Positions 1-56,483 of a stretch of DNA of 56,483 nt are shown here, piece after piece (position 1 is the stretch's first letter; each line of letters begins with the position of its first letter). The DNA lies in IMG/VR virus record IMGVR_UViG_3300047388_000152, positions 1 to 56,483 of that record; one strand, given 5' to 3'. This DNA comes from a virus. The notes beneath the pieces are model-generated. The model saw only the letters and a list, made by a program, of their open reading frames with translations, made no database searches and was not told the DNA's origin. A program made the position numbers and the translations under genes.

Positions 1-131
1 ACCAACAAATAACCAATGGCACCATCAGAATAACCGTTGAGATTAAACCACGACCAAAAGCAAAAGATGAGCAATTTGAGAACTACAAGGCGGGTGTGTG
101 GATGCAGGAATGCCCTGCTTCTCATCAGTAG
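1..131 (+). CDS. C-terminal end of an unidentified early protein (truncated by window edge)
   Basis: An open frame enters from the left edge (codons in phase with position 3) and ends at TAG 129-131, giving about 43 C-terminal residues. The visible sequence is mixed and charged (ITVEIKPRPKAKDEQFENY..., ending PASHQ). No family is recognised. The stop lies one base before the dispersed 23-bp element at 132-154, so the next gene may be separately controlled. The 5' part is outside the window. Confidence 0.6.
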   Translation, partial: QQITNGTIRITVEIKPRPKAKDEQFENYKAGVWMQECPASHQ

Positions 132-154
132 GTCAATCACTGACATTGTGACAG
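132..154 (+). promoter_or_regulatory. Dispersed 23-bp element, site 1
   Basis: The arm GTCAATCA is followed by the dyad CTGACA-TTG-TGACAG. The site ends 7 nt before the ATG of the 63-aa gene, in the position where a Shine-Dalgarno would be; no Shine-Dalgarno is visible. It matches eight other copies in the window. I infer an operator-like site. Confidence 0.75.
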
Positions 155-161
155 CGAAATT

Positions 162-353
162 ATGGCACACAAAGTAAGAGACGAGATTGTAAGGCTCCGC
201 AAGTTGCTAGACGAAACGGAGGACCCACTGACCATTTCTGCATTACAAGGGGCTATCTATGCCCTGAAGTGGCAAGAATCGCTAGGCGGTGCGGCTAAGG
301 AACCTATCCTTGCTCCGTCCAAAGAAATCGCAAAAACAACAAAAACAAGTTGA
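162..353 (+). CDS. Small hypothetical early protein, 63 aa
   Basis: Starts at ATG 162, immediately after the 23-bp element rather than a purine-rich ribosome site. The first 45 residues look like two short helices (DEIVRLRKLLDE and TISALQGAIYALKW); the tail is polar and lysine-rich. No family is recognised. The gene ends inside the -35 region of the promoter of structured RNA 1, so it is the last gene of its small unit. It is probably a small early accessory protein; no function can be assigned. Confidence 0.6.
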   Translation: MAHKVRDEIVRLRKLLDETEDPLTISALQGAIYALKWQESLGGAAKEPILAPSKEIAKTTKTS

Positions 354-378
354 CCTTTCTATTCTATCCGAATAGACT
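350..378 (+). promoter_or_regulatory. Sigma70-like promoter of structured RNA 1
   Basis: TTGACC (350-355), a 17-nt spacer, then TAGACT (373-378). The same TTGAC-17-box arrangement precedes RNA copies 2 and 3, which supports it as a real promoter. The predicted start is near 385, just before stem P1. Confidence 0.65.
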
Positions 379-384
379 TGTAGG

Positions 385-512
385 TGATTAGGTCAGCATA
401 CAGATTGAAAAGTTTTTCCGCGAAATCGCTCACACAGAGCGTAGAGACCGAGACTGGACTACTGTGTGTCTGACCTAATCATTCAGACCTAAAGCCGTTC
501 GGTCTCTTTTCT
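385..512 (+). ncRNA. Structured RNA, copy 1 (pseudoknot plus terminator)
   Basis: P1 pairs 386-396 (GATTAGGTCAG) with 470-480 perfectly over 11 bp. A small hairpin CGCTC-ACACA-GAGCG lies at 427-441. P3 pairs AGAGACCGA (443-451) with TCGGTCTCT (499-507) and is followed by a T-rich run, so it is a terminator. The 5' strand of P3 lies inside the P1 loop and its 3' strand lies beyond P1, giving an H-type pseudoknot or a mutually exclusive switch. An alternative pairing GTCTGA/TCAGAC overlaps the 3' strand of P1. The sequence TTGAAAAGTTT and the 3' end TCAGACC...GTTCGGTCTC recur in copy 2. No RNA family is recognised. Confidence 0.75.
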
Positions 513-550
513 TTTCCGACCGCCCAAAGTCTGACCGTTCTTCTATAGGT

Positions 551-781
551 ATGAGTCCGGCAAAATCAATCCTATGGCGTGTAACAGGGATTAACTTGTT
601 CACCCACCCTCAGACGCTGAAGTATCTCAGCGGTTACTTGTTTAGATGTCAGGCCATCTTTAATGACACGACAAGGAGCGTTCTCCACAGGGAGTTTCAC
701 CGTGCAATCGCTAAAACTCGAATATGGCCTTAGGGGTGACCGTGCAATGCTGATAAACTCACGGGGTACAGGAGGAATATT
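551..781 (+). other. Noncoding region 5' of HNH gene; possible decayed copy of an AAA-gene start
   Basis: A 60-codon frame at 551 is present but has no coding character. Bases 543-590 resemble the start of the AAA gene at 1522-1580 (TATAGGTATG versus AAGGATATG, then AAAAT..ATC.TATGG...GTAAC). The rest has local hairpins (CGCTGA/TCAGCG near 615-632, AGATG/CATCT near 642-657) and a repeated phrase ACCGTGCAAT. This could be the scar of the HNH insertion. I found no group I or group II intron core. Confidence 0.35.
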
Positions 782-1342
782 ATGTACGCAGACCCTGAGC
801 GTCAGAAAGCGTTTAGACGGGAGTATTTCCAAACCAAGACTAAACAATTAAGAGCAGACCGCAAGGCACAAGGCATATGCCGTTGTGGACGTGGAGAATG
901 TCTGCCTAGTCGTGCTTATTGCTTACAATGTAAGGCGTATGAACCAGTCATACGCAAGCGTAAAATAGCACGACGAAGAGAGATGGGACTGTGTCTTCGA
1001 TGCGGAAGCCGACCTCAAGAGAAGGATGTCACTTGTGACCGATGTAAGGTCAAAGACCGACTGAAACGTACCGCAGAACGACGACAAGTCTTAGACCATT
1101 ACGGCACAATGTGTGCTTGCTGTGGGGAAAAACAGGCACAGTTCCTGTGCATCGACCACGTCAATAATGATGGCAATGTACACCGAAAAACGTTGCAAAC
1201 AAACAACATTTATCGGTGGCTCCTACGCAATGACTTTCCAGTGGGATTCCAAGTGCTGTGCTTTAACTGCAATATGGCTAAAGCCATTTATGGCAAATGT
1301 CCACATCAAGCGGCACCATCACCACCCGGAACACGGTCATAA
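782..1342 (+). CDS. HNH homing endonuclease with zinc-binding CxxC pairs
   Basis: The AGGAGG at about 771 fits the ATG at 782. The protein is 186 aa. It has a basic N-terminus, CxC/CxxC clusters at residues 33-50 and 71-88, then an HNH core: CxxC at 111/114, the catalytic-type pair DH at 125-126 (CIDHVNNDG), Asn-rich middle, and a final CxxC at 160/163. This is the ribbon-plus-HNH layout of phage free-standing homing nucleases, which nick DNA to spread into empty alleles. It lies alone, flanked by about 200 nt of noncoding sequence on each side, just upstream of the AAA gene. The fold call is firm; homing is inferred. Confidence 0.85.
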   Translation: MYADPERQKAFRREYFQTKTKQLRADRKAQGICRCGRGECLPSRAYCLQCKAYEPVIRKRKIARRREMGLCLRCGSRPQEKDVTCDRCKVKDRLKRTAERRQVLDHYGTMCACCGEKQAQFLCIDHVNNDGNVHRKTLQTNNIYRWLLRNDFPVGFQVLCFNCNMAKAIYGKCPHQAAPSPPGTRS

Positions 1343-1540
1343 TTGCCAAGTTAGTTAAAAACGTTCTGTAAATCGGTAAGGTGAAAGGTCAGAGCAGTCA
1401 CCCGTCAACAAGTTCAGTAAATTCTGTAAGGGAACCTAAAGGGTACATCAAGCCCACACAGGCCGGAGCTATAGGAGAGCAAAGGCAATGGGTGGTTGTG
1501 TTCTAAATTCAGTAGTAACTAAGGAGAAGAATCTAAGGAT
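1343..1540 (+). other. Noncoding leader between HNH gene and AAA gene
   Basis: No plausible gene is present. Hairpins can be drawn (GGTGA/TCACC near 1380-1404). The region ends with AAGGAG (1520-1525) and AAGGAT just before the AAA start codon. It may be a 5' untranslated leader. No intron core motif was recognised. Confidence 0.4.
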
Positions 1541-2656
1541 ATGGGAAAAGTACAAAATATCTATGGGTCAGTAACGCGGTCTGAGGCGATGAAAACTATC
1601 ATCGCTCTAAGCAAGGGCGATGAATGGGGTTCGCCCCTTACGGTTTTAGTTACGGGGCCAATGGGTTCATCAAAGAGTGCGATGTTCCATGACTTGCAAC
1701 GTGCTTTGCCCACACACGATGGGTACTTTCACGATTGCACAACAAACGAAGCTGGTGACCTCCTGATGCCGTCTGTCACAGACAAAGACGCTGAGGTGCC
1801 TAAACTCCGCTTCGCTCCAGCAGAGACGCTAGGATTCACTAACAAGCGTCCTGTATTCATCTTTGCGGACGAACTGGACAAGGCTCCTAAAGCCATTCAG
1901 AACGTCTTTAACCGCATTGCTCACGAAGGGGCTTTGGGCAACTATGTATTGCCTCCGGGTTCGTTTATGGTGGCTACGTCCAACAGAACTGAGGAAGGTC
2001 TGGGGGATAATCGGCAGGCTAACATGCGTGACCGCACGGTGAGCATCGACATTAAGATGCCTGACTCTAAGGAGTGGATAGAGAACTACGCTCTAGGAGC
2101 TAACGTGCATCCTACCGTGCTAACTACGGTCTCAGAGATACCGGATATGCTGGCAGACTTTAGGGACGTAACAAAGGCGGCAGACAATCCCTACATCCAT
2201 CATCCGTCCGAGAATCGAGAACACGGCACAAGCTGTCGGTCGCTGGCTAACGCTTCTAAGGCTCTGTATCGTCTCGAAAAGGACGGACTCTCGGCAAGCG
2301 TCATAGCACACGTTCTTACAGGCATAATCGGTGCACCAGCGGCGGCAGAGATGATTTCAATTCACACTCTGCACAATGAGCTCCCTCGATATGACGAAGT
2401 TATCAAGAGTCCTGAAAAGGCTAAGATTCCTTCAAAGTCAGCGGCTATGTGCCTGTTCGTCTATACAGCTATACAGAGGGCAGAGCCTAAAGATGTAGCT
2501 TCACTAATGAAGTACGTGCAGCGTCTACCGTTGGAGCAACAGGCGATGTTTTTCTTTGGTGTTATCCGCAGTCCTAAAGCGGCACAGCTTACGCCTGAGA
2601 ATGGAATGATAGATTGGGGACGCACAAACTCGTGGCTTACCCGCAATGATAGTTAG
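1541..2656 (+). CDS. MoxR-type AAA+ ATPase
   Basis: 371 aa. Walker A is GPMGSSKS (residues 39-46) and Walker B is FIFADELDKAP (about 107-117). A sensor-1-like segment (FMVATSNRTEEGLGD) is followed by the arginine-containing NMRDRT. MoxR ATPases act as chaperones that remodel or metal-load partners, usually a VWA-domain protein. Such a partner with a MIDAS motif lies at 4065-5339, separated only by an antisense HNH gene and two small genes, so I infer they act as a pair. In phages such pairs are of unknown purpose. The gene overlaps the antisense HNH gene by 4 nt at the 3' end. Confidence 0.85.
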   Translation: MGKVQNIYGSVTRSEAMKTIIALSKGDEWGSPLTVLVTGPMGSSKSAMFHDLQRALPTHDGYFHDCTTNEAGDLLMPSVTDKDAEVPKLRFAPAETLGFTNKRPVFIFADELDKAPKAIQNVFNRIAHEGALGNYVLPPGSFMVATSNRTEEGLGDNRQANMRDRTVSIDIKMPDSKEWIENYALGANVHPTVLTTVSEIPDMLADFRDVTKAADNPYIHHPSENREHGTSCRSLANASKALYRLEKDGLSASVIAHVLTGIIGAPAAAEMISIHTLHNELPRYDEVIKSPEKAKIPSKSAAMCLFVYTAIQRAEPKDVASLMKYVQRLPLEQQAMFFFGVIRSPKAAQLTPENGMIDWGRTNSWLTRNDS

Positions 2657-3381
2657 AGTCCTATTCCCATCTCATCGAACCACTTCGGAGTTTCGCCTTT
2701 CACTTCAAAGCGTGTCTGAAACTTAATCGACTTGCGGTAGTTATCGCCCGGAGGGAGATATTGGAGATTGTTCGGAACGTGCAAGCCTGAAACCATCTTG
2801 CCGTGCAAGGGGATGATGTGGTCAACCGTCATCCCCTCTGGGCAATCTCGATAGGTTTGGCGTATCTTTGTGAGGTCTGACCAAGGGGGAATACGTTGTT
2901 TCTTCGCGGCTTCACGCTTGCGTTGAATGTGCAGATTGTAGGCTTTGGTATTCGCCTCTCCGTGAATCGTGTGGCAATTTCGCTGTACTTCACGAGCCAA
3001 GCATCCACAGGAACGTGTCGCAACTTTACCAGTGAGATTGCCGCGTACCACGTAGACAGTGTTGCCGCAGTCACACAAGCACTCCCATTCAGTGCCTTGT
3101 CCGTGGCCATTTACCTGTCCGCGTAGTTTGTGAATCTTAATGGCAATCAGACGGCCAAATCGCTTGCCACCTAAATCGTTTTTGAGCAACGTGGTAGCAA
3201 TCATCTCTTTGGTCTTACATCCACAAGAACGAGAACGTCCATCCGCTATGCAAATAGCAGTCACGTGACGTTCAGTCCCACACTTACAGCGACATAGGGC
3301 TTTATGCTTATTAGATATGGGCGTTTCCAATACAGTCCAGTCGCCAAAAGTCTGCCCTTGCTGTATAACGGGATATTTCAT
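2653..3381 (-). CDS. HNH homing endonuclease with N-terminal zinc ribbons
   Basis: 242 aa on the strand opposite to all neighbours. Two tandem ribbon repeats (CRCKCGT...SCGC; CLCDCGN...SCGC) occupy roughly residues 28-130. The C-terminal HNH core is GMTVDHIIPLHGKMVSG...PNNLQYLP...N.RKS. The ribbons probably read DNA and the HNH domain nicks it. Insertion between the AAA gene and its downstream partners splits the presumed ATPase/VWA operon. A TATAAT box upstream on this strand suggests its own promoter. It shares its ribbon style with the HNH genes at 42547 and 45447. Confidence 0.87.
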   Translation of the reverse strand: MKYPVIQQGQTFGDWTVLETPISNKHKALCRCKCGTERHVTAICIADGRSRSCGCKTKEMIATTLLKNDLGGKRFGRLIAIKIHKLRGQVNGHGQGTEWECLCDCGNTVYVVRGNLTGKVATRSCGCLAREVQRNCHTIHGEANTKAYNLHIQRKREAAKKQRIPPWSDLTKIRQTYRDCPEGMTVDHIIPLHGKMVSGLHVPNNLQYLPPGDNYRKSIKFQTRFEVKGETPKWFDEMGIGL

Positions 3382-3401
3382 TAACGCACCAACTAACGGT
3401 T

Positions 3402-3407
3402 ATTATA
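3402..3407 (-). promoter_or_regulatory. Candidate -10 box for the antisense HNH gene
   Basis: On the - strand this reads TATAAT, about 20 nt before the ATG at 3381. No good -35 is visible at 16-18 nt. Homing genes often carry their own promoter when inserted against host transcription. Confidence 0.35.
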
Positions 3408-3505
3408 ACATTGAGAGAGTCTTTACAGGAAGGCAAAAATCAGAGATGGTTGGTGGCCTCAGACAACTAATTTGTAAAGGCTCCCACTTTTACTTTGGAG
3501 AATCT

Positions 3506-3748
3506 ATGAGTGCAAGAGGCGACATTATGCGGCTTATAGGTCGCAAGACTGACCCGGTTAGCATAATCACAACCACCACTTACAAGTACACGGCCTCAAA
3601 CAAGAAAGATATAAAGACCCTCAATGAGGGGAATATACCGCGTGATTTAGGTGTGGCGATACACGTTCTAAGGCTGAACGGGCACACCGTCACAAAGGAG
3701 CGTTGGGACTACGAAGGTGGATTTTCTTTTGATGTAGTGGAGAAATAA
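3506..3748 (+). CDS. Small hypothetical protein, 80 aa
   Basis: I chose ATG 3506 because TTTGGAG precedes it at good distance. An upstream ATG at 3317 would place 63 residues over the HNH promoter and coding region and looks spurious. The protein (MSARGDIMRLIGRKT... ending SFDVVEK) has a plausible alpha/beta pattern, but no family is recognised. Its stop abuts the next start (3749). It probably belongs to the AAA/VWA transcription unit interrupted by the HNH insertion. Confidence 0.65.
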   Translation: MSARGDIMRLIGRKTDPVSIITTTTYKYTASNKKDIKTLNEGNIPRDLGVAIHVLRLNGHTVTKERWDYEGGFSFDVVEK

Positions 3749-4060
3749 ATGGCAAAAGCAATAACCAAATACAAGGGTTTCAGCTACGAGGACGAATCAC
3801 GGCCTTTGGCAAAGGTGGCTTATATGGACGGATATGCTTTCGGTGACACGTTGTTGGAGGGCGTTCCGTTCAAGTGTGAAGTCACTGACAGTGGTGAATT
3901 GCAAGTCGGATTTGCAGAGCCTACGGGCTTCTACGAACAGGAGCTTAACCAGCCTTTATGGAATGCAAGGGCTTTGAAATACGCGAAGGAAGAGGACGTT
4001 TTCTATGAAAACGCAGAACTGACGGCAGGGGAAGATTTGTACTTAGAAAAGGCAGACTAA
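3749..4060 (+). CDS. Hypothetical acidic protein, 103 aa
   Basis: Starts directly at the end of the preceding gene, and its stop lies 4 nt before the VWA gene, so the three look cotranslated. It begins MAKAITKYKGFSYEDESRP and has an acidic C-terminus (KEEDVFYENAELTAGEDLYLEKAD). No catalytic motif or known family is visible. The tight packing against the VWA gene suggests an accessory role in that module; this is inference. Confidence 0.7.
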   Translation: MAKAITKYKGFSYEDESRPLAKVAYMDGYAFGDTLLEGVPFKCEVTDSGELQVGFAEPTGFYEQELNQPLWNARALKYAKEEDVFYENAELTAGEDLYLEKAD

Positions 4061-4064
4061 AGAT

Positions 4065-5339
4065 ATGGCAAAAGCAGTACAGCAAAAACTAACCGCAGAA
4101 CAAAGAGTCACCAAAGCACTGGTTTGGATACTCAGGTCGCCCAACTTCCTAAGTATGTACCCCACGGCCTGTATCGGGGAGACTCGCGTAATCCACGATG
4201 AAAAGGCGTGGCCGTCACCGATGAAAACCGGATACACGGACGGTCGCAATATCCGGTTTTGGCACGAGTTTGTTGATAACTCATCAGACGAGACTTTACG
4301 AGCGGCAATCCTTCACGAAACAGGTCACATTCTCGCACGTCACATACTGAATTATCAGCACCTGTGGCATCAGAATGCACAGCTTGCCAACATCGCGGCA
4401 GACCATTGGGTGAACAATATGCTCAAGGCTCACAACGACACGGGCATAGCCATTGGTGCGGATTGGTTCTGTGACCCTAAGTACGCCGACAGTTCCAAGT
4501 GGGACGTTACAAAGATTTTCAAAGACCTTCAAAAGAACGGCAAAGGACAAGGCAAGTGCAACGGTAACTGCCAACAGGGTAAAGGCTCAGGACGGCCTAA
4601 CGGCCAATGTACCTGCCCACAAGGGTTCGATGAACACGGCTGGGAAGATGGAAATTCCCTAAGTCCTGAGGAACAAAAGCAACTGGCACAGGACGTAGAC
4701 CAAGCTATTAGGCAAGGACAAAGACTCGCGGGGCAGATGAATGGCAACAAGGATTTAGCCATAAATGAACTACTAAAGGTACGGACAGATTACAAGGAAG
4801 CATTCCGAGAGTGGATGCGTACCTACACTCGTGGTGGAGATGACTTGTCGTGGGCTAGAGTCTCACGAAGGGCTATAGCGAACGGTGAACTAATGCCCGG
4901 AAGTATCTCTGAAGCTATGGGTGAACTGGCAATTTGCATAGACACTTCGGGCAGTATCTCGCAAGCAGAGCTAACGGTGTTTCTGTCTAACGTGGCTCTC
5001 ATCACTCAGACCATTAAGCCTCTAAAGATTCGGCTAATTTACTGGGACACGGTTTGCCACGGTATAGAAACCTATGAGCCGCACCAATATGACACAATAG
5101 CTCAGAGCACTAAGGCTAAGGGTGGTGGTGGTACACAGGTAGAATGCGTACCGCCTTACCTAGAGGCTCAGGGCATCAAGCCAGAGGTGATACTGGTTCT
5201 GTCAGACGGTTATTTGTTCTCACCACCACCGGATTTTCCTGCTCCTACGCTGTGGGCGATTCTTCCGGGCAATGAGGGCTTTACTGCACCCCTACCACAA
5301 AAAACAATTCACTTGCCGGATGGGTGGAGTGAGGATTGA
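4065..5339 (+). CDS. VWA-domain protein with N-terminal metallopeptidase-like domain (DUF2201 type)
   Basis: 424 aa. The N-terminal domain has HETGH (residues 84-88), a zinc-metallopeptidase-like signature, followed by a helical region. A Gly/Cys-rich linker (about 160-190, with CNGNC and CTC) connects to a C-terminal von Willebrand A domain whose MIDAS motif DTSGS is at 293-297, with later GGGGTQ and a DGYLF segment. This is the usual architecture of the VWA partner of MoxR ATPases, and the ATPase lies at 1541. It may bind metal-dependent protein targets. Whether the HETGH site is active is not known. The gene is followed at once by the YLKGQxKW paralogs. Confidence 0.85.
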   Translation: MAKAVQQKLTAEQRVTKALVWILRSPNFLSMYPTACIGETRVIHDEKAWPSPMKTGYTDGRNIRFWHEFVDNSSDETLRAAILHETGHILARHILNYQHLWHQNAQLANIAADHWVNNMLKAHNDTGIAIGADWFCDPKYADSSKWDVTKIFKDLQKNGKGQGKCNGNCQQGKGSGRPNGQCTCPQGFDEHGWEDGNSLSPEEQKQLAQDVDQAIRQGQRLAGQMNGNKDLAINELLKVRTDYKEAFREWMRTYTRGGDDLSWARVSRRAIANGELMPGSISEAMGELAICIDTSGSISQAELTVFLSNVALITQTIKPLKIRLIYWDTVCHGIETYEPHQYDTIAQSTKAKGGGGTQVECVPPYLEAQGIKPEVILVLSDGYLFSPPPDFPAPTLWAILPGNEGFTAPLPQKTIHLPDGWSED

Positions 5340-5345
5340 TGATGG

Positions 5346-5615
5346 ATGATGACTGACTACCTAAAGGGGCAGAGGAAGTGGCTGCGTAAGACTGGAGTCA
5401 CAGTAGGAAGTCCCGTGATGGTGATTGCAGAGCCTACGGGAACAATCGAGGATGAATCGTGGGGGTTGCCACTGGAGTATGTAGGGAAGGCGACGACTGT
5501 CAAACAGATAGACTCTGACCGTATCCGTATCAATCATCCTACGAGTGAGAGTCCCCTAGTTTGGTGGGGGGCTCCTTTCTACTGTCTAGTACCTGTAGAG
5601 GGGTCAAGATACTGA
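5346..5615 (+). CDS. YLKGQxKW-family small protein, member 1
   Basis: 89 aa. Starts ATG 5346 (a second ATG follows directly). Family features are YLKGQRKWLRKTGVTVG near the N-terminus, then VMVI, a Trp in the middle, YVGKATTV and a C-terminal aromatic strand WGAPFYCLVPVEG. The layout (K-rich helix, then VGxxV, then VGKxGxV, then PFxCLxP) is shared with genes at 6237 and 6563 and partly 6838, so the cluster arose by duplication. The fold may be a small SH3-like barrel (inference). Function unknown. Confidence 0.75.
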   Translation: MMTDYLKGQRKWLRKTGVTVGSPVMVIAEPTGTIEDESWGLPLEYVGKATTVKQIDSDRIRINHPTSESPLVWWGAPFYCLVPVEGSRY

Positions 5616-5626
5616 CAAGATGTCAG
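5603..5626 (+). promoter_or_regulatory. Dispersed 23-bp element, site 2 (24-nt variant)
   Basis: The arm GTCAAGATA is one base longer than in other copies, followed by a perfect dyad CTGACA-AGA-TGTCAG. It ends 7 nt before a GTG start (5634), which has no Shine-Dalgarno, and overlaps the end of the previous gene. Confidence 0.7.
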
Positions 5627-5633
5627 CGAAACC

Positions 5634-5930
5634 GTGAAAAACATACAGTCTGGATGGTGTAAGGGTGATGCTCTAGTCGCACGTGCTCAAGGTTGGGAAT
5701 TACGGGTAGACCACGAAGGACGCCTTTGGGCTGATGACGTATCCAGAGGCATTAGATTTAATGGAAAGGCATTCCAAACCGTCCTAGAGACTGCAATGAC
5801 AGGGGATGCAGCAGCCTACAAAGCTTTGCGTTGGCTGGCAAAGAACAATCCGTCCTACAGGAAGTGGAAAAAGACTGTACGGGCTATCTATAAGCAATTC
5901 CATCGTGTCAAAAGCACAGAAAGGACATAA
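5634..5930 (+). CDS. Hypothetical protein, 98 aa; paralog of the next gene
   Basis: GTG start placed 7 nt after the 23-bp element. It shares with the gene at 5935 a block AMTGDAAAYKALRWLA (AMTGNVQYLKALGVLA in the paralog) followed by a Lys/Trp-rich helix (YRKWKKTVRAIYKQF versus YKEWRPTVLSLYRSV). The N-terminal half contains VDHEGRLWADDVSRGIRF. The fold is probably alpha/beta. The pair sits inside the YLKGQxKW cluster. Function unknown. Confidence 0.7.
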   Translation: MKNIQSGWCKGDALVARAQGWELRVDHEGRLWADDVSRGIRFNGKAFQTVLETAMTGDAAAYKALRWLAKNNPSYRKWKKTVRAIYKQFHRVKSTERT

Positions 5931-5934
5931 TTTG

Positions 5935-6240
5935 ATGGCTACACGACACTTCAGGTCTAAATGGTGTTCCCTTGGTGCGTTCTTGTGTCGAGACCCTTCA
6001 CATTGGAAGTGGGAGGAAGTACGAGATAGAAACGGGAACGTGACGCCGTTAGTGTGGGATTGGCAAGAACATTGTGTGGCTCTAGCCCATCGGCAGACAA
6101 TGGATTCGTTGGTCGACCAGGCTATGACGGGCAATGTTCAGTACCTAAAGGCTCTGGGCGTACTAGCTTGGCAAAGAGAGGACTATAAAGAGTGGAGGCC
6201 GACAGTTTTGAGCCTCTATAGGTCGGTGATGGAGAAATGA
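5935..6240 (+). CDS. Hypothetical protein, 101 aa; paralog of the preceding gene
   Basis: Starts ATG 5935, with AAGGA upstream. A longer frame from 5806 would run over the previous gene, so I rejected it. It is the paralog of the 5634 gene over its C-terminal half (AMTGNVQYLKALGVLAWQREDYKEW). The stop overlaps the next start in ATGA (6237-6240), so translation is coupled to the YLKGQxKW-family gene. No known family. Confidence 0.72.
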   Translation: MATRHFRSKWCSLGAFLCRDPSHWKWEEVRDRNGNVTPLVWDWQEHCVALAHRQTMDSLVDQAMTGNVQYLKALGVLAWQREDYKEWRPTVLSLYRSVMEK

Positions 6241-6560
6241 AAGACGACTACGTAAAACAGCAATCTAAGTGGTTGGAAAATACCGGATTGCAGGTTGGTG
6301 ATAAGTGCATTGTCGCGTTTTCACCGTCTTCTTTTGAGGAAGGCGAGAATTGGCACGGGTGGACGTGTGGGTGGGCTGAAGAGATGAACGATTGCGTAGG
6401 GAAGGTGGGGGTGATTCAAGCTATCGGGACGGCATACTATCACGCTGAGACGCCATTAAAGAACGGCATAGGGCTTGTGGTTCCGGGTGATGGACATCCT
6501 CAAGACGCTAAGGCGTGGTTCTATCCTTTCTTTTGTTTAATTCCTGCTGGAGATGAATAA
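6237..6560 (+). CDS. YLKGQxKW-family small protein, member 2
   Basis: 107 aa, coupled to the preceding gene through ATGA. It has YVKQQSKWLENTGLQVGDKCIV at the N-terminus, a longer Trp-rich insertion (WHGWTCGWAEEMND), CVGKVGVIQ, and the terminal strand AWFYPFFCLIPAGDE. The shared frame with members 1 and 3 (VGxxV, VGKxG, PFFxL) shows common descent. It has the longest insertion of the four. Function unknown; probably an early accessory protein. Confidence 0.75.
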   Translation: MKDDYVKQQSKWLENTGLQVGDKCIVAFSPSSFEEGENWHGWTCGWAEEMNDCVGKVGVIQAIGTAYYHAETPLKNGIGLVVPGDGHPQDAKAWFYPFFCLIPAGDE

Positions 6561-6562
6561 CT

Positions 6563-6838
6563 ATGACAAACGAAGACAAGGCAACGAAACTTTATCTTAA
6601 GGGCCAGACCAAGTGGTGCAAGAACGCCAACATTGAGGTTGGAACAAAGGTCACCATCTTACAGGCCGCTGAATCGAATCAAGCAGGATGGCCGTCTCCC
6701 TTTCCTGAGTTTATGTTAAATTACGTGGGTAAAACAGGCACAGTGGTATGGCCAGATGACGTTGGTGGGGTGATGGTGGAGATGGAGGACGGGATTACTG
6801 TCCACTTTCCCTTCTTTATTTTATGCAAGGCTGAGTGA
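6563..6838 (+). CDS. YLKGQxKW-family small protein, member 3
   Basis: 91 aa. It has LYLKGQTKWCKNANIEVGTKVTIL, a central GWPSPFPEF, YVGKTGTVV, and a C-terminal strand VHFPFFILCKAE, all matching the family pattern. It starts 2 nt after the previous stop. The stop overlaps the next ATG in TGATG. It is the clearest consensus member. Function unknown. Confidence 0.77.
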   Translation: MTNEDKATKLYLKGQTKWCKNANIEVGTKVTILQAAESNQAGWPSPFPEFMLNYVGKTGTVVWPDDVGGVMVEMEDGITVHFPFFILCKAE

Positions 6839-7053
6839 TGCTCAAACGCAGTCCTGACAATCTCTACGTCCTCTGGTCTCGCTACCTTAAAGGACAGAGC
6901 AAGCTATGGAGTCCAACAAGAAAGCGTATGGCTAAAGGATTGCCGTTGAATACGGTGGTAGGGCAAAGACTCCATTTCCGTAAACATAACCGTATCGACA
7001 CTTGGGCGTTGCGGATTTGTCCATATGGCACAGACCCTAATCAAGCAAAGTAA
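6838..7053 (+). CDS. Divergent YLKGQxKW-family protein, 71 aa
   Basis: I use ATG 6838, overlapping the previous stop; a GTG at 6835 is also possible. Only the N-terminal signature (RYLKGQSKLW) is retained. The VGKxG and PFFxL segments are missing and the rest is basic (SPTRKRMAKGL). It ends flush against the stop of the antisense GIY-YIG gene, so it may be a truncated member whose 3' end was replaced when that gene inserted (inference). Confidence 0.6.
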   Translation: MLKRSPDNLYVLWSRYLKGQSKLWSPTRKRMAKGLPLNTVVGQRLHFRKHNRIDTWALRICPYGTDPNQAK

Positions 7054-7779
7054 TCAGATTGTAATGTCGCGGTACGTTTTATAATGACGAATGTCAAACA
7101 AGGTAGAAAGCGACACTTTGAAATGTTGTGCTAATTCTCGATACGTTAAATGCGAGTGCCGTATATGCCAGACATCTTCTTTAGTTAATACACGGTACTG
7201 GGGACGATGTTCATGAATGCGACTGGCAATATGTTCTTTGGAGTGTTTTGAACCGCGATTTGCTTCTGCCGCCGCAAGAATCGCCGCAGTCGGGATGTGG
7301 CCCAGTCTGGCAATTCGTGACTTCTCGACCACGGCAGGATGCTGTTTTCTACCAGTTAAGGCTTTACGTATTTTCTCAATGGCCTGCGGGGTCAGTTTAC
7401 GCCCCTTTCTCGCTCTAGACATTTTTTGTCGAGTGAGCATGGTGGGCTTCCACCCTAAACAGCCCTCTCCTCCTAAGGTGGCATTCGTAAGCGGTGCTCC
7501 AATAGAACGGTAATACGCAATCCAATTCGGCTCCGCGTCGATATAACCGCGAGCGTCACAACCGCTCTCTAAAATTACCATCAGCGGACGATGTCCCGTT
7601 CGGAGTAAACCCTGAATCCAATGCGCTTTATAGCTACGAACTCTCAAGGCTCCATTACAATGATCGTTTAACCGCTTATAAGGATTACCACTCCATCCGA
7701 TATACCGCACCCGCTTGGTCATCGGGTCAAGTAACGCATAGATATGCCATTTATATTGCATATCTCTAGTATAACTCAT
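7054..7779 (-). CDS. GIY-YIG homing endonuclease with NUMOD-type repeats
   Basis: 241 aa on the opposite strand to its neighbours. The GIY-YIG core begins HIYALLDPMTKRVRYIGWSGNPYKRLNDH (residues about 12-40) with a later catalytic-type Glu in the AEPNWIAYY region. The middle holds NUMOD3-like repeats (TRQKMSRARKGRKLT...; VEKSRIARLG; KEHIASRIHE). The C-terminal end is a helix-turn-helix (LTYRELAQHFKVSLSTLFDI). This is the modular layout of intron-type and free-standing phage homing nucleases (I-TevI-like architecture). It inserted between small-gene clusters. Confidence 0.9.
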   Translation of the reverse strand: MSYTRDMQYKWHIYALLDPMTKRVRYIGWSGNPYKRLNDHCNGALRVRSYKAHWIQGLLRTGHRPLMVILESGCDARGYIDAEPNWIAYYRSIGAPLTNATLGGEGCLGWKPTMLTRQKMSRARKGRKLTPQAIEKIRKALTGRKQHPAVVEKSRIARLGHIPTAAILAAAEANRGSKHSKEHIASRIHEHRPQYRVLTKEDVWHIRHSHLTYRELAQHFKVSLSTLFDIRHYKTYRDITI

Positions 7780-7835
7780 ATAAAAACCCTTTATCTGTCC
7801 TAAAAATGATGACCCAAATAAAGAAGACTATCTGA

Positions 7836-8048
7836 GTGGAAAACGAAAAATCAGGGATTGACGTATTGTACTCACCGAACGGCAAATATGTCGGGTGGTT
7901 TCTGGATAAACACTATGTCTTTACGCCTTGGAAGCCGTCTGTGACACAAGGTTTGGGCCTTACGCTCAACGAAGCCGTTCAGTGGGCATTGAGAATGCGG
8001 GAGAGCGGGTATAAAGTACGAATCTTACCCGCAAATAAAAAACTTTAG
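7836..8048 (+). CDS. RSPSGRY/LNEAV-family small protein, member 1
   Basis: 70 aa, GTG start at 7836. Family pattern: a short leader, then YSPNGKYVGWFL (the S/RSPxGxY block), a variable aromatic middle, LTLNEAVQWALRMRESGY (the LNEAV helix), and a last strand KVRILPANKKL. Size and order match ten other genes in this window. I know no named family for it. It lies just before the promoter of structured RNA 2. Confidence 0.72.
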   Translation: MENEKSGIDVLYSPNGKYVGWFLDKHYVFTPWKPSVTQGLGLTLNEAVQWALRMRESGYKVRILPANKKL

Positions 8049-8050
8049 AC

Positions 8051-8079
8051 TTGACATCCGTAGAGACTTTTTCCAAACT
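8051..8079 (+). promoter_or_regulatory. Sigma70-like promoter of structured RNA 2
   Basis: TTGACA (8051-8056), a 17-nt spacer, then a weak CAAACT (8074-8079). The -35 and spacing match the promoters of RNA copies 1 and 3. Confidence 0.6.
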
Positions 8080-8085
8080 GTTAGT

Positions 8086-8213
8086 GGGTAAGCTACGAAC
8101 AATAGGCTTGAAAAGTTTGTGCAGATAAATCCCTTCGGGGATTTTTAGAGGCCGAGACCGTGCTTGTTGTTCTGAGCTTACCCGTTCAGACCAAATGGTT
8201 CGGTCTCTTTTTC
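8086..8213 (+). ncRNA. Structured RNA, copy 2 (pseudoknot plus terminator)
   Basis: P1 pairs GGGTAAGCT (8086-8094) with AGCTTACCC (8175-8183). P2 is AAATCCC-TTCG-GGGATTT (8127-8144) with a stable UUCG tetraloop. P3 pairs AGAGGCCGA (8147-8155) with TCGGTCTCT (8200-8208) with one G.U, then a T run; a second register GAGACCG/CGGTCTC is also possible. The a-b-a'-b' order again gives a pseudoknot. It shares TTGAAAAGTTT before P2 and TTCAGACC..., GTTCGGTCTC at the 3' end with copy 1. Confidence 0.77.
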
Positions 8214-8230
8214 GTTTTAGAAAGCCTTTA

Positions 8231-8398
8231 TTGGCCTCCGAAAGCCGAACAGTTGGGTGTGGCGTCGAGAACATATACGCCACTACAGGCAGTCCGACAG
8301 TTTTGAATGAGATTGTGGCGTTTCACCACGATTCCCCTCCCAAGGATTATGAGCTTCAAGCGTGGCAAATCAGACCAATCGAAGATGAAAAACCCTAA
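8231..8398 (+). CDS. RSPSGRY/LNEAV-family small protein, member 2
   Basis: The frame contains YATTGSPTVLNEIVAFHHDSP...AWQIRPIEDEKP, matching the LNEAV helix and the final R-I-R/P strand of the family. The only ATG in frame (8195) lies within the terminator of structured RNA 2, so I propose TTG 8231; the start is uncertain. The 3' end overlaps the next family member by 14 nt. Function unknown. Confidence 0.5.
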   Translation: MASESRTVGCGVENIYATTGSPTVLNEIVAFHHDSPPKDYELQAWQIRPIEDEKP

Positions 8399-8594
8399 AA
8401 TCCGACTCACTGGCAGGTCAAAGAGCGGGAAGTATCACGGGTATTGGGTGGTATCAGACGGTGCAGAACATCCAAGCTCTCAAGGCTATTCCCGATGGGT
8501 TTTGAATCAATGGATGGAATGGGCGCACTATATGGCCTCAGGTGATATTTCAGGTGATATTGAGGCGAACTACGAAATCCGTCCTGTTGATTAG
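8385..8594 (+). CDS. RSPSGRY/LNEAV-family small protein, member 3
   Basis: 69 aa from ATG 8385 (an ATG at 8307 is rejected as it runs over the previous gene). It shows the family blocks clearly: IRLTGRSKSGKYHGYWVV, then WVLNQWMEWAHYM, and the final YEIRPVD. It overlaps the upstream member and ends 2 nt before dispersed element site 3. Function unknown. Confidence 0.72.
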   Translation: MKNPKIRLTGRSKSGKYHGYWVVSDGAEHPSSQGYSRWVLNQWMEWAHYMASGDISGDIEANYEIRPVD

Positions 8595-8596
8595 GG

Positions 8597-8619
8597 GTCA
8601 AGCACTGACATCGTGACAG
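8597..8619 (+). promoter_or_regulatory. Dispersed 23-bp element, site 3
   Basis: The arm GTCAAGCA is followed by CTGACA-TCG-TGACAG. The site ends 6 nt before the ATG at 8626 of the next (broken) family gene, again with no separate Shine-Dalgarno. Confidence 0.78.
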
Positions 8620-8625
8620 TGAATT

Positions 8626-8862
8626 ATGATTCTCTAAGGCCGAAGCCCAAGCGGTAGATATAAGGTTTACTGGCGGTCTGTTTGGGAAACGAAGACTTTG
8701 GGATATGAGCAGTGGAAAGTAACGAATGTAGCGTTCACTCTGAACGGAGCTATACAAGCCACGATAGACCACCGGGCAATGTGTCCCGAAGACCCTCAGT
8801 ATGTAATACCTGCTGAGTTAGAACAAGACTTTCTGAGTGGGAAGATACAGGTGAAAGAATAG
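8626..8862 (+). pseudogene. RSPSGRY/LNEAV-family gene with an early in-frame stop
   Basis: After ATG-ATT-CTC the next codon is TAA (8635-8637). The same frame then continues open as GRSPSGRYKVYWRSVW...FTLNGAIQATIDHRAM... to TAG 8860-8862. Paralogs have a residue such as Gln here (FSIQGRSQ at 9441), so a CAA-to-TAA change explains the stop. Alternatively, a GTG at 8619 opens a frame that would need a +1 shift at CTA-AGG-C to enter the body; this is a less simple reading. The body is well preserved, so any loss is recent. Confidence 0.6.
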
Positions 8863-8899
8863 ACTTGTCCGCAGGGGAGCACCGTGTATCATACTTAGT

Positions 8900-9379
8900 A
8901 TGAAAGAAGTGCCCCTCACAAAAGGACAGGTAATGTTTGTAGACGATGCGGATTATGCTCTCGCAACGACACGACGATGGTGTGCCGTGTGGGACGAACA
9001 TTCCCAGTCCTACCGAGCCAAAGGTAATATAAAGACATCTGGGGGATATAAACAGGTCACTTTCCATCGTTGGTTATTAAATGCCCCGCCAGAGTCACAA
9101 GTTGACCATCGAGACGGCAATCCCCTCAACAATCAACGCGAGAATTTGCGGCTTGCCACGCACGGACAGAATCAACAAAACAAGAAACGTCAACGTAATA
9201 ACCTGTCAGGTTTCAAGGGTGTGTGTTACGTTACCGCCAAGCGCAAATACAAGGCGTATATCTCCAAAGATGGAAAGCGTTACAACTTGGGCTATTTTGG
9301 CACCGCTCAAGAGGCGGCAGATGCTTACGCTGAAATGGCAAAGGAACTTCATCAGGAGTTTGCCTGCCTTGACCGCTAA
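8900..9379 (+). CDS. HNH-AP2 homing endonuclease
   Basis: 159 aa. The N-terminal half is an HNH_3-type nuclease (VTFHRWLLNAPPESQVDHRDGNPLNNQRENLRLAT, about residues 53-90). The C-terminal half is an AP2-like DNA-binding domain (GFKGVCYVTAKRKYKAYISKDGKRYNLGYFGTAQEAADAY). This domain pair is typical of phage-borne homing nucleases. It lies among the LNEAV-family genes on the same strand. Homing is inferred from family. Confidence 0.9.
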   Translation: MKEVPLTKGQVMFVDDADYALATTRRWCAVWDEHSQSYRAKGNIKTSGGYKQVTFHRWLLNAPPESQVDHRDGNPLNNQRENLRLATHGQNQQNKKRQRNNLSGFKGVCYVTAKRKYKAYISKDGKRYNLGYFGTAQEAADAYAEMAKELHQEFACLDR

Positions 9380-9440
9380 CGTTCGGCCACTGAATTAGAA
9401 CCAATTCGGCTTGGCTAGTTCGTCGGAGTATTGTGTCTAA

Positions 9441-9656
9441 ATGAAGTTCTCTATTCAAGGACGGTCTCAAGACAACAGATATTGTGTCTGGTATAAACGG
9501 CCTCGAATCGAGTGGAAGAAATATTATTCATTTGACAGTCGGACACTAAATGAGGCCGTTGACGAAGCAACACAATGTTGGCGTGCTTGGTGGGAAGGAA
9601 ATCTAAACAACACCTACGCATTAGCAGTAGTTTCAGAAAATGAAGCACCGGATTAG
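9441..9656 (+). CDS. RSPSGRY/LNEAV-family small protein, member 5
   Basis: 71 aa. MKFSIQGRSQDNRYCVWYK gives the N-terminal block; TLNEAVDEATQCWRAWWEG gives the LNEAV helix; the end (LAVVSENEAPD) is shorter and acidic. The HNH-AP2 gene now separates it from the members at 8231-8862. Function unknown. Confidence 0.72.
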   Translation: MKFSIQGRSQDNRYCVWYKRPRIEWKKYYSFDSRTLNEAVDEATQCWRAWWEGNLNNTYALAVVSENEAPD

Positions 9657-9681
9657 AGTTACAGGATTCGCCCTGATTGAG

Positions 9682-9710
9682 TTGTTTCTTTTTTACCCTT
9701 TGTGTAAAAT
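9682..9710 (+). promoter_or_regulatory. Sigma70-like promoter upstream of the ParB-like gene
   Basis: TTGTTT (9682-9687), a 17-nt spacer, TAAAAT (9705-9710), 12 nt before the ATG at 9723, so the leader would be very short. It would drive the 9.7-13 kb DNA-metabolism genes. Confidence 0.5.
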
Positions 9711-9722
9711 AGTAGGTAATAA

Positions 9723-10553
9723 ATGAATTTTCTAACAGTCGATGAAGTCATAATCAATCCCGCCTTTGACGCTTTACTGCACCCTCTACAAACTGACGAA
9801 CTGCGTGTTCTCAAGGAATCTATGCAAGCCGAAGGCTGGGCAGAGGAACATCCGATGTGTGTCTGGGGTTCCACTTGCGTCGATGGGCACAACCGCTACC
9901 GGATAGCTCAAGAATTGGGCATCACACAGATACCCGTTCAACCTAAGTTTTTTGAAAGTAACAATGAATGTCGAATCTGGATGTTCAGACAACAGATTGG
10001 ACGGCGTAACACGAGTGCTGAACAGCGTAGCCTCTACGTGGGACAGTTGTTCTTAGCCCTCAAAGACCAAGTAGGCACAGCACAGGCCGTCCGAGAGATT
10101 TCAAAGCAAGAGAACCGCTCAGAACGCCAAATATACAGGGATGGCGACCTGTCCAAAGTCTTTGATGGTGCTACCTCAGAACTTCAACAGAAATTCCTAA
10201 GTGGAGAACTAACGGCTAAAGAGTTGACCGAGACCCTTAAACCTCTAGTAGCTCCTGTACCGATAGAGAAACTAAGCAAAGAGGAACAACAAGAAAGACA
10301 CAATCAAGCTTTCCCCGCTCTCTGTCACAAAGTAAGTGAGAGGACGATAATCGGGGTAAGGAACATGAAGGCTCTGTGTGGAGACATAGACCTAGTGTTC
10401 AAGAACCAAGGATTAAACCTAGCTGATTACGCACCTACCATTGCTCAGTATTGGATGGCATTTAGTGAAGTGATGGACGAAGCACAGGGACTTGCTCGAC
10501 TTGTGTATCAGGATGGAGTTTATAAGATTCCTGAGTTACCAGAGGATTTATGA
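9723..10553 (+). CDS. ParB-domain DNA-binding protein
   Basis: 276 aa. An N-terminal ParB/Srx-type domain with the characteristic DGHNRYRIAQELGI (residues about 59-72) is followed by GRRNTSAEQRSLYVGQL and a helix-turn-helix-like segment (AQAVREISKQENRSERQIYRD). ParB-like proteins bind short dyad sites and some hydrolyse CTP. No ParA is seen in the window, so partition is not implied. It is a candidate binder for the dispersed 23-bp dyad (inference only). A promoter precedes it, and it overlaps the next gene by 4 nt. Confidence 0.8.
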   Translation: MNFLTVDEVIINPAFDALLHPLQTDELRVLKESMQAEGWAEEHPMCVWGSTCVDGHNRYRIAQELGITQIPVQPKFFESNNECRIWMFRQQIGRRNTSAEQRSLYVGQLFLALKDQVGTAQAVREISKQENRSERQIYRDGDLSKVFDGATSELQQKFLSGELTAKELTETLKPLVAPVPIEKLSKEEQQERHNQAFPALCHKVSERTIIGVRNMKALCGDIDLVFKNQGLNLADYAPTIAQYWMAFSEVMDEAQGLARLVYQDGVYKIPELPEDL

Positions 10554-10852
10554 CCAGAGAGGGAGAGGAATTGGTTGAGAAGGCGCGGGTGTTTTTGAAG
10601 CAGCGAAATAAGGTCGAGTACGGCACACCAAGTGTGAATTACACGAGTGCTAATGCGGCAGAGATGGCTGACTTCGCCCAACAGGTCGCAGACGAGAGGG
10701 TGAGGGGCATAGGTGTCAAGGAAACTTGTGAGAACGGGCATGATTTTATAAAACTGCCTAACCATCCCACGAAAAATGGATTGGCACGGTGTCCATACTG
10801 CTTAAGCATCGGTTTTGACAAACTGTTGGAGTCCGGCAAGAGGCAGGGATGA
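10550..10852 (+). CDS. Small protein with a C-terminal zinc-finger-like motif, 100 aa
   Basis: Overlaps the ParB-like gene in ATGA. The C-terminal half contains CENGHDF...LARCPYCLSIG, a Cys/His set (C-x3-H...CxxC) that could bind zinc. The N-terminal half is helical and charged. No family is recognised. Its stop overlaps a possible upstream start of the next gene. Probably a DNA-transaction accessory. Confidence 0.68.
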   Translation: MTREGEELVEKARVFLKQRNKVEYGTPSVNYTSANAAEMADFAQQVADERVRGIGVKETCENGHDFIKLPNHPTKNGLARCPYCLSIGFDKLLESGKRQG

Positions 10853-10896
10853 CGAGCCTCGCAAAAAAGTTTTGGGATAAGCGGCAAGGAGCAACT

Positions 10897-11289
10897 ATGA
10901 ACGAACGGGATCAAATCAACGAGCGAATCGCGGAGTGGCTTGGGCTGTGCTGGCACGAGTTCAGGGTTAAGCCGTTGCCGGTGCTTGGTGTGCCAACGTG
11001 CATCCATTGCGGCGAAACGACCAGCCGCATTTCCCTTGAGCACAGTGACCAGAATCCAGATTTCAGCACCTTCCCCGGAATGGAGATACTGCTGGCCGGG
11101 CTGCGGCTAAAGGGATGGAATGTGAAACTTTTCTCACATTCAACCGATCCCCAGTCCGCATCCATTTTCGTGCCTACGGACAAATACAAGACCAGTTTTG
11201 CAAAGGCTGACACACTCCCTGACGCTCTGTGCGAGGCAACTTTGAAACTTATCGAATCGGAGGCTAACGATGCCGGATCAGAAAACTAG
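10897..11289 (+). CDS. Phage ABA-sandwich-like protein, 130 aa
   Basis: I use ATG 10897, preceded by AAGGAG; an in-frame ATG at 10849, coupled to the previous stop, would add 16 residues. The pattern is an N-terminal helix (IAEWLGLCWHEFR), a CIHCG pair, NPDFSTFPGMEILL and a C-terminal helix. This matches small phage proteins annotated as ABA sandwich domains (from memory of that family). Function unknown. Base composition here and in the next gene is richer in G+C than in the neighbours, which suggests recent acquisition. Confidence 0.7.
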   Translation: MNERDQINERIAEWLGLCWHEFRVKPLPVLGVPTCIHCGETTSRISLEHSDQNPDFSTFPGMEILLAGLRLKGWNVKLFSHSTDPQSASIFVPTDKYKTSFAKADTLPDALCEATLKLIESEANDAGSEN

Positions 11290-11797
11290 AGAGGCGATAA
11301 GGAATTTGCCAGTGAAGCGTGACATCTTCTCCGGAGTATCATCTGCCGACCTCAAGGACTTGCTTGATACGCTCACCGACCTAGAGGCTGAGAGGGATAG
11401 GTACAAGGTGGCGTTGAACTTCTATGTGCATACGTGCGACCAGGAAAAGGAGATTCGAGACAAGCAGATCGCCCTTCTTGTGGCTGAGTGTGATAAGCGC
11501 GGCGTCAAAAAGATGGACTTCGATGAGTACGTAGTCGGACAACAGACCATCAAGGCCTTGAATCAACCCGTGACACTCAGTATTCGAGCGGGGGTGGAGT
11601 TCTCGATTTACAACAACGCAATCCCCAAGTTCACATTGGAGTTCAGGTGCAAGGTCGAGACCGAGAACGGCGGATGGAGCGGATACATCGTACCCGTCGA
11701 GAAGTTCGACACCCTAGACGAGATGTTTAAACGAGCGGCGGAAGCGATGGTTAACCCTTTTGTTCTTACCCCGACCGAGCAAAGTGAAGCAGTCTGA
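11270..11797 (+). CDS. Hypothetical protein with coiled-coil N-terminus, 175 aa
   Basis: Overlaps the previous gene by 20 nt. Residues about 25-75 form a likely coiled coil (DLKDLLDTLTDLEAERDRYKVALNFY...EKEIRDKQIALLVAECDK). A beta-rich C-terminal half follows (VTLSIRAGVEFSIY...FTLEFRCKVET). No family is recognised. It is G+C-richer than the genes on either side, like its upstream neighbour, so the two may have arrived together. Confidence 0.68.
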   Translation: MPDQKTREAIRNLPVKRDIFSGVSSADLKDLLDTLTDLEAERDRYKVALNFYVHTCDQEKEIRDKQIALLVAECDKRGVKKMDFDEYVVGQQTIKALNQPVTLSIRAGVEFSIYNNAIPKFTLEFRCKVETENGGWSGYIVPVEKFDTLDEMFKRAAEAMVNPFVLTPTEQSEAV

Positions 11798-11804
11798 GAA
11801 AATT

Positions 11805-12038
11805 ATGAGTAATAAATACACCATTACCGACGATATACCAATTCCCGAACCTCAACAGAGAACACACATAGGACTTACTGCCACTCTCCGGTCAATGGAG
11901 GTGGGACAGAGTATTGTTCTGCCTAAAGATTCAAGACCGAATGTTCTGAGCATTGCACAGGCGGCGAAACTGAAGATACGGACGCGCTCGGAGAGTGTGG
12001 ACACTATTAGGGTGTGGAGAGTGAAGGATGATACGTAA
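11805..12038 (+). CDS. Small hypothetical protein, 77 aa
   Basis: Starts ATG 11805; an upstream ATG at 11760 is inside the previous gene and was rejected. The protein (MSNKYTITDDIPIPEP...) has a C-terminal half (SMEVGQSIVLPKD...LSIAQAAKLKIRTRSESVDTIRVWRVKDDT) resembling small phage proteins with an alternating strand-helix pattern and a basic patch, possibly DNA-binding. No named family is certain. The 3' end overlaps a 44-codon zinc-ribbon ORF. Confidence 0.68.
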   Translation: MSNKYTITDDIPIPEPQQRTHIGLTATLRSMEVGQSIVLPKDSRPNVLSIAQAAKLKIRTRSESVDTIRVWRVKDDT

Positions 12039-12162
12039 GGCCATCTGTATTTTATTCCATCGTTGGTATCGAGATAAGGACGGTAAGCCCGGTGCTTATT
12101 GCCCGAAGTGTAATTTAGTGTGGACTTGGGGAAATTGTAAGGAGAAAAATGCAGACAAGTAA
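12028..12162 (+). CDS. Tiny zinc-ribbon-like protein, 44 aa
   Basis: ATG 12028 to TAA 12160-12162, overlapping both neighbours (11 and 14 nt), as is common in this packed arm. The sequence includes YCPKCNLVWTWGNC, so a CxxC plus later Cys could bind zinc. Basic N-terminus. Too short for a family call. Confidence 0.5.
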   Translation: MIRKAICILFHRWYRDKDGKPGAYCPKCNLVWTWGNCKEKNADK

Positions 12163-12853
12163 AATTCAGCATATTGGAGAGATTAGCTCTTTCAATACAG
12201 ACAATGGATTACTCTATTCCGTACCTCTACGGTTAGAAGACGGGTCAGAAGGTTTGACCTTTAAGAAGTCGGCAGACGCCTTGAGCGTCGGTCAGGAGAT
12301 TACCTACACCATCGAAGAAAAGACCAGTAGACAGGGTAAGACCTACAACAAGATTACTGAGGTAAAAGAGGATACTCGGCGTGGCTCTAGTGGTGGCGGT
12401 AAGTCCTACTCCGACCCAAAGACAATGATTTTGGCGTTCAGTAAGGATGTAATCGTGGCCGCTATGTCTAACGGTCTTATCGAACCAGACGCCGACTACT
12501 TTCAAGCAACAATCGACGGTGCTGACAGGTTTATGCAGTGGTACGAAGGTCACAGTGGTAAACAGAACGTGGAGTTTACTGCTGATTCAATGTCAGTAGC
12601 TCGTGATGTACCTCAACAGAGACAAGAATCTGTAGAACGTGCGTTTACGGGTGACCCTGTTGCCAAGAACCTTGGAGATATGATTACGTCCAAACAGATA
12701 GGACTCGTCCGTGCTAAGGCTCGTGAACACAATATCGACGCTGAAGCTCTGTGTTCAGAGATGTTTGGTTGTGATGTAGAGGATTTAAGTAAAGAGTCGG
12801 CAAGTAGTTTTATAGACAGACTGCTGGAGGTGGCTAAAAGTGGTGGAAGATAA
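12149..12853 (+). CDS. OB-like ssDNA-binding/recombination accessory protein
   Basis: 234 aa, with GGAG upstream. The N-terminal 75 residues look like an OB fold (HIGEISSFNTDNGLLYSVPLRLEDG...VGQEITYTIEE). A Gly/Ser linker (RRGSSGGGKSYSD) follows. The C-terminal domain, ITSKQIGLVRAKAREHNIDAEALCSEMFGCDVEDLSKESASSFIDRLLEV, resembles the helical tail found on phage single-strand-annealing and SSB-related proteins. I infer binding of single-stranded DNA in replication or recombination. The neighbours (ParB-like genes, Hjc-like resolvase, DnaB) fit that role. Confidence 0.65.
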   Translation: MQTSKIQHIGEISSFNTDNGLLYSVPLRLEDGSEGLTFKKSADALSVGQEITYTIEEKTSRQGKTYNKITEVKEDTRRGSSGGGKSYSDPKTMILAFSKDVIVAAMSNGLIEPDADYFQATIDGADRFMQWYEGHSGKQNVEFTADSMSVARDVPQQRQESVERAFTGDPVAKNLGDMITSKQIGLVRAKAREHNIDAEALCSEMFGCDVEDLSKESASSFIDRLLEVAKSGGR

Positions 12854-13223
12854 GTACGCATATCTCGATGACACGCCGGAGTCCATCTACAAAGAACTCA
12901 AAGACCTAGAAACCTCTCTGTTAGACGCCTCTCAGGGCGTTAGAGATAAAGGCCGACAGGCCGTCAATGCCAAAGCGGTCTATGATGCCGCCAAACACAC
13001 CGAGTTGGTGCATCTCTACGCTGACGAAGCGGACACTCCCGGTCTTAAACGAACGGAACTGCAACGAGCAGTCTTATACCGTACAAAACACGCCACGGAG
13101 CGTCTGGCGTGGGTATTGGCCGACAGGGAGTATGAGGTAGCCAGAGACTACGTTAAGAGCTTACAGGCGGTTCTAATGAGCATCCAGACACGTTCTAGGT
13201 TGCTACGAAAAGATTTCGACTAA
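12840..13223 (+). CDS. All-helical hypothetical protein, 127 aa
   Basis: GTG start overlapping the previous gene by 14 nt, which suggests translational coupling with the OB-like protein. The sequence is almost entirely helical, with long Lys/Glu/Arg heptads (ESIYKELKDLETSLLDASQGVRDK...ATERLAWVLADREYEVARDYVKSLQAVLMSIQTRSRLLRKDFD). Proteins of this size and pattern often sit beside phage recombination genes. No specific function. Confidence 0.68.
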   Translation: MVEDKYAYLDDTPESIYKELKDLETSLLDASQGVRDKGRQAVNAKAVYDAAKHTELVHLYADEADTPGLKRTELQRAVLYRTKHATERLAWVLADREYEVARDYVKSLQAVLMSIQTRSRLLRKDFD

Positions 13224-13261
13224 ATTTCCCAAAACCAAAGCAGAAAGGAGAATGACATTAT

Positions 13262-14011
13262 ATGTCTAAAGTAGAACCACGTACTGTTACCAGTACTTCT
13301 GACTACAATCTATTCACTCGCCTTCCGGGTAATCGTGACATCGACCCGATTCACGTTAATAACCTAGTGAAAGCGATGGAGAAAGAGTACGTCTTTGACC
13401 CAATCTCCGTTAATGAGAGCTTCCAAGTTCTCGACGGACAACATCGCCTAGAAGCCCATAAACGCCTAGGCATCCCCGTGCCTTACTACTGGGATACCGT
13501 AGGCGATTTGGAGACCGTTCAAAAGCTCAACAACAGCCAAAAGAACTGGACTAATGAGGATTATACCAAGTCTTTCATCGAACGTGGATTCAAGGATTAT
13601 GAAATCTACAAATCGTTCAAAGAGGCTTATGGTCTGCCTCACGTTATTTGCATCATCCTTCTCTCTGGAGAACATCGTGGTCGCAATAAGATGTTCAAGA
13701 CTGGGAATTTTACAGTGCGGAATCTCAAGTTGGCACAGCAGAAAGCCACCATCCTCACTCAACTGGAACCGTACTTCTCTCATTGGAAAGAAGCGTCGTT
13801 CTTACGAGCTATGAACAAGGCTCTCATTAAAGAAGGATTTGACGTTCAGACCTTTATCCACAGAGCGGCGGCTAATAGCACAATGTTTGTTCCGTGTACG
13901 TCAGTAGACCAGTATCTTCTCTTGATTGAGAACGTCTACAACTTCGGTGCGGCTACCAAGACCGGAATTAGATTCGCGGCTGACGATGTGAACTCACCTT
14001 GGAAAGACTAG
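13262..14011 (+). CDS. ParB-like (Srx-fold) protein, second copy
   Basis: 249 aa, with AAAGGAGAA just upstream of ATG 13262. It carries the ParB/Srx signature (VNESFQVLDGQHRLEAHKRLGIPVPYY, residues about 50-76), giving an N-terminal ParB nuclease-like domain. The rest is helical and not closely similar to the ParB-like protein at 9723. Many phage proteins with this fold bind DNA or nucleotides; some act as enzymes. The start of the gene contains a weak partial match to the 23-bp dyad. Role unknown. Confidence 0.72.
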   Translation: MSKVEPRTVTSTSDYNLFTRLPGNRDIDPIHVNNLVKAMEKEYVFDPISVNESFQVLDGQHRLEAHKRLGIPVPYYWDTVGDLETVQKLNNSQKNWTNEDYTKSFIERGFKDYEIYKSFKEAYGLPHVICIILLSGEHRGRNKMFKTGNFTVRNLKLAQQKATILTQLEPYFSHWKEASFLRAMNKALIKEGFDVQTFIHRAAANSTMFVPCTSVDQYLLLIENVYNFGAATKTGIRFAADDVNSPWKD

Positions 14012-14021
14012 GAGATAGACA

Positions 14022-14276
14022 ATGACACCTCAAGCATTACTTAAACTCGCGCAGGCCGAGAAAGAGCCTGAACCGTCTAGTAAGTCCGTGTGCTGGCCAT
14101 ATCTCGAATCTGCCCACATTCTCCGTCAAAAAAGGTGGATGTGGAAAGACATCAGTTCGTGGATGACGGAGCACGCGGGTATTACACTCAAAGACATCAA
14201 AGCGTGGCAACGACACCACCACCGTTGGGTTGCGGTGAATAACATTCCGCCAATTAAAAGGGAGAAACTGAAATGA
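14022..14276 (+). CDS. Small helix-turn-helix paralog 1 of 3
   Basis: 84 aa. It begins MTPQALLKLAQAEKEPEP and contains YLESAHILRQKRWMWKDISSWMTEHAGITLKDIKAWQRHHHR. The pattern (I-x2-LR-x-KG/RW-x-W-x2-I-x2-W) is shared with the next two genes and looks like a helix-turn-helix that reads DNA. The stop overlaps the next ATG (14273). Tandem duplication is evident from the shared M-S/T-PExLL start. Confidence 0.7.
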   Translation: MTPQALLKLAQAEKEPEPSSKSVCWPYLESAHILRQKRWMWKDISSWMTEHAGITLKDIKAWQRHHHRWVAVNNIPPIKREKLK

Positions 14277-14545
14277 GTCCTGAAGAATTACTTGAACTAG
14301 CAAGAGGGGTGGTGGCCAAACCACCCAAACTCAAAGGAATGATGCGTTACGCACGAGCGATGGAAGTCCTGCGTAGGAAAGGTTTTACGTGGGCGTCCAT
14401 TGCAGAATGGTTTAACGAACAAGGCATTCCGGTCAAACACCCTCAATCCCTAGCGGCTACTCTTAGGAAATGGGGCAAGACTCCTGACTACTTGGAGTTC
14501 TGTGCTCAGGAAGACAAAGAGAGCGAACTGAATGTCCAGAGCTAA
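14273..14545 (+). CDS. Small helix-turn-helix paralog 2 of 3
   Basis: 90 aa, coupled to paralog 1. MSPEELLELARGVV, then MEVLRRKGFTWASIAEWFNEQGIPVKHPQSLAATLRKW gives the clearest helix-turn-helix of the three. The C-terminal tail is acidic. It probably binds DNA as a small regulator, or is part of a multi-protein complex with its paralogs. The target is unknown. Confidence 0.72.
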   Translation: MSPEELLELARGVVAKPPKLKGMMRYARAMEVLRRKGFTWASIAEWFNEQGIPVKHPQSLAATLRKWGKTPDYLEFCAQEDKESELNVQS

Positions 14546-14729
14546 GGTAGGACTGGCTGACACCTACATAGACACCATCATTTTCCTTCGAGAGAGTGGG
14601 TACAAATGGCCGCAAGTCCAAGAATGGTTCGCCAAGCAGGGATTAGTGTTTAGTGTTGGTACACTTCAACAAGCACATCAGAGACACTTTGGTTCAACAT
14701 ACGTGAAATATGAGCGGAATAAGGTCTAG
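14532..14729 (+). CDS. Small helix-turn-helix paralog 3 of 3
   Basis: 65 aa, overlapping paralog 2 by 14 nt. It lacks the LL-rich N-terminal leader and keeps only the helix-turn-helix core (IDTIIFLRESGYKWPQVQEWFAKQGLVFSVGTLQQAHQRHFG). It overlaps the resolvase-like gene at its 3' end, so it is translated with the nucleic-acid enzymes downstream. Function unknown. Confidence 0.7.
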   Translation: MSRAKVGLADTYIDTIIFLRESGYKWPQVQEWFAKQGLVFSVGTLQQAHQRHFGSTYVKYERNKV

Positions 14730-15051
14730 AAGGAAAGGGCATCTGCTAGAACGCGAGATGGCAAAGCGTTTCAGAGACTTAGGTTTCGATGCTACAACTT
14801 CTCGCTTTTCTTCGCGTGAGGAAGATAATAAGTGTGTTGACCTTTGTGGGGTAGACCCGTTTGCCGTTCAATGTAAAAGCACGGCGACTATCAACTGTCA
14901 TACGGAGCTAGAGAAGATTGACGGCGGTTCTCGCTACAAAGTTCTTGTCCATAAGCGTAAGCAACGTGGGTGTATTGTGGCGTTACCGTTAGATGACTTT
15001 ATGGAGATTGTTGAGCTTTTGGTGGCACACGGTTGCATCAAAACGAATTGA
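14710..15051 (+). CDS. Hjc-like Holliday junction resolvase / PD-(D/E)XK nuclease
   Basis: 113 aa. The fold signature is a basic start (SRRKGHLLEREMAKRFRDLGFDATTSR) with an N-terminal Glu, then CVDLCGVDPFAVQCKST giving the D...QxK half of the PD-(D/E)XK active site, as in Hjc-type resolvases and related phage nucleases. It would cleave branched DNA during recombination or packaging. It follows the helix-turn-helix trio and precedes a Rho-independent terminator (15094-15127), so it ends this unit. Confidence 0.75.
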   Translation: MSGIRSRRKGHLLEREMAKRFRDLGFDATTSRFSSREEDNKCVDLCGVDPFAVQCKSTATINCHTELEKIDGGSRYKVLVHKRKQRGCIVALPLDDFMEIVELLVAHGCIKTN

Positions 15052-15093
15052 ACGGTGGGATTGTTACCTTAGATTCTCTCCCGCTGTTCATAA

Positions 15094-15127
15094 GGGCATC
15101 CGGCACAACGGGTGTCCTTTTCTTATT
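15094..15127 (+). terminator. Rho-independent terminator after the resolvase gene
   Basis: Stem GGGCATCCG (15094-15102) with CGGGTGTCC (15109-15117), two G.U pairs, loop GCACAA, then TTTTCTTATT. It is well placed for the + strand early genes. Confidence 0.75.
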
Positions 15128-15328
15128 ATGATACGAGCAATTCCAACGTGGGTACTGACGAATATCAGTACGCCGTTCCTACCCAAGACGCATCCGTGGA
15201 AAGGTCGGTGGTTCACGTTATCAGACTGGGCTATACATCAAACATCGCTCTGTAAAGAGTTTGATTATGTATTTTGGTGTAGTGCTCTATGTGGTTGTGT
15301 TTTCTTGTATTTAATAACTCGCGGTTAA
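15128..15328 (+). CDS. Possible small membrane protein, 66 aa
   Basis: ATG 15128 follows the terminator's T run with no clear ribosome site. The C-terminal part (YVFWCSALCGCVFLYLITRG) is a plausible membrane segment and the N-terminal part has several Pro/Trp residues. It contains a partial palindrome (GTACTGA/TCAGTAC near 15150). The ORF may be fortuitous. Confidence 0.35.
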   Translation: MIRAIPTWVLTNISTPFLPKTHPWKGRWFTLSDWAIHQTSLCKEFDYVFWCSALCGCVFLYLITRG

Positions 15329-15336
15329 AGTGACTT

Positions 15337-15435
15337 ATGAACCACGTAACAAGAGGATGTCTGGTGATGCTGGCGTTAGCCTTTGGGTTCTTACTCGTCC
15401 TAGTGGTGATGATGCTGATTCTGGCTAAGAACTAG
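15337..15435 (+). CDS. Small single-span membrane protein, 32 aa
   Basis: ATG 15337 to TAG 15433-15435. It is nearly all hydrophobic (CLVMLALAFGFLLVLVVMMLIL) with a short MNHVTRG head and AKN tail, so one membrane helix. Its last base is the first base of dispersed element site 4. Phages encode many such peptides; function unknown. Confidence 0.45.
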   Translation: MNHVTRGCLVMLALAFGFLLVLVVMMLILAKN

Positions 15436-15457
15436 TCAAGCACTGCCATCGTGTCAG
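15435..15457 (+). promoter_or_regulatory. Dispersed 23-bp element, site 4
   Basis: The arm GTCAAGCA is followed by CTGCCA-TCG-TGTCAG. Ends 2 nt before the ATG at 15460. As with sites 1-3, it occupies the ribosome-binding position. Confidence 0.78.
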
Positions 15458-15459
15458 CG

Positions 15460-15588
15460 ATGCTCAATACTGCCGTTGAACGTCTCTTAGAACGCGACAT
15501 CGACCTTCCTTTACGCCAAAAGGTGATGAAGGTTCTGATAGAGGTGCGAGAGTTTGAGTCGCCGTCCATTAGTCTTGGGAAGAGATAG
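15460..15588 (+). CDS. Small hypothetical protein, 42 aa
   Basis: ATG 15460 to TAG 15586-15588, immediately after dispersed element site 4. Amphipathic helical sequence (VERLLERDIDLPLRQKVMKVLIEVREFE). It ends 9 nt before the tryptophanyl-tRNA-synthetase-like gene, whose Shine-Dalgarno (GAGGAG) overlaps this gene's end, so the two are likely cotranscribed. No family. Confidence 0.55.
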   Translation: MLNTAVERLLERDIDLPLRQKVMKVLIEVREFESPSISLGKR

Positions 15589-15597
15589 AGGAGAGGA

Positions 15598-16257
15598 ATG
15601 AAAATACTAAGCGGAATTAGACCATCGGGACGATTACATCTGGGGAATTTCATCGGTTCAATACTCCCCGCGATGAAATATGACGCGGAAGTATTGATAG
15701 CTGAGTATCATTCCATCGACGGAGATGCGGAGGATTTGATAGCTCAACTGTCCCCATTCTTTCCTGCATCGCGTATTAAGCGTCAATCTGAGCATTTCAA
15801 CGCTAAACTCTATTTCAATCTACTGAGCTTGTCTCCTGATGGTTTGCTACGACATATGCCTCAGTATAAGAGTCAGGGAAAAACTGCCGATATGTTCGTC
15901 TACCCAGTGTTGATGGCTCACGATTTAGTGGGCTATGACAGGGTGATTGTCGGTGAAGACCAGAGGCCTCATATCGAGTTTGCACGAGATATTTTGCATA
16001 AAATCAACGAAGTGTGTCCTGAACCTATTTACGAGGGCGGAAAGGTGATGGACTTGCGAGACCCGACTCGAAAAATGAGTAAGTCTCTGCCGGAAAGTTG
16101 TTTCTTTCTAGGCGATGAACCAAACAAGATTATGAAAGCAGTGACAACTCCCGCAGGGCGAAAGAACCTTGAATTTATTGCAGATGCTCTCAACGTGGAG
16201 TATCCCTACGGAGATAATAAATCTCTCAAAGAGGCAATCATCGAGAAGCTGCCGTAA
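15598..16257 (+). CDS. Miniature tryptophanyl-tRNA synthetase homologue
   Basis: 219 aa, with GGAG before ATG 15598. Class I synthetase motifs are intact: SGIRPSGRLHLGN with HLGN (HIGH motif) at 14-17, VGEDQ ending at 122 (the TrpRS-type GEDQ), and KMSKS at 159-163. Cellular TrpRS has about 330 residues; this one is shortened by some 30 residues between the first motifs and has only about 56 residues after KMSKS, so the helical anticodon-binding part is largely missing. It could charge tRNA poorly, activate tryptophan for another acceptor, or have a new role. Structured RNA 3 lies 20 nt downstream. Function unproven. Confidence 0.85.
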   Translation: MKILSGIRPSGRLHLGNFIGSILPAMKYDAEVLIAEYHSIDGDAEDLIAQLSPFFPASRIKRQSEHFNAKLYFNLLSLSPDGLLRHMPQYKSQGKTADMFVYPVLMAHDLVGYDRVIVGEDQRPHIEFARDILHKINEVCPEPIYEGGKVMDLRDPTRKMSKSLPESCFFLGDEPNKIMKAVTTPAGRKNLEFIADALNVEYPYGDNKSLKEAIIEKLP

Positions 16258-16276
16258 ATATTTCAAAAGATAGGGG

Positions 16277-16305
16277 TTGACTTTTCCGTTGAGGGTGGCG
16301 AGAAT
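16277..16305 (+). promoter_or_regulatory. Sigma70-like promoter of structured RNA 3
   Basis: TTGACT (16277-16282), a 17-nt spacer, GAGAAT (16300-16305). Same spacing as the promoters of RNA copies 1 and 2. Confidence 0.6.
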
Positions 16306-16311
16306 AGTAAC

Positions 16312-16446
16312 TGGCACGAACAGAATGGCTTTCTAGAGCATCACAATTTTAGTAAAAGTCCATAGAACCGAAAGGTGTCTATGGCAGAGACCGAGACCTT
16401 TAGGAGCCGTTCGTGCCGAATTGCTTTTCTTGGTCTCTTTTTTTTT
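16312..16446 (+). ncRNA. Structured RNA, copy 3 (pseudoknot plus terminator)
   Basis: P1 pairs GGCACGAAC (16313-16321) with GTTCGTGCC (16409-16417). P2 is CCATAGAACC-GAAA-GGTgTCTATGG (16360-16384), a GNRA-tetraloop hairpin with one bulge. P3 pairs AGAGACCGA (16386-16394) with TTGGTCTCT (16430-16438) with one G.U, followed by a long T run. P1 sequence differs wholly from copies 1 and 2 while pairing is kept, so the stem is under selection. The AGAGACCGAGAC motif is shared by sequence in copies 1 and 3 (AGAGGCCGAGAC in copy 2). Confidence 0.77.
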
Positions 16447-16460
16447 GTCTCTAAACCCCG

Positions 16461-16808
16461 ATGGCGACTCTTCAATTCAATCCCGAAGACTGGCTTACGC
16501 CCAACTCTTACGGCGACAACTATGCCGAACTGCCGCACGGGGCGGGAATATACATACTGGTTAGGGCTACTTGGCGTCCTGTGCCTAAGTTCCAAGTGCT
16601 CTATGTAGGAATGTCTACCAATATAGCCCAACGCCTAAAGGGGCACGAAATTAAAAAGCTGTGTGACGACTGTAATGGGGCTACTGATTATGTGCAGACC
16701 TATTTTCGGGCGTACCCTAAAGATGTTCTAAGACGTAGAGAACGCCGCCTCATTAAGGCGTGGAATCCCCCTTACAATTTACAACACAGAGAACGAGGGG
16801 AAGGATGA
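16461..16808 (+). CDS. GIY-YIG nuclease-domain protein
   Basis: 115 aa consisting almost only of a GIY-YIG domain: GAGIYILVR (GIY), VLYVGMSTNIAQRLKGHE (YIG/YVG plus conserved Arg), RRRERRLIKAWNPPYN (catalytic-type Glu and terminal Asn). Unlike the homing nuclease at 7054 it has no DNA-binding tail. It overlaps the next gene in ATGA (16805-16808), so it is integrated in the replication operon. It may be a domesticated nuclease rather than a mobile one. Confidence 0.85.
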   Translation: MATLQFNPEDWLTPNSYGDNYAELPHGAGIYILVRATWRPVPKFQVLYVGMSTNIAQRLKGHEIKKLCDDCNGATDYVQTYFRAYPKDVLRRRERRLIKAWNPPYNLQHRERGEG

Positions 16809-17650
16809 GTAAACTCCCCGCATTCCAATTCTATCCTGCCGATTGGCGAAAAGACCCTAGTGTTCAAGCTCTGGACTACCACGATAGAGGGGTGTGGTTT
16901 GAGATGTTATGCCTAATGCACGAGTCCGAACAGCGGGGTAAATTACTTCTTAATGGACTGAAGATGCCCGAAAATGTGCTTGCTAGGCTTTTAGGCTTGG
17001 ATAAGCAAATTCTAACCACCACGTTAACCACGTTGTTAACCTATGGCGTGGTTAAGGTCGAAAAAGAGACGGGCGTTCTCTACTCTAAACGTATGGTTTC
17101 AGACGAGTTACTGAGACAGATACGGTCAGAAGCGGGTAAGTTAGGGGGCAACCCGATGCTTAAGCAAAAACCAACCCCTTCATCTACTTCTTCTTCTTCG
17201 TCTCCTAGTTCTTTATCTCCTAACGGAGATACACCGACAGAACGACCCAATCAAGAAACAACGTCTACAGAGGGGATGCCTAATAACCTTTCTGTGGAGA
17301 TTGCTGGTGTTGTAAACGGTCAACCTAAAGACCCCTTACCTGCCCCCGACGAACGCTCTAAACATCCCGCAATAGTGGCCGTGCGGCAGATAACGAAAAA
17401 GTTTCCCAACAAAGACCTCTGGGACAGGATTATCAAACGCTTTGGTGAGAGTCCTGATGTGAGCCGTCTTCAGGAATGTTGGCTTGAATGGTTGGAGTGT
17501 GGATACAACAAAACATCAACAAAATGGTTGAACTGGTACTTCGACGGCATTCCCACTCGCAACGGAAATGGCAAAATCGTCATAACTCAGTCCACCAACC
17601 GCAAGACCGCTCGTGACTATCACGCAGAGATAGATGCTGAACTGAGATGA
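16805..17650 (+). CDS. Replication-initiator-like protein (DUF1376 / YdaU type)
   Basis: 281 aa from ATG 16805, coupled to the GIY-YIG gene. The N-terminal domain (KLPAFQFYPADWRKDPSVQALDYHDRGVWFEMLCLMHES...) is the winged-helix DUF1376 type, common at phage replication origins. A Ser/Thr/Pro-rich linker (STSSSSSPSSLSP) joins a C-terminal helical domain (AVRQITKKFPNKDLWDRIIKRFG...LNWYFDGIPTRNG). It overlaps dnaB by 4 nt, as expected for a helicase loader or origin-binding protein that recruits the helicase. Confidence 0.78.
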   Translation: MSKLPAFQFYPADWRKDPSVQALDYHDRGVWFEMLCLMHESEQRGKLLLNGLKMPENVLARLLGLDKQILTTTLTTLLTYGVVKVEKETGVLYSKRMVSDELLRQIRSEAGKLGGNPMLKQKPTPSSTSSSSSPSSLSPNGDTPTERPNQETTSTEGMPNNLSVEIAGVVNGQPKDPLPAPDERSKHPAIVAVRQITKKFPNKDLWDRIIKRFGESPDVSRLQECWLEWLECGYNKTSTKWLNWYFDGIPTRNGNGKIVITQSTNRKTARDYHAEIDAELR

Positions 17651-19971
17651 TTCCAAACAACGTAGACCTTGAGAAACTGATGATTGGCGTTGCCCTGTTG
17701 GAACGTCGATTAACCTACGACCTCAAGCAGTTGTCTACTGTGGATTTTTACAATGCTCGTTTTTCTCGCGTTTGGGGTGTGATTGTTGAACTAGACGAGG
17801 AGAATGAACCCCTAGACATCGGCGTTATTCACCAACGGGTCAAAATTGAGGACTTTAGGCTTACAGAACTGTCTCAGTTGACCATTGGCGTTGCGTCTCT
17901 AACGACTCTGGGGAAAGAGGTGAAAATCCTCAAGAACCTCACAGCCCTTAGAACTCTACAGCGTGGATTCTCCGAGATAGGCGACAGGATTGAACACAAG
18001 GCCGACATAGATTCTATTGTTCTGGATGCCGAGAACCTACTGGAAACCGTCAAAGCAGACAGGAACGTGGTTGTGGGCACTTCAAAACCTGTAGCTCAAG
18101 TGTTTGAGCAAGACGTGTTTCCTCGCATCGACAAGTACGTGTCAGGAGAACTCGTCAAACTTCCCTTTGGGTTCGATTTATTGGATAGGTCAACTAATGG
18201 CGGTGTGGCTTTGGGTGAGCTTGTAATCTTTGGTGCCAAGCCCAAGGCGGGGAAGGCTCTAGCATTAGACACGCCCATTCCGACACCGCACGGGTGGACG
18301 ATAATGGAAGCTCTCAATGTAGGCGATGAGGTTTTCGATGAAAACGGACACATTTGCCGTGTCGTAGCCGCCACGGAGACGATGCACGATAGAGAATGTT
18401 ATCGAATATGGTTTGATGACGGCACCGACATCGTAGCAGACGCTGACCACCAATGGCTTACTCGCACTCAGAAAGCCCGTCGAAGTGAAACCCAGCTCCG
18501 TAATCGGAAAAAGCACGTTCCACAGCCCGACCCGCGTTTTTCTCGTGACAAGTCTGACCAACGGGAATTTGCTTCTATCAAGACAACGCGAGACATAGCG
18601 GAGACTGTTTACGACCCTAAAGATGGACGAGTAAATCACTACGTCCCCGTCTGCAAGCCCATCGACCTGCCAAAGAAAAACCTACCACTCGACCCTTACC
18701 TGTTGGGTGTATGGCTAGGTGACGGTAAAACGACCGATAGCCGTATCTACTCAGCGGACATCGAAGTGGTCAACGAGATTGAGCGGGCGGGTTATGAAAT
18801 ACGCAAAACTCGCACGGGCAAGTATGAGTATCGGGTTTATAAAATAAACCCTATTCTACGCCAAATAGGGGTCTTGGGTCGTAAACATATTCCTCAGCAA
18901 TATCTTAGGTCTTCCAAAAAACAGCGGATAGCCTTACTTCAGGGTTTAATGGACACGGACGGCCACTGTGACACGCGGCGAGGTAATGGAGAATTTACAA
19001 CAACGTCTGCTACGTTGATGACCCATTTCTTAGAGTTGACCGCATCGTTAGGGCTTAGGACTAAGATGTGTGTTGGCAATGCCACGCTGAACGGTAGAGT
19101 TATTAGCCGTAAGTGGAGAGTCACGTTTCACAGTCCGTTCCCAATGTTCCGTTTGTCCCGCAAGTTAGCAGTGCAAAAACGGTCAGGGTTTAAGTGTATT
19201 GATTTTCGAGGCATACGAGGTGTGGAACCGATAGAGAGCGTTCCTGTGCGATGTATTCAGGTGGATTCGCCGTCAAGTCTTTTCTTGGCAGGGAAACACT
19301 TTATTCCTACGCATAACAGTGCTCTGATGCTCCAGATAGCCCGACAGCAGGCAGAACAGGGTATTGAGTGCTATATCTGTTCTCGTGAAATGCTGAATTA
19401 CGAGAACGGCCTGAGACTTATCACGCAGACATCTCCTTACACAGCAAACCATATGCGACCTAATCTCTACCGTGAGACAGGAGAACGCATCAAGGAACAC
19501 GCCAGAGGGATGAAGTTGTCCTTACACTTCGATGACAAAGCTAAGTCGGTCAAAGATGTACGTAAGGAACTGACTCGACTTGAGGACAACGGCATAGACG
19601 TGATGTCAGTGTTCGTGGACTATGTGCAGTTGATGAAAGGGAAAGACACCAACAACCGTGCGGATATGCTTGAGGACATCATCTACGACCTGAAAGATTT
19701 AGCTCTGGAGCGAGAGATAGCCGTCTTTTGCAACGCTCAGTTCAATCGAGAGGGCATAGATGCCCTACGACCTAAGATGAGTGATTTCAAAGGCTCTAGT
19801 GCGATTGAAATGGCAGGAAACCTTATTCTGTTCTGGACTCTAGAACAAGAGATGAATCCAGATACTAAAGCTAGGCACGGTAAGTTTTGGATAGAGGCTG
19901 GGCGTAACGTGGCCTTTGATGAGTTCTCCATTAGGTTCTATGGTGAAAAAGCTCACTTTGAATTAGAGTAG
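17647..19971 (+). CDS. dnaB: Replicative DNA helicase DnaB, interrupted by an intein
   Basis: 774 aa; without the intein the helicase is 420 aa, slightly short for DnaB. The N-terminal domain (residues 1-about 150) is followed by the RecA-like motor. The P-loop GAKPKAGK ends at residue 203, where the intein (204-557) is inserted; the helicase resumes SALMLQIARQQ. Walker B is VFVDYVQLM. The helicase unwinds DNA at the fork. It is coupled to the initiator-like gene upstream. Splicing is required for activity because the P-loop is split. An HNH gene follows at once and carries a second version of the dnaB 3' end. Confidence 0.93.
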   Translation: MIPNNVDLEKLMIGVALLERRLTYDLKQLSTVDFYNARFSRVWGVIVELDEENEPLDIGVIHQRVKIEDFRLTELSQLTIGVASLTTLGKEVKILKNLTALRTLQRGFSEIGDRIEHKADIDSIVLDAENLLETVKADRNVVVGTSKPVAQVFEQDVFPRIDKYVSGELVKLPFGFDLLDRSTNGGVALGELVIFGAKPKAGKALALDTPIPTPHGWTIMEALNVGDEVFDENGHICRVVAATETMHDRECYRIWFDDGTDIVADADHQWLTRTQKARRSETQLRNRKKHVPQPDPRFSRDKSDQREFASIKTTRDIAETVYDPKDGRVNHYVPVCKPIDLPKKNLPLDPYLLGVWLGDGKTTDSRIYSADIEVVNEIERAGYEIRKTRTGKYEYRVYKINPILRQIGVLGRKHIPQQYLRSSKKQRIALLQGLMDTDGHCDTRRGNGEFTTTSATLMTHFLELTASLGLRTKMCVGNATLNGRVISRKWRVTFHSPFPMFRLSRKLAVQKRSGFKCIDFRGIRGVEPIESVPVRCIQVDSPSSLFLAGKHFIPTHNSALMLQIARQQAEQGIECYICSREMLNYENGLRLITQTSPYTANHMRPNLYRETGERIKEHARGMKLSLHFDDKAKSVKDVRKELTRLEDNGIDVMSVFVDYVQLMKGKDTNNRADMLEDIIYDLKDLALEREIAVFCNAQFNREGIDALRPKMSDFKGSSAIEMAGNLILFWTLEQEMNPDTKARHGKFWIEAGRNVAFDEFSIRFYGEKAHFELE
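18256..19317 (+). mobile_element. Class 3-type intein with LAGLIDADG homing endonuclease, in the DnaB P-loop
   Basis: 354 aa, DnaB residues 204-557. It starts with Ala (ALALDTPIPTP), not Cys or Ser, and ends T-H-N before Ser+1. It carries the WCT set known for class 3 inteins: Trp270 two residues after block-B His268, Cys536 in block F (RCIQVDSPSSLFLAG), and Thr555 just before His556-Asn557. Class 3 inteins start splicing from the block-F Cys. Two LAGLIDADG motifs, LLGVWLGDG (352-360) and LLQGLMDTDG (430-439), give a homing nuclease. Confidence 0.88.
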
Positions 19972-20053
19972 TGCGGTATACTGGAGACGAGGCGTTTGAG
20001 TGAGTCACCACTCATAGCCTCTGACCACATTTCAACAATAGAGGTGTTCAAAT

Positions 20054-20572
20054 ATGGCTACTGCCAGTATACGCAATCATCCCTTAAGGGGAAAACATTG
20101 TCCCGTTAATGAATCCCGTCCTGACTGTCTGGTTAATTTCTGGGCACGAGTTGCCATCAGTGGTGAAGATGAGTGTTGGGAATGGCAAGGCGCTCGTCAG
20201 TCCCAGAATTACGGGAATTTAAGGTTCAACGGGCGACCCCACAAAGCTCACCGTGTAGCGTTCTACCTGACCTACGGGCATTGGCCTATTCCTAAGTGCT
20301 TGCATTCCTGTGACAACCCGCCGTGCGTCAATCCGGCCCACTTATCCGAGGGCACTCAGTTGGATAATGTACGACAGGCGAAAGAGCGCGGTAGACTGCG
20401 ACCCGTTCGTGGCGAGAATGCGGTTCGCACTTCTCTTAAGAACGCTGACATCCAGAAAATACGTCAACGATTAGGGGCGGGTGAAGCCCCTCTTAGCATT
20501 GCGAAGGCATTTGGAGTCGAACGTCCTGTGATTTATCAAATCAAGTGTGGTAAAAACTGGGCGTCGGTTTGA
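20054..20572 (+). CDS. HNH homing endonuclease inserted at the dnaB 3' end
   Basis: 172 aa. HNH_3-type core: CWEWQGARQSQNYGNLRFNG..HKAHRVAFYLTYGHWPIPKCLHSCDNPPCVNPAHLSEGT (residues about 40-100), then a C-terminal helix-turn-helix (LKNADIQKIRQRLGAGEAPLSIAKAFGVERPVIYQIKCGK). It lies directly after dnaB and is followed by a diverged copy of the last 18 codons of dnaB (20568-20624). I infer that the gene entered at the dnaB 3' end with a foreign tail and left the resident tail displaced. Confidence 0.9.
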   Translation: MATASIRNHPLRGKHCPVNESRPDCLVNFWARVAISGEDECWEWQGARQSQNYGNLRFNGRPHKAHRVAFYLTYGHWPIPKCLHSCDNPPCVNPAHLSEGTQLDNVRQAKERGRLRPVRGENAVRTSLKNADIQKIRQRLGAGEAPLSIAKAFGVERPVIYQIKCGKNWASV

Positions 20573-20624
20573 TGCGTTCGACTTGATGTTCTACGGCGAG
20601 AAAGCGACGTTTGAATTGCAGTAG
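20568..20624 (+). pseudogene. Displaced duplicate of the dnaB 3' end
   Basis: Reads FDAFDLMFYGEKATFELQ-stop, against FDEFSIRFYGEKAHFELE-stop at the true dnaB end (19915-19971): 12 of 18 residues identical. It overlaps the HNH stop codon and has no start. It is best explained as a scar of endonuclease gene insertion. Confidence 0.8.
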
Positions 20625-20632
20625 GAGAGCAA

Positions 20633-20683
20633 ATGTCTACTAAAAGTACCATTTTGTATGATGGCAAAGGGCTTCATTTTTAT
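20633..20683 (+). pseudogene. 5' part of a phage gene split by the IS1595-family transposon
   Basis: ATG 20633 with AGGAG upstream gives 17 codons (MSTKSTILYDGKGLHFY) up to the transposon edge. Read-through into the element stops at 20728. Joining to GAA at 22990 restores an open frame of 145 codons (17 + 128) that ends at 23376. The gene is disrupted by the insertion. Confidence 0.8.
20676..20683. repeat. Target-site duplication, left copy (ATTTTTAT)
   Basis: Eight bases identical to 22982-22989. Eight base pairs is the usual duplication length for the IS1595 family. Confidence 0.88.
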
Positions 20684-20707
20684 GGGAGTAATATACTTGC
20701 CTCAGTA
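20684..20707. repeat. Left terminal inverted repeat of the transposon
   Basis: 24 bases that match the right end in 20 positions (mismatches at positions 3, 5, 17, 19). Confidence 0.85.
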
Positions 20708-20808
20708 GAGGAGGTGGGTATATGCTAGGTGCGTGCAGCACGCGGTTGGCTGCGTACCTGACGCGTGAATCTCATTTTAGACCAAACGCTGTAATTGGCT
20801 TTACCTCT

Positions 20809-21807
20809 ATGGAACTCGAACCCCTCGACGGTTATGTCGATGCGAGCGGTAATCAAAACACCGTCGATGACAAAGTGTTGACGGTGAACGGGGTCTTAAG
20901 TACGCCGGAACTTTGGAATGAATTTGACCGAGAGTGGCAGGAATTTTTGAAAGGTAAATGTTGGCGGGCGAATGAGAATGGTAAGTACGTCTTTCACGCG
21001 ACCGATTTTTGGGCTGATGATTGCGACTATGCGCCCAAAGGTCTTTCAACCACTTTCAAAAAGATTATTTATGGACACCTTCTAACGCTCATTAAAAGGT
21101 ACAGTCTGTGGCGTTTTGGAATGGCCGTTCTACTCGATGATCTGCGTAATTTTGAGAAGGAAGTGCCGCACGCTCGGGAGTTTGTTCTTAGTAAAGCCGG
21201 AACTATGCTTAGTAAGCTTTGTTTTGATGTGAACTCCGATTGGGCTGCGCGAACTAACAAATATGATCCTTCGATAACATATGTGTTTGAGTCCGGGGAT
21301 GAGTGGTTTGGTGAGTTGGAAACCCAATTTAATACGGTTCGCAAACAATACCGAGGACGAGAACGGGAATTGACGGTATACGCCTTGGATGATCGGCCTA
21401 AAGACGACTATTCGCCCTTACAGGCGGCCGATATTATTGCTTGGGAATGTCGGCAATACTTTTTAAAGGGAGCAAAAGACCGAGACGCATTGCTTGCGGG
21501 CAAGATAAAACCGCGCCCTGAGCTGAGCTTTCTCCACGTCGAAGGTGAGAGCAGTTTTGCTATCTTTGACGAGCATCACATTGAGAGCCACTTTCAACGG
21601 CTAGTTGCGGATCGGCTAGAGGGAGCCAATATTGATCCGAATGTTCGTCTAATTGGCGATGGGAATCCGTTTACGGATCTTGGTCAGTTAGGGCGCCATA
21701 TTGTCGATGAAGTGAAAAAGTTAGAGGTGGCAGACGTGAAAGCGAGACAGGCAGAAGCTCGGGCTAGGTATGAAGCAACAAAAAGTGACAAAAAAGATGC
21801 AAGATAA
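20809..21807 (+). CDS. DUF3800-domain protein (transposon passenger)
   Basis: 332 aa from ATG 20809; an ATG at 20722 would lie within the transposon end and is less likely. Signature features of DUF3800: an acidic N-terminal motif GYVDASGNQ and, late in the domain, LQAADIIAWECRQYFLKG. DUF3800 is an RNase H-like fold predicted to act on nucleic acid, often found on mobile elements and in defence-related loci. Codon choice differs from phage neighbours, in keeping with import on the transposon. It overlaps the 46-aa gene by 11 nt. Confidence 0.83.
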   Translation: MELEPLDGYVDASGNQNTVDDKVLTVNGVLSTPELWNEFDREWQEFLKGKCWRANENGKYVFHATDFWADDCDYAPKGLSTTFKKIIYGHLLTLIKRYSLWRFGMAVLLDDLRNFEKEVPHAREFVLSKAGTMLSKLCFDVNSDWAARTNKYDPSITYVFESGDEWFGELETQFNTVRKQYRGRERELTVYALDDRPKDDYSPLQAADIIAWECRQYFLKGAKDRDALLAGKIKPRPELSFLHVEGESSFAIFDEHHIESHFQRLVADRLEGANIDPNVRLIGDGNPFTDLGQLGRHIVDEVKKLEVADVKARQAEARARYEATKSDKKDAR

Positions 21808-21937
21808 ACTCGAAATGAAGAACGATGGCAAGGACGCGGATCGCTTTCAGAAGATGCTAAAGACCGTTGTGAGCGTCCCGAAAGATGAGGTCAAAAAGTA
21901 CGAGGCTAAGCAAAAGAAAAAGCCCAAGAAGTCTTAG
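21797..21937 (+). CDS. Small lysine-rich protein, 46 aa (transposon passenger)
   Basis: ATG 21797 to TAG 21935-21937, overlapping the DUF3800 gene so probably translated with it. Very basic, with a Lys-rich tail (YEAKQKKKPKKS). It may be a nucleic-acid-binding partner of the DUF3800 protein. No family. Confidence 0.55.
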   Translation: MQDKLEMKNDGKDADRFQKMLKTVVSVPKDEVKKYEAKQKKKPKKS

Positions 21938-21963
21938 CCTTTCCGTTTCTTACCACGCTGTTT

Positions 21964-21988
21964 CTGAGGCCAATTAGTGGCCTTCTAA
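21964..21988. terminator. Stem-loop between convergent transposon genes
   Basis: GGCCA-ATTAG-TGGCC (21968-21982) with near-complementary flanks. It lies at the end of the transposase gene and after the passenger genes. T-tract support is weak on both sides. Confidence 0.4.
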
Positions 21989-22933
21989 TGAATAGCCGAT
22001 TAGCGATGCATAGGTGAGACGTTTGCCGCTAATCGACTCAAGCAGACGAACGAAGCGAATCTGGTCGTTAGTCTCGCGTTCGTTATATCTGAACATTTGC
22101 TCCTCGACGTACTTTTGAAGATGTGCAGGCGATACGGAAATGTAAGTGCCCTTGATGGTTCGCTTGAGAAGCGACCAGAAGTTCTCAATCGAGTTCGTAT
22201 GCACATTGCCACGAACGTACTCGTGAGCGTGATTGATAACTTCGTGACGGTACTCCTCGACCATCTGGTAAATCTTGCGGTAGCCGCCAGCGTCGTCGGT
22301 CATAACAACCGAACCCGCTTCGATGTTTTCAGCGATAGCGGTCTGGCAAGTCTCAGTGTCCGCAATCTTGATAACCCTAGCCCGAACCTTGCCGCCACGC
22401 TGAACCATACCCATAACGCCAGTCTTGACGGTATAGCCGCGAGTCATATTAAGTTCCTTGCGTTTCTTGGCGTGCATATTCCGCGACTTGCCGCCGATGT
22501 AGGTTTCGTCCATCTCGACCGTACCGGAAAGCTTCTCGATGGTTCCGAGCGTCATAGCGGTGCGGATGCGGTGAAGCACGAACCACGCGCTTTTCTGAGT
22601 GATGCCAAGCGCACGGTGAAGCTCGTAGCTGGAGATACCGTTCTTTGCATTCACGATCAGCCACATAGCGAGGAGCCACTTTTCGAGGGCGATAGCCGAA
22701 TCCTCAAAGATGGTTCCGACCTTAACGCTGAATTGCTTTTTGCACTCTTTGTTCTTGCACTGCCAGACCTTACGAGCGGCCATAAAGTGGTTGTTCTTTT
22801 CACCGCACTTTGGGCATACGGCTTGACCGTCAGACCATCGCATCGCGGCGATAAGGTCGATACAGAATTGCTCGTCAGCAAAGGCTTTCGCGGCATCTTG
22901 GAGCGTCTTTGGCAGTGGCGTTTCGTTAACCAT
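21974..22933 (-). CDS. IS1595-family transposase (ISXO2-like DDE)
   Basis: 319 aa. N-terminal zinc ribbon: CPKCGEKNNHF...WQCKNKECKKQFSVKVGTIF. A helix-turn-helix region (LHRALGITQKSAWFVLHRIR) follows. The catalytic core shows VEMDETYIGG (first Asp), VVMTDDAGGY (second Asp) and NSIENFWSLLKRTIKGTYISVSPAHL (third acidic position, IEN). The C-terminal FRYNERE is typical. It is full length and uninterrupted, so it could be active. It catalyses cut-and-paste or replicative movement with 8-bp duplications. Confidence 0.95.
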   Translation of the reverse strand: MVNETPLPKTLQDAAKAFADEQFCIDLIAAMRWSDGQAVCPKCGEKNNHFMAARKVWQCKNKECKKQFSVKVGTIFEDSAIALEKWLLAMWLIVNAKNGISSYELHRALGITQKSAWFVLHRIRTAMTLGTIEKLSGTVEMDETYIGGKSRNMHAKKRKELNMTRGYTVKTGVMGMVQRGGKVRARVIKIADTETCQTAIAENIEAGSVVMTDDAGGYRKIYQMVEEYRHEVINHAHEYVRGNVHTNSIENFWSLLKRTIKGTYISVSPAHLQKYVEEQMFRYNERETNDQIRFVRLLESISGKRLTYASLIGYSLEGH

Positions 22934-22957
22934 AGACAGAGTTTCGCATAGAATGCT

Positions 22958-22981
22958 TACTGTGTCAAGTATATTAGTGCC
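22958..22981. repeat. Right terminal inverted repeat of the transposon
   Basis: Read inward on the - strand it begins GGCACTAATATACTTGACAC, matching the left end in 20 of 24 positions. It contains TTGACA, a possible transposase -35. Confidence 0.85.
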
Positions 22982-22989
22982 ATTTTTAT
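22982..22989. repeat. Target-site duplication, right copy (ATTTTTAT)
   Basis: Identical to 20676-20683. Confidence 0.88.
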
Positions 22990-23376
22990 GAAGACTGCTT
23001 TGATACGGAATATGTCTTCCTCGAACTGGGGTCTGGAGTCTGCAAGCATAGCTATCATACCGATACCGTTGCTATCCCCCGTTATATGTGGGAAGTCTTG
23101 CGTGAGCTAGCGCCTACTGATTTAAGTTTAGCGTCTAAGACTGATGCAGAGCTAGAGCAAATGGCTCTGGAACGTGCGAATACGGATATTGCACAGTATC
23201 GGGCAGACAAGAAAGGGCTTCCTCAGATGGTGACATTCCATCGAATATGGGGACATCACAGGTCGCGTAAGGCGCAAGTAGCTATCCATCTTGAGGCATA
23301 CCGAGAACAACGAAAAAACCAAAAGGCAATTCTACGCAAGGCCAATGCTCTGAGACGTTTCAATCAAAAGGATTAA
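22990..23376 (+). pseudogene. 3' part of the phage gene split by the transposon
   Basis: In frame from GAA 22990: EDCFDTEYVFLELGSGVCKHSYHT...YMWEVLRELAPTD...ending ALRRFNQKD at 23374-23376. Joined to codons 1-17 at 20633 it gives 145 aa. An internal ATG at 23086 could still yield a 96-aa product. The C-terminal half is very basic (HHRSRKAQVAIHLEAYREQRKNQKAILRKANALRRFNQKD) and may bind nucleic acid. Family unknown. Confidence 0.75.
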
Positions 23377-23389
23377 ATGGAGGCATCTT

Positions 23390-23626
23390 ATGAATCGAGG
23401 AAACCCTAACGGCCTACCAATGGCCATCAAAAACCGGAAAGATAAGTATGTCGGCCCGACAGTAGGTCAGAAACTGCACATCCTCGAAGCTCAGGTCGAG
23501 TTAATGACTCAATCACTAGAGGACATTAAGGAGAGAACTGATTGTCCAGATGCCCTAAGACTGGCTATAGGGGCGTTGAAAAGAAGTAAGTGGATAAGCG
23601 AACAGTGGCAAAAATGGCAAGACTGA
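23390..23626 (+). CDS. Small coiled-coil protein, 78 aa
   Basis: ATG 23390, with GGAGG before it. A basic head (IKNRKDKYVG) is followed by a helical stretch (VGQKLHILEAQVELMTQSLEDIKERTD) likely to form a coiled coil. The 3' end overlaps the next LNEAV-family gene by 13 nt. No family recognised. Confidence 0.68.
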   Translation: MNRGNPNGLPMAIKNRKDKYVGPTVGQKLHILEAQVELMTQSLEDIKERTDCPDALRLAIGALKRSKWISEQWQKWQD

Positions 23627-23808
23627 AAAGGTCGGACACCAATCAGTATCACCTCTGGGGATACAACACGTCGACTGGTCAGCATCTTTTGATGAATTGG
23701 ATGGGGCTTCTGTGTCTAAACACCGCCGTGATGCATTCAATTCAAGGTAACGACTACGCAAAACAGAACGAGATGGATGAGCTTTTCTATGTCCAAGCCG
23801 CAGATTGA
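23614..23808 (+). CDS. RSPSGRY/LNEAV-family small protein, member 6
   Basis: 64 aa from ATG 23614, overlapping the previous gene by 13 nt. LKRSDTNQYHLWGY is a divergent N-terminal block, and LCLNTAVMHSIQGND is the LNEAV helix (LNTAV here). It is the first of a second run of family genes (23.6-25.8 kb), far from the run at 7.8-9.7 kb. Function unknown. Confidence 0.65.
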   Translation: MARLKRSDTNQYHLWGYNTSTGQHLLMNWMGLLCLNTAVMHSIQGNDYAKQNEMDELFYVQAAD

Positions 23809-24007
23809 GTTCTTAGGCAGAAGTCCCGTGGGGCAATACGAGATAGCATGGTTAGGTGACAGGAATAATTGGTTCTGGTATATGCCTCAGAGCCTTAATG
23901 AGGTGGTCTCTGTTTACACTACACGAATAATCCAAGATGGATGGGATAACACAAGATGGAGAGTACGCCCAGCGCTCTACGGGCCGGCAGTTGAACCGCT
24001 TTTTTGA
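23777..24007 (+). CDS. RSPSGRY/LNEAV-family small protein, member 7
   Basis: 76 aa from ATG 23777 (ATG 23789 is also possible). IEFLGRSPVGQYEIAWLGDRNNWFWYMPQSLNEVVSVYTTRI shows both family blocks, and WRVRPALYG is the terminal strand. This is one of the best members for defining the family. It overlaps both neighbours. Confidence 0.72.
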   Translation: MSFSMSKPQIEFLGRSPVGQYEIAWLGDRNNWFWYMPQSLNEVVSVYTTRIIQDGWDNTRWRVRPALYGPAVEPLF

Positions 24008-24215
24008 GAGGTCAGAGGCGAATCTCTATCACGTTAAATGGTTTAGGAATGGACAGTGGAGAGTCCTGTACTCGTATGGGGAACTATCGTTGAATAAAGC
24101 ACAAGATATTTGTGTTAATCGTAACGCACACATTCCTATGAGCACTCTTGTTATGGTGAAAAATGACAAGACCCTTAAATATGACGTTGAACCTGCATCT
24201 CCAATCCCGTTCTAA
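23991..24215 (+). CDS. RSPSGRY/LNEAV-family small protein, member 8
   Basis: From TTG 23991 (MNRFFERSEANLYHVKWF...): FERSEANLYHVKWF is the N-terminal block, LSLNKAQDICVNRN the helix, and LKYDVEPASPIPF the end. An in-frame ATG at 23937 would add 18 residues and overlap the previous gene by 71 nt, so the start is uncertain. Function unknown. Confidence 0.6.
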   Translation: MNRFFERSEANLYHVKWFRNGQWRVLYSYGELSLNKAQDICVNRNAHIPMSTLVMVKNDKTLKYDVEPASPIPF

Positions 24216-24630
24216 AACAAACAAGTATCGAATTAAGTATCGAGAGGTGGGTAAGAAATGGTCAAAGACGGGTTTTGCTTCAACCCTTAATGAAGCCGTT
24301 GAGACGGCTCATATCACGCAATATCCCGTCACGCGTAAGAATTACATTCTCACGGGACTTGGGAATGCGACCATCACGGTTGATTACGCTACGGGTACAA
24401 CGGGTTTTCTTGTCCCTAAGATGGAGTTCAGGATAGTTCCTTGGAGACCTGACTTTTACTACCTCCGATGGGCACTTTGCTATATACAAATAGCAACGAT
24501 GTTGTTCAGCGTGGTAGTAGGCACTTGGCTTGCTATTGACGGAGAATGGCTGTCTGTATTGAATTTCGGGTCTGCGGCTGTGAATCTGATAGTACTGATG
24601 TGGCTATGGAAAAATCTCCCAAGAAAATAG
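24163..24630 (+). CDS. RSPSGRY/LNEAV-family protein fused to a two-helix membrane domain
   Basis: 155 aa. Residues about 5-60 are a family unit (LHLQSRSKTNKYRIKYRE...FASTLNEAVETAHITQY). After a beta-like linker come two hydrophobic segments (ALCYIQIATMLFSVVVGTWLAI and LNFGSAAVNLIVLMWLW), with a short charged tail. No other member has a membrane part. It suggests that some of the family act at the inner membrane (inference). An alternative start is ATG 24181. Confidence 0.7.
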   Translation: MTRPLNMTLNLHLQSRSKTNKYRIKYREVGKKWSKTGFASTLNEAVETAHITQYPVTRKNYILTGLGNATITVDYATGTTGFLVPKMEFRIVPWRPDFYYLRWALCYIQIATMLFSVVVGTWLAIDGEWLSVLNFGSAAVNLIVLMWLWKNLPRK

Positions 24631-24812
24631 AGAGGTCTCCGAGCGGTCGCTATGTCCTTGAATACTACTGTTCGGAACAGTGGCGTGCAGTGCTTCGCAT
24701 ATTTCCACTAAACATCGCTGTTGAAGAGTCCCTGAAAAGAAATGCAGACAAAAAGTCTTGGTGGCAACACAGGGTCGCGTCTTTTGAGATTTCACAATCC
24801 ACAGATAGTTGA
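24606..24812 (+). CDS. RSPSGRY/LNEAV-family small protein, member 10
   Basis: 68 aa from ATG 24606; the longer frame from 24546 is rejected because it overlaps the membrane-fusion gene. MEKSPKKIERSPSGRYVLEYYCSEQWRAVLRIFPLNIAVEESLKRNADKK gives both blocks in order. The exact RSPSGRY string is present here. Function unknown. Confidence 0.7.
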   Translation: MEKSPKKIERSPSGRYVLEYYCSEQWRAVLRIFPLNIAVEESLKRNADKKSWWQHRVASFEISQSTDS

Positions 24813-24816
24813 GTCG

Positions 24817-25221
24817 GTGTTGAGGGACGCTGTTCAAGGTAAGTTTTTGCACCACAACAGACCAGAATCAGAACAAAGACCAGCTAGAACGGTAGAAGAA
24901 GCCCTAGAGAGACTTAAGAGATTAGTTCCTGAGTACAAGTCCTATATTCGAGACGAGAGGCTAAAAGATGTGTACGAGGACTATTCTCAATTAGAGGCTT
25001 TCCTTGCTTCAACTTCGTCGGAAGGCTACTTAGCCACCTCTGACCACATCCGAGAGCTTCTACGTGCCTCCAAGCGTCAGGAATCAACACAAATATCAGA
25101 CCTCTGTACTGAGGCACAGTGGAACTTAATCCTTCGATTGGGCGGAACGGAACCTAGGCCGACAAAGTTGATGGCTGGAAGAATCATAGCTTTTCTGAAA
25201 AAGAAAAATGGAAAAACCTAA
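24817..25221 (+). CDS. Hypothetical helical protein, 134 aa
   Basis: I use GTG 24817, just after the previous stop; ATG 24742 is an alternative that overlaps by 71 nt. The protein is helical (TVEEALERLKRLVPEYKSYIRDERLKDVYEDY). The C-terminal segment, TEAQWNLILRLGGTEPRPTKLMAGRIIAFLKK, resembles a short DNA-binding helical motif. No firm family. It overlaps the next gene by 14 nt. Confidence 0.62.
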   Translation: MLRDAVQGKFLHHNRPESEQRPARTVEEALERLKRLVPEYKSYIRDERLKDVYEDYSQLEAFLASTSSEGYLATSDHIRELLRASKRQESTQISDLCTEAQWNLILRLGGTEPRPTKLMAGRIIAFLKKKNGKT

Positions 25222-25567
25222 GAAGCGTTTCGGAGACGCAGGCTGGTTGGACAGTCCAGATGAACAGTGCTGGCTTGATTCACAAGCATTCCAAGACTTT
25301 CGGCTCAAGGTCGCTGACATCTTGTCAGTACTTGACCGTTGGCCGGATGGTCGTGTAAAAGGTTGGTCTGTACCCGAGTTATTGAGAGCCTTGGGCGACG
25401 ATGCCAACCCACGGTGGATTTACAATGCACTCAAGAATATCGACAACCTTGTGGAAGATGTCTCTGGCTCTCTGATTCGCTATAGAATCTTAGATAGGCC
25501 AGTAAAGGACATCTACGGTAATCCCAACAACTTTAGGATTAGGAAAGATGAAAAACAAAAGGTTTGA
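25208..25567 (+). CDS. Hypothetical protein with a winged-helix-like core, 119 aa
   Basis: Residues about 33-80 (KVADILSVLDRWPDGRVKGWSVPELLRALGDDANPRWIYNALKNIDNLVEDVSG) look like a winged helix. Dispersed element site 5 lies inside this coding region, in the orientation opposite to transcription, unlike all other copies. Function unknown. Confidence 0.65.
   Translation: MEKPKKRFGDAGWLDSPDEQCWLDSQAFQDFRLKVADILSVLDRWPDGRVKGWSVPELLRALGDDANPRWIYNALKNIDNLVEDVSGSLIRYRILDRPVKDIYGNPNNFRIRKDEKQKV
25314..25336 (-). promoter_or_regulatory. Dispersed 23-bp element, site 5
   Basis: On the - strand: arm GTCAAGTA, then a perfect dyad CTGACA-AGA-TGTCAG. It lies inside a + strand gene and is the only copy opposed to local transcription. 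Confidence 0.75.
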
Positions 25568-25763
25568 GCATTTTCAGCGTTCGCCAACAAACCGATATGC
25601 CCTCAATCATTGGGAAATCACACAAGTCGGCTATCCACCGACCCTGTGTTGTGTGTGGCGACAGCAGATGAACTTAAACGAAGCCATTAGGTTTATGGTA
25701 GACGTGGAAGACACTGCTACATCGTGGATCGAATTGGTGAGTGAAGAGTATGAGAAGAACTAA
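25548..25763 (+). CDS. RSPSGRY/LNEAV-family small protein, member 11
   Basis: 71 aa. FEHFQRSPTNRYALNHWE is the N-terminal block, MNLNEAIRFMVDVEDTATSW the helix, and WIELVSEEYEKN the end. It overlaps the gene before (20 nt) and after (14 nt). Function unknown. Confidence 0.7.
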   Translation: MKNKRFEHFQRSPTNRYALNHWEITQVGYPPTLCCVWRQQMNLNEAIRFMVDVEDTATSWIELVSEEYEKN

Positions 25764-25911
25764 GAAGGGATTCATCGTCCTCAGAGAGAGCCATAATGCC
25801 TTAGAGGTAATCTGGAAAGGTGTCTACATCCTAGCCGTGATAGGCGTGGTACTTATTGCTCCATGGATGGCACGTAAGGCACTCGAAGAAATCAGGAACG
25901 ATAATAAATGA
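25750..25911 (+). CDS. Small single-span membrane protein, 53 aa
   Basis: ATG 25750 to TGA 25909-25911, overlapping neighbours by 14 and 4 nt. A basic head (MRRTKKGF), one hydrophobic helix (GVYILAVIGVVLIAPWM) and a charged tail (EEIRNDNK) predict one membrane span. The ATGA coupling with the next gene supports translation. Confidence 0.6.
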   Translation: MRRTKKGFIVLRESHNALEVIWKGVYILAVIGVVLIAPWMARKALEEIRNDNK

Positions 25912-26096
25912 CTTGTCAAAAGAAGGACTTCTTTTCCCGAAGTGCCGCCCAAAGATTCAAAAAGAACACACATCGGAAGTACGGGGATAAGCAGTCGTCT
26001 GTATATCAATGTCCGTCTTGTTCGACTCCCGACAAAGCGGTGTGGCATTTGACCTCAATGCCTCGTGGCAAGCGACAGTACATACGGAGAGATTAA
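25908..26096 (+). CDS. Small zinc-ribbon-like protein, 62 aa
   Basis: Begins in an ATGA overlap. YQCPSCSTPDKAVWHLTSMP is a CxxC plus His-type ribbon; the rest is very basic (RFKKNTHRKYG, RGKRQYIRRD). Likely nucleic-acid binding. Its last base is the first base of the next start codon. Confidence 0.62.
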   Translation: MTCQKKDFFSRSAAQRFKKNTHRKYGDKQSSVYQCPSCSTPDKAVWHLTSMPRGKRQYIRRD

Positions 26097-26866
26097 TGAA
26101 CCACGAAGAAGAACGGCAAAAGATTGTCGATAGCGTTCTCAATCTCAATAAGTCTATCGCTAACTCTCTTGACCCAGAGACTCACGTGGCTCCAATCCGC
26201 TACCAGCCTTGGATAGAGTACTACTTAGAGAACAAATGCACTCTTGAAAAAGTAGGACAACAGTTCGGTGTATCCAGAGAGCGTGTAAGACAAATACTCA
26301 AGAAGTATGGTGTTAATCAACGTTGGTTGTGGTCTAGCAGGAATAACCCTCATCCGCCTAAGATGACGCCAGAGTTGTACACGGCGCGTTCTAAGGCAAG
26401 ATTGTGGTCAAGGATAGATATAACGACTGACCCTGAGGAATGCTGGAATTGGACTGGTTATGTCAATAACAAACTAGGCTATCCTGCTTACAATGTCAGA
26501 GCTTTGCATCTGCCGTGGACACCAAAGAAAGACAACACGACTCGCGTTCAACCTATCGTTTGGTGGTTAACCTACGATAAAGCACCTGAACATTGGATTG
26601 TGACCCTGTGCAAGAACCATCTCTGTTGCAACCCAAATCATCTGGCAGACCTCCCTGCTACTGAAATGACAAGGTTCCGAGGGCCGATGAAGAATCGAGT
26701 GGTAAAGACCCATTGCAAAAGAGGACATGAGTACACACCAGAGAATACGTATGTCTGGCACGGTAAGTACGATGTTCGATGTTGTAGAACCTGTAGTCGA
26801 ATTCGGGAGAATGCTAGAAATGCAAAGCTACGTTCAGCTTCAAAAGAACAGCAAAATTCATCTTGA
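26096..26866 (+). CDS. HNH-type endonuclease with N-terminal sigma-like helix-turn-helix
   Basis: 256 aa from ATG 26096. Residues about 54-76 (KCTLEKVGQQFGVSRERVRQILKKYG) look like the helix-turn-helix of sigma region 4, here probably a DNA-reading module. The HNH core is ECWNWTGYVNNKLGYPAYN...WWLTYDKAPEHWIVTLCKNHLCCNPNHL. A C-terminal HCKRGHEYTPEN...CCRTC segment is a further zinc motif. Typical of phage homing enzymes. The next HNH gene lies 93 nt downstream. Confidence 0.8.
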   Translation: MNHEEERQKIVDSVLNLNKSIANSLDPETHVAPIRYQPWIEYYLENKCTLEKVGQQFGVSRERVRQILKKYGVNQRWLWSSRNNPHPPKMTPELYTARSKARLWSRIDITTDPEECWNWTGYVNNKLGYPAYNVRALHLPWTPKKDNTTRVQPIVWWLTYDKAPEHWIVTLCKNHLCCNPNHLADLPATEMTRFRGPMKNRVVKTHCKRGHEYTPENTYVWHGKYDVRCCRTCSRIRENARNAKLRSASKEQQNSS

Positions 26867-26959
26867 CAAGCAACGCCTTGGTTGCGAAACTGTCTATGGG
26901 TTAAGGGTGAGGACGGCTCGGCTTGGTCTCCATTTGAATAATGGAGAGTGTGAGAGTCC

Positions 26960-27496
26960 GTGAAATCATCTAACCGCTTGCCAGACGGGTCTGACACCCG
27001 TAATCCCCCACGCAGAAAGAATCAGAACGAGCGCTGGGAATATCAGTGCCAACGTTGCCGTTTCTGGAAACCTTGGAAGGCTTTCAAAGAGTACAAGCGA
27101 CGGTTGAGATTTGAGAAATATATCGACCAATTCTGTAATGACTGCACAGCCTTTCTTGGTCGTCATAAAGACCGTCAACAATTCCGCCAACGGTCTCAAT
27201 CTTCCAGACGCCGAATGGCCTTTCAGCAACCACTGTCTGATGCCGCTCAGTTAGAGATTGACCATTTCTACCGCCTCGCTCAACGTAAGACAGAACAAAC
27301 GGGCATTAAGCACTCCGTTGACCACATAGTTCCTTTAATCCACGACAAAGTTTGCGGATTGCACGTACCTTGGAATATGCAAGTCCTCACCCTTGTGGAT
27401 AATATAGCCAAGAGCAACAATTTCCTCGTACATAAGGAGATGCCTGACGGGCGTATTGTGATTCTGGATGTAGATATTGCCTATTTATTGCGGTGA
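26960..27496 (+). CDS. HNH homing endonuclease
   Basis: 178 aa, GTG start at 26960. Cys pairs in the first third (YQCQRCRFW...[14 protein letters not shown]) form a zinc ribbon. The HNH core is [38 protein letters not shown], close in style to the HNH at 2653 (VDHIIPLHGKMVSGLHVPNNLQYL). It is the second of a back-to-back pair and overlaps the last early gene. Confidence 0.87.
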
Positions 27497-27681
27497 ACAA
27501 GAGAAAACTAAAGCCTTGGCAACTTGCTAAAGCAAGTATTCAGCCAAAACCTAAGAAATCAAGGTCTATGGCTAGGTCTGTCTTGCCGATTCTTCCTCTA
27601 TCAGAGGCAATAAAAAGGCTCGGAGACGATGAAATCTGGGTCAAAGTCTCCAAGCGGATGCGGTACGATAATGAGGATTGA
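27493..27681 (+). CDS. Small basic protein, 62 aa
   Basis: GTG start in a GTGA overlap with the HNH stop. Lys/Arg-rich head ([25 protein letters not shown]), then a helical [20 protein letters not shown]. It is the last gene of the + strand arm, next to the convergence point. Function unknown. Confidence 0.6.
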
Positions 27682-27682
27682 A

Positions 27683-27838
27683 TTACTTGTTCAGTTTCTC
27701 AAAAAACAAGACGTAGAAGATGATTGCAAAGAGTAACCATTGTGCAAATCCACCGAGACGGACTACTCTTGGGTCAGTCCAAACGTAACCCAGTAGGGCT
27801 AGAATTAAAATTACGAGGTAGACGAGAGCTAAAAACAT
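27683..27838 (-). CDS. Small two-span membrane protein, 51 aa (last late gene)
   Basis: ATG 27838 to TAA 27683-27685, with AGGAG on the - strand upstream. Two hydrophobic stretches (LALVYLVILILALLGYVW and FAQWLLFAIIFYVLFF) separated by a short polar turn (TDPRVVRLGG). It is the last gene of the lysis-side cluster, so a holin-like or accessory lysis role is possible but unproven. Confidence 0.65.
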   Translation of the reverse strand: MFLALVYLVILILALLGYVWTDPRVVRLGGFAQWLLFAIIFYVLFFEKLNK

Positions 27839-27902
27839 AGTAATCTCCTGTGTTTGAAAGGCTACATATCACGGTTGTTAATGTGATACTTTAACATTGT
27901 AC

Positions 27903-27935
27903 GGAAAGGTCTTGCCTTATGACCTTTTTCTTTTG
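27903..27935 (+). terminator. Rho-independent terminator of the + strand arm
   Basis: AAAGGTC (27905-27911) pairs with GACCTTT (27921-27927), followed by a T-rich tract. It lies after the last + gene and stops early transcripts before the late arm. Confidence 0.75.
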
Positions 27936-27937
27936 AT

Positions 27938-27996
27938 AGGGAATGGAGTTCCGGTGTTCATTGTGGCGATGAGCTTATGCCGTCCTTCCATTCCCT
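27938..27996. terminator. Long-loop stem at the convergence of the two arms
   Basis: A perfect 10-bp stem, AGGGAATGGA (27938-27947) with TCCATTCCCT (27987-27996), with a 39-nt loop. It starts at the stop codon of the adjacent - strand gene. T-rich sequence follows on the + side, so it may back up the preceding terminator. Confidence 0.5.
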
Positions 27997-28438
27997 ATTT
28001 CTTTTTACTTACCTCTGATGAGTCAGGACTGCCTGCCTGTACCCCTAACCGATAAGCATTCTGTTCCTTAATGGCCTGTAGAGAGTCACTGATGCCCTTG
28101 ACGGTCACCTTTAGGTCATTGATGTCGTTCTGCATCTGTTGCATCTGCACTTGCTGAGTAGTGTCCTTTTGGACAATACCCACAAACGATGCTCCGTAGC
28201 TGAACACTACCATCAGTAAAGCTGGCAATACGCCTATAGCGGCTAAAAAACCCTTTGAAATTACGACCTTCTCTGAAAGTTTGGTGTCTGCACGGGTCAT
28301 AAGGCTTTCCTTTTTCGTTAACTCGTGACCCGTTGTATCCACCAATACAGGGTCGTTATCATTCGGTTCTACAGATATATGAACATCTGCATTCGGAGGC
28401 ACGTGGAGGTCGTAGAGCCGTGCGGCAGTGTTAGGCAT
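27995..28438 (-). CDS. Membrane-anchored coiled-coil protein, 147 aa
   Basis: I use ATG 28438, preceded by GGGAG; a start at 28483 is less likely. The N-terminal half is soluble and polar, one hydrophobic segment lies at about residues 60-90 (GFLAAIGVLPALLMVVFSYGASFVGIV), and a coiled coil follows (QQVQMQQMQNDINDLKVTVKGISDSLQAIKEQN). Position in the lysis-side cluster would suit a spanin- or holin-associated role, but there is no direct evidence. Confidence 0.68.
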   Translation of the reverse strand: MPNTAARLYDLHVPPNADVHISVEPNDNDPVLVDTTGHELTKKESLMTRADTKLSEKVVISKGFLAAIGVLPALLMVVFSYGASFVGIVQKDTTQQVQMQQMQNDINDLKVTVKGISDSLQAIKEQNAYRLGVQAGSPDSSEVSKKK

Positions 28439-28537
28439 ATTTGTTCTCCCTGTGCTCTGTGGGGTGAGCAGTCTTACATTCACACACCTCTTATAGTCTC
28501 ACGTGGTTGAGTTTCACTTGAGTCTCCTGTCAGACAC

Positions 28538-29083
28538 TCACTGTTCAACAATGGACGTTGGGCCATGCACCTCAAGCCAGCCGTGTTCCTCATCTAAGAC
28601 TAACGGCCCTGTCACTGAGACGTGCTTACCCATCGCTGGAATCTTTAACGGTAAAGTATAACCATCACACGCTTTCTCTTCTACCACATCCCGTTGCGTT
28701 GGAATCCGTTCACACACAGGTTCGATAACCAGTTTCCCCATCTGGTCAGTCCTGTTCTTATCATTCAAAAGATTCTCTTCCCCTAAATCCAGAGTCAGAC
28801 GGATATGTAAATCACCATCTGGTTCAGGCTTGGACGAAAACAGAACCCCTGTAACTGTTATGCAGTCCTGAATGACGTGTAAACGGTCTTGAGGGGTCTT
28901 GAATCTCCTAGGGTCACCAGCGTAGACGTGTTGCCAGATACTAGCGTCACACTGACCGCGTTGCGTTAGTAGTGTTGGTGTAGGAGTGGGAGTCGGCACA
29001 AGAGGCGCGGATTGACGTATGGCAAGAACGCCCGCCAATGCCGCAACACCTACCCCTATTCCGATAATGACGGCTCTTTTCAT
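28538..29083 (-). CDS. Exported or membrane-anchored protein, 181 aa
   Basis: ATG 29083, in an ATGA overlap with the previous gene. The head MKRAVIIGIGVGVAALAGVLAI is a signal anchor or signal peptide; a Pro/Thr-rich stretch (APLVPTPTPTPT) follows, then a beta-rich domain with several Cys (GQCDASIWQHVYAGDP...RLHVIQDCITVTG...VCERIP...KACDGYTLPLKIPAMGKHVSVTGPLVLDEEHGWLEVHGP). The pattern resembles an OB-fold domain. It probably works in the cell envelope. No known family. Confidence 0.65.
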   Translation of the reverse strand: MKRAVIIGIGVGVAALAGVLAIRQSAPLVPTPTPTPTLLTQRGQCDASIWQHVYAGDPRRFKTPQDRLHVIQDCITVTGVLFSSKPEPDGDLHIRLTLDLGEENLLNDKNRTDQMGKLVIEPVCERIPTQRDVVEEKACDGYTLPLKIPAMGKHVSVTGPLVLDEEHGWLEVHGPTSIVEQ

Positions 29084-29295
29084 TCGTGCCCTTTCTTTGC
29101 TAGGTCGTTTAGGTCGGCCTGTGCCTTGTTCCAATCGGCCTCAGCTTCCGCGATAAGCTGGTCAACGGTCATTGAACCGTTACCTTGAATGGCTTTCTTG
29201 AGTGCCGTGATAAAGCTCAGAGCTACTGGCTCAAGAATGACTATTTCATTGAGTGCTGTAAGGATTTTGTTTGTTGAATCAGGCGTTATGCTCAT
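29080..29295 (-). CDS. Small helical protein, 71 aa
   Basis: Overlaps both neighbours (4 and 17 nt). Helical and acidic (SITPDSTNKILTALNEIVILEPVALSFITALKKAIQG...LIAEAEADWNKAQADLNDLAKKGHE), similar to small phage proteins that precede lysis genes. Function unknown. Confidence 0.65.
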   Translation of the reverse strand: MSITPDSTNKILTALNEIVILEPVALSFITALKKAIQGNGSMTVDQLIAEAEADWNKAQADLNDLAKKGHE

Positions 29296-29779
29296 ATAAG
29301 ACCTCCGCTCCTGTGTGATAGCCAGCCTGTGTGAAAATGGCTGAAATAGTGAGAATGGCTGCCCGAACCAAGTTAAGAGCAGTCAATACTGTTGCACCGT
29401 TCTGTGGCGACAGCACTTTCAGATTTTCCAAAATACTCAAAAAAGGTGCGACAACACCGTTACTGAACAACGTATTAAGCGTGTTCAAAGTAGAGGCTGA
29501 GTTATCGTTTGCCGCATTAGCCGCCTTGATAGCAGAGTCGAACAACCGCCCACCGTCTATAATCTTCTGGCAGTCTCGAACAAACACATCTTTCTGAGCT
29601 AGTGTAATAACGTGGGCGTCATACACCCCTCCGACCGCAACGATAACCGAGTCGGTCAACTTCGGAAGCGTGTCAGCCGCCTTAGCCGCTTTCTGTATAG
29701 CCGTCCCCTGTGGACAGGCGGTAGTGAGCATCGCCAAGACTATGACGAACACACCGCTGAAATTCTTAGCGAGTCTCAT
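29279..29779 (-). CDS. Lipoprotein, 166 aa
   Basis: An N-terminal signal with lipobox LTTAC (Cys22) predicts lipid attachment. The mature part is helical with repeating small residues (AIQKAAKAADTLPKLTDSVIVAVG...SAIKAANAANDNSASTLNTLNTLFSNG). A lipid-anchored protein here could be an outer-membrane spanin part or a superinfection-exclusion protein. It implies a Gram-negative-like envelope, but this is weak evidence. Confidence 0.68.
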   Translation of the reverse strand: MRLAKNFSGVFVIVLAMLTTACPQGTAIQKAAKAADTLPKLTDSVIVAVGGVYDAHVITLAQKDVFVRDCQKIIDGGRLFDSAIKAANAANDNSASTLNTLNTLFSNGVVAPFLSILENLKVLSPQNGATVLTALNLVRAAILTISAIFTQAGYHTGAEVLYEHNA

Positions 29780-29827
29780 ATTTCTCCTATAAAACAGGGA
29801 TGGATTTTACCCCATCCCTTTCCTAAT

Positions 29828-30157
29828 TTACGCTACTGGCGGTGCTGGAGTTGGAGCAATAGCGAGTACGTTACCCGATACTGCCGACAACTGAGCTTCT
29901 GCCGCTTTGAGTCCTGAAAGGTCAATGGCTGGATTAGCGGCAATAGCTGCCGCAACTTCGTCCTTGACCGTCTGAATAGCTGTTCCGATAGCAGCCAAAT
30001 CCGCGTCCTCTGACGCGACCAATGCGTTCAAATCATCCTGAGCAGACATAATGTGTTTTAACTCCTTCCTTGTTTCTAGTTGATGCCGGAGCACCTTGTT
30101 GATGAGATTCTTAATCTCGTGTAATGCCGAATGAATTTCGGCAGAATCGTGTTCCAT
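29828..30157 (-). CDS. Coiled-coil protein, 109 aa, with possible internal start
   Basis: ATG 30157 overlaps the previous stop. Residues 1-36 are a helix (EIHSALHEIKNLINKVLRHQLETRKELKHI). An internal ATG (residue 37, near 30049) is preceded by AAGGAG, so a second shorter product of 73 aa starting MSAQDDLNALVASEDADLAAIG could be made. The tail is Ala/Pro-rich. Small phage proteins like this occur near lysis or internal virion genes. Function unknown. Confidence 0.62.
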   Translation of the reverse strand: MEHDSAEIHSALHEIKNLINKVLRHQLETRKELKHIMSAQDDLNALVASEDADLAAIGTAIQTVKDEVAAAIAANPAIDLSGLKAAEAQLSAVSGNVLAIAPTPAPPVA

Positions 30158-30255
30158 TACTGCCTCGTAAATGCGTAAATGAGCATTCCTATTACGGCCA
30201 AACCTATGACCGTAATGCCGATATGGTCGTACAGAAAATAGCCTAGCTTCTTCAT
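30157..30255 (-). CDS. Small single-span membrane protein, 32 aa
   Basis: ATG 30255, in an ATGA overlap with the gene upstream, and its stop overlaps the next ATG (TAATG). One hydrophobic helix (GITVIGLAVIGMLIYAF) with a basic head and tail. The tight double overlap argues that it is translated. Confidence 0.6.
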   Translation of the reverse strand: MKKLGYFLYDHIGITVIGLAVIGMLIYAFTRQ

Positions 30256-30707
30256 TTCTTTTTGGGTGTCGGCTTGACTACCTTTGCTGGTGCTTTTTTC
30301 ACCGCTTTAGGCTTAGTCTCAGCGTTCACCAACTCGGTAGAGGCTTTCACAATGTCTACTGCCTTTGTCTGAATCTCCTGAGCCTTTTCACCTTTCTTGG
30401 TCTTTGTCTGCTTAGTAGAGATAAATCCCAAGAACACTGACAAGGCTAGTCCCAGTCCTACTGGACTGGCATTGATGTCAAAGCCAAAAAATGAGAACAG
30501 CGGCGAAACATCCGTCAGCGCCATCAGTCCTGACAGTGCGAGTATAAACGATGCCCCTGCTATAAACCTCGCCTTATTTTGTTCCAACCAGTACACGAAG
30601 TTAAAGGAATTGATTCCAGTCTTACTTATGGACGTGCCTAGAGACAGCACAAACACTGTCGAGTATAAAATCGCTAAATTCTTTATGAAAGGTAGTACGT
30701 ATTCCAT
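30252..30707 (-). CDS. Membrane protein with Lys/Pro-rich tail, candidate holin
   Basis: 151 aa. Three hydrophobic segments: near residues 8-28 (IKNLAILYSTVFVLSLGTSI), 45-67 (RFIAGASFILALSGLMAL) and 80-98 (PVGLGLALSVFLGFI), followed by a soluble Lys-rich tail (KPKAVKKAPAKVVKPTPKKK). It starts 4 nt after the lysozyme gene in transcription order. A three-span protein beside an endolysin is the usual holin setting, but the tail is long for a classic holin, so I call it a candidate only. Confidence 0.6.
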   Translation of the reverse strand: MEYVLPFIKNLAILYSTVFVLSLGTSISKTGINSFNFVYWLEQNKARFIAGASFILALSGLMALTDVSPLFSFFGFDINASPVGLGLALSVFLGFISTKQTKTKKGEKAQEIQTKAVDIVKASTELVNAETKPKAVKKAPAKVVKPTPKKK

Positions 30708-30711
30708 AGTT

Positions 30712-31143
30712 TTAGTAAGGGGTCAGGAACTGTTTCTTTTCGGTCTGCCTACGGCCTATGATTTCAGGGGGCTTATTCCACAGTAGAAATGCTTGTGCCG
30801 CTTTCCCAAAATCAACCTTATTAATCCACTTGAGTACTGACGATTTTTTCCACCCACCTACACCGATGTTGAAAGCCAGAGAAGTACAGGCGTCAAATTG
30901 ATGGTCGGCTAACGGAACTTTAACCGTGGCGTTGATAATATCCTCACAGGCTTTCAGGTCTTGGGCTAGAAAAGCATCACATTGAGCTTGAGTGATAGTC
31001 TGACCGACCTTCAGATGGTCAGTTTGGACTACCAAGTGTCCACAACCGCAAGTTGGTAAGCCCCGTGAATCCCTATAAACTTTCAAGACAATTCCCTCGC
31101 GGGCTTCTAAAAGTCTAATTCCGTGTTGACTCGTGTTCATATG
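30712..31143 (-). CDS. Endolysin, T4-type lysozyme (GH24)
   Basis: 143 aa from ATG 31143; an in-frame GTG at 31164 would add 7 residues. MNTSQHGIRLLEAREGIVLKVYRDSRGLPTCGCGH carries the GH24 triad: Glu15, Asp24 and Thr30, with the same 9 and 6 spacing as in T4 lysozyme. It cleaves murein between MurNAc and GlcNAc to lyse the host. No signal peptide is visible, so a holin is expected; the membrane protein just downstream is a candidate. Its length is close to that of T4 lysozyme. Confidence 0.9.
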   Translation of the reverse strand, partial: HMNTSQHGIRLLEAREGIVLKVYRDSRGLPTCGCGHLVVQTDHLKVGQTITQAQCDAFLAQDLKACEDIINATVKVPLADHQFDACTSLAFNIGVGGWKKSSVLKWINKVDFGKAAQAFLLWNKPPEIIGRRQTEKKQFLTPY

Positions 31144-31213
31144 CTTAAAACTCACTTCTATCACTTAATTCTCGGTGCCTATATGTTCGCCGTTCCTATA
31201 AGCGTTCTAGCGG

Positions 31214-34200
31214 TCAGTGGCCTCCTTTCTTTTGGTAAGTCTGTTCGTCAACGCCTAAGAAAGCGGGTGGCGCGGTCTTAAACACGCCCATCACACCGCT
31301 ATCCTCAGCACCCTCGGCAATCTCTTTGACTATCATCGGCAACATCATATGAAGAATGATGTTTTGCTGAATGTCGTCTGCCGCGTTCTTCCCTAATCCA
31401 CTCCAATTACCTCTCGTAGCGTTGTTGTACGCTTCTCCTAACCTGAATTGATAGTTAGCAGGCTGGCCGATGACATCCTTGCCCGTAAAGTGTTCAAGCG
31501 GGAACGTGACGGCAGGAGATAGTTTTTTCTCCAAGAATGTCTTCGCTATCTCTAATGGTTCGTGGTACTTGTCCTGCTGCACTCCAGTCTCGTAGTTGTA
31601 GATACTGTGTCCCAGTCTCCACAAGAATACGGCAGTACCACCAAAACCCGCAGTTAAATCATAACGGGTATTACCAAACTTCACCTTAGCAAAGTCAGTG
31701 TCTGATGGGTCTGTGGCACTCTCTCCTCCGAATACGGCTACCATTGTCGTGTAGGCCAGAGCCATTCCTGCCGTAAATCGCATAGCTTCTCTAGCCTTCA
31801 GGTTCCGTGTAACTGGGTCATCCTTGATGTAAGAGAACGGATTGAACAGTTCGTTGGCCACTTTAACCTGAGACAGTTTAAGTCTTGGAGCAAAGAGAGT
31901 GTCTTTGATGAGAGGGTTGTTCAAGACCTTTTCTACTCCATCGCCAAACACCGCACGACCTGTGTAAGCATTCGCTAGGTTAGCGATGTTCTTGTAGAAC
32001 TCAGGGTTAGCCTCTGGTGTCATTCCTCTTGCCTCTCCAAACGCTCTCCATTTGTTAAAGAGAGCAAGACGTTCCATATTCATTCCCAAGATAAATCCCT
32101 GTTGAGAACGTTGAACATGAGGTAAAGATTGAGTCCAGTTGCCCCGTAGCTCGTCCTCTTCTACGTGACCCGTGTTCGAGACGGATGTGGATGGCAACTC
32201 TGAGAGATTTCCGCCGAATCGTTTATACAGGTCTACTCCGGGCAATTTATTAAAGTCGTGAGCCAGACGGGTAAATTCTTCGGGGTTAGCGGCTATTCCT
32301 CTCGCCGTAGCAGGAATGCTCTGTTTTAGCGACACGTCTAACGGATGAGTCAGGAACGCTACTAACCCCTGTCTGCCTTGGTGGACATTTAGTGAGGTCA
32401 TTAAAGGACGTGGAGTGTCCACTGCCTGTCTAACGGCTCTTTTCCATAGAGGCTTAGAGACACGGTTAAATTCTCTTGCTGCGTTACTACGCGCTTCCAT
32501 AGAACGACTAGTAGCTTCAGCTTTCTGAATCAACAGCATCTGTTGGTCGATGTCGATACCGTGGTCATTCCAGACTTTCTGCATCTCTTCAGACGCATTG
32601 GCTAATTGAGCCGCGTTTTGTTTGGCCTTTTTAGCAGCCTCTATTCGTTGATAAGAGTCTTTGTAGAGAGAATCCCTCTGACCCTTGCTCAACTGTTTCA
32701 TTAGGTCAGGAAACTCTGCATCCATCTCCCGATACCATTGATTAGAACTGATAGCCCGTCTGGATGGAGTGCCACCGAGTTTATCATTCAACCATTTCTC
32801 CGCTCCGGCAGCAGCTAGGTCGGATAGTGTTTGAGGGTCTTTAATATTAGCCCCTTCTAGTCTTGTCCTAGCATCTTTGGCTAGTTCTCGTACAGGAGTG
32901 TCCCAGAACGCAGCTTTCTTAGTGGCGTCTCTTGCCTCTCTCAAGTTCCGTGCGATAGCGGTTTCGTTCGTCTTAGCCGCAGCTAGTGATTCAGCTTTCT
33001 TCTGGGCACGTTGAGCATCTAGCTCTTTAAGCTGATTCATTGCGTCTTTACGCACTTGAGGGTCTGTAGACTCACGAGATGCCTTTAACGCTCCTATACG
33101 AGCATCATTCAGAGCCTTAGACTCTTTCTGGATATCCTGAAGGATAGACCGCCGTTCAGCATCTGTAGCGCCTCTATCGTTGAGAGCTTTAATCCGGGCA
33201 TCTTGTCTAAGCTCGTAAGCACGTTGGCGTATGTCTTGAAGATGTGGTTCTACAGCCGCTCCAAACGTATCGGTCAACTCTTTGTTCAGGTCTTCGATTT
33301 TAGGAACCTTGTGGAGTCTGCCAGCGGCATACTGAGCTATCAGTTCCGCATCACCGGGGAGTTCTTTCTTTACACCAATGGCACCACGTTCCCCGACCGT
33401 GGCTTTCTGTCTCTCTAGTCCCCCAAGATTAAGGTTCTTAATGCGAGATAGTACATCGTTCTTAGCCTGTTCAGACGCCTTCTCTAGCTTGTCGATGTAG
33501 GTCTCAGACTTCTTAGCACCGCCTGTTCTCTTAGTGGAGTTTTTCTGAGCTTCCGCTAACTGTTTATCGAGTTGAGCAATACGGTCATTTTGCCGTTGAA
33601 TCTCCTCTCCAGTCTTGCGGATGTACTCACTCTCTTTACTATCAAGTCCTTTGTTTCTAGCCTTTTGTGAGAGTTTGTTAAGGTAATACTCCATCTTATC
33701 TGGAGCAAAATCTTCCACGGCACGAATGCCAGCGTTCATCTGTCCCATCTCGGTCGCTTTTTTGGTGAACCGATTTATGAAATCATCGTGTTTCTTAGCC
33801 AGTTCGTCAGCCTTAGCGGGGTCTGTAGAACGTAAAGACTCAATCTCAGCCGCTTGGTGACGCATCACCCCGAATCCGACAGACGCCCAGTTGGTCGCAG
33901 GTTCTACCTTTCCTGAGAGGACATCAGTGCGAGCGGTATCTATTCCTTTGTCGGCTATATATGCTTGTCCTACGTTCTGAGCGTCTTTAGGGATGTTCTG
34001 AGGCTCATAGGTGGTCTTAGAACCTTTCTCTAGCTGTGCGGCATCAAGAGTCTGAGAGAGACCGCGTTCTTTAAGTGGAATAGTTGCCCTTACGTTATCA
34101 GGTGCCATTCCTTTCCCAATCTTAGGCTTGAGTTCGTCAGCACTGATTCTCTCTGGCTTAACGGACTCGGACTTAGCGACCTCGCCTGTGGGACGTAGAA

Positions 34201-37200
34201 CTTCAGGCTTAATATCCTCAAAGGTCTTGTCCATCCCTGTGAATTTAGAATTATCTCTTACGTATTCATAGGCTGCTCTTAGATAGGGCTTAACTACATC
34301 CCCCATCTCGTCTACCATTCGTTTCGAGTAGTCAGCGAAAGTACGACTGCCCGCTTCCACATGGTAGGAAGCAACGCGGAGTAGGGCTTTGGCTAGTTCA
34401 GGGTCAACAGGCAATCCACTTGATGCTGTTCTTGTGGACTCTTTGAGTTTCTGGGAGACGACTGACTTAGCTTTATTGTATTCGTCAGTCGTTACCAGCT
34501 TGTTCTTACTTCCATAGGTTCGGGGCACCTTTTCGGAGGTAGTAGTAGCGGATTCTGAGGGTTTGCCTTCAGGTTTAGTATCAGACGATGCCCCGATTTC
34601 TTTCCATTGGTCATTGAGAGCCGTAGTCCCGTTATACCCCTCACCGGGACGTATCCTGACTCTCTGAGTACCGTTCGGCATAGTATCGACGTAGCCGACC
34701 CTTGCGCCGTCACTGACGGGTGTTTGACCCTTTGGAATCCAATCTGTGCCCTCTGGAGCTTGAGGAGTTGCAGGAGTCTCCTCTGCTACAGGCTTTTTAG
34801 CCGTTTCGATAGGTGCAAGGTCTCCCCCAAAATCAGGATAGCCGTTAGGACGGTCTTTCCTATCATCACGCATACGATAGCGACTACCATTTGCACGTTC
34901 GTATAGAGGTTCCTCTGCAGCGTTCTGCCCGACAGGTGTATCTTCAGCAGGGGTGACTGTTTCTCGTGGTGCTGTAAGTTCGCCCTTTTTAGCTATAGAT
35001 TTCTTGGGTTTCGCTGTCACGTTGGCAGTGCTTGACCCGTTTTTAGACAATGCTTTCTGAGTGTAGAGAGCATCGTTAGTGTCTTGAACTTCCTCTGGAG
35101 TCCTAGCTACTTCCTCACTAGACTTCTTTATCTCTGCCTCTTTCTCTGCCTTAGTTTTTCCTTGAAAATCAGATTCAGGGGTAACCGGAGGCTCGAACAC
35201 CCCACCTATGGTCTCTGGTGCCTGCTCACCATCACGGATAATCCCATTCTCATCTACATAGGACGGACTAGGTTTACCCTCTGTATCTGTAAACGGTACT
35301 TGGTTATTAAGACCTTCTTTTAGTTGGTTCTGTAGGTCTTGAATATGTTGAGGTAAATCTTTGTAAGTGGTCTCTGGTATCTCAACTTGAACCTGTGCAT
35401 TTGTCTTTGGGTCAACGGTCTTAACATCACCGTCCTTAGACATCTCCACTACTGCTGCATTCCCACGTTCGTCTTGAACACGAATAGGCGTGTCTACCAC
35501 ATCGTGCCCGCCGAGACTGGAAGCGTGAAGCAGTGTGAATAAGACAGCATTACTAAATGAGTCTTTATTACTATCCCCAAAGGCTTTTGACACAAGTCCT
35601 GACCCAACACCAACTGTGCCTAATTCAACGCCTTTAGAGAGAATCTTTCCAGTGTAAGGTTCGGCCAACTTACCAATTCCGGGGGCAACCTCACCAACCT
35701 TACCCAATGCGTACCCTTTCGCACCTTCTAATGCGACTTTAGACCAATCTACTTTGTTACCTTCTCCAGCCGCTTGTAGGGCAGAGTCAGACGCAAATTG
35801 TACCGCTGGCCCACCGGGGTATATGACCATTCGAGCAAAATCACCCGTCAACTGACCAGCGGTACGAGCGATAGTTGACCCCCAAGTATTCCGTTGGATA
35901 GGACGGCCTTCTAGGTATCCCTTATCCTCTGGTGTTGCGGTATCGGTGTATTTGCTCTGCGTAGCATCTGCAACCTGTCCGATATTCTGAGAGGCATCTT
36001 GCAGATACTTCACGAGACCGTCTGCGGGACGAGTGCCCTCTGTAAGCCCCGGAATGTGCATTAGGGGATTGGCTTCCTGCTCTATTTGAAGTATTCCCGC
36101 CAACGCTTTAGCAGTAGTGCCACCTGAGCCTAGCAATCCACCAATAGCAGCCGCTGTAGGGTCTTTTGCTAAATCAGGGACACCAGAGTAGGGACTGTCT
36201 ATCGCGGATTTGATGTCATCAGCCGTATCCTGTGCAAAGTTACGTCCCACTTGTAGATTAGGCTGTGGATTCTCCACTCTCTCTCGGTTTATTTTGTCTT
36301 GGAGCATCGGATTAACGTCTACTCCACCTCTAGCTAAGTCTCCGTAACTAACATCAATATTCTGTCCGGGCTTGAAATCGGTGACTAAGTGAAAATCACC
36401 CGTATGAATACCGGGATACTTAGCCTGTAACTGGCCCGCAAGGTATTTTTCAGCATCTGCTTTATTTCTCACAGATGACGGAAGCGAAATAGTGTCGGAT
36501 ACGGCAGTCTTGAAACTATCCCAATCTCTAGCATTTACCTCTTGCGTGGGACGTTGTGGAATAGGTTGAAGGTTCTTGTCTAAGAGATTACCGTTCTCGT
36601 CGTAGTTCTCGTCTCCAACTTTTACATCAGTCTTCTCTCCGTGCTTTGGAACAGTACCTTGAGGTGCTGACATTGTGGCAGTACTTGACCGCGTAGGCAC
36701 AGCCGCTATTTGTCCAACGGGAGTGACATTCGGAACAGTAGTAGGCAGAGACTGTCTAAACGTGTTTTGAGTCTGAATATTGTCTTCAAGCTGATTGTCT
36801 TTTAGATACTGTTGATACCTGTCAGCTAGTATCTTTTGGTCAACATTTACAGGAGATTGAGACGGGTCAAAGTTCACAGGAGCCGTATCTTGTATCTCTT
36901 GAGGCATCGTTCCTTGGGGAACATCCTGAGCCACAGGAGCCGTGGGTTGTGCCTGAGCGTTAGGGTCTGGAGCTAACGCTTGTCCCGGGGGTGGTTTCAA
37001 GACGCCATCCACGTCTTTCTGTGCAAACGAAAAATCAGGAGGAACAATCTTATCCACATCTGCTTGAGCAAAAGAATAATCAGGAGTAGATGTCTGACCC
37101 TTTTTGGTGCGATTGAGAACACCTTGTGTATATTCCCTAAAACTTGGTTCATCGGGCTTAAAACGGGTAGGGTTATCATACTGTTCCATCCGTCCTTCAC

Positions 37201-37600
37201 CGCCATACCATCCCGCCGCAGCCTTGCGGATGGCCGTATCTTCATCGGGACTCGTCGCTAGAGCTTTCTTTAGGTACGACCCGAATTCTCCGTTAAACAC
37301 CTTGGTCTGAGCATCTGGACTGCTCTTAAACTCATCCACGGACATAGGACGCCCTACGTACTTAGTCGTCCACGGAGCGACATTGGCGGGTAGTACTTGG
37401 AACCCTCCCGCTGCGTGTGTTCTTGGATTGTCTCTTACGTTGAAATTGTTAGTGGATTCTTGACCAAACACACCCTGTCGCACTCGGTCTAAGATAGGGG
37501 AAATGTCGGGTTCTTTGGGTATGACAGGCTTCATTTTCAGGTAACTATTGTCACCCGTAGCCTTTGCTATATCGTCATATGCCCAAGTAAAGTCGCCCAT
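31214..37600 (-). CDS. Giant internal virion / DNA-ejection protein with N-terminal transglycosylase-like domain
   Basis: 2128 aa. The N-terminal about 170 residues look like a lysozyme/SLT-type domain (RQGVFGQESTNNFNVRDNPRTHAAGGFQVLPANVAPWTTKYVGRPM, with the Glu in GQES). Then come long low-complexity, Gln/Pro/Lys-rich and helical parts, with coiled coils between about residues 1250-1650. The C-terminal third is helical, with a hydrophobic segment (FTAGMALAYTTMVAVFGG). Podoviruses carry such giant core proteins (T7 gp16-like in plan) that cut murein and guide DNA into the cell. Two copies of the 23-bp element (sites 6 and 7) lie inside it. Confidence 0.78.
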   Translation of the reverse strand: MGDFTWAYDDIAKATGDNSYLKMKPVIPKEPDISPILDRVRQGVFGQESTNNFNVRDNPRTHAAGGFQVLPANVAPWTTKYVGRPMSVDEFKSSPDAQTKVFNGEFGSYLKKALATSPDEDTAIRKAAAGWYGGEGRMEQYDNPTRFKPDEPSFREYTQGVLNRTKKGQTSTPDYSFAQADVDKIVPPDFSFAQKDVDGVLKPPPGQALAPDPNAQAQPTAPVAQDVPQGTMPQEIQDTAPVNFDPSQSPVNVDQKILADRYQQYLKDNQLEDNIQTQNTFRQSLPTTVPNVTPVGQIAAVPTRSSTATMSAPQGTVPKHGEKTDVKVGDENYDENGNLLDKNLQPIPQRPTQEVNARDWDSFKTAVSDTISLPSSVRNKADAEKYLAGQLQAKYPGIHTGDFHLVTDFKPGQNIDVSYGDLARGGVDVNPMLQDKINRERVENPQPNLQVGRNFAQDTADDIKSAIDSPYSGVPDLAKDPTAAAIGGLLGSGGTTAKALAGILQIEQEANPLMHIPGLTEGTRPADGLVKYLQDASQNIGQVADATQSKYTDTATPEDKGYLEGRPIQRNTWGSTIARTAGQLTGDFARMVIYPGGPAVQFASDSALQAAGEGNKVDWSKVALEGAKGYALGKVGEVAPGIGKLAEPYTGKILSKGVELGTVGVGSGLVSKAFGDSNKDSFSNAVLFTLLHASSLGGHDVVDTPIRVQDERGNAAVVEMSKDGDVKTVDPKTNAQVQVEIPETTYKDLPQHIQDLQNQLKEGLNNQVPFTDTEGKPSPSYVDENGIIRDGEQAPETIGGVFEPPVTPESDFQGKTKAEKEAEIKKSSEEVARTPEEVQDTNDALYTQKALSKNGSSTANVTAKPKKSIAKKGELTAPRETVTPAEDTPVGQNAAEEPLYERANGSRYRMRDDRKDRPNGYPDFGGDLAPIETAKKPVAEETPATPQAPEGTDWIPKGQTPVSDGARVGYVDTMPNGTQRVRIRPGEGYNGTTALNDQWKEIGASSDTKPEGKPSESATTTSEKVPRTYGSKNKLVTTDEYNKAKSVVSQKLKESTRTASSGLPVDPELAKALLRVASYHVEAGSRTFADYSKRMVDEMGDVVKPYLRAAYEYVRDNSKFTGMDKTFEDIKPEVLRPTGEVAKSESVKPERISADELKPKIGKGMAPDNVRATIPLKERGLSQTLDAAQLEKGSKTTYEPQNIPKDAQNVGQAYIADKGIDTARTDVLSGKVEPATNWASVGFGVMRHQAAEIESLRSTDPAKADELAKKHDDFINRFTKKATEMGQMNAGIRAVEDFAPDKMEYYLNKLSQKARNKGLDSKESEYIRKTGEEIQRQNDRIAQLDKQLAEAQKNSTKRTGGAKKSETYIDKLEKASEQAKNDVLSRIKNLNLGGLERQKATVGERGAIGVKKELPGDAELIAQYAAGRLHKVPKIEDLNKELTDTFGAAVEPHLQDIRQRAYELRQDARIKALNDRGATDAERRSILQDIQKESKALNDARIGALKASRESTDPQVRKDAMNQLKELDAQRAQKKAESLAAAKTNETAIARNLREARDATKKAAFWDTPVRELAKDARTRLEGANIKDPQTLSDLAAAGAEKWLNDKLGGTPSRRAISSNQWYREMDAEFPDLMKQLSKGQRDSLYKDSYQRIEAAKKAKQNAAQLANASEEMQKVWNDHGIDIDQQMLLIQKAEATSRSMEARSNAAREFNRVSKPLWKRAVRQAVDTPRPLMTSLNVHQGRQGLVAFLTHPLDVSLKQSIPATARGIAANPEEFTRLAHDFNKLPGVDLYKRFGGNLSELPSTSVSNTGHVEEDELRGNWTQSLPHVQRSQQGFILGMNMERLALFNKWRAFGEARGMTPEANPEFYKNIANLANAYTGRAVFGDGVEKVLNNPLIKDTLFAPRLKLSQVKVANELFNPFSYIKDDPVTRNLKAREAMRFTAGMALAYTTMVAVFGGESATDPSDTDFAKVKFGNTRYDLTAGFGGTAVFLWRLGHSIYNYETGVQQDKYHEPLEIAKTFLEKKLSPAVTFPLEHFTGKDVIGQPANYQFRLGEAYNNATRGNWSGLGKNAADDIQQNIILHMMLPMIVKEIAEGAEDSGVMGVFKTAPPAFLGVDEQTYQKKGGH
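35014..35036 (-). promoter_or_regulatory. Dispersed 23-bp element, site 6 (inside giant virion gene)
   Basis: - strand: arm GTCAAGCA, then CTGCCA-ACG-TGACAG. In frame it encodes SSTANVT. Oriented with transcription. Confidence 0.72.
36667..36689 (-). promoter_or_regulatory. Dispersed 23-bp element, site 7 (inside giant virion gene)
   Basis: - strand: arm GTCAAGTA, then CTGCCA-CAA-TGTCAG. In frame it encodes SSTATMS. Oriented with transcription. Confidence 0.72.
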
Positions 37601-39265
37601 TTATGGTTGTTGGATGTCCCCGCCTGCCACACCACCTAAAGGTGTGTTTAATTCACCAATCAAGTCATTGGCATCTTCGGTTGATAACTTCCCTTCCTGT
37701 TGACGAGATTTAATTGATGCTATCAATGCCGTCCGTTGCCTTGCCGCTGCATCTGCTTTAGCCGTGTCACCTGTTTGCCTAAATTGCAATTCTTGTTGAC
37801 GGAGAGTTAGCCCAGCATCTCGATATGTTTGCAGAGCGGCCTGTTTCTGTCTGTCTAATTCTTCTGTCGTTGTATTGTGACGATTTGTTTCAGTCAGCCT
37901 ATCCTGCGCCGCAATAGCCCCCGCCGCTTGTCTGGCGCGCACGACGACCGGCCCCTGAGAGGTTTTAAGTGTGAAAGACTCATCTCCGGGGGAATTAAAT
38001 GGTTTTCTTGTGCTGGGGTCAATCCACGGTTCGGTTGCTTTATAATTTCCGTGTGAATCGGGTTTCAGATATACCTTTTGCCAATTACCATGCTCATCTG
38101 TTTTCAAAGTGGCAGTGCCAGCCTTAATGTCTGCGTCTCTATTAGCCTTATCCATATAAGACTGTGCCCGGATGTTAGCCCTCTCCGTTAAACCATCGTT
38201 TTTTTCCTTTTGCACCTCAAGCAACGTTGGGTTCTTCCCTAAAGCCGATTGAGCGAGTGCCGCACGATAAGCAGCATTAGCCTGCGCCGTCAGCGATTGG
38301 TTCTCCGTGGCTAGTTGAGCATTAATCAATGCGTCTTTTGCAGCATACGGTTGTATCTGTTGGTTTACCCGCAACTGATTCCAACTCTGAATAGGATTGT
38401 TCTGACGGTTGAAAAAGTTATTACCTCCCTGTATCAACGCGGCACCAACGTCTTTCCACGGATGCTCGTGGCTATGCGCTTGAAGAACCTGTTGCATATC
38501 GGCACTATTCTCCGCTTTTTGCTTCAAGAGATTCTGATAATTAGGACTCAACTGCATCGAGAACGGACTATTCTCTGTCTGGGCTAATCCATTCTGTTCA
38601 GGGGTATTCATCGGAGCCTGAGTGGTTTGGCCCTGAGAGCCTTGAGTATCTACAGGCTGATTTAAGGTGCCAGTAGGTACCCCTTGAGCACTCTGAGGTA
38701 CCTCAGGGCTGTTTCCATTCTCATCAGCCACAGGAGCTAAGTCCATATAAGTCGGATAGTTAGGAGGTTGAACTGGTTGTTGAGCTATGTGCTGTCCAGC
38801 TTCGTGTCCTAAAGGAATAACTTGACCATTCACAATAGCCTCTGGCCCTTGTTCTCCAACGACATTGATAGCATTTGGGTCTAAATCCCCTCCACGGGCA
38901 TACATCTTTACAGGCTGTTGAAGCATACTCCCCATAGCTAACTGTTGGGCTACAGGGTTCTTGCCGTATTGCTGTACAGGATTAGTAGGTCTCAACACTG
39001 GTTGATTTAACAATGCTTGTCCGGTTTGCCCCAATGCACTGCCAATGGTCATTTGAGTTGGAGATGGCCCCGTAGGAGTGTTATTCGTGTGTATAGCCTC
39101 GTGTGCCGCAGTGACTCCGTCACCTATGTCACCCATAGCCACCTGAGACGGAAGTAGTTCTTTGGTTGGCGGGGCGTTCTTTTGACGCGGTTGAATAGGG
39201 AAGCCTAAGTCACCAGCGGCTGATGACATTAACCCTCCGAGCATTGAACGATAATCTAAGGCCAT
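37601..39265 (-). CDS. Internal virion protein, 554 aa
   Basis: Rich in Gln, Asn and Pro with long helical stretches (for example RLTETNRHNTTTEELDRQKQAALQTYRDAGLTLRQQELQFRQ). It has a motif MYARGGDLDPNAINVVGEQGPEAIVNGQVIPL, a GE-x-GPE pattern seen in several phage tail-associated proteins. Its stop abuts the start of the giant gene, and it sits where podovirus gp15-like core proteins lie. I infer a virion core or ejection protein. Confidence 0.68.
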   Translation of the reverse strand: MALDYRSMLGGLMSSAAGDLGFPIQPRQKNAPPTKELLPSQVAMGDIGDGVTAAHEAIHTNNTPTGPSPTQMTIGSALGQTGQALLNQPVLRPTNPVQQYGKNPVAQQLAMGSMLQQPVKMYARGGDLDPNAINVVGEQGPEAIVNGQVIPLGHEAGQHIAQQPVQPPNYPTYMDLAPVADENGNSPEVPQSAQGVPTGTLNQPVDTQGSQGQTTQAPMNTPEQNGLAQTENSPFSMQLSPNYQNLLKQKAENSADMQQVLQAHSHEHPWKDVGAALIQGGNNFFNRQNNPIQSWNQLRVNQQIQPYAAKDALINAQLATENQSLTAQANAAYRAALAQSALGKNPTLLEVQKEKNDGLTERANIRAQSYMDKANRDADIKAGTATLKTDEHGNWQKVYLKPDSHGNYKATEPWIDPSTRKPFNSPGDESFTLKTSQGPVVVRARQAAGAIAAQDRLTETNRHNTTTEELDRQKQAALQTYRDAGLTLRQQELQFRQTGDTAKADAAARQRTALIASIKSRQQEGKLSTEDANDLIGELNTPLGGVAGGDIQQP

Positions 39266-39273
39266 AATGATTC

Positions 39274-42200
39274 CTACGGCAACGCCCTCACAGCAATGGT
39301 CACGTCTGCTGTCGCTGCTGTACCTTGCGGCGTCTGAACACGAAAATAAAGTGTTCCGGCGTTAATGCTTAGTATAGCTCCCGCGATGGACTGCGCATTG
39401 CCCGATGTATTTTCGGACGCGGTGCTAACAGTAACTGCCGTTCCGGGGGTGAATATAGCGACCCCACCCCCGCCTGTTGCCGTAAACAATCCGACCGTTG
39501 AGGTTGTAAGCGTACCGCTGGCGTGGGAGATGGCGACATTATTTACTATGTAACGAGTGAAGCCTGACGGCAGCGTAATCGTAATTGCAGTGTCAGTATT
39601 GGCAGAATTGAAATTAATGCCCGTCGCGGTGTAGGCAAAGGCGGACGGCGCCGCTGTCGCGTTCGAGAAATTCGTTGCCATTTTTGCACCGAACTGTGTC
39701 TGAATGGCACTCGTTACCCCGTCTAAATACTGAAACTCCGTGTTGCTTACAGTACCGTTGGCAATGTTTGTAGCAGGGATTCCTGTGGGTAAATCCCCTG
39801 TCCCAATCGCCGCTAGGTCTTTTACGACAAACCAAAAACTACTGCTGTTGTACTCAATATGAGCGGACTCATTAGCGGCTAACGTTATATCTGCCCCAGT
39901 GTTACAGAAGAACCTGTTCGCTGAAGTCGATGACCCACTCTGGTGCTTCAGGACTATAGGATTCGTGCCTACGTTGACTATCCAATGCTTCTCACCGTTC
40001 TGTTGGGTCAGGGTGAACACCAACCCCGTCAGATTCCTTGATGCGTCTGAGGCCAAGTCTAATCTATACGCTTGAACGCCGGGGTTGTAGTTATTCTGGT
40101 TTGAACTGATGGCTGTTGGGGCTATCCAGTTCGATATAGTCCTCTGCTGGTCGGACAGCCAGTAAGACGTGCCTGAACCGGACAATGTATACCCCTGCTG
40201 GAACTGATTGTAGTTATAGGTATTGGAAGCGGTTCCCGACTCGCCCAATGATGCTAAAGCGGCAAATCCTGCCATCGCTACAGCACTATTATTGTTAATG
40301 CGACTGGTTGTTGTGTTGTTCAGCAACAACGAATTAGTACCACCCCCACCGCAATTCGTAAGGGTGTTGTTACGGATGTCTAGGTCACTACAACCATCCA
40401 CCGAAATGCCCTGTTGTCCTGCTCCAATGACAAGATTATCTTCGACAATACACGACCTGCCGGAACTGACTACGATGCCAAATACCAGATTTCCCGTCTC
40501 TGGTAGGTCGGTCTCCTGTCCGATGATGATATTCCCTGCAATGCGGCAGAACTCAGGGTGGGTATCGCTCCCCCCTATCTGCAAATCAATACCTGCACAA
40601 CTTTGTACCGCGCCTCGCGCGTCAATAATATTGTTGATTATCTGGATATTAGAGACGTATTCACCCGAGGAGTTCGGCTCAACATCGATAGCTACTGCAA
40701 ACGGATTACCAACATCCGTTTGCATATTAGTGAACAGGTTGGACTCGATGAATATATCCTTACCGGAGATAGCTCCACAGTTCTGTGTCTTGAGGTCACT
40801 GAAAATATTGTGGTCGATGTAGCAATTGATGGCGTGATGCCCCGCACTGGCAAAAGCACCTACATAAGCACCAAATCCGTGTACTCCATTGAACTCACAC
40901 CGCCTTATTATTCCATTGGTAACATTACCTAGAAAGATACAAGATGCCGCTGAATCTATGGCCTGTGTGTTCTGACCTAAAAAGGTGATGTTTGTGATGC
41001 TGATATTCTCATTGAACCCGTTCAAACTTGGGTTGATACTGGGAACAACGCTTGTGCCATACCAACCTCGCACCTGACCAGACACGCTCGATTCTTTGAT
41101 GATGGTCTGGCCTATTCCATCTCCATACACGGATACGTCCGATTCAAGAATGACGGAAGGCTGTCCTGAGAGTGCTCCGGTATCAATCGCGTTCTCGTAA
41201 GTGCCTCGATTGAAATGCACGGTCTGTCCAGATTTAATGCGTATCTGTGCTGTAGGTGTTCCTAGGGAATATGCTTCTATCTGAACTTGCTTGGAAGTAA
41301 AAGCACCACACGCTCTGGATAGTCTCAAACCCCAATCAGTAGAGTCCCACAGCCACGATGATATTTGACTCGGATATGTGCTCCCTGTCCAAGTGATATT
41401 TCCCGCTGAAAAACCAGAGAAACACGGAGTCTGAGAAGTAGGATTCGTTAATCCGATTCCCTGAAAGGCAATGGCACCCGAACTGGCCTTAATGATTTTG
41501 GCATTACCCTGAAACAACAGCGTCAGCGTAGAGGGAATAGTGACAGACGTACTTAATGTCGTGTCCACCGTGATGTACAACGTGGTTTGTGTGCTGCCTA
41601 TCGCAGTAATCGCCGTGGGCAAATCGTTGGCATAATCCAGTGACAATACCTTGAATACCGATAACTTAGTCACCAAAGGACTATTTACCCCTACGGCTAT
41701 AGGAACTTGGGGAAGGTCTGGAGCAGTATCTAACTGCGTCTTGCCTGCCACAATCGTAGAGGCGTAGGGTGTGGTTCCTGTGCCGATTTGGGCATTGATG
41801 TACTGGATTGTCTGACTGGTATTCCAGAATGGCCCCGGATAGGTCGGATTTGGGATGACCGCAAACCCGCCGTTAGACAATATCAGTTGCTCCCAAGTAG
41901 CCACGTCTACCGAGGTCACCACGGGAAGTGGCGCAATACCGACCCCAAGAGTCCACGTAACCACCAAATCAGGTGTGGCCACAGCGTCCGAACTTGTGTA
42001 CAAGGTCGTGCCAGCATTGTTAGTAACAATCCAAGCCGAGCCTGTCCACTTGATAGCATTATTCGACGTGGAAGTAGCGGTATCTATCAGGTTGTAGTAT
42101 TCCTTTCCGCTCGTAGTACCACGTGCTGTATACGTGCCCGTCGAACTCCCACTTACGAGATATATCCCGCTTGTAACAGGACTCTGGAAAAACTCCGGTG

Positions 42201-42516
42201 ATACAAAGAAGTTGGAAAGCAATGGATAACGCATTACGTCAGATGCGTCATACAACAAGGCGGTAAAGAAACAGGCCGGATTGGTCGAGTCTAAAGTCGT
42301 GGGCAACACGACCTCTGGGATTCTGAAATCCGTGCCCGCCACCGTGCAGTCAAATACGTAACACGCGCTACTGAGATTCGTCGTTTGACCTTGTGCAATG
42401 TAAAGCCCAGTGTCCGATTCAAAGGTCGGAGCACTTGCATAGATACGCAGCTTGCCCACGGAACCACCCCAGTTCCACGTTGGTACAATAAAATCTTGTA
42501 AAGTTACAAATCCCAT
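39274..42516 (-). CDS. Tail spike with parallel beta-helix domain
   Basis: 1080 aa. The N-terminal about 230 residues are a virion-binding part (MGFVTLQDFIVPTWNWGGSVGKLRIYA...). The centre (about 440-760) has right-handed beta-helix repeats (FIESNLFTN, RIAGNIIIGQE, IVEDNLVIGAGQQG, DIRNNTLTNCGGG), typical of polysaccharide-degrading spikes. The C-terminal part contains EFQYLDGVTSAIQTQFG, a common trimerisation-type segment. It should bind or degrade surface glycan and set host range. The promoter of the antisense HNH gene overlaps its start codon. Confidence 0.88.
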   Translation of the reverse strand: MGFVTLQDFIVPTWNWGGSVGKLRIYASAPTFESDTGLYIAQGQTTNLSSACYVFDCTVAGTDFRIPEVVLPTTLDSTNPACFFTALLYDASDVMRYPLLSNFFVSPEFFQSPVTSGIYLVSGSSTGTYTARGTTSGKEYYNLIDTATSTSNNAIKWTGSAWIVTNNAGTTLYTSSDAVATPDLVVTWTLGVGIAPLPVVTSVDVATWEQLILSNGGFAVIPNPTYPGPFWNTSQTIQYINAQIGTGTTPYASTIVAGKTQLDTAPDLPQVPIAVGVNSPLVTKLSVFKVLSLDYANDLPTAITAIGSTQTTLYITVDTTLSTSVTIPSTLTLLFQGNAKIIKASSGAIAFQGIGLTNPTSQTPCFSGFSAGNITWTGSTYPSQISSWLWDSTDWGLRLSRACGAFTSKQVQIEAYSLGTPTAQIRIKSGQTVHFNRGTYENAIDTGALSGQPSVILESDVSVYGDGIGQTIIKESSVSGQVRGWYGTSVVPSINPSLNGFNENISITNITFLGQNTQAIDSAASCIFLGNVTNGIIRRCEFNGVHGFGAYVGAFASAGHHAINCYIDHNIFSDLKTQNCGAISGKDIFIESNLFTNMQTDVGNPFAVAIDVEPNSSGEYVSNIQIINNIIDARGAVQSCAGIDLQIGGSDTHPEFCRIAGNIIIGQETDLPETGNLVFGIVVSSGRSCIVEDNLVIGAGQQGISVDGCSDLDIRNNTLTNCGGGGTNSLLLNNTTTSRINNNSAVAMAGFAALASLGESGTASNTYNYNQFQQGYTLSGSGTSYWLSDQQRTISNWIAPTAISSNQNNYNPGVQAYRLDLASDASRNLTGLVFTLTQQNGEKHWIVNVGTNPIVLKHQSGSSTSANRFFCNTGADITLAANESAHIEYNSSSFWFVVKDLAAIGTGDLPTGIPATNIANGTVSNTEFQYLDGVTSAIQTQFGAKMATNFSNATAAPSAFAYTATGINFNSANTDTAITITLPSGFTRYIVNNVAISHASGTLTTSTVGLFTATGGGGVAIFTPGTAVTVSTASENTSGNAQSIAGAILSINAGTLYFRVQTPQGTAATADVTIAVRALP

Positions 42517-42545
42517 TGACTTACACTGTTCACTCTTGGTATCAT
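42516..42545 (+). promoter_or_regulatory. Sigma70-like promoter of the HNH gene, overlapping the spike start
   Basis: TTGACT (42516-42521), an 18-nt spacer, TATCAT (42540-42545), directly before the HNH start at 42547. The -35 begins on the first base of the antisense spike start codon. Confidence 0.5.
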
Positions 42546-42546
42546 T

Positions 42547-43239
42547 GTGTGGATGAGAAAGTACCCGTTGCTAACTGAATGCATACCCAAGCCTCCTCGC
42601 GTTCGGCAGATGGGAGGCTTGGTAATCAACTTGCTGACCGTCAAATGTTACGTTGGTTTCAGAAATAAATCTAGCCAATGGCTGTGTGAGTGTCTTTGCG
42701 GCACTCTCGTTAATCGCTCCACGGAGATATTGTCTAATGGTAAAGCCTTTAGCTGTGGTTGCCGTAAAAATACCCGACACCACACATTGCACCCTCTTTA
42801 CAATATTTGGAACAAGATGATTAGCCGTTGTGAAGTGGAGCACTCCACGGGATTTCATAAATATGGGGCTAGAGGTATTCGGGTATGCCACGGTTGGCAT
42901 GAGTTTGACTGTTTTACCGTTGATATGGGTGAACGGCCAGAAGGACGATATTCGATTGACCGTATTGATAACGATGGCAATTACTCGTGCGGACATTGTG
43001 ATGAATGCGTAGAAAAAGGCTGGCCCGCTAACTGTAAATGGTCGGATGATGTTCAACAGGCGAATAATAGACGGAATAGCAAGCGGATAACTATGGGTGA
43101 CGAAACTCATACCGTGCAACAATGGGCTACTCGTTTGGGTAAAGACTCTAACCGTATTTACCAACGATTGAGACTGGGATGGAAGCCCGAAGATGCCTTG
43201 ATGTTGCCGATAGATATTACGCATAAGTACAACAAATAA
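42547..43239 (+). CDS. HNH homing endonuclease, antisense in the late arm
   Basis: 230 aa from GTG 42547 (ATG 42553 is possible). A zinc-ribbon start (WLCECLCGTLVNRSTEILSNGKAFSCGCRKN) is followed by HNH-like residues (LYNIWNKMISRCEVEHSTGFHKYGARGIRVCHGWHEFDCFTVDMGERPEGRYSIDRIDNDGNYSCGHC) and a C-terminal helix-turn-helix (TVQQWATRLGKDSNRIYQRLRLGW). This GARGI...IDRIDNDG layout is a known phage HNH type. It faces against late transcription between spike and an upstream small gene. Confidence 0.87.
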   Translation: MWMRKYPLLTECIPKPPRVRQMGGLVINLLTVKCYVGFRNKSSQWLCECLCGTLVNRSTEILSNGKAFSCGCRKNTRHHTLHPLYNIWNKMISRCEVEHSTGFHKYGARGIRVCHGWHEFDCFTVDMGERPEGRYSIDRIDNDGNYSCGHCDECVEKGWPANCKWSDDVQQANNRRNSKRITMGDETHTVQQWATRLGKDSNRIYQRLRLGWKPEDALMLPIDITHKYNK

Positions 43240-43245
43240 TCCCCT

Positions 43246-43551
43246 CTATATCCCTTTCTCTCTCAGTATCAGCCCTAAAACCACTAATCCTAATCCCACG
43301 ATAGCCAGCCCTTCCACGAACATAAATATCAACGCATTACGTATCTTTCCTTCCTGCTCGGTCTTATAGTTATCAAACACTTCTCTGGGAATGAACCTAA
43401 GCCTGACATCATTGAGTTCGGTGTTTTTCTTGTCTGCCTCATCTGCTGCTAAATCTATAGCTCGTTGCAAGTCTTGGAAGCGTTGTTCTAAATACCGCCT
43501 ATCGGCACGGCGTAAGGTACGTAAATGACGTTGAAGGGAAATTCTCGACAC
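43246..43551 (-). CDS. Small coiled-coil membrane protein, 101 aa
   Basis: GTG start. A basic head, a coiled coil (FQDLQRAIDLAADEADKKNTELNDVRLRFI) and one C-terminal hydrophobic segment (ALIFMFVEGLAIVGLGLVVLGLIL). It lies between tail fibre and spike genes, with the HNH insertion just downstream. It might be an envelope or virion accessory protein. No family. Confidence 0.62.
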   Translation of the reverse strand: MSRISLQRHLRTLRRADRRYLEQRFQDLQRAIDLAADEADKKNTELNDVRLRFIPREVFDNYKTEQEGKIRNALIFMFVEGLAIVGLGLVVLGLILREKGI

Positions 43552-43584
43552 TTCATCTCAATATCGGCCTGTGTCTCTTGAATA

Positions 43585-45345
43585 TCATGGAGTATCAAAT
43601 TCCACCGCATAGCCCCCAATCTGAGCACTCGCACTTGCAGACGCATTTACAAATTTGATACTCAACAAATCACCCGCGACAACCGTGAATGAATGCGTAA
43701 GATCGGTAAAAACATTCGACGCCGCGCCTGCGGCAATAGTAATGGTGACTGCGGTGTCTACTCCGTTTTTTCGTAGCGTGATCGTCAATGCACCGTCGCC
43801 GGGTTGTGCGTTGCCCGTGACGACATAAAAGTTTTTTATAGTTCCCGCTAGTGGAATGACCGATTGGCGGGAACCCTCAGTGGCGCTAGAGGCGTTAAAG
43901 CCCGGTAACGCCATATACGCTGTACTGGATAGGGCAATCGTGTTAACAACACCGTTCCCCATTAATACGGTCTTAGTGCTTACCCAAGAACCTGTACCAC
44001 TCCCGTTGGTGGATAGAACCTGACCACTGGAACCTCCGGCGGGGACATTGGCAAGCGGCAATGCATTCGCGTTCGAGAAGTCCGTTGCCATCAACGTCTT
44101 TGACGTACCCGGAAACGTCATCACCGTCGAGTCCGTACCCGCAAGAGTTAGTGAATTACTAACCGTCAAGGTCTTACCGTCTGTCCCCGCAAACGTTGTT
44201 GAAGCGTTGTGAGTGGCCGTTTTACCGTCTGCGATAACTAATGTTGCCGAGGTAGCTGGCGCCGTAATTGCGACTTTATTGACAGATGTTGCTGTAGCTA
44301 CACCTATATTGGGCGTAGTTAATACAGGAGACGTGAGTGTTTTATTGGTTAGCGTTTGAACGGTAGTCTTATCTGCCGTAATAGATGTGTCAATAGAGAA
44401 CGTTGTTCCCGATAAACCTAATCCATTCCCCGCACTATAAGTGCTGCCTACTTGCGAAAACGTAAGATTCGTTGTGCCTACCACGAAGGGGTCAGCCGCT
44501 GCCGCCGAGATAAATACCTTGCCGTTGTTAGCCGACCCAGCAATCACTCCGTTCGGGGCAATGACACTCGTAAGATAGCCCGAACCAATTTCTGCCGCTT
44601 GGTCAGATTCAACGGCACGAGTCAGGATATAGGGAGATACGGCAACAACACCTTGTTGTGTAATCGTGTACCACCCATTGTTGGCGGCAGTCGCTTCACC
44701 GCCGACCAAAACACGAGAACCAACTTGGCCGATAAGGATTGTAACGCTATCAATAATTAACGGGCCGTTCGCGGTTCCGGTTAGTGTTGCACCAACGCCA
44801 GACGCTCCATTGGCGTAAGTGTTCGACGGTAAAGCAGATGTGGACGCATAAGCGACTTGCGGTTTTGAATCAAAACTTGAAAGAGCGCTATCCACATAGG
44901 CCGTGGTCGCTAATTTTGTGGAGTTATCGTTCGCGGCTTGAGTTGTTGCCGTTGAAGAACCTAAAGCCGCCGGAACCGTCACACTGCCTGCCGTCAGTCC
45001 CGCCGCTGTTCCTGTGAGATTAGTCGCAACTCCTGACGCTGGAGTTCCTAATGCTGGAGTGGTTAATGTAGGGGCGGTGAGAGTAAGAGTGCCCGACGAG
45101 GCCGCTAAAGTACCAGTATCCGAAACCGTCAGAGTGGAGGATTGAAGAGTTGCCCCACCTGTACCATTTGCCCGTAAAAGTGCTTTATCCGTCGCTCCTG
45201 TGGAACCACCGATAGTTCCCGCAGGAGCGGCACCTCCGTCCTTAATCAGCTTTCCGGTCGTGCCGTCAAATACAGCTAGGTGTCCATCAGTGGCACTTGC
45301 AGGCCCGTCTACATTTCCAGTGGTAGGGTATCTTTGAAAGCTCAT
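43585..45345 (-). CDS. Tail fibre protein, 586 aa
   Basis: Low-complexity Gly/Thr/Ala/Ser-rich sequence with typical fibre phrases (TDGHLAVFDGTTGKLIKDGG, GSTGATDKALLRANGTGGATLQSS, TTQAANDNSTKLATTAYVD). Residues about 350-460 repeat TxKTLTxPVLTTPxIG-like units. The C-terminal 130 residues (VLMGNGVVNTIALSSTAYMALPG...) resemble a receptor-binding or trimer domain. It should form a trimeric fibre that makes first contact with the host. The upstream HNH gene is antisense. Confidence 0.8.
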   Translation of the reverse strand: MSFQRYPTTGNVDGPASATDGHLAVFDGTTGKLIKDGGAAPAGTIGGSTGATDKALLRANGTGGATLQSSTLTVSDTGTLAASSGTLTLTAPTLTTPALGTPASGVATNLTGTAAGLTAGSVTVPAALGSSTATTQAANDNSTKLATTAYVDSALSSFDSKPQVAYASTSALPSNTYANGASGVGATLTGTANGPLIIDSVTILIGQVGSRVLVGGEATAANNGWYTITQQGVVAVSPYILTRAVESDQAAEIGSGYLTSVIAPNGVIAGSANNGKVFISAAAADPFVVGTTNLTFSQVGSTYSAGNGLGLSGTTFSIDTSITADKTTVQTLTNKTLTSPVLTTPNIGVATATSVNKVAITAPATSATLVIADGKTATHNASTTFAGTDGKTLTVSNSLTLAGTDSTVMTFPGTSKTLMATDFSNANALPLANVPAGGSSGQVLSTNGSGTGSWVSTKTVLMGNGVVNTIALSSTAYMALPGFNASSATEGSRQSVIPLAGTIKNFYVVTGNAQPGDGALTITLRKNGVDTAVTITIAAGAASNVFTDLTHSFTVVAGDLLSIKFVNASASASAQIGGYAVEFDTP

Positions 45346-45371
45346 AATATCCGTCCTCTCGGAGTTTGGTG

Positions 45372-45377
45372 TATAAT
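45372..45377 (+). promoter_or_regulatory. Candidate -10 box for the HNH gene at 45447
   Basis: TATAAT on the + strand, 70 nt before the GTG start. No good -35 is seen. It would give the antisense HNH gene its own transcript. Confidence 0.35.
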
Positions 45378-45446
45378 GAAAACGGACTCCAGAGCGGAGA
45401 ATAACCGCTGTGAAGCCCTAATCAGAGATTCTAAAACGGAGAACCT

Positions 45447-46169
45447 GTGACCTACGATAAAGATAGCATTGTCTTTCAGCCAATTCCTACTGACCCACGA
45501 TTCATAAAACTGACCGACAGCCAATACAATCGCTTGACTGTATTGGGATATGCAGGGCGTTCGCCTAGTAAAGCCCATCTGTGGTGGTGTGAATGCGAGT
45601 GTGGAACTATTGTGTGTGCTCACGGCACTCACTTGAAAAGTGGACACACGCGAAGTTGTGGATGTCAGAAGATTGAAGAGTTCAAGGCACGTTTCACCTC
45701 TCACGGCCACGCTAAGAAAGGGGCTGTATCTCCTGAATACCAAGCCTATCAACACGCCAAGTGTCGATGTAACGACCCCGATGACTCGTCCTATTACAAC
45801 TACGGGGGGCGTGGAATAGAATTTCGGTTTGAGTCTTTCGAGGACTTCTTTGCTGAAGTTGGACTGCGTCCTGAAGGTAAAACGATGATTGACCGTGTTG
45901 ATGTCAACGGGCATTACGAGGTCGGCAACCTGCGATGGGTCGATGATATTGAGTCGGCTGGTAATACTCGTAGAAATCGGCGTCTGACTCATAATGGTCG
46001 TACTCAAAATGTCGAAGATTGGAGTCGAGAGCTTAGCATTAAATCTACCACCCTACGTAAACGTATAAAAGATGGGTGGAGTGTTGAGGATGCTTTTTCA
46101 ATACCCACACTCACTCCATCCCAATCACGCTCTGGACACCTTACGATGAAAAGCGATTCCACTGAATGA
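45447..46169 (+). CDS. HNH homing endonuclease, antisense in the late arm
   Basis: 240 aa, GTG start. Zinc ribbon (LWWCECECGTIVCAHGTHLKSGHTRSCGCQ), then YQAYQHAKCRCNDPDDSSYYNYGGRGIEFRFESFEDFFAEVGLRPEGKTMIDRVDVNGHYEVGNLRWV as the nuclease core, and a C-terminal helix-turn-helix (NVEDWSRELSIKSTTLRKRIKDGW). It shares its domain plan with the HNH at 42547. Its 3' end overlaps the antisense structural gene by 29 nt. Confidence 0.88.
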   Translation: MTYDKDSIVFQPIPTDPRFIKLTDSQYNRLTVLGYAGRSPSKAHLWWCECECGTIVCAHGTHLKSGHTRSCGCQKIEEFKARFTSHGHAKKGAVSPEYQAYQHAKCRCNDPDDSSYYNYGGRGIEFRFESFEDFFAEVGLRPEGKTMIDRVDVNGHYEVGNLRWVDDIESAGNTRRNRRLTHNGRTQNVEDWSRELSIKSTTLRKRIKDGWSVEDAFSIPTLTPSQSRSGHLTMKSDSTE

Positions 46170-46764
46170 AAATTTGCCCATTTGCTAGCAAATTGTTGGT
46201 GTTATTGGCATTAAAGGTTCCGGCTGCATTGAGGAACACATTTTTTACAGCGCTTGTGCCGTTAAGCGCAATACCCGTCTGAATTCCCGCCGTAGCTCCA
46301 ACTGGCCCTGCGTTGACTGCCGTGCCACCGCTAGCCGCCGTAGTGATGTCTTGTGCGGTTACGCGGTCTTGGAAGGTGGCAGTGCCACTGAGCACGGAGA
46401 CTGCTCCAGACGCGATTACAGAACCCAGACCTACCTTACAGGTAACGGCGGTGCCGGGGCACGTCAGAGCCAGATTCCAAAAGCTATATGCTGTCTCTAA
46501 GTGCTGGTCGCCACTGGGAAAACTGTAAATTATATTTCCTACTCCCAGAGCCGCTGCTGCTGAGTTTAATGCACCGACCACGAAGTTCGTCAAAGTAAGG
46601 ACTGCTGTAATGGATGCTCCAGTGCTGTACTCGATGCACGAAATCGTGCTAATGGTAGAAGGGGTCGAACCAATAGCAGTTTTCGACCGGATGTACTCAC
46701 TAGAGAGCGCTGTTTTTACCGTCTCATTATTGGAAAACGGGGTTACTGTGTTGATGATAGACAT
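46141..46764 (-). CDS. Virion structural protein, 207 aa
   Basis: Ala/Thr/Ser-rich beta-type sequence (SIINTVTPFSNNETVKTALSSEYIRSKTAIGSTPSTIST...) typical of small capsid-decorating or tail proteins. It precedes the fibre gene. Two Cys (TCPGTAVTCK) lie in the middle. Its 3' end overlaps the antisense HNH gene, which may have altered its C-terminus. The specific role is unknown. Confidence 0.62.
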   Translation of the reverse strand: MSIINTVTPFSNNETVKTALSSEYIRSKTAIGSTPSTISTISCIEYSTGASITAVLTLTNFVVGALNSAAAALGVGNIIYSFPSGDQHLETAYSFWNLALTCPGTAVTCKVGLGSVIASGAVSVLSGTATFQDRVTAQDITTAASGGTAVNAGPVGATAGIQTGIALNGTSAVKNVFLNAAGTFNANNTNNLLANGQIFIQWNRFSS

Positions 46765-46825
46765 AATTGCATTTCCCGGTTGAGTTCATTTAGGTCTGTC
46801 TCAAGGTCTCTGTCCGGCGTTCGAT

Positions 46826-46862
46826 GAGAAAACCGGGGGCTTTTTGTATACCGTTGCCCCCT
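46826..46862 (-). terminator. Possible stem-loop after the 285-aa structural gene
   Basis: On the - strand GGGGGC pairs with GCCCCC across a 15-nt loop, followed by GGTTTTC. Weak T tract. It may reduce read-through into the next late genes. Confidence 0.35.
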
Positions 46863-46876
46863 ACACGGAGAGAGAA

Positions 46877-47734
46877 CTAGGCCGCAAAGTTGCCGACACT
46901 GGCCGCAGGAAGTCTCCTGACCGTATAGTACGAACCTACCAACGGTGTGATAGTTCCGGCACTCTTCGTGGCCTGTATCTTGAGACTTGTCCCTGTGCCA
47001 TTCTGTAGCCAAATCTTGACGTGGGCGTAAAAATTAACACCATCAGAAATAGCACCAGTCGCGGTCAGTGCTTTGGTAGCCGTGGTGTCATTAACAATCT
47101 GTCCTGAAAGCATCGTCGCAGTTCCCGGAGGGGCTACAATGCCCGTCACGGGTGAAGTTTCGTAAATGATGTTTTGCGACGTTGGTGCCGCACTATTAGT
47201 AAACGTGAGCACTAAAGTCCCGCTCGTGGTGTTCAGGAACCACATATACGCGTCTATCTCATAGAATGCAGAAGCAACTAGGGAGATATTTGAGTTGGCA
47301 CCAAAGAAATTGGCGATGGTGGAGATTGTTGAACCATTAGCCGTTAGACGTTGATACTGCGTGACAGGGATAAATCCTCTCCCACTGGTAGTATCGTTCG
47401 TGGTGTAGAGGGCGGCACCGTCTGAGTCTATATCCCCCGCTATAGGGGTCGTCTTGAGTGTTCCAGCAGGAATGTTGATGGATGCTATGGAAGCCGTAGC
47501 CGCCGCCGCTGTGATAGGAGCCGTAGTGGCCGTTAATCCCGCCTGAGCAGAGATTAGGCTAGAGAATACGCCACCTGTGGGATTGTTGTAAGCCAGAGAG
47601 TTCCAAGTGGTTACAGCGTCTCCGGTCTTTGACTTACCTGTGTCCGTCTCATAACCAATACGGTTCTCTAAAAGTACGGGATTCTGGGCAGTAAAATTCG
47701 CCGCAGTATCTCGAATAATGTTCATCCAACTCAT
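46877..47734 (-). CDS. Tail/fibre-associated protein with Mtd-N-like head, 285 aa
   Basis: The N-terminus (IRDTAANFTAQNPVLLENRIGYETDTGKSKTGDAVTTWNSLAY) matches the short beta-helical repeat (LxxGEIGYETDTGxxKIGDGxTxWNxLxY) found at the base of many phage tail proteins. The rest is beta-rich and Thr/Ala/Gly-rich. I infer a tail- or fibre-associated structural protein. No catalytic motif. Confidence 0.72.
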   Translation of the reverse strand: MSWMNIIRDTAANFTAQNPVLLENRIGYETDTGKSKTGDAVTTWNSLAYNNPTGGVFSSLISAQAGLTATTAPITAAAATASIASINIPAGTLKTTPIAGDIDSDGAALYTTNDTTSGRGFIPVTQYQRLTANGSTISTIANFFGANSNISLVASAFYEIDAYMWFLNTTSGTLVLTFTNSAAPTSQNIIYETSPVTGIVAPPGTATMLSGQIVNDTTATKALTATGAISDGVNFYAHVKIWLQNGTGTSLKIQATKSAGTITPLVGSYYTVRRLPAASVGNFAA

Positions 47735-47831
47735 CGTTCTAACTCCTTTACACAGAACACTTTAGCAGAGCGTCCACAGTAATGTTTATTGAGAAGGGCT
47801 ATCTCTGTTGTTGCTAACGGTCGAGATAGAT

Positions 47832-48533
47832 TTAATGCACGAATTGTTTACGGAACGCCTTGAGGTTATTTTCAAGGTGCACACCCATCGGACTTATCAT
47901 TGTGCCGTCTTTTGGACACTCCACGGGTTCAATAGCTCTGAGGCACTTATCACACAGTGAAATGTTGCCTGAATCCTCATCGTCTGGGACTTCTTCCCAA
48001 GGCAAGCCTCTCTCTTTCAGCATCTCTTGCACTTCTTCTCTTGAGAGGTCGTGGAGAGGTGCTAGGAAGGTGGCTTCCCCAACTTTCCATTCTTTCTTTG
48101 GGGCTACAGTCTCTATAGTCCAATGTTTATCGGCCTTTCGAGAACCAACCAAGTAGAGGTCAAAGTTTATTGGACTCTCGTGCATCCTGTAGCCGTCTAG
48201 CTCTGCGATACACTTATCCCCCTCGATTACATCTCTCAGTAAAGGGATTGCCGCACCGCCTACTGCGTACTCATACACAGCCGTAATTTCCTTGGCGTCT
48301 CCTACGAAAGATAATCGTGATGGTGGATATGAGAGCACTGTTAAATCCCACTCTTTCACTAAGGCATCAAACCTTTCTTTCTGCTTACGACCCCAAGTTT
48401 CCCTACCCACTGTCACAATGTCAGTACTTGACCCGTTTTCTTTCAGTAACGCTAGAAGTAACGTTGAATCTAATCCTCCGCTGAAGAGAATCACGGGGCG
48501 TTCAAAGTCATCAATGTGGGATAGGTCTATCAT
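47832..48533 (-). CDS. PP-loop ATP pyrophosphatase, QueC-like
   Basis: 233 aa. A PP-loop VILFSGGLDSTLLLALL lies at residues about 13-29, as in QueC, asparagine synthetase and tRNA thiolases, which adenylate a substrate and release pyrophosphate. The C-terminal region (GLPWEEVP...GNISLCDKCLRAIEPVEC) has clustered Cys like the QueC zinc site, but one Cys fewer than usual. Possible roles are synthesis of a 7-deazaguanine, nucleotide modification, or another adenylation. No other deazaguanine genes are in the window. It lies in the late block and contains dispersed element site 8. Confidence 0.8.
   Translation of the reverse strand: MIDLSHIDDFERPVILFSGGLDSTLLLALLKENGSSTDIVTVGRETWGRKQKERFDALVKEWDLTVLSYPPSRLSFVGDAKEITAVYEYAVGGAAIPLLRDVIEGDKCIAELDGYRMHESPINFDLYLVGSRKADKHWTIETVAPKKEWKVGEATFLAPLHDLSREEVQEMLKERGLPWEEVPDDEDSGNISLCDKCLRAIEPVECPKDGTMISPMGVHLENNLKAFRKQFVH
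48410..48432 (-). promoter_or_regulatory. Dispersed 23-bp element, site 8 (inside PP-loop gene)
   Basis: - strand: arm GTCAAGTA, then CTGACA-TTG-TGACAG. In frame it encodes SSTDIVT, close behind the PP-loop motif. Oriented with transcription. Confidence 0.74.
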
Positions 48534-48955
48534 TGTAAAACTGAGCCGCCTAAACCAAACCCTAACCCAAGAGCGTCGGCAACCCCGAAAGGTTGAGTGG
48601 TGGTACTGCCACTGTTATACAGTTGTGGGGCTGTAAGCCCTGCTACCGTCGCCTGTCTACTAAACTGCCCTTGGGCATTTTCTTGGGCCGCTGAAGATAA
48701 GTCCAGACCTTCCGATTGCTGTAAGTCCCTATTCTGTGAACGAAGACTCTTATCTCTCACATCTGCCGTTGTATAAGCCCCTAAAGGACTCTGATAGGAG
48801 TTCGTTAGTTGCTGTTGTGCTCGTCCATACGCGTTGCGAATCGGGGTTTGGTAGTCTGGGCCTTGATTGACCATCGACTGCAACTGTGTAGTTGCCGCCG
48901 TAGGAGGAGGCGTACTGTAGGCCACAGTATTCTGTTGTGTTTGTTTATGCCCCAG
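48530..48955 (-). CDS. Small internal-virion-type protein with apparent CTG start, 141 aa
   Basis: A frame from 49009 runs through a terminator stem, so its N-terminal part cannot be right. The only well-placed ribosome site on this strand is AGGAG (48967-48963), followed 7 nt later by CTG 48955 (MGHKQTQQNTVAYSTPPP...). A GTG at about 48922 lacks one. Body: Gln/Asn/Ser-rich with DLQQSEGLDLSSAAQENAQGQFSRQATVAGLTAPQLYNSG, similar in style to T7 gp14-type core proteins. The start needs proof. Confidence 0.6.
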   Translation of the reverse strand: MGHKQTQQNTVAYSTPPPTAATTQLQSMVNQGPDYQTPIRNAYGRAQQQLTNSYQSPLGAYTTADVRDKSLRSQNRDLQQSEGLDLSSAAQENAQGQFSRQATVAGLTAPQLYNSGSTTTQPFGVADALGLGFGLGGSVLQ

Positions 48956-48968
48956 AGTCTTTCTCCTA

Positions 48969-49024
48969 AAACAAAAAGGCCGTTCATCCGAGAAGCGAAT
49001 AGCTCCCAAAACAAACGGCCTTTC
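48969..49024 (-). terminator. Rho-independent terminator within the late operon
   Basis: On the - strand AAAGGCCGTT (49023-49014) pairs perfectly over 10 bp with AACGGCCTTT (48984-48975), followed by a T-rich tract. A second hairpin, CGACTGC/GCAGTCG (49032-49050), lies just upstream. It should cut expression of the genes beyond the GNAT-like gene. Confidence 0.75.
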
Positions 49025-49059
49025 AGCACTGCGACTGCCAAAAGCAGTCGAAAATAAGT

Positions 49060-49512
49060 CTACAAGGTTTTACTGTCTTTTACTAGAGTGAAATTCTTCC
49101 ACTCGCAGACCCTGTTCTTGTAATGATTCTTGAGCATTGTCACTCCGTAGTGGCTGAACCCTACCCTCTCAAGAACCTTCTGTAATTTCACATTCCTAGT
49201 ATGCACCCATCCCATAATCCACTTACACGGCAACTCGTCTCTTATCTTGCAGAAATCTTCAATCATCTCATCCTCAACCTTATGTCCTTTTAAGAGAGAG
49301 AAATGAATAAGGACTAATTCTTCTGTCTTTTCTGCAAGGACTAAAGCCTTGTCGTCTATCAAATACCTCTTAAAACATCCATCACAGAACTGAAAGTATT
49401 GTTCTAGGCTTTGTTTCTCTGAGTTTAGGGCATCCTTGAGCCATTGCGGTGAATCTTGTTCTGCTTGGTAGAACCGCTCTAGGACACTCCTATCCTGAGT
49501 ATCTGCGTACAT
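49060..49512 (-). CDS. GNAT acetyltransferase-like protein
   Basis: 150 aa. The C-terminal half matches a GNAT core (KALVLAEKTEELVLIHFSLLKG...DELPCKWIMGWVHTRNVKLQKVLERVGFSHYGVTMLKNHY): the segment with Asn-x-x-x-x-x-x-L-x-x-x-GF is typical of the acetyl-CoA fold. The N-terminal part has CDGC. Podovirus gp13-type genes sometimes show this fold; whether it acetylates is unknown. It ends at the operon terminator. Confidence 0.65.
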   Translation of the reverse strand: MYADTQDRSVLERFYQAEQDSPQWLKDALNSEKQSLEQYFQFCDGCFKRYLIDDKALVLAEKTEELVLIHFSLLKGHKVEDEMIEDFCKIRDELPCKWIMGWVHTRNVKLQKVLERVGFSHYGVTMLKNHYKNRVCEWKNFTLVKDSKTL

Positions 49513-49817
49513 TACTCTTCTTGTTGCTGTTGGAACTGGTTGCCCTGTCTATTGCCCGGATTGCCGTCTGGTTGAATAGAACCATCTCCCACTCCAGCAC
49601 CGATTGTTTGTTGACCTACTAACGTAACAGCACTGACAGGATTAGCTGGACTGTTGGTGGTGGCCTGAGTACGTAAAAAAACGTTGGTGGAATGAAGCTG
49701 ATTGCTTTCAGCTACAATTACATTCAAGTCACTTTTGGTGTTTGATTGTGCCGTAACCAATATCTGACTAATCACGTAGCTATCGTCGTCGGCAAATATA
49801 CCATTGCTATTACCCAT
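49512..49817 (-). CDS. Small structural-type protein, 101 aa
   Basis: Overlaps its neighbours at both ends by one base. Beta-rich middle (SYVISQILVTAQSNTKSDLNVIVAESNQLHSTNVFLRT) and a Gly/Gln-rich tail (QPDGNPGNRQGNQFQQQQEE). It follows the nozzle-like protein gene. Possibly a tail accessory; no family. Confidence 0.62.
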   Translation of the reverse strand: MGNSNGIFADDDSYVISQILVTAQSNTKSDLNVIVAESNQLHSTNVFLRTQATTNSPANPVSAVTLVGQQTIGAGVGDGSIQPDGNPGNRQGNQFQQQQEE

Positions 49818-51943
49818 TATCTCTCCTGTCCTGATACGTCCCCCAATAAAGCTAGTTCGTGAATCTGGTCTAAGCCTTGACTGGCATCTCCAGTTCCTTC
49901 AATTCTTGCAGCCCATACCATTCCGTTACGGGCACGGCATTTTGTCACACCATACTGAGTGACGGCAGATGACGATGCTACAGATGCTTGGAATGTCGGG
50001 TTAGTTCCGTCTTCAAAGTCAGTAACATCTATAGCCGTGTTAGGCGCTGTGAGATACAACTGCAATGTTGCTCCCTTGACGAATTTCCCTTTAGGACGGA
50101 GTTTCCTAATGGTCTTGGCCGTTAGTTCCACTCCATTGTCCACAAAGTTCCATCCTACATAATAATCGACATCTACAGCCGTAGTATTTGTGTCATAGCG
50201 CCAAGTATCGAACTGAGCCGTGGTTGCGGCACGCCTACCACCTGCTATGAATTCCAAATGCCCAGCAACCGTGGCCGCACCCGTCACAATCATATCTCGT
50301 GTAGAAGAGGTTAAGACGACAGGCATTTGCCACGATTCCTGTCTGAGACTGTAGGGAAGTATCTCACTCTCCCAATATCCATCTGTATTCTTGCTAGACG
50401 CGGAGTAAATAAAACACACTTCCTCGTTCTTAGGGTCGTGGAACACTAATACGTGTCCACCGTGCCAAGTTGCGGTCTGTGCCTCTACATCTGAAGCAAA
50501 AATGTGTGATTCACTGCCTTCGTCTCCTGAAGCAATAGAACGATATACCCCCGCTGTGGTAAATCCATACAGCGTATCGTCTACGAACGCCACATTGTAT
50601 GCACCTTGAAAACCTCGTTTCCAGAACGGTCTACAGGTAAACGGGGCTGCTGGTAGTCCCGTAGGTGTGACGGCTTGCAATGTATTAGGCGTTAGGACGA
50701 ACACACGCCCCGCACTACCCACTAGGCCAATAATCGTTTCTCCCCGTTCTGTGGGTACTTTGAATGTATTGGGATAAGCGTCGAAGTTCTCAGCCTTGAT
50801 AGGCGAAATGTATGGGCCGGGGTTTGTGGTGGTTTGCCTAGCCCCAGACCCAACTCCGGGGCCATTTGTGCTTATCAGGAGAGGGTAACGGTCTAAACTG
50901 CCATAGAACTCAGCATCGGGTGGAGTATCGTTGTCGAAGGAGGCGAGTATAGATAAATCAGCATCCACATAGTCGAACACCCAATGTCCTGCTGTTAAAG
51001 ATGTGAAGGGTATAGGCTGACCTATTTGAAACCAACCGCCTTGAACGGCATTCACTTTAGAAATATCCACCGACCCTGCGAAAGCTGACCCATAGATGAT
51101 ATAGCCATCAGCTTTACTGGGAGGCGTGTCACCTGAGAAATCAAAGTCGAATGTAGAATTGGCAACAGTGACGTGATACCCGTCAGTTCCACCCTGTAAG
51201 AGAGTATCTGTGGGATTCCCATATCCTCCCGTGATACTGGAGTAATAGGCTACTTGGAACGAATAATATCCAGCAGACGTGTTCTTAGTACCGCCAGAGG
51301 CAACCACGGTAACATTCGTATTAGTAATGTTTGGAACGGTATCAAAACCTATATCCTCTACTGTGTAGGTCTGAGTAGACGAGTCGTAGAGAGCCACTTG
51401 AGGTCTTCTTGTAGCAGTGAGTGACGCTCCGGGTAGGATGGCGCCATTCAGGTAAAGAGTGCCAGACCCTACAGAGAGTATCGTCCCCTTGTCCCACTGA
51501 GAACCATTACCACTTAATTGACTGCCACGATTAGTACCAAGTGCAAATAGATTTGGACATCGGACGGCAGTTTGGCCTGAAGCAGTGGTTGTAGGCAATC
51601 TCGATGCGAGGAATGAAGTATCAGTGACCACCTTGGCCACAACTAATACTTCTCCGTTATTAGCCTGTAGGAACGTTTGTCCGTTGTGGAGTTCGTCAAA
51701 GAATGCTGTCCCTGTGCCCGTGACCGTAGTAGTAGTGGTGCTAAATGCTATGGTTCCGGTAATGGCTACCGAGGGAATAGGTTCTGATAGATTTTCACTG
51801 CCCGCATAGGCTTCCCAATAGATATTGGGAACGAGACCTCGCAGTTTGAGATTTTGTCCTCTATAGGCACAGGAAGACTCATCTCCAGCTAATGGTGCTG
51901 AAGGTCTATAGGGTACCGGGGATAGGGTGAACTGAGAGGACAT
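49817..51943 (-). CDS. Tail nozzle / tubular protein B-like protein, 708 aa
   Basis: Large beta-rich protein. N-terminal FTLSPVPYRPSAPLAGDESSCAYRGQNLKLRGLVPNIYWEAYAG is followed by beta-propeller-like stretches (TIIGLVGSAGRVFVLTPNTLQAVTPTGLPAAPFTCRPFWKRGFQGAYNVAFVDDTLYGFTTAGVYRS). This plan and position (after small adaptor-like genes, before core proteins) fit the podovirus tail nozzle. It should line the end of the DNA channel. Confidence 0.65.
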   Translation of the reverse strand: MSSQFTLSPVPYRPSAPLAGDESSCAYRGQNLKLRGLVPNIYWEAYAGSENLSEPIPSVAITGTIAFSTTTTTVTGTGTAFFDELHNGQTFLQANNGEVLVVAKVVTDTSFLASRLPTTTASGQTAVRCPNLFALGTNRGSQLSGNGSQWDKGTILSVGSGTLYLNGAILPGASLTATRRPQVALYDSSTQTYTVEDIGFDTVPNITNTNVTVVASGGTKNTSAGYYSFQVAYYSSITGGYGNPTDTLLQGGTDGYHVTVANSTFDFDFSGDTPPSKADGYIIYGSAFAGSVDISKVNAVQGGWFQIGQPIPFTSLTAGHWVFDYVDADLSILASFDNDTPPDAEFYGSLDRYPLLISTNGPGVGSGARQTTTNPGPYISPIKAENFDAYPNTFKVPTERGETIIGLVGSAGRVFVLTPNTLQAVTPTGLPAAPFTCRPFWKRGFQGAYNVAFVDDTLYGFTTAGVYRSIASGDEGSESHIFASDVEAQTATWHGGHVLVFHDPKNEEVCFIYSASSKNTDGYWESEILPYSLRQESWQMPVVLTSSTRDMIVTGAATVAGHLEFIAGGRRAATTAQFDTWRYDTNTTAVDVDYYVGWNFVDNGVELTAKTIRKLRPKGKFVKGATLQLYLTAPNTAIDVTDFEDGTNPTFQASVASSSAVTQYGVTKCRARNGMVWAARIEGTGDASQGLDQIHELALLGDVSGQER

Positions 51944-52527
51944 TATTCATTCCAATCCGCATCTAATAGCTTCAAGTCGCCTCTGATGCCTAATGCAAGC
52001 ACGTAGCACAGGTCATCAAGGGTCGCAGTCGAAGGAAACGTTATGGGGTCAGACATAGTAGCCCCAAATGTAGGGAATGTAGGTACTGACACTGTGACAG
52101 TTCCAGAATAAGTGTCCAACGTAGGCGATGGCGCACGGTAGTTCAATGTATCCATCCCCGTTAGCCATACATACCCTAGTTGTCCGAATGTCTGTCCACC
52201 AGTCACGTCTATAGGGAAGTCCATATACGTGATGAGGTCTCCGTCACTATTACTGATGTTAGCTTGCCCTAGGAACTCCCGCATTACATTGTCGGGCAGA
52301 GTGCCTGTACCCGTAGTGATGGTGATAGCGTTGTCTACGGCAATATCCTGACGGAATTTGATATCTTCTGCTTTCTCTCTATAGAGATAGCGAATGGCAG
52401 AATTTAACATCGCACGAAGCCCTCCTTTAACATCAATCTCGACAGACTGATTAGGGTCAACGCCAATGGCCGTCGCCATTGTTCGCGCTCGTGCAATGAT
52501 ACTTTCACCCGTGGAAGTTACAGCCAT
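51943..52527 (-). CDS. Head-tail adaptor-like protein, 194 aa
   Basis: Overlaps neighbours by one base each side. N-terminal helices (GESIIARARTMATAIGVDPNQSVEIDVKGGLRAMLNSAIRYLYREKAEDIKFRQDIAV) and a beta middle (FPIDVTGGQTFGQLGYVWLTG) resemble podovirus adaptor (gp11-like) proteins, and it lies just before the nozzle-like gene. It contains a weaker copy of the 23-bp element (52086-52108). Confidence 0.6.
   Translation of the reverse strand: MAVTSTGESIIARARTMATAIGVDPNQSVEIDVKGGLRAMLNSAIRYLYREKAEDIKFRQDIAVDNAITITTGTGTLPDNVMREFLGQANISNSDGDLITYMDFPIDVTGGQTFGQLGYVWLTGMDTLNYRAPSPTLDTYSGTVTVSVPTFPTFGATMSDPITFPSTATLDDLCYVLALGIRGDLKLLDADWNE
52086..52108 (-). promoter_or_regulatory. Dispersed element, degenerate site 10
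   Basis: - strand: dyad CTGTCA-CAG-TGTCAG intact, but the GTCAAG arm is only half matched. In frame it encodes SGTVTVS, the same phase as sites 6-9. Confidence 0.45.
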
Positions 52528-52826
52528 TAGTAGAGCCTGCGATAAACTTCTTCCTTGCTGATAGGCTGAACGTCCTCCAGCGAATCCATCGGATAGTTAT
52601 TAGTGGTAACTACACTGCCTTGTGTCCGATACACCGTTGCCTGTAGGGGGGCAAGACTTGTGAAAGCAATGATATTACCATCGTGTTGGTACTTCTCGCC
52701 TAGAATTGGCTGAAAGGCTACTTTGGGAGCCTTTGGCACTGCCTCTACTTCAGGCTTTGCTTTCTTGATAACTTTTACGGGCTTTGGTGCTTTTTCTGCT
52801 GGTTTCTCTACTGGTTTCTTTGGCAT
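52527..52826 (-). CDS. Lys/Pro-rich protein with C-terminal beta domain, 99 aa
   Basis: The first 40 residues are a Lys/Pro/Ala-rich, probably unfolded arm (MPKKPVEKPAEKAPKPVKVIKKAKPEVEAVPKAP). The second half (EKYQHDGNIIAFTSLAPLQATVYRTQG...MDSLEDVQPISKEEVYRRLY) may be a small beta domain. It sits among head-tail genes. Function unknown. Confidence 0.62.
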   Translation of the reverse strand: MPKKPVEKPAEKAPKPVKVIKKAKPEVEAVPKAPKVAFQPILGEKYQHDGNIIAFTSLAPLQATVYRTQGSVVTTNNYPMDSLEDVQPISKEEVYRRLY

Positions 52827-52830
52827 ATGT

Positions 52831-53520
52831 TTATCCTGCGACTGCGTTCTGACTGGCTAATGGAATGTTAGGCATTCCGGTTGAGAGAAGTTGTATTCCT
52901 TGCTGATAGAGTTCCAAGGCTCTTTGTGCGGCAGATGTATTGTCAGACCACCCGACCTGAATACTATTGGCTACCATCCCGTTGACGAGCATGTTTGCAC
53001 AGACTTCGGGTAGGGGGCATTGACCGTCTGCGTCATATAAAGCCTCTTGGGTGGTCTGGTTCCAAACACAGCCCTGTAGGTACGCTAGGGGGCGTGTATG
53101 ACGAATTTGATTACCCGTGATGTTGAAATAATAGAGAGCCGTATCACTAAAAAACGGGTCAGCCATATCAGCCAATGTCTCAGTCGGCTGTAAGGTCAAC
53201 GGTGCGTTTGTTGAACTGTCCGCCACAGAATCGAACACGCCCAAAAATTCACTACCACCATTATCTGTAGAAGGTGTTGAGGCGAGATTCGCCAAGTCTG
53301 CCGAACGTCCATAGATAAATGTTCTAGCAGGATGATTAGCATTACTAGCGATTACCTGTGCTAGTTCCTTACATATCATCATCGTCACGTCCTTAAAGGC
53401 CGATAAGGGAACTTCAGCACCGTCTAAGGCCGAAGCCCAAGCACCAGAGTAGGCAGCCTCCAGCGTTGTTTGGTCTGAGCCTTTGATTTGGGCTAATCGC
53501 AACGCGGCTTGACGTTTCAC
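52831..53520 (-). CDS. Virion-associated protein, 229 aa
   Basis: GTG start. Two helical ends flank a mixed middle (HPARTFIYGRSADLANLAST...FFSDTALYYFNITGNQIRHTRPLAYLQGCVWNQ). The C-terminal helices contain AQRALELYQQGIQLLSTGMPN. No named family, but small proteins of this size lie between capsid and tail genes in podoviruses. Possible adaptor or neck protein. Confidence 0.62.
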   Translation of the reverse strand: MKRQAALRLAQIKGSDQTTLEAAYSGAWASALDGAEVPLSAFKDVTMMICKELAQVIASNANHPARTFIYGRSADLANLASTPSTDNGGSEFLGVFDSVADSSTNAPLTLQPTETLADMADPFFSDTALYYFNITGNQIRHTRPLAYLQGCVWNQTTQEALYDADGQCPLPEVCANMLVNGMVANSIQVGWSDNTSAAQRALELYQQGIQLLSTGMPNIPLASQNAVAG

Positions 53521-53543
53521 TGTTAAATAGCTGAACGGGATGG

Positions 53544-53747
53544 CTATTTACCTCCAATCATCAGATAGCCACCCATCTTTTTCTTCTTGGATTGTGGCGG
53601 TTTCACGGCAGGACGTTTCGGGGCACTCTCTGGAAGTTTTAACCCTTTAGATGCCTTGCCCCACTCGTCTACATCCCATCCTTGAGCTTCAAGTTTGGGT
53701 TTATTCGCATACGCGAACTTCATTTGCCGCTTGCTAACGAAAGGCAT
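53544..53747 (-). CDS. Small basic virion-region protein, 67 aa
   Basis: ATG 53747 overlaps the previous stop in TGATG; a GTG at 53750 would add one residue. MPFVSKRQMKFAYANKPKLEAQGWDVDEWGKASKGLKLPE matches a short protein often present near phage head genes. The tail is very basic (KPPQSKKKKMGG). Function unknown. Confidence 0.68.
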   Translation of the reverse strand: MPFVSKRQMKFAYANKPKLEAQGWDVDEWGKASKGLKLPESAPKRPAVKPPQSKKKKMGGYLMIGGK

Positions 53748-53986
53748 CACATCTTCCCCCTTTCAGCCATTTTGTAGGTTTTCTTTTTCTTACCGCCAAT
53801 GCCCATAGATTTAGCCTTAGCGTGTATCTTTTCTGCCGTTGCAGGACTCGCGTAACGTATGTAGCTCAAAGCCGCTTTGACCCGCTTGGCATCATTTAGA
53901 GGAAAGCTCCCACTTCCGGGTGCTTTCGCAGGGTCAGCAAAGTCGCTTTTAGGTAGATTCTTACGCTGTTGAGTCGTCAGTTTCAT
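53747..53986 (-). CDS. Small basic protein, 79 aa
   Basis: ATG 53986 in an ATGA overlap with the 48-aa gene; a longer frame from a GTG at 54049 overlaps that gene and is rejected. KLTTQQRKNLPKSDFADPAKAPGSGSFPLNDAKRVKAALSYIRYASPATAEKIHAKAKSMGI matches small phage proteins of the DUF6582-like type (from memory). Function unknown. Confidence 0.7.
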   Translation of the reverse strand: MKLTTQQRKNLPKSDFADPAKAPGSGSFPLNDAKRVKAALSYIRYASPATAEKIHAKAKSMGIGGKKKKTYKMAERGKM

Positions 53987-54129
53987 TTCTGTAGTACCAA
54001 CTTCTGAACCTGCTTCATTATGTCGTCCGGTTTTTGAGGTTTCATCCACCCTGATAGCTGTTTGAAGTCAGGCGTAGCCGCTTTGTACGGTTTGTCCTTT
54101 CTAACACGACTAAAGGCTGGAGTTTTCAT
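53983..54129 (-). CDS. Small basic protein, 48 aa
   Basis: ATG 54129 overlaps the previous stop in TAATG, and its stop overlaps the next ATG. It reads MKTPAFSRVRKDKPYKAATP...GWMKPQKPDDIMKQVQKLVLQK. The two tight overlaps are good evidence that it is translated. Function unknown. Confidence 0.65.
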   Translation of the reverse strand: MKTPAFSRVRKDKPYKAATPDFKQLSGWMKPQKPDDIMKQVQKLVLQK

Positions 54130-54527
54130 TAGTTAGAAAATGAAGCTCTTTGCTGTGCCCAAGCGTTAGTAATTGTCTGACCGCCCGAATTGGTGATACG
54201 CAGAAATCCGTCGAGTTCTATCATATCTGCCGTTGACCAAGTGTAGACCTTCTGACTCCCTACCGCCGCAACGGTATCCAAGGCGAATTCAGTGCTAAAG
54301 TCGGGATTCACGTCATACATCACGGAGAATGCGGTTCCTGCTGGGGCGGTGCCATACAGCACATTCAGACTGGTAGTGATACCGGCGTTTAGAGAGATGC
54401 CCACGGAACTACTTGAGTCTGGAATGGTGTACTCAGCATTGTGCATTGACGCCCAGACGGGTTCTTGGGTGTTTGAACTCGCACGTGCTAGTGGAAGCCC
54501 TTTTGAAGGATATAATCCCGTTGCCAT
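54129..54527 (-). CDS. Small beta-rich virion protein, 132 aa
   Basis: Sequence GISLNAGITTSLNVLYGTAPAGTAFSVMYDVNPDFSTEFALDTVAAVGSQKVYTWSTADMIELDGFLRITNSGGQTITNAW is a beta-sandwich-like domain, as in capsid decoration or neck proteins. It lies between the 248-aa gene and the tiny basic genes. Its exact place in the virion is unknown. Confidence 0.62.
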   Translation of the reverse strand: MATGLYPSKGLPLARASSNTQEPVWASMHNAEYTIPDSSSSVGISLNAGITTSLNVLYGTAPAGTAFSVMYDVNPDFSTEFALDTVAAVGSQKVYTWSTADMIELDGFLRITNSGGQTITNAWAQQRASFSN

Positions 54528-54540
54528 AATGTTCTCCTAT

Positions 54541-55287
54541 CTACGCGTATTCGTTCCAGTCCGCTATCGAAGTAATGCGAGGTCTATTAATCCCCTTGAT
54601 ATATTCCTTGAAAATTGATTCCTTGCGGTCTAATTGATACGCAAAGGCTTGTGCCAACTCTTTACGCTTGTTCTGATTCATCGCTTCTTCCTCGTACCAC
54701 TTGGCATATGGTAGAAGGGCTGTAGCCGCTCTGAGTCTTACGAGTTCCGCGTGTTCCGGCAGTTGTATACCGGATTCCAGCGGGTCGTCTGTCCCTAAAT
54801 ACCCCGGAAGATATGTGAGATTGTAGGTAGCACTCTCTTGGGGCACTGGATTAATCTTCACCGTGGGCTGAGCATTTAACACTCCCGCACGGTAGAAACT
54901 CATCCTCTCTGGGGCGACCTGAAGCACAAAGGCTTGAGCATAGTTGCTGTTGCCGATGTACGACCATACGGTGCCGTAGAGTTGGTCTGAGACATCCTGA
55001 AACGCTACCTGAATTTCAGGAATATATGGGTTCAGGGTATTCTTCGTCACGAACAGAATCTTTCCGAAGTTGTCTACGTTGATTAGATATTCATTGGTAT
55101 TCGGCGTGAAGTTTAACTGATAGGTCGCTAGACCCCACGCTATACCTGTATTGTTCAACGCGTTCACCACGTCTCTCTCCTCGCTGATTTCCTGTCTCAG
55201 TAATTGGTGAAAAGACGGGGCGTCAGGAAAAGGATTGCCTAAAAGGTCTCGGCATCGGAAAAGTTGTTCTGTACGCGTTATGCCCAT
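54541..55287 (-). CDS. Head-tail connector-like protein, 248 aa
   Basis: Mixed alpha/beta protein: an N-terminal helix (FHQLLRQEISEERDVVNALNNTGIAW), a beta core (YLINVDNFGKILFVTKNTLNPYIPEIQVAFQDVS...) and C-terminal helices (HAELVRLRAATALLPYAKWYEEEAMNQNKRKELAQAFAYQLDRKES). This plan resembles podovirus adaptor proteins. It overlaps the edge-truncated gene by one base. Role inferred from position. Confidence 0.62.
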   Translation of the reverse strand: MGITRTEQLFRCRDLLGNPFPDAPSFHQLLRQEISEERDVVNALNNTGIAWGLATYQLNFTPNTNEYLINVDNFGKILFVTKNTLNPYIPEIQVAFQDVSDQLYGTVWSYIGNSNYAQAFVLQVAPERMSFYRAGVLNAQPTVKINPVPQESATYNLTYLPGYLGTDDPLESGIQLPEHAELVRLRAATALLPYAKWYEEEAMNQNKRKELAQAFAYQLDRKESIFKEYIKGINRPRITSIADWNEYA

Positions 55288-56483
55288 TAGAACGGGTTAC
55301 TTCCTTCTTCGTCCGGTAAAGGCCCGTTGTGCTGGAAGCAAGCACTCTCTCCGGGTTTCAATTCACGTTGACATTCACCCTTTGCAGTCTTTGCTCCGCA
55401 AAGTCTTACTTCCGGCTCAGACTCTTGAGATGCGAGTGTTTCAGACTCAACTGACTTTGTGACAGTGCTTGACTCGGCCTGTTTGATTTGTAGTTCCAAG
55501 GCTAGTCTTTCATTCTCCAACCTCAATTTCTCCAGTTCAAACGCCTGCGTACTAGCACCAGACTGAGCTTGACGGTCTGCCCTCATCTCTCTCACGAGTT
55601 CTGCGGTAGAGTTAGCCTCACCAGCGAGAAGTTCGCCTTTACGCTTGTACTCTATCTGTGGCAGTAGATGCTCTGAGATAGGACTGTGGGGTGCCGTTAC
55701 GCCGTTTTTTGCAGCGTCTTGCTTTACGATGTCGTCTTTCTCGACAATCTCAAGGGCACTCATACGGAATATGGTGCAGGATTGGAGCATATCCGCTCCA
55801 ATCGACTGATACTGAGCACGTTTGCCGTCTGTCCAAGGCTGATTAGCAATGTCTGCTATCCTCTCTCGGATACTCGCCTCTAGTTCCCTAATAGTTGGAG
55901 GGAGACTGTCGGCACCTACACGAATCTCATTCCAGTTTGGAAAGAAAAAGTTCTGTGCTTCGTCTATCTCTGATGCTGATGCACCTTTAAGAGCCTGTAT
56001 CTCAATAACTCCACCAACCCCGTGTGGTTGTGAGCGTTCGATGATACGGCGAATCTCATCCCCCGGCAGTGTTTCGGCATATCTCGTGTCTGTATGTCTC
56101 TCCTGCTTGAACACTCCTTCACGAATAGATGCCGCATTAGAACCTAGGAATCCTGACACAGTGGATTGCTGAGATTTGCCATCTCCACCAACGGACTCAC
56201 TGATAAACGCTTGCGGATAGTGCTTACGTTCTCCGGGTGGGAGCATTACTTCCCACTCAGGTTTCATCGACGGCTGCATAGAAGTGAACTGACAACGATG
56301 TATCATCCCCTTTGAACCGTGATTATCACCATTCTTGGGAAGAGTTCTCATCTGTGGCAGATAGATGCCCTCACCCTTTACATTGGGCATCTCGAACTTC
56401 TCTCTGGACGGAATAGCGTCCCCAGCAAAGAAGATTACTCTCTTTGTTTTCTTCTCCAGCGCCTCAAGATTAGCTATTGGTTG
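55287..56483 (-). CDS. Virion-region protein, truncated by the right window edge
   Basis: The frame is open through the right edge (upstream codons read EKKTKRVIFFAGDAIPSREKFEMPNVKGEG), so ATG 56390 is internal and at least 398 residues are visible. A coiled coil occupies about the last third (AELVREMRADRQAQSG...FELEKLRLENERLALELQIKQAESS). The C-terminus ends in a Cys/His motif (CGAKTAKGECQRELKPGESACFQH) that may bind zinc. Dispersed element site 9 lies in the coiled-coil part. Function unknown; it precedes connector genes. Confidence 0.68.
   Translation of the reverse strand, partial: QPIANLEALEKKTKRVIFFAGDAIPSREKFEMPNVKGEGIYLPQMRTLPKNGDNHGSKGMIHRCQFTSMQPSMKPEWEVMLPPGERKHYPQAFISESVGGDGKSQQSTVSGFLGSNAASIREGVFKQERHTDTRYAETLPGDEIRRIIERSQPHGVGGVIEIQALKGASASEIDEAQNFFFPNWNEIRVGADSLPPTIRELEASIRERIADIANQPWTDGKRAQYQSIGADMLQSCTIFRMSALEIVEKDDIVKQDAAKNGVTAPHSPISEHLLPQIEYKRKGELLAGEANSTAELVREMRADRQAQSGASTQAFELEKLRLENERLALELQIKQAESSTVTKSVESETLASQESEPEVRLCGAKTAKGECQRELKPGESACFQHNGPLPDEEGSNPF
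55451..55473 (-). promoter_or_regulatory. Dispersed 23-bp element, site 9
   Basis: - strand: arm GTCAAGCA, then CTGTCA-CAA-AGTCAG (one dyad mismatch). In frame it encodes SSTVTKS. Oriented with transcription. Confidence 0.65.

Follow-up and report, generated by a model that had tools for sequence, protein, structure and literature searches.

Three copies of a structured RNA of ~130 nt were found in the genome of an uncultured phage, and they appear to represent a new small family of phage RNAs that, judging from sequence, probably gates early gene expression. The reading that we prefer, with a probability of roughly 40%, is that the RNA is an "RNA gate", attenuating transcription close to the promoter, which would control early operons and release a stable small RNA. 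That the structured RNA family is real we regard as very probable.

The window, i.e., the whole stretch of DNA analysed, is a linear IMG/VR virus record of 56,483 bases with 48% G+C. Plus-strand genes occupy 1–28 kb (small unknown proteins, endonucleases, and replication genes), and minus-strand genes occupy 28–56 kb (structural genes). No DNA relative of the first 25 kb was detected in INPHARED. Matches of the IS1595 transposase and of the replication initiator were scattered over many phyla, so no host was assigned. The three RNA cassettes are located at 350–515 (c1), 8051–8213 (c2), and 16277–16446 (c3). They are intergenic and co-oriented, all on the plus strand, spaced by 7.7 and 8.2 kb and positioned at the heads of ~8-kb early gene blocks.

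The preliminary description had reported a recurring ~130-nt architecture at three sites, and all of its elements were located where it placed them, including a TTGAC-17-box promoter in every copy. Each cassette consists of a sigma-70-like promoter, the 5' strand of helix P1, an A/U-rich spacer, hairpin P2, the core AGAGRCCGAGAC, the P1 3' strand, 10–17 nt, TYGGTCTCT, and a T run. In c1, the promoter predicted from the sequence is TTGACC-17-TAGACT (350–378), followed by the P1 5' strand TGATTAGGTCAG (385–396, predicted RNA start near 385), the P1b 5' strand CATACAG (397–403, partner at 462–468), P2 with the stem CGCTC/GAGCG (427–441), the invariant core AGAGACCGAGAC, which is also the P3 5' strand (443–454), the P1 3' strand CTGACCTAATCA (470–481), and the P3 3' strand TCGGTCTCT with a T-rich tail, the predicted terminator (499–515). 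The corresponding elements of c2 are the promoter TTGACA-17-CAAACT (8051–8079), P1 strands GGGTAAGCT (8086–8094) and AGCTTACCC (8175–8183), the P1b 5' strand GAACAATAGGC (8097–8107, partner at 8162–8172), P2 (8127–8144), the core AGAGGCCGAGAC (8147–8158), and the P3 3' strand TCGGTCTCT with the T run (8200–8212). Those of c3 are the promoter TTGACT-17-GAGAAT (16277–16305), P1 strands GGCACGAAC (16313–16321) and GTTCGTGCC (16409–16417), P2 (16360–16384), the core AGAGACCGAGAC (16386–16397), and the P3 3' strand CTTGGTCTCT with a run of nine T (16429–16446). As described earlier, P2 is capped by UUCG or GNRA loops in two copies (UUCG in c2, GAAA in c3). P3 is formed by the first 9–10 bases of the core and TYGGTCTCT, which adjoins the T run, so that the helix abuts the T run exactly like a terminator stem.

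Scanning IMG/VR for the core and its complement identified one contig, L039 (11,014 bases), with a fourth copy at 2722–2884. It comprises the promoter TTGACA-17-GAAAAT, P1 CTGTCGGAAAA/TTTTCCGACAG, P2 CGGTGA-UUCG-UCACCG, the core AGAGACCGAGACC, and the P3 3' strand CTCGGTCTCTTTTTTT. In all four copies, the 5' end of P1 lies 34–36 nt after the start of the -35 box, which is the predicted +1 position. A further homologue with covariation, proposed earlier as a check, is thus at hand in an unrelated phage: apart from the replication-initiator domain, no convincing protein similarity was found between the two phages. Only a single copy was seen on the 11-kb contig, and the family as known has four members in two phages. 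Attempts to reach relatives through DnaB returned intein homologues only, and neither the 708-aa late protein nor the terminase of L039 led to any.

Looser patterns applied to viral contigs and 84,980 GTDB genomes recovered only ordinary terminators. The matches in L056–L071 contained the core and its complement but not P1, P2, or the promoter and were classified as plain terminators; in L005, the core occurred by chance. A covariance model of the RNA (R1) scored L039 at 72.9 bits, a value obtained with L039 in its training set, and had no match among 45 further viral records; at E ≤ 0.001, it had none either in 392 genomes from the phylum to which a Gemmataceae genome belongs. A model restricted to the core and P3 (R2) was non-specific, since the ordinary terminator L058 outscored L039 (48.8 vs. 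32.9 bits). The earlier statement that no known RNA family has this plan agrees with Rfam 15, which gave no matches in the window at the gathering threshold; at E ≤ 5, the c1 and L039 regions yielded two sub-threshold chance matches, both outside the RNA.

A sequence-blind descriptor that prescribes nothing but the succession a–hairpin–b–a'–b'–TTTT noticed in the preliminary description matched the window at exactly c1, c2, and c3 (scores 27.0–27.5), and the scan of the L039 contig gave 30.0. Scores of at least 27 were thus reached three times in the window, whereas 300 dinucleotide shuffles averaged 0.0033 such hits (maximum 1). Among other loci (1.9 Mb scanned), a handful of unrelated matches had similar scores, and the descriptor by itself is therefore no proof. 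Descriptor matches in L027, L121, and L139 were rejected as lacking the promoter and the core, and L027 had a local terminator hairpin of its own. Minimum free energy z-scores were -3.8, -4.4, -2.9, and -3.4 for c1, c2, c3, and L039, respectively.

Outer P1 is perfectly paired in every copy (11–12 pairs in c1, 9 in c2, and 9 in c3), with a different sequence each time, as had been claimed. Over the four copies, all nine aligned pairs were altered on both sides with 100% pairing retained, and pairing fell to 35–47% when the partner strand was slid by 1–3 columns; these values come from a four-sequence alignment built by hand from the helix arms, which leans toward structure. P3 behaved differently. 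It is paired in 4/4 copies, as noted before, with seven of nine pairs invariant and two showing one-sided A-U/G-U or G-C/G-U changes, so that the G·U replacements previously called compensating are not two-sided. The earlier term "covarying pseudoknot" is accordingly correct for P1 only: the two interleaved helices have the order of an H-type pseudoknot, P1 covarying at 9/9 pairs and P3 being fully paired and nearly invariant. P3 is constrained in sequence, and the helix is not proven by covariation.

The sequence of the core itself is under constraint beyond pairing. The conserved block, given earlier as AGAGRCCGA, is present and paired as stated but longer, an invariant 12-mer AGAGRCCGAGAC. 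It is followed by C in 3/4 copies, and the block therefore reads as a tandem A-GAGACC-GAGACC; the tandem is exact in c3 and L039 and has one substitution each in c1 and c2. Avoidance of BsaI sites (GAGACC/GGTCTC) was rejected as an explanation, the counts matching expectation.

Helix P1b extends P1 inward in all four copies to an imperfect arm of ~20 bp. In c1 and L039 it consists of 7 bp preceded by a bulge, in c2 of 11 bp preceded by a 2x2 loop, and in c3 it is irregular. The linker between P1 and P3 (a'–b') is 10–17 nt long. In A-form geometry, a linker of this length can span 9–12 pairs, whereas 20 would hardly be within its reach. P1b and P3 should therefore be mutually exclusive, which suggests a two-state switch in which P3 needs P1b to be opened. 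The calculated energies of the P1-only and P3-only folds were -44.9 vs. -32.1 kcal/mol in c1, -39.2 vs. -40.1 in c3, and -36.6 vs. -33.5 in L039; they are near-equal in c3 and L039, and P1 is favoured in c1 and c2. Across copies, such estimates give no uniform bistable design. We infer the pseudoknot from complementarity and the terminator position, while the predicted energies prefer one helix alone, differing by copy.

The operon context bears on function. In the intergenic sequence of 1–28 kb, a TTGAC site spaced 17 nt from an nARAMT box occurs only in the three cassettes and at 26863. With so few such promoters in the plus-strand gene block, the cassettes look like operon promoters; promoters of a different type may also exist in the early block. 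Downstream of c3 are a small GIY-YIG-like endonuclease ORF without a Shine–Dalgarno sequence (16461–16808, plus strand, 14 nt past the terminator), the replication initiator, or replisome organizer (16805–17650, plus strand), and then DnaB. In L039, 20 nt separate the end of the RNA from a homologous initiator, which matches the N-terminal domain of the window protein (E 8e-8 over 36 aa). The start codons adjoining the c3 and L039 RNAs lack a Shine–Dalgarno sequence (many genes of the window have one), and the gaps of 14 and 20 nt leave no room for another promoter. The link between RNA and initiator is suggestive, not general, because none of 80 other phage loci with the same initiator domain contained the RNA.

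From these observations of architecture, P1 covariation, core invariance, and operon position, the following mechanism can be proposed. Transcription would start at P1, the promoter and start being predicted from sequence. P1a and P1b would form first, as an arm of ~20 bp whose apical loop contains the GAGACC-GAGACC core. The core could then capture the emerging GGTCTC to form P3 at the cost of P1b, giving a pseudoknotted intrinsic terminator at whose T run RNA polymerase would halt; the gate would be closed, and a stable small RNA left behind. If P1b and the core were kept engaged, e.g., by a bound factor, polymerase would read through into the downstream genes, which in c3 and L039 are those of the replication-initiator block. 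The putative core-binding factor may be a phage or host protein or the RNA of another copy. We favour this attenuator model because the cassette promoters look like operon promoters and the expression of replication genes requires passing the terminator ahead of them. It gains weight from the cassettes being co-oriented at the heads of early blocks and, in c3 and L039, 14–20 nt before a start codon. P3 without covariation support and predicted energies that are not uniformly bistable count against it. So do c1 and c2, where the next ORF is 136–270 nt away and has a Shine–Dalgarno sequence; a free-standing RNA gene fits there equally well.

Nearly as likely as the attenuator is a trans-acting small RNA: the cassette could be a self-contained phage small-RNA gene (an RNA "moron") whose invariant GAGACC-GAGACC loop base-pairs with a target RNA or binds a host factor that is conserved, whether or not as a decoy, a possibility only somewhat less credible to us. 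Every cassette is complete with promoter, RNA, and terminator and starts ~3–20 nt from the upstream stop codon, which in c1 overlaps the -35 box. The core is invariant across very distant phages where P1, P2, and spacers diverge, as would suit a recognition element presented by a structural scaffold. As regards seqA/seqC-like sites for antisense pairing of the P4 CI/C4 kind, the GGTCTC complement of the core lies inside each cassette itself, and other sense sites were at chance level except that at 26909. The best non-self sense pairing to the core in the window (-17.3 kcal/mol, nine contiguous pairs) falls in the leader 26899–26960, preceding the gene at 26960. This leader follows the sole other TTGACA-17-nAAACT promoter (TTGACA-17-GAAACT) and carries CTTGGTCTCC beside a hairpin that covers GGAG and would sequester the Shine–Dalgarno sequence; the region (26863–26932, plus strand) is a candidate trans target, a lead only. 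With P = 0.0044 per leader and ~0.3 sites expected over 76 genes, the pairing is by itself compatible with chance. No homologous target was found in L039, and a small-RNA gene leaves the location directly before the replication gene in both phages unaccounted for. Appreciably less likely, a new class of trans-acting phage RNA might be considered, in which a freely evolving P1/P2 scaffold would display the invariant tandem loop, with its own pseudoknotted terminator as a cap, and capture an RNA of the host or a conserved factor of the host, e.g., as a decoy in counter-defence or host takeover.

By presumed action, the nearest known systems would be rep-leader attenuators, the P4 CI RNA, and the HK022 putRNA, none of which we claim as the same family. 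In HK022, the put RNA is reported to suffice for suppressing pausing and termination (PMC9378689). A putRNA-like role, with the nascent RNA binding RNA polymerase and making it termination-resistant over early genes, seems improbable here: the likeness is that of structured, nascent, promoter-proximal RNAs heading early phage operons (PMC9378689), but the cassette has its own strong predicted terminator immediately downstream. The pseudoknot and the built-in terminator distinguish the phage cassettes from put. The put RNA presumably differs from the cassette RNA also in sequence and size.

Similarly doubtful is antisense-type immunity or copy control, in which the RNA of one copy would set termination at another by pairing with its nascent b'. 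The P4 CI RNA is a short phage RNA tied to the control of a replication gene via transcription termination (PMC4825925), and in pT181/pIP501-type leaders a terminator just upstream of the replication gene competes with an alternative leader pairing (PMC5703833); replication genes are the targets of both systems, and they would be those of c3 and L039 as well. Identity of b and b' between copies would also explain conservation within the genome, but the 11-kb L039 contig shows one copy only and yet has the same core. The position of the terminator is pT181-like in c3, where one small ORF intervenes, and in L039, at a distance of 20 nt, but not in c1 and c2, and the phage differs in its helices of pseudoknot order a-b-a'-b' and in carrying the element three times. 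The search for a counter-transcript promoter over the cassettes was negative: no sigma-70-like minus-strand site scoring 9/12 points into any of them, the one at 16266–16237 pointing away. In contrast to the P4 CI and C4 RNAs, the cassette RNA has no sequence or Rfam match (also at E ≤ 5), its own terminator, a long P1 arm, and no known processing sites. To our knowledge, Rfam includes the C4 antisense RNA.

Two further comparisons are more distant. Racr RNAs (RNA anti-CRISPRs, solitary repeat units) are small promoter-driven phage RNAs that mimic CRISPR repeats (PMC10651486). The cassette RNA is likewise small, promoter-driven, and phage-borne, but by description Racr copies the CRISPR repeat, whereas here P1 and P2 vary freely and only the loop core is fixed. 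A long 5' closing stem and a large internal single-stranded region recall 6S RNA; the cassette RNA is shorter, its 3' end is a separate pseudoknotted terminator, and no Rfam 6S match was obtained.

That there is no RNA system at all, only chance or three ordinary terminators sharing a stem sequence, is very unlikely given the independent copy in L039: core and P3 alone are indeed not diagnostic, as the R2 scores illustrate, but P1, P2, and the promoter stand at fixed spacing in 4/4 copies and in none of the other pattern matches, and shuffles yield 0.003 such structures per window.

If the proposed model is true, this would be a structured phage RNA family new to Rfam, whose intrinsic terminator is a pseudoknot spanning the RNA's own leader stem, and a terminator built in this way would be an unusual regulatory device. 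The question can be tested directly, given that the RNA is linked to the replication initiator in two phages that differ widely.

The asymmetric 24-bp repeat CTGWCAYNNTGNCAGTRCTTGACC, composed of a dyad and a TTGACC arm, was found eight times in the window versus zero expected. Three copies were located on the minus strand (131-154, 8596-8619, and 15434-15457) and five on the plus strand (25314-25337, 35014-35037, 36667-36690, 48410-48433, and 55451-55474). The orientation was opposite to local transcription in seven of the eight copies. These repeats resemble stoperator-type repressor sites.

The DnaB-like helicase (17647-19971) was split by a LAGLIDADG intein at residues about 190-570, which matched inteins within proteins of other phages. 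Residues 2-185 of a 219-aa protein (15598-16257) matched the domain of class I tRNA synthetases (W and Y), and this protein is apparently a truncated or repurposed synthetase. The early region of the phage also contained a complete IS1595-family transposase gene (21974-22933, minus strand). Two late proteins encoded on the minus strand, of 2128 aa (31214-37600) and 708 aa (49817-51943), had no matches in Pfam, and no relatives of the 708-aa protein were found in INPHARED or IMG/VR.

The fourth promoter, TTGACA-17-GAAACT, and its leader occupied positions 26863-26960. The leader carried CTTGGTCTCC, which is complementary to the structured-RNA core, and its GGAG was covered by an 8-bp hairpin. 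In two other phages (loci L083 and L096), long-range terminator stems of the GCCCCATC...GATGGGGC(GGCCTTTT) type were detected directly upstream of the replication initiator gene near position 8001. These stems possibly represent a further leader RNA, in addition to the structured RNA of the window.
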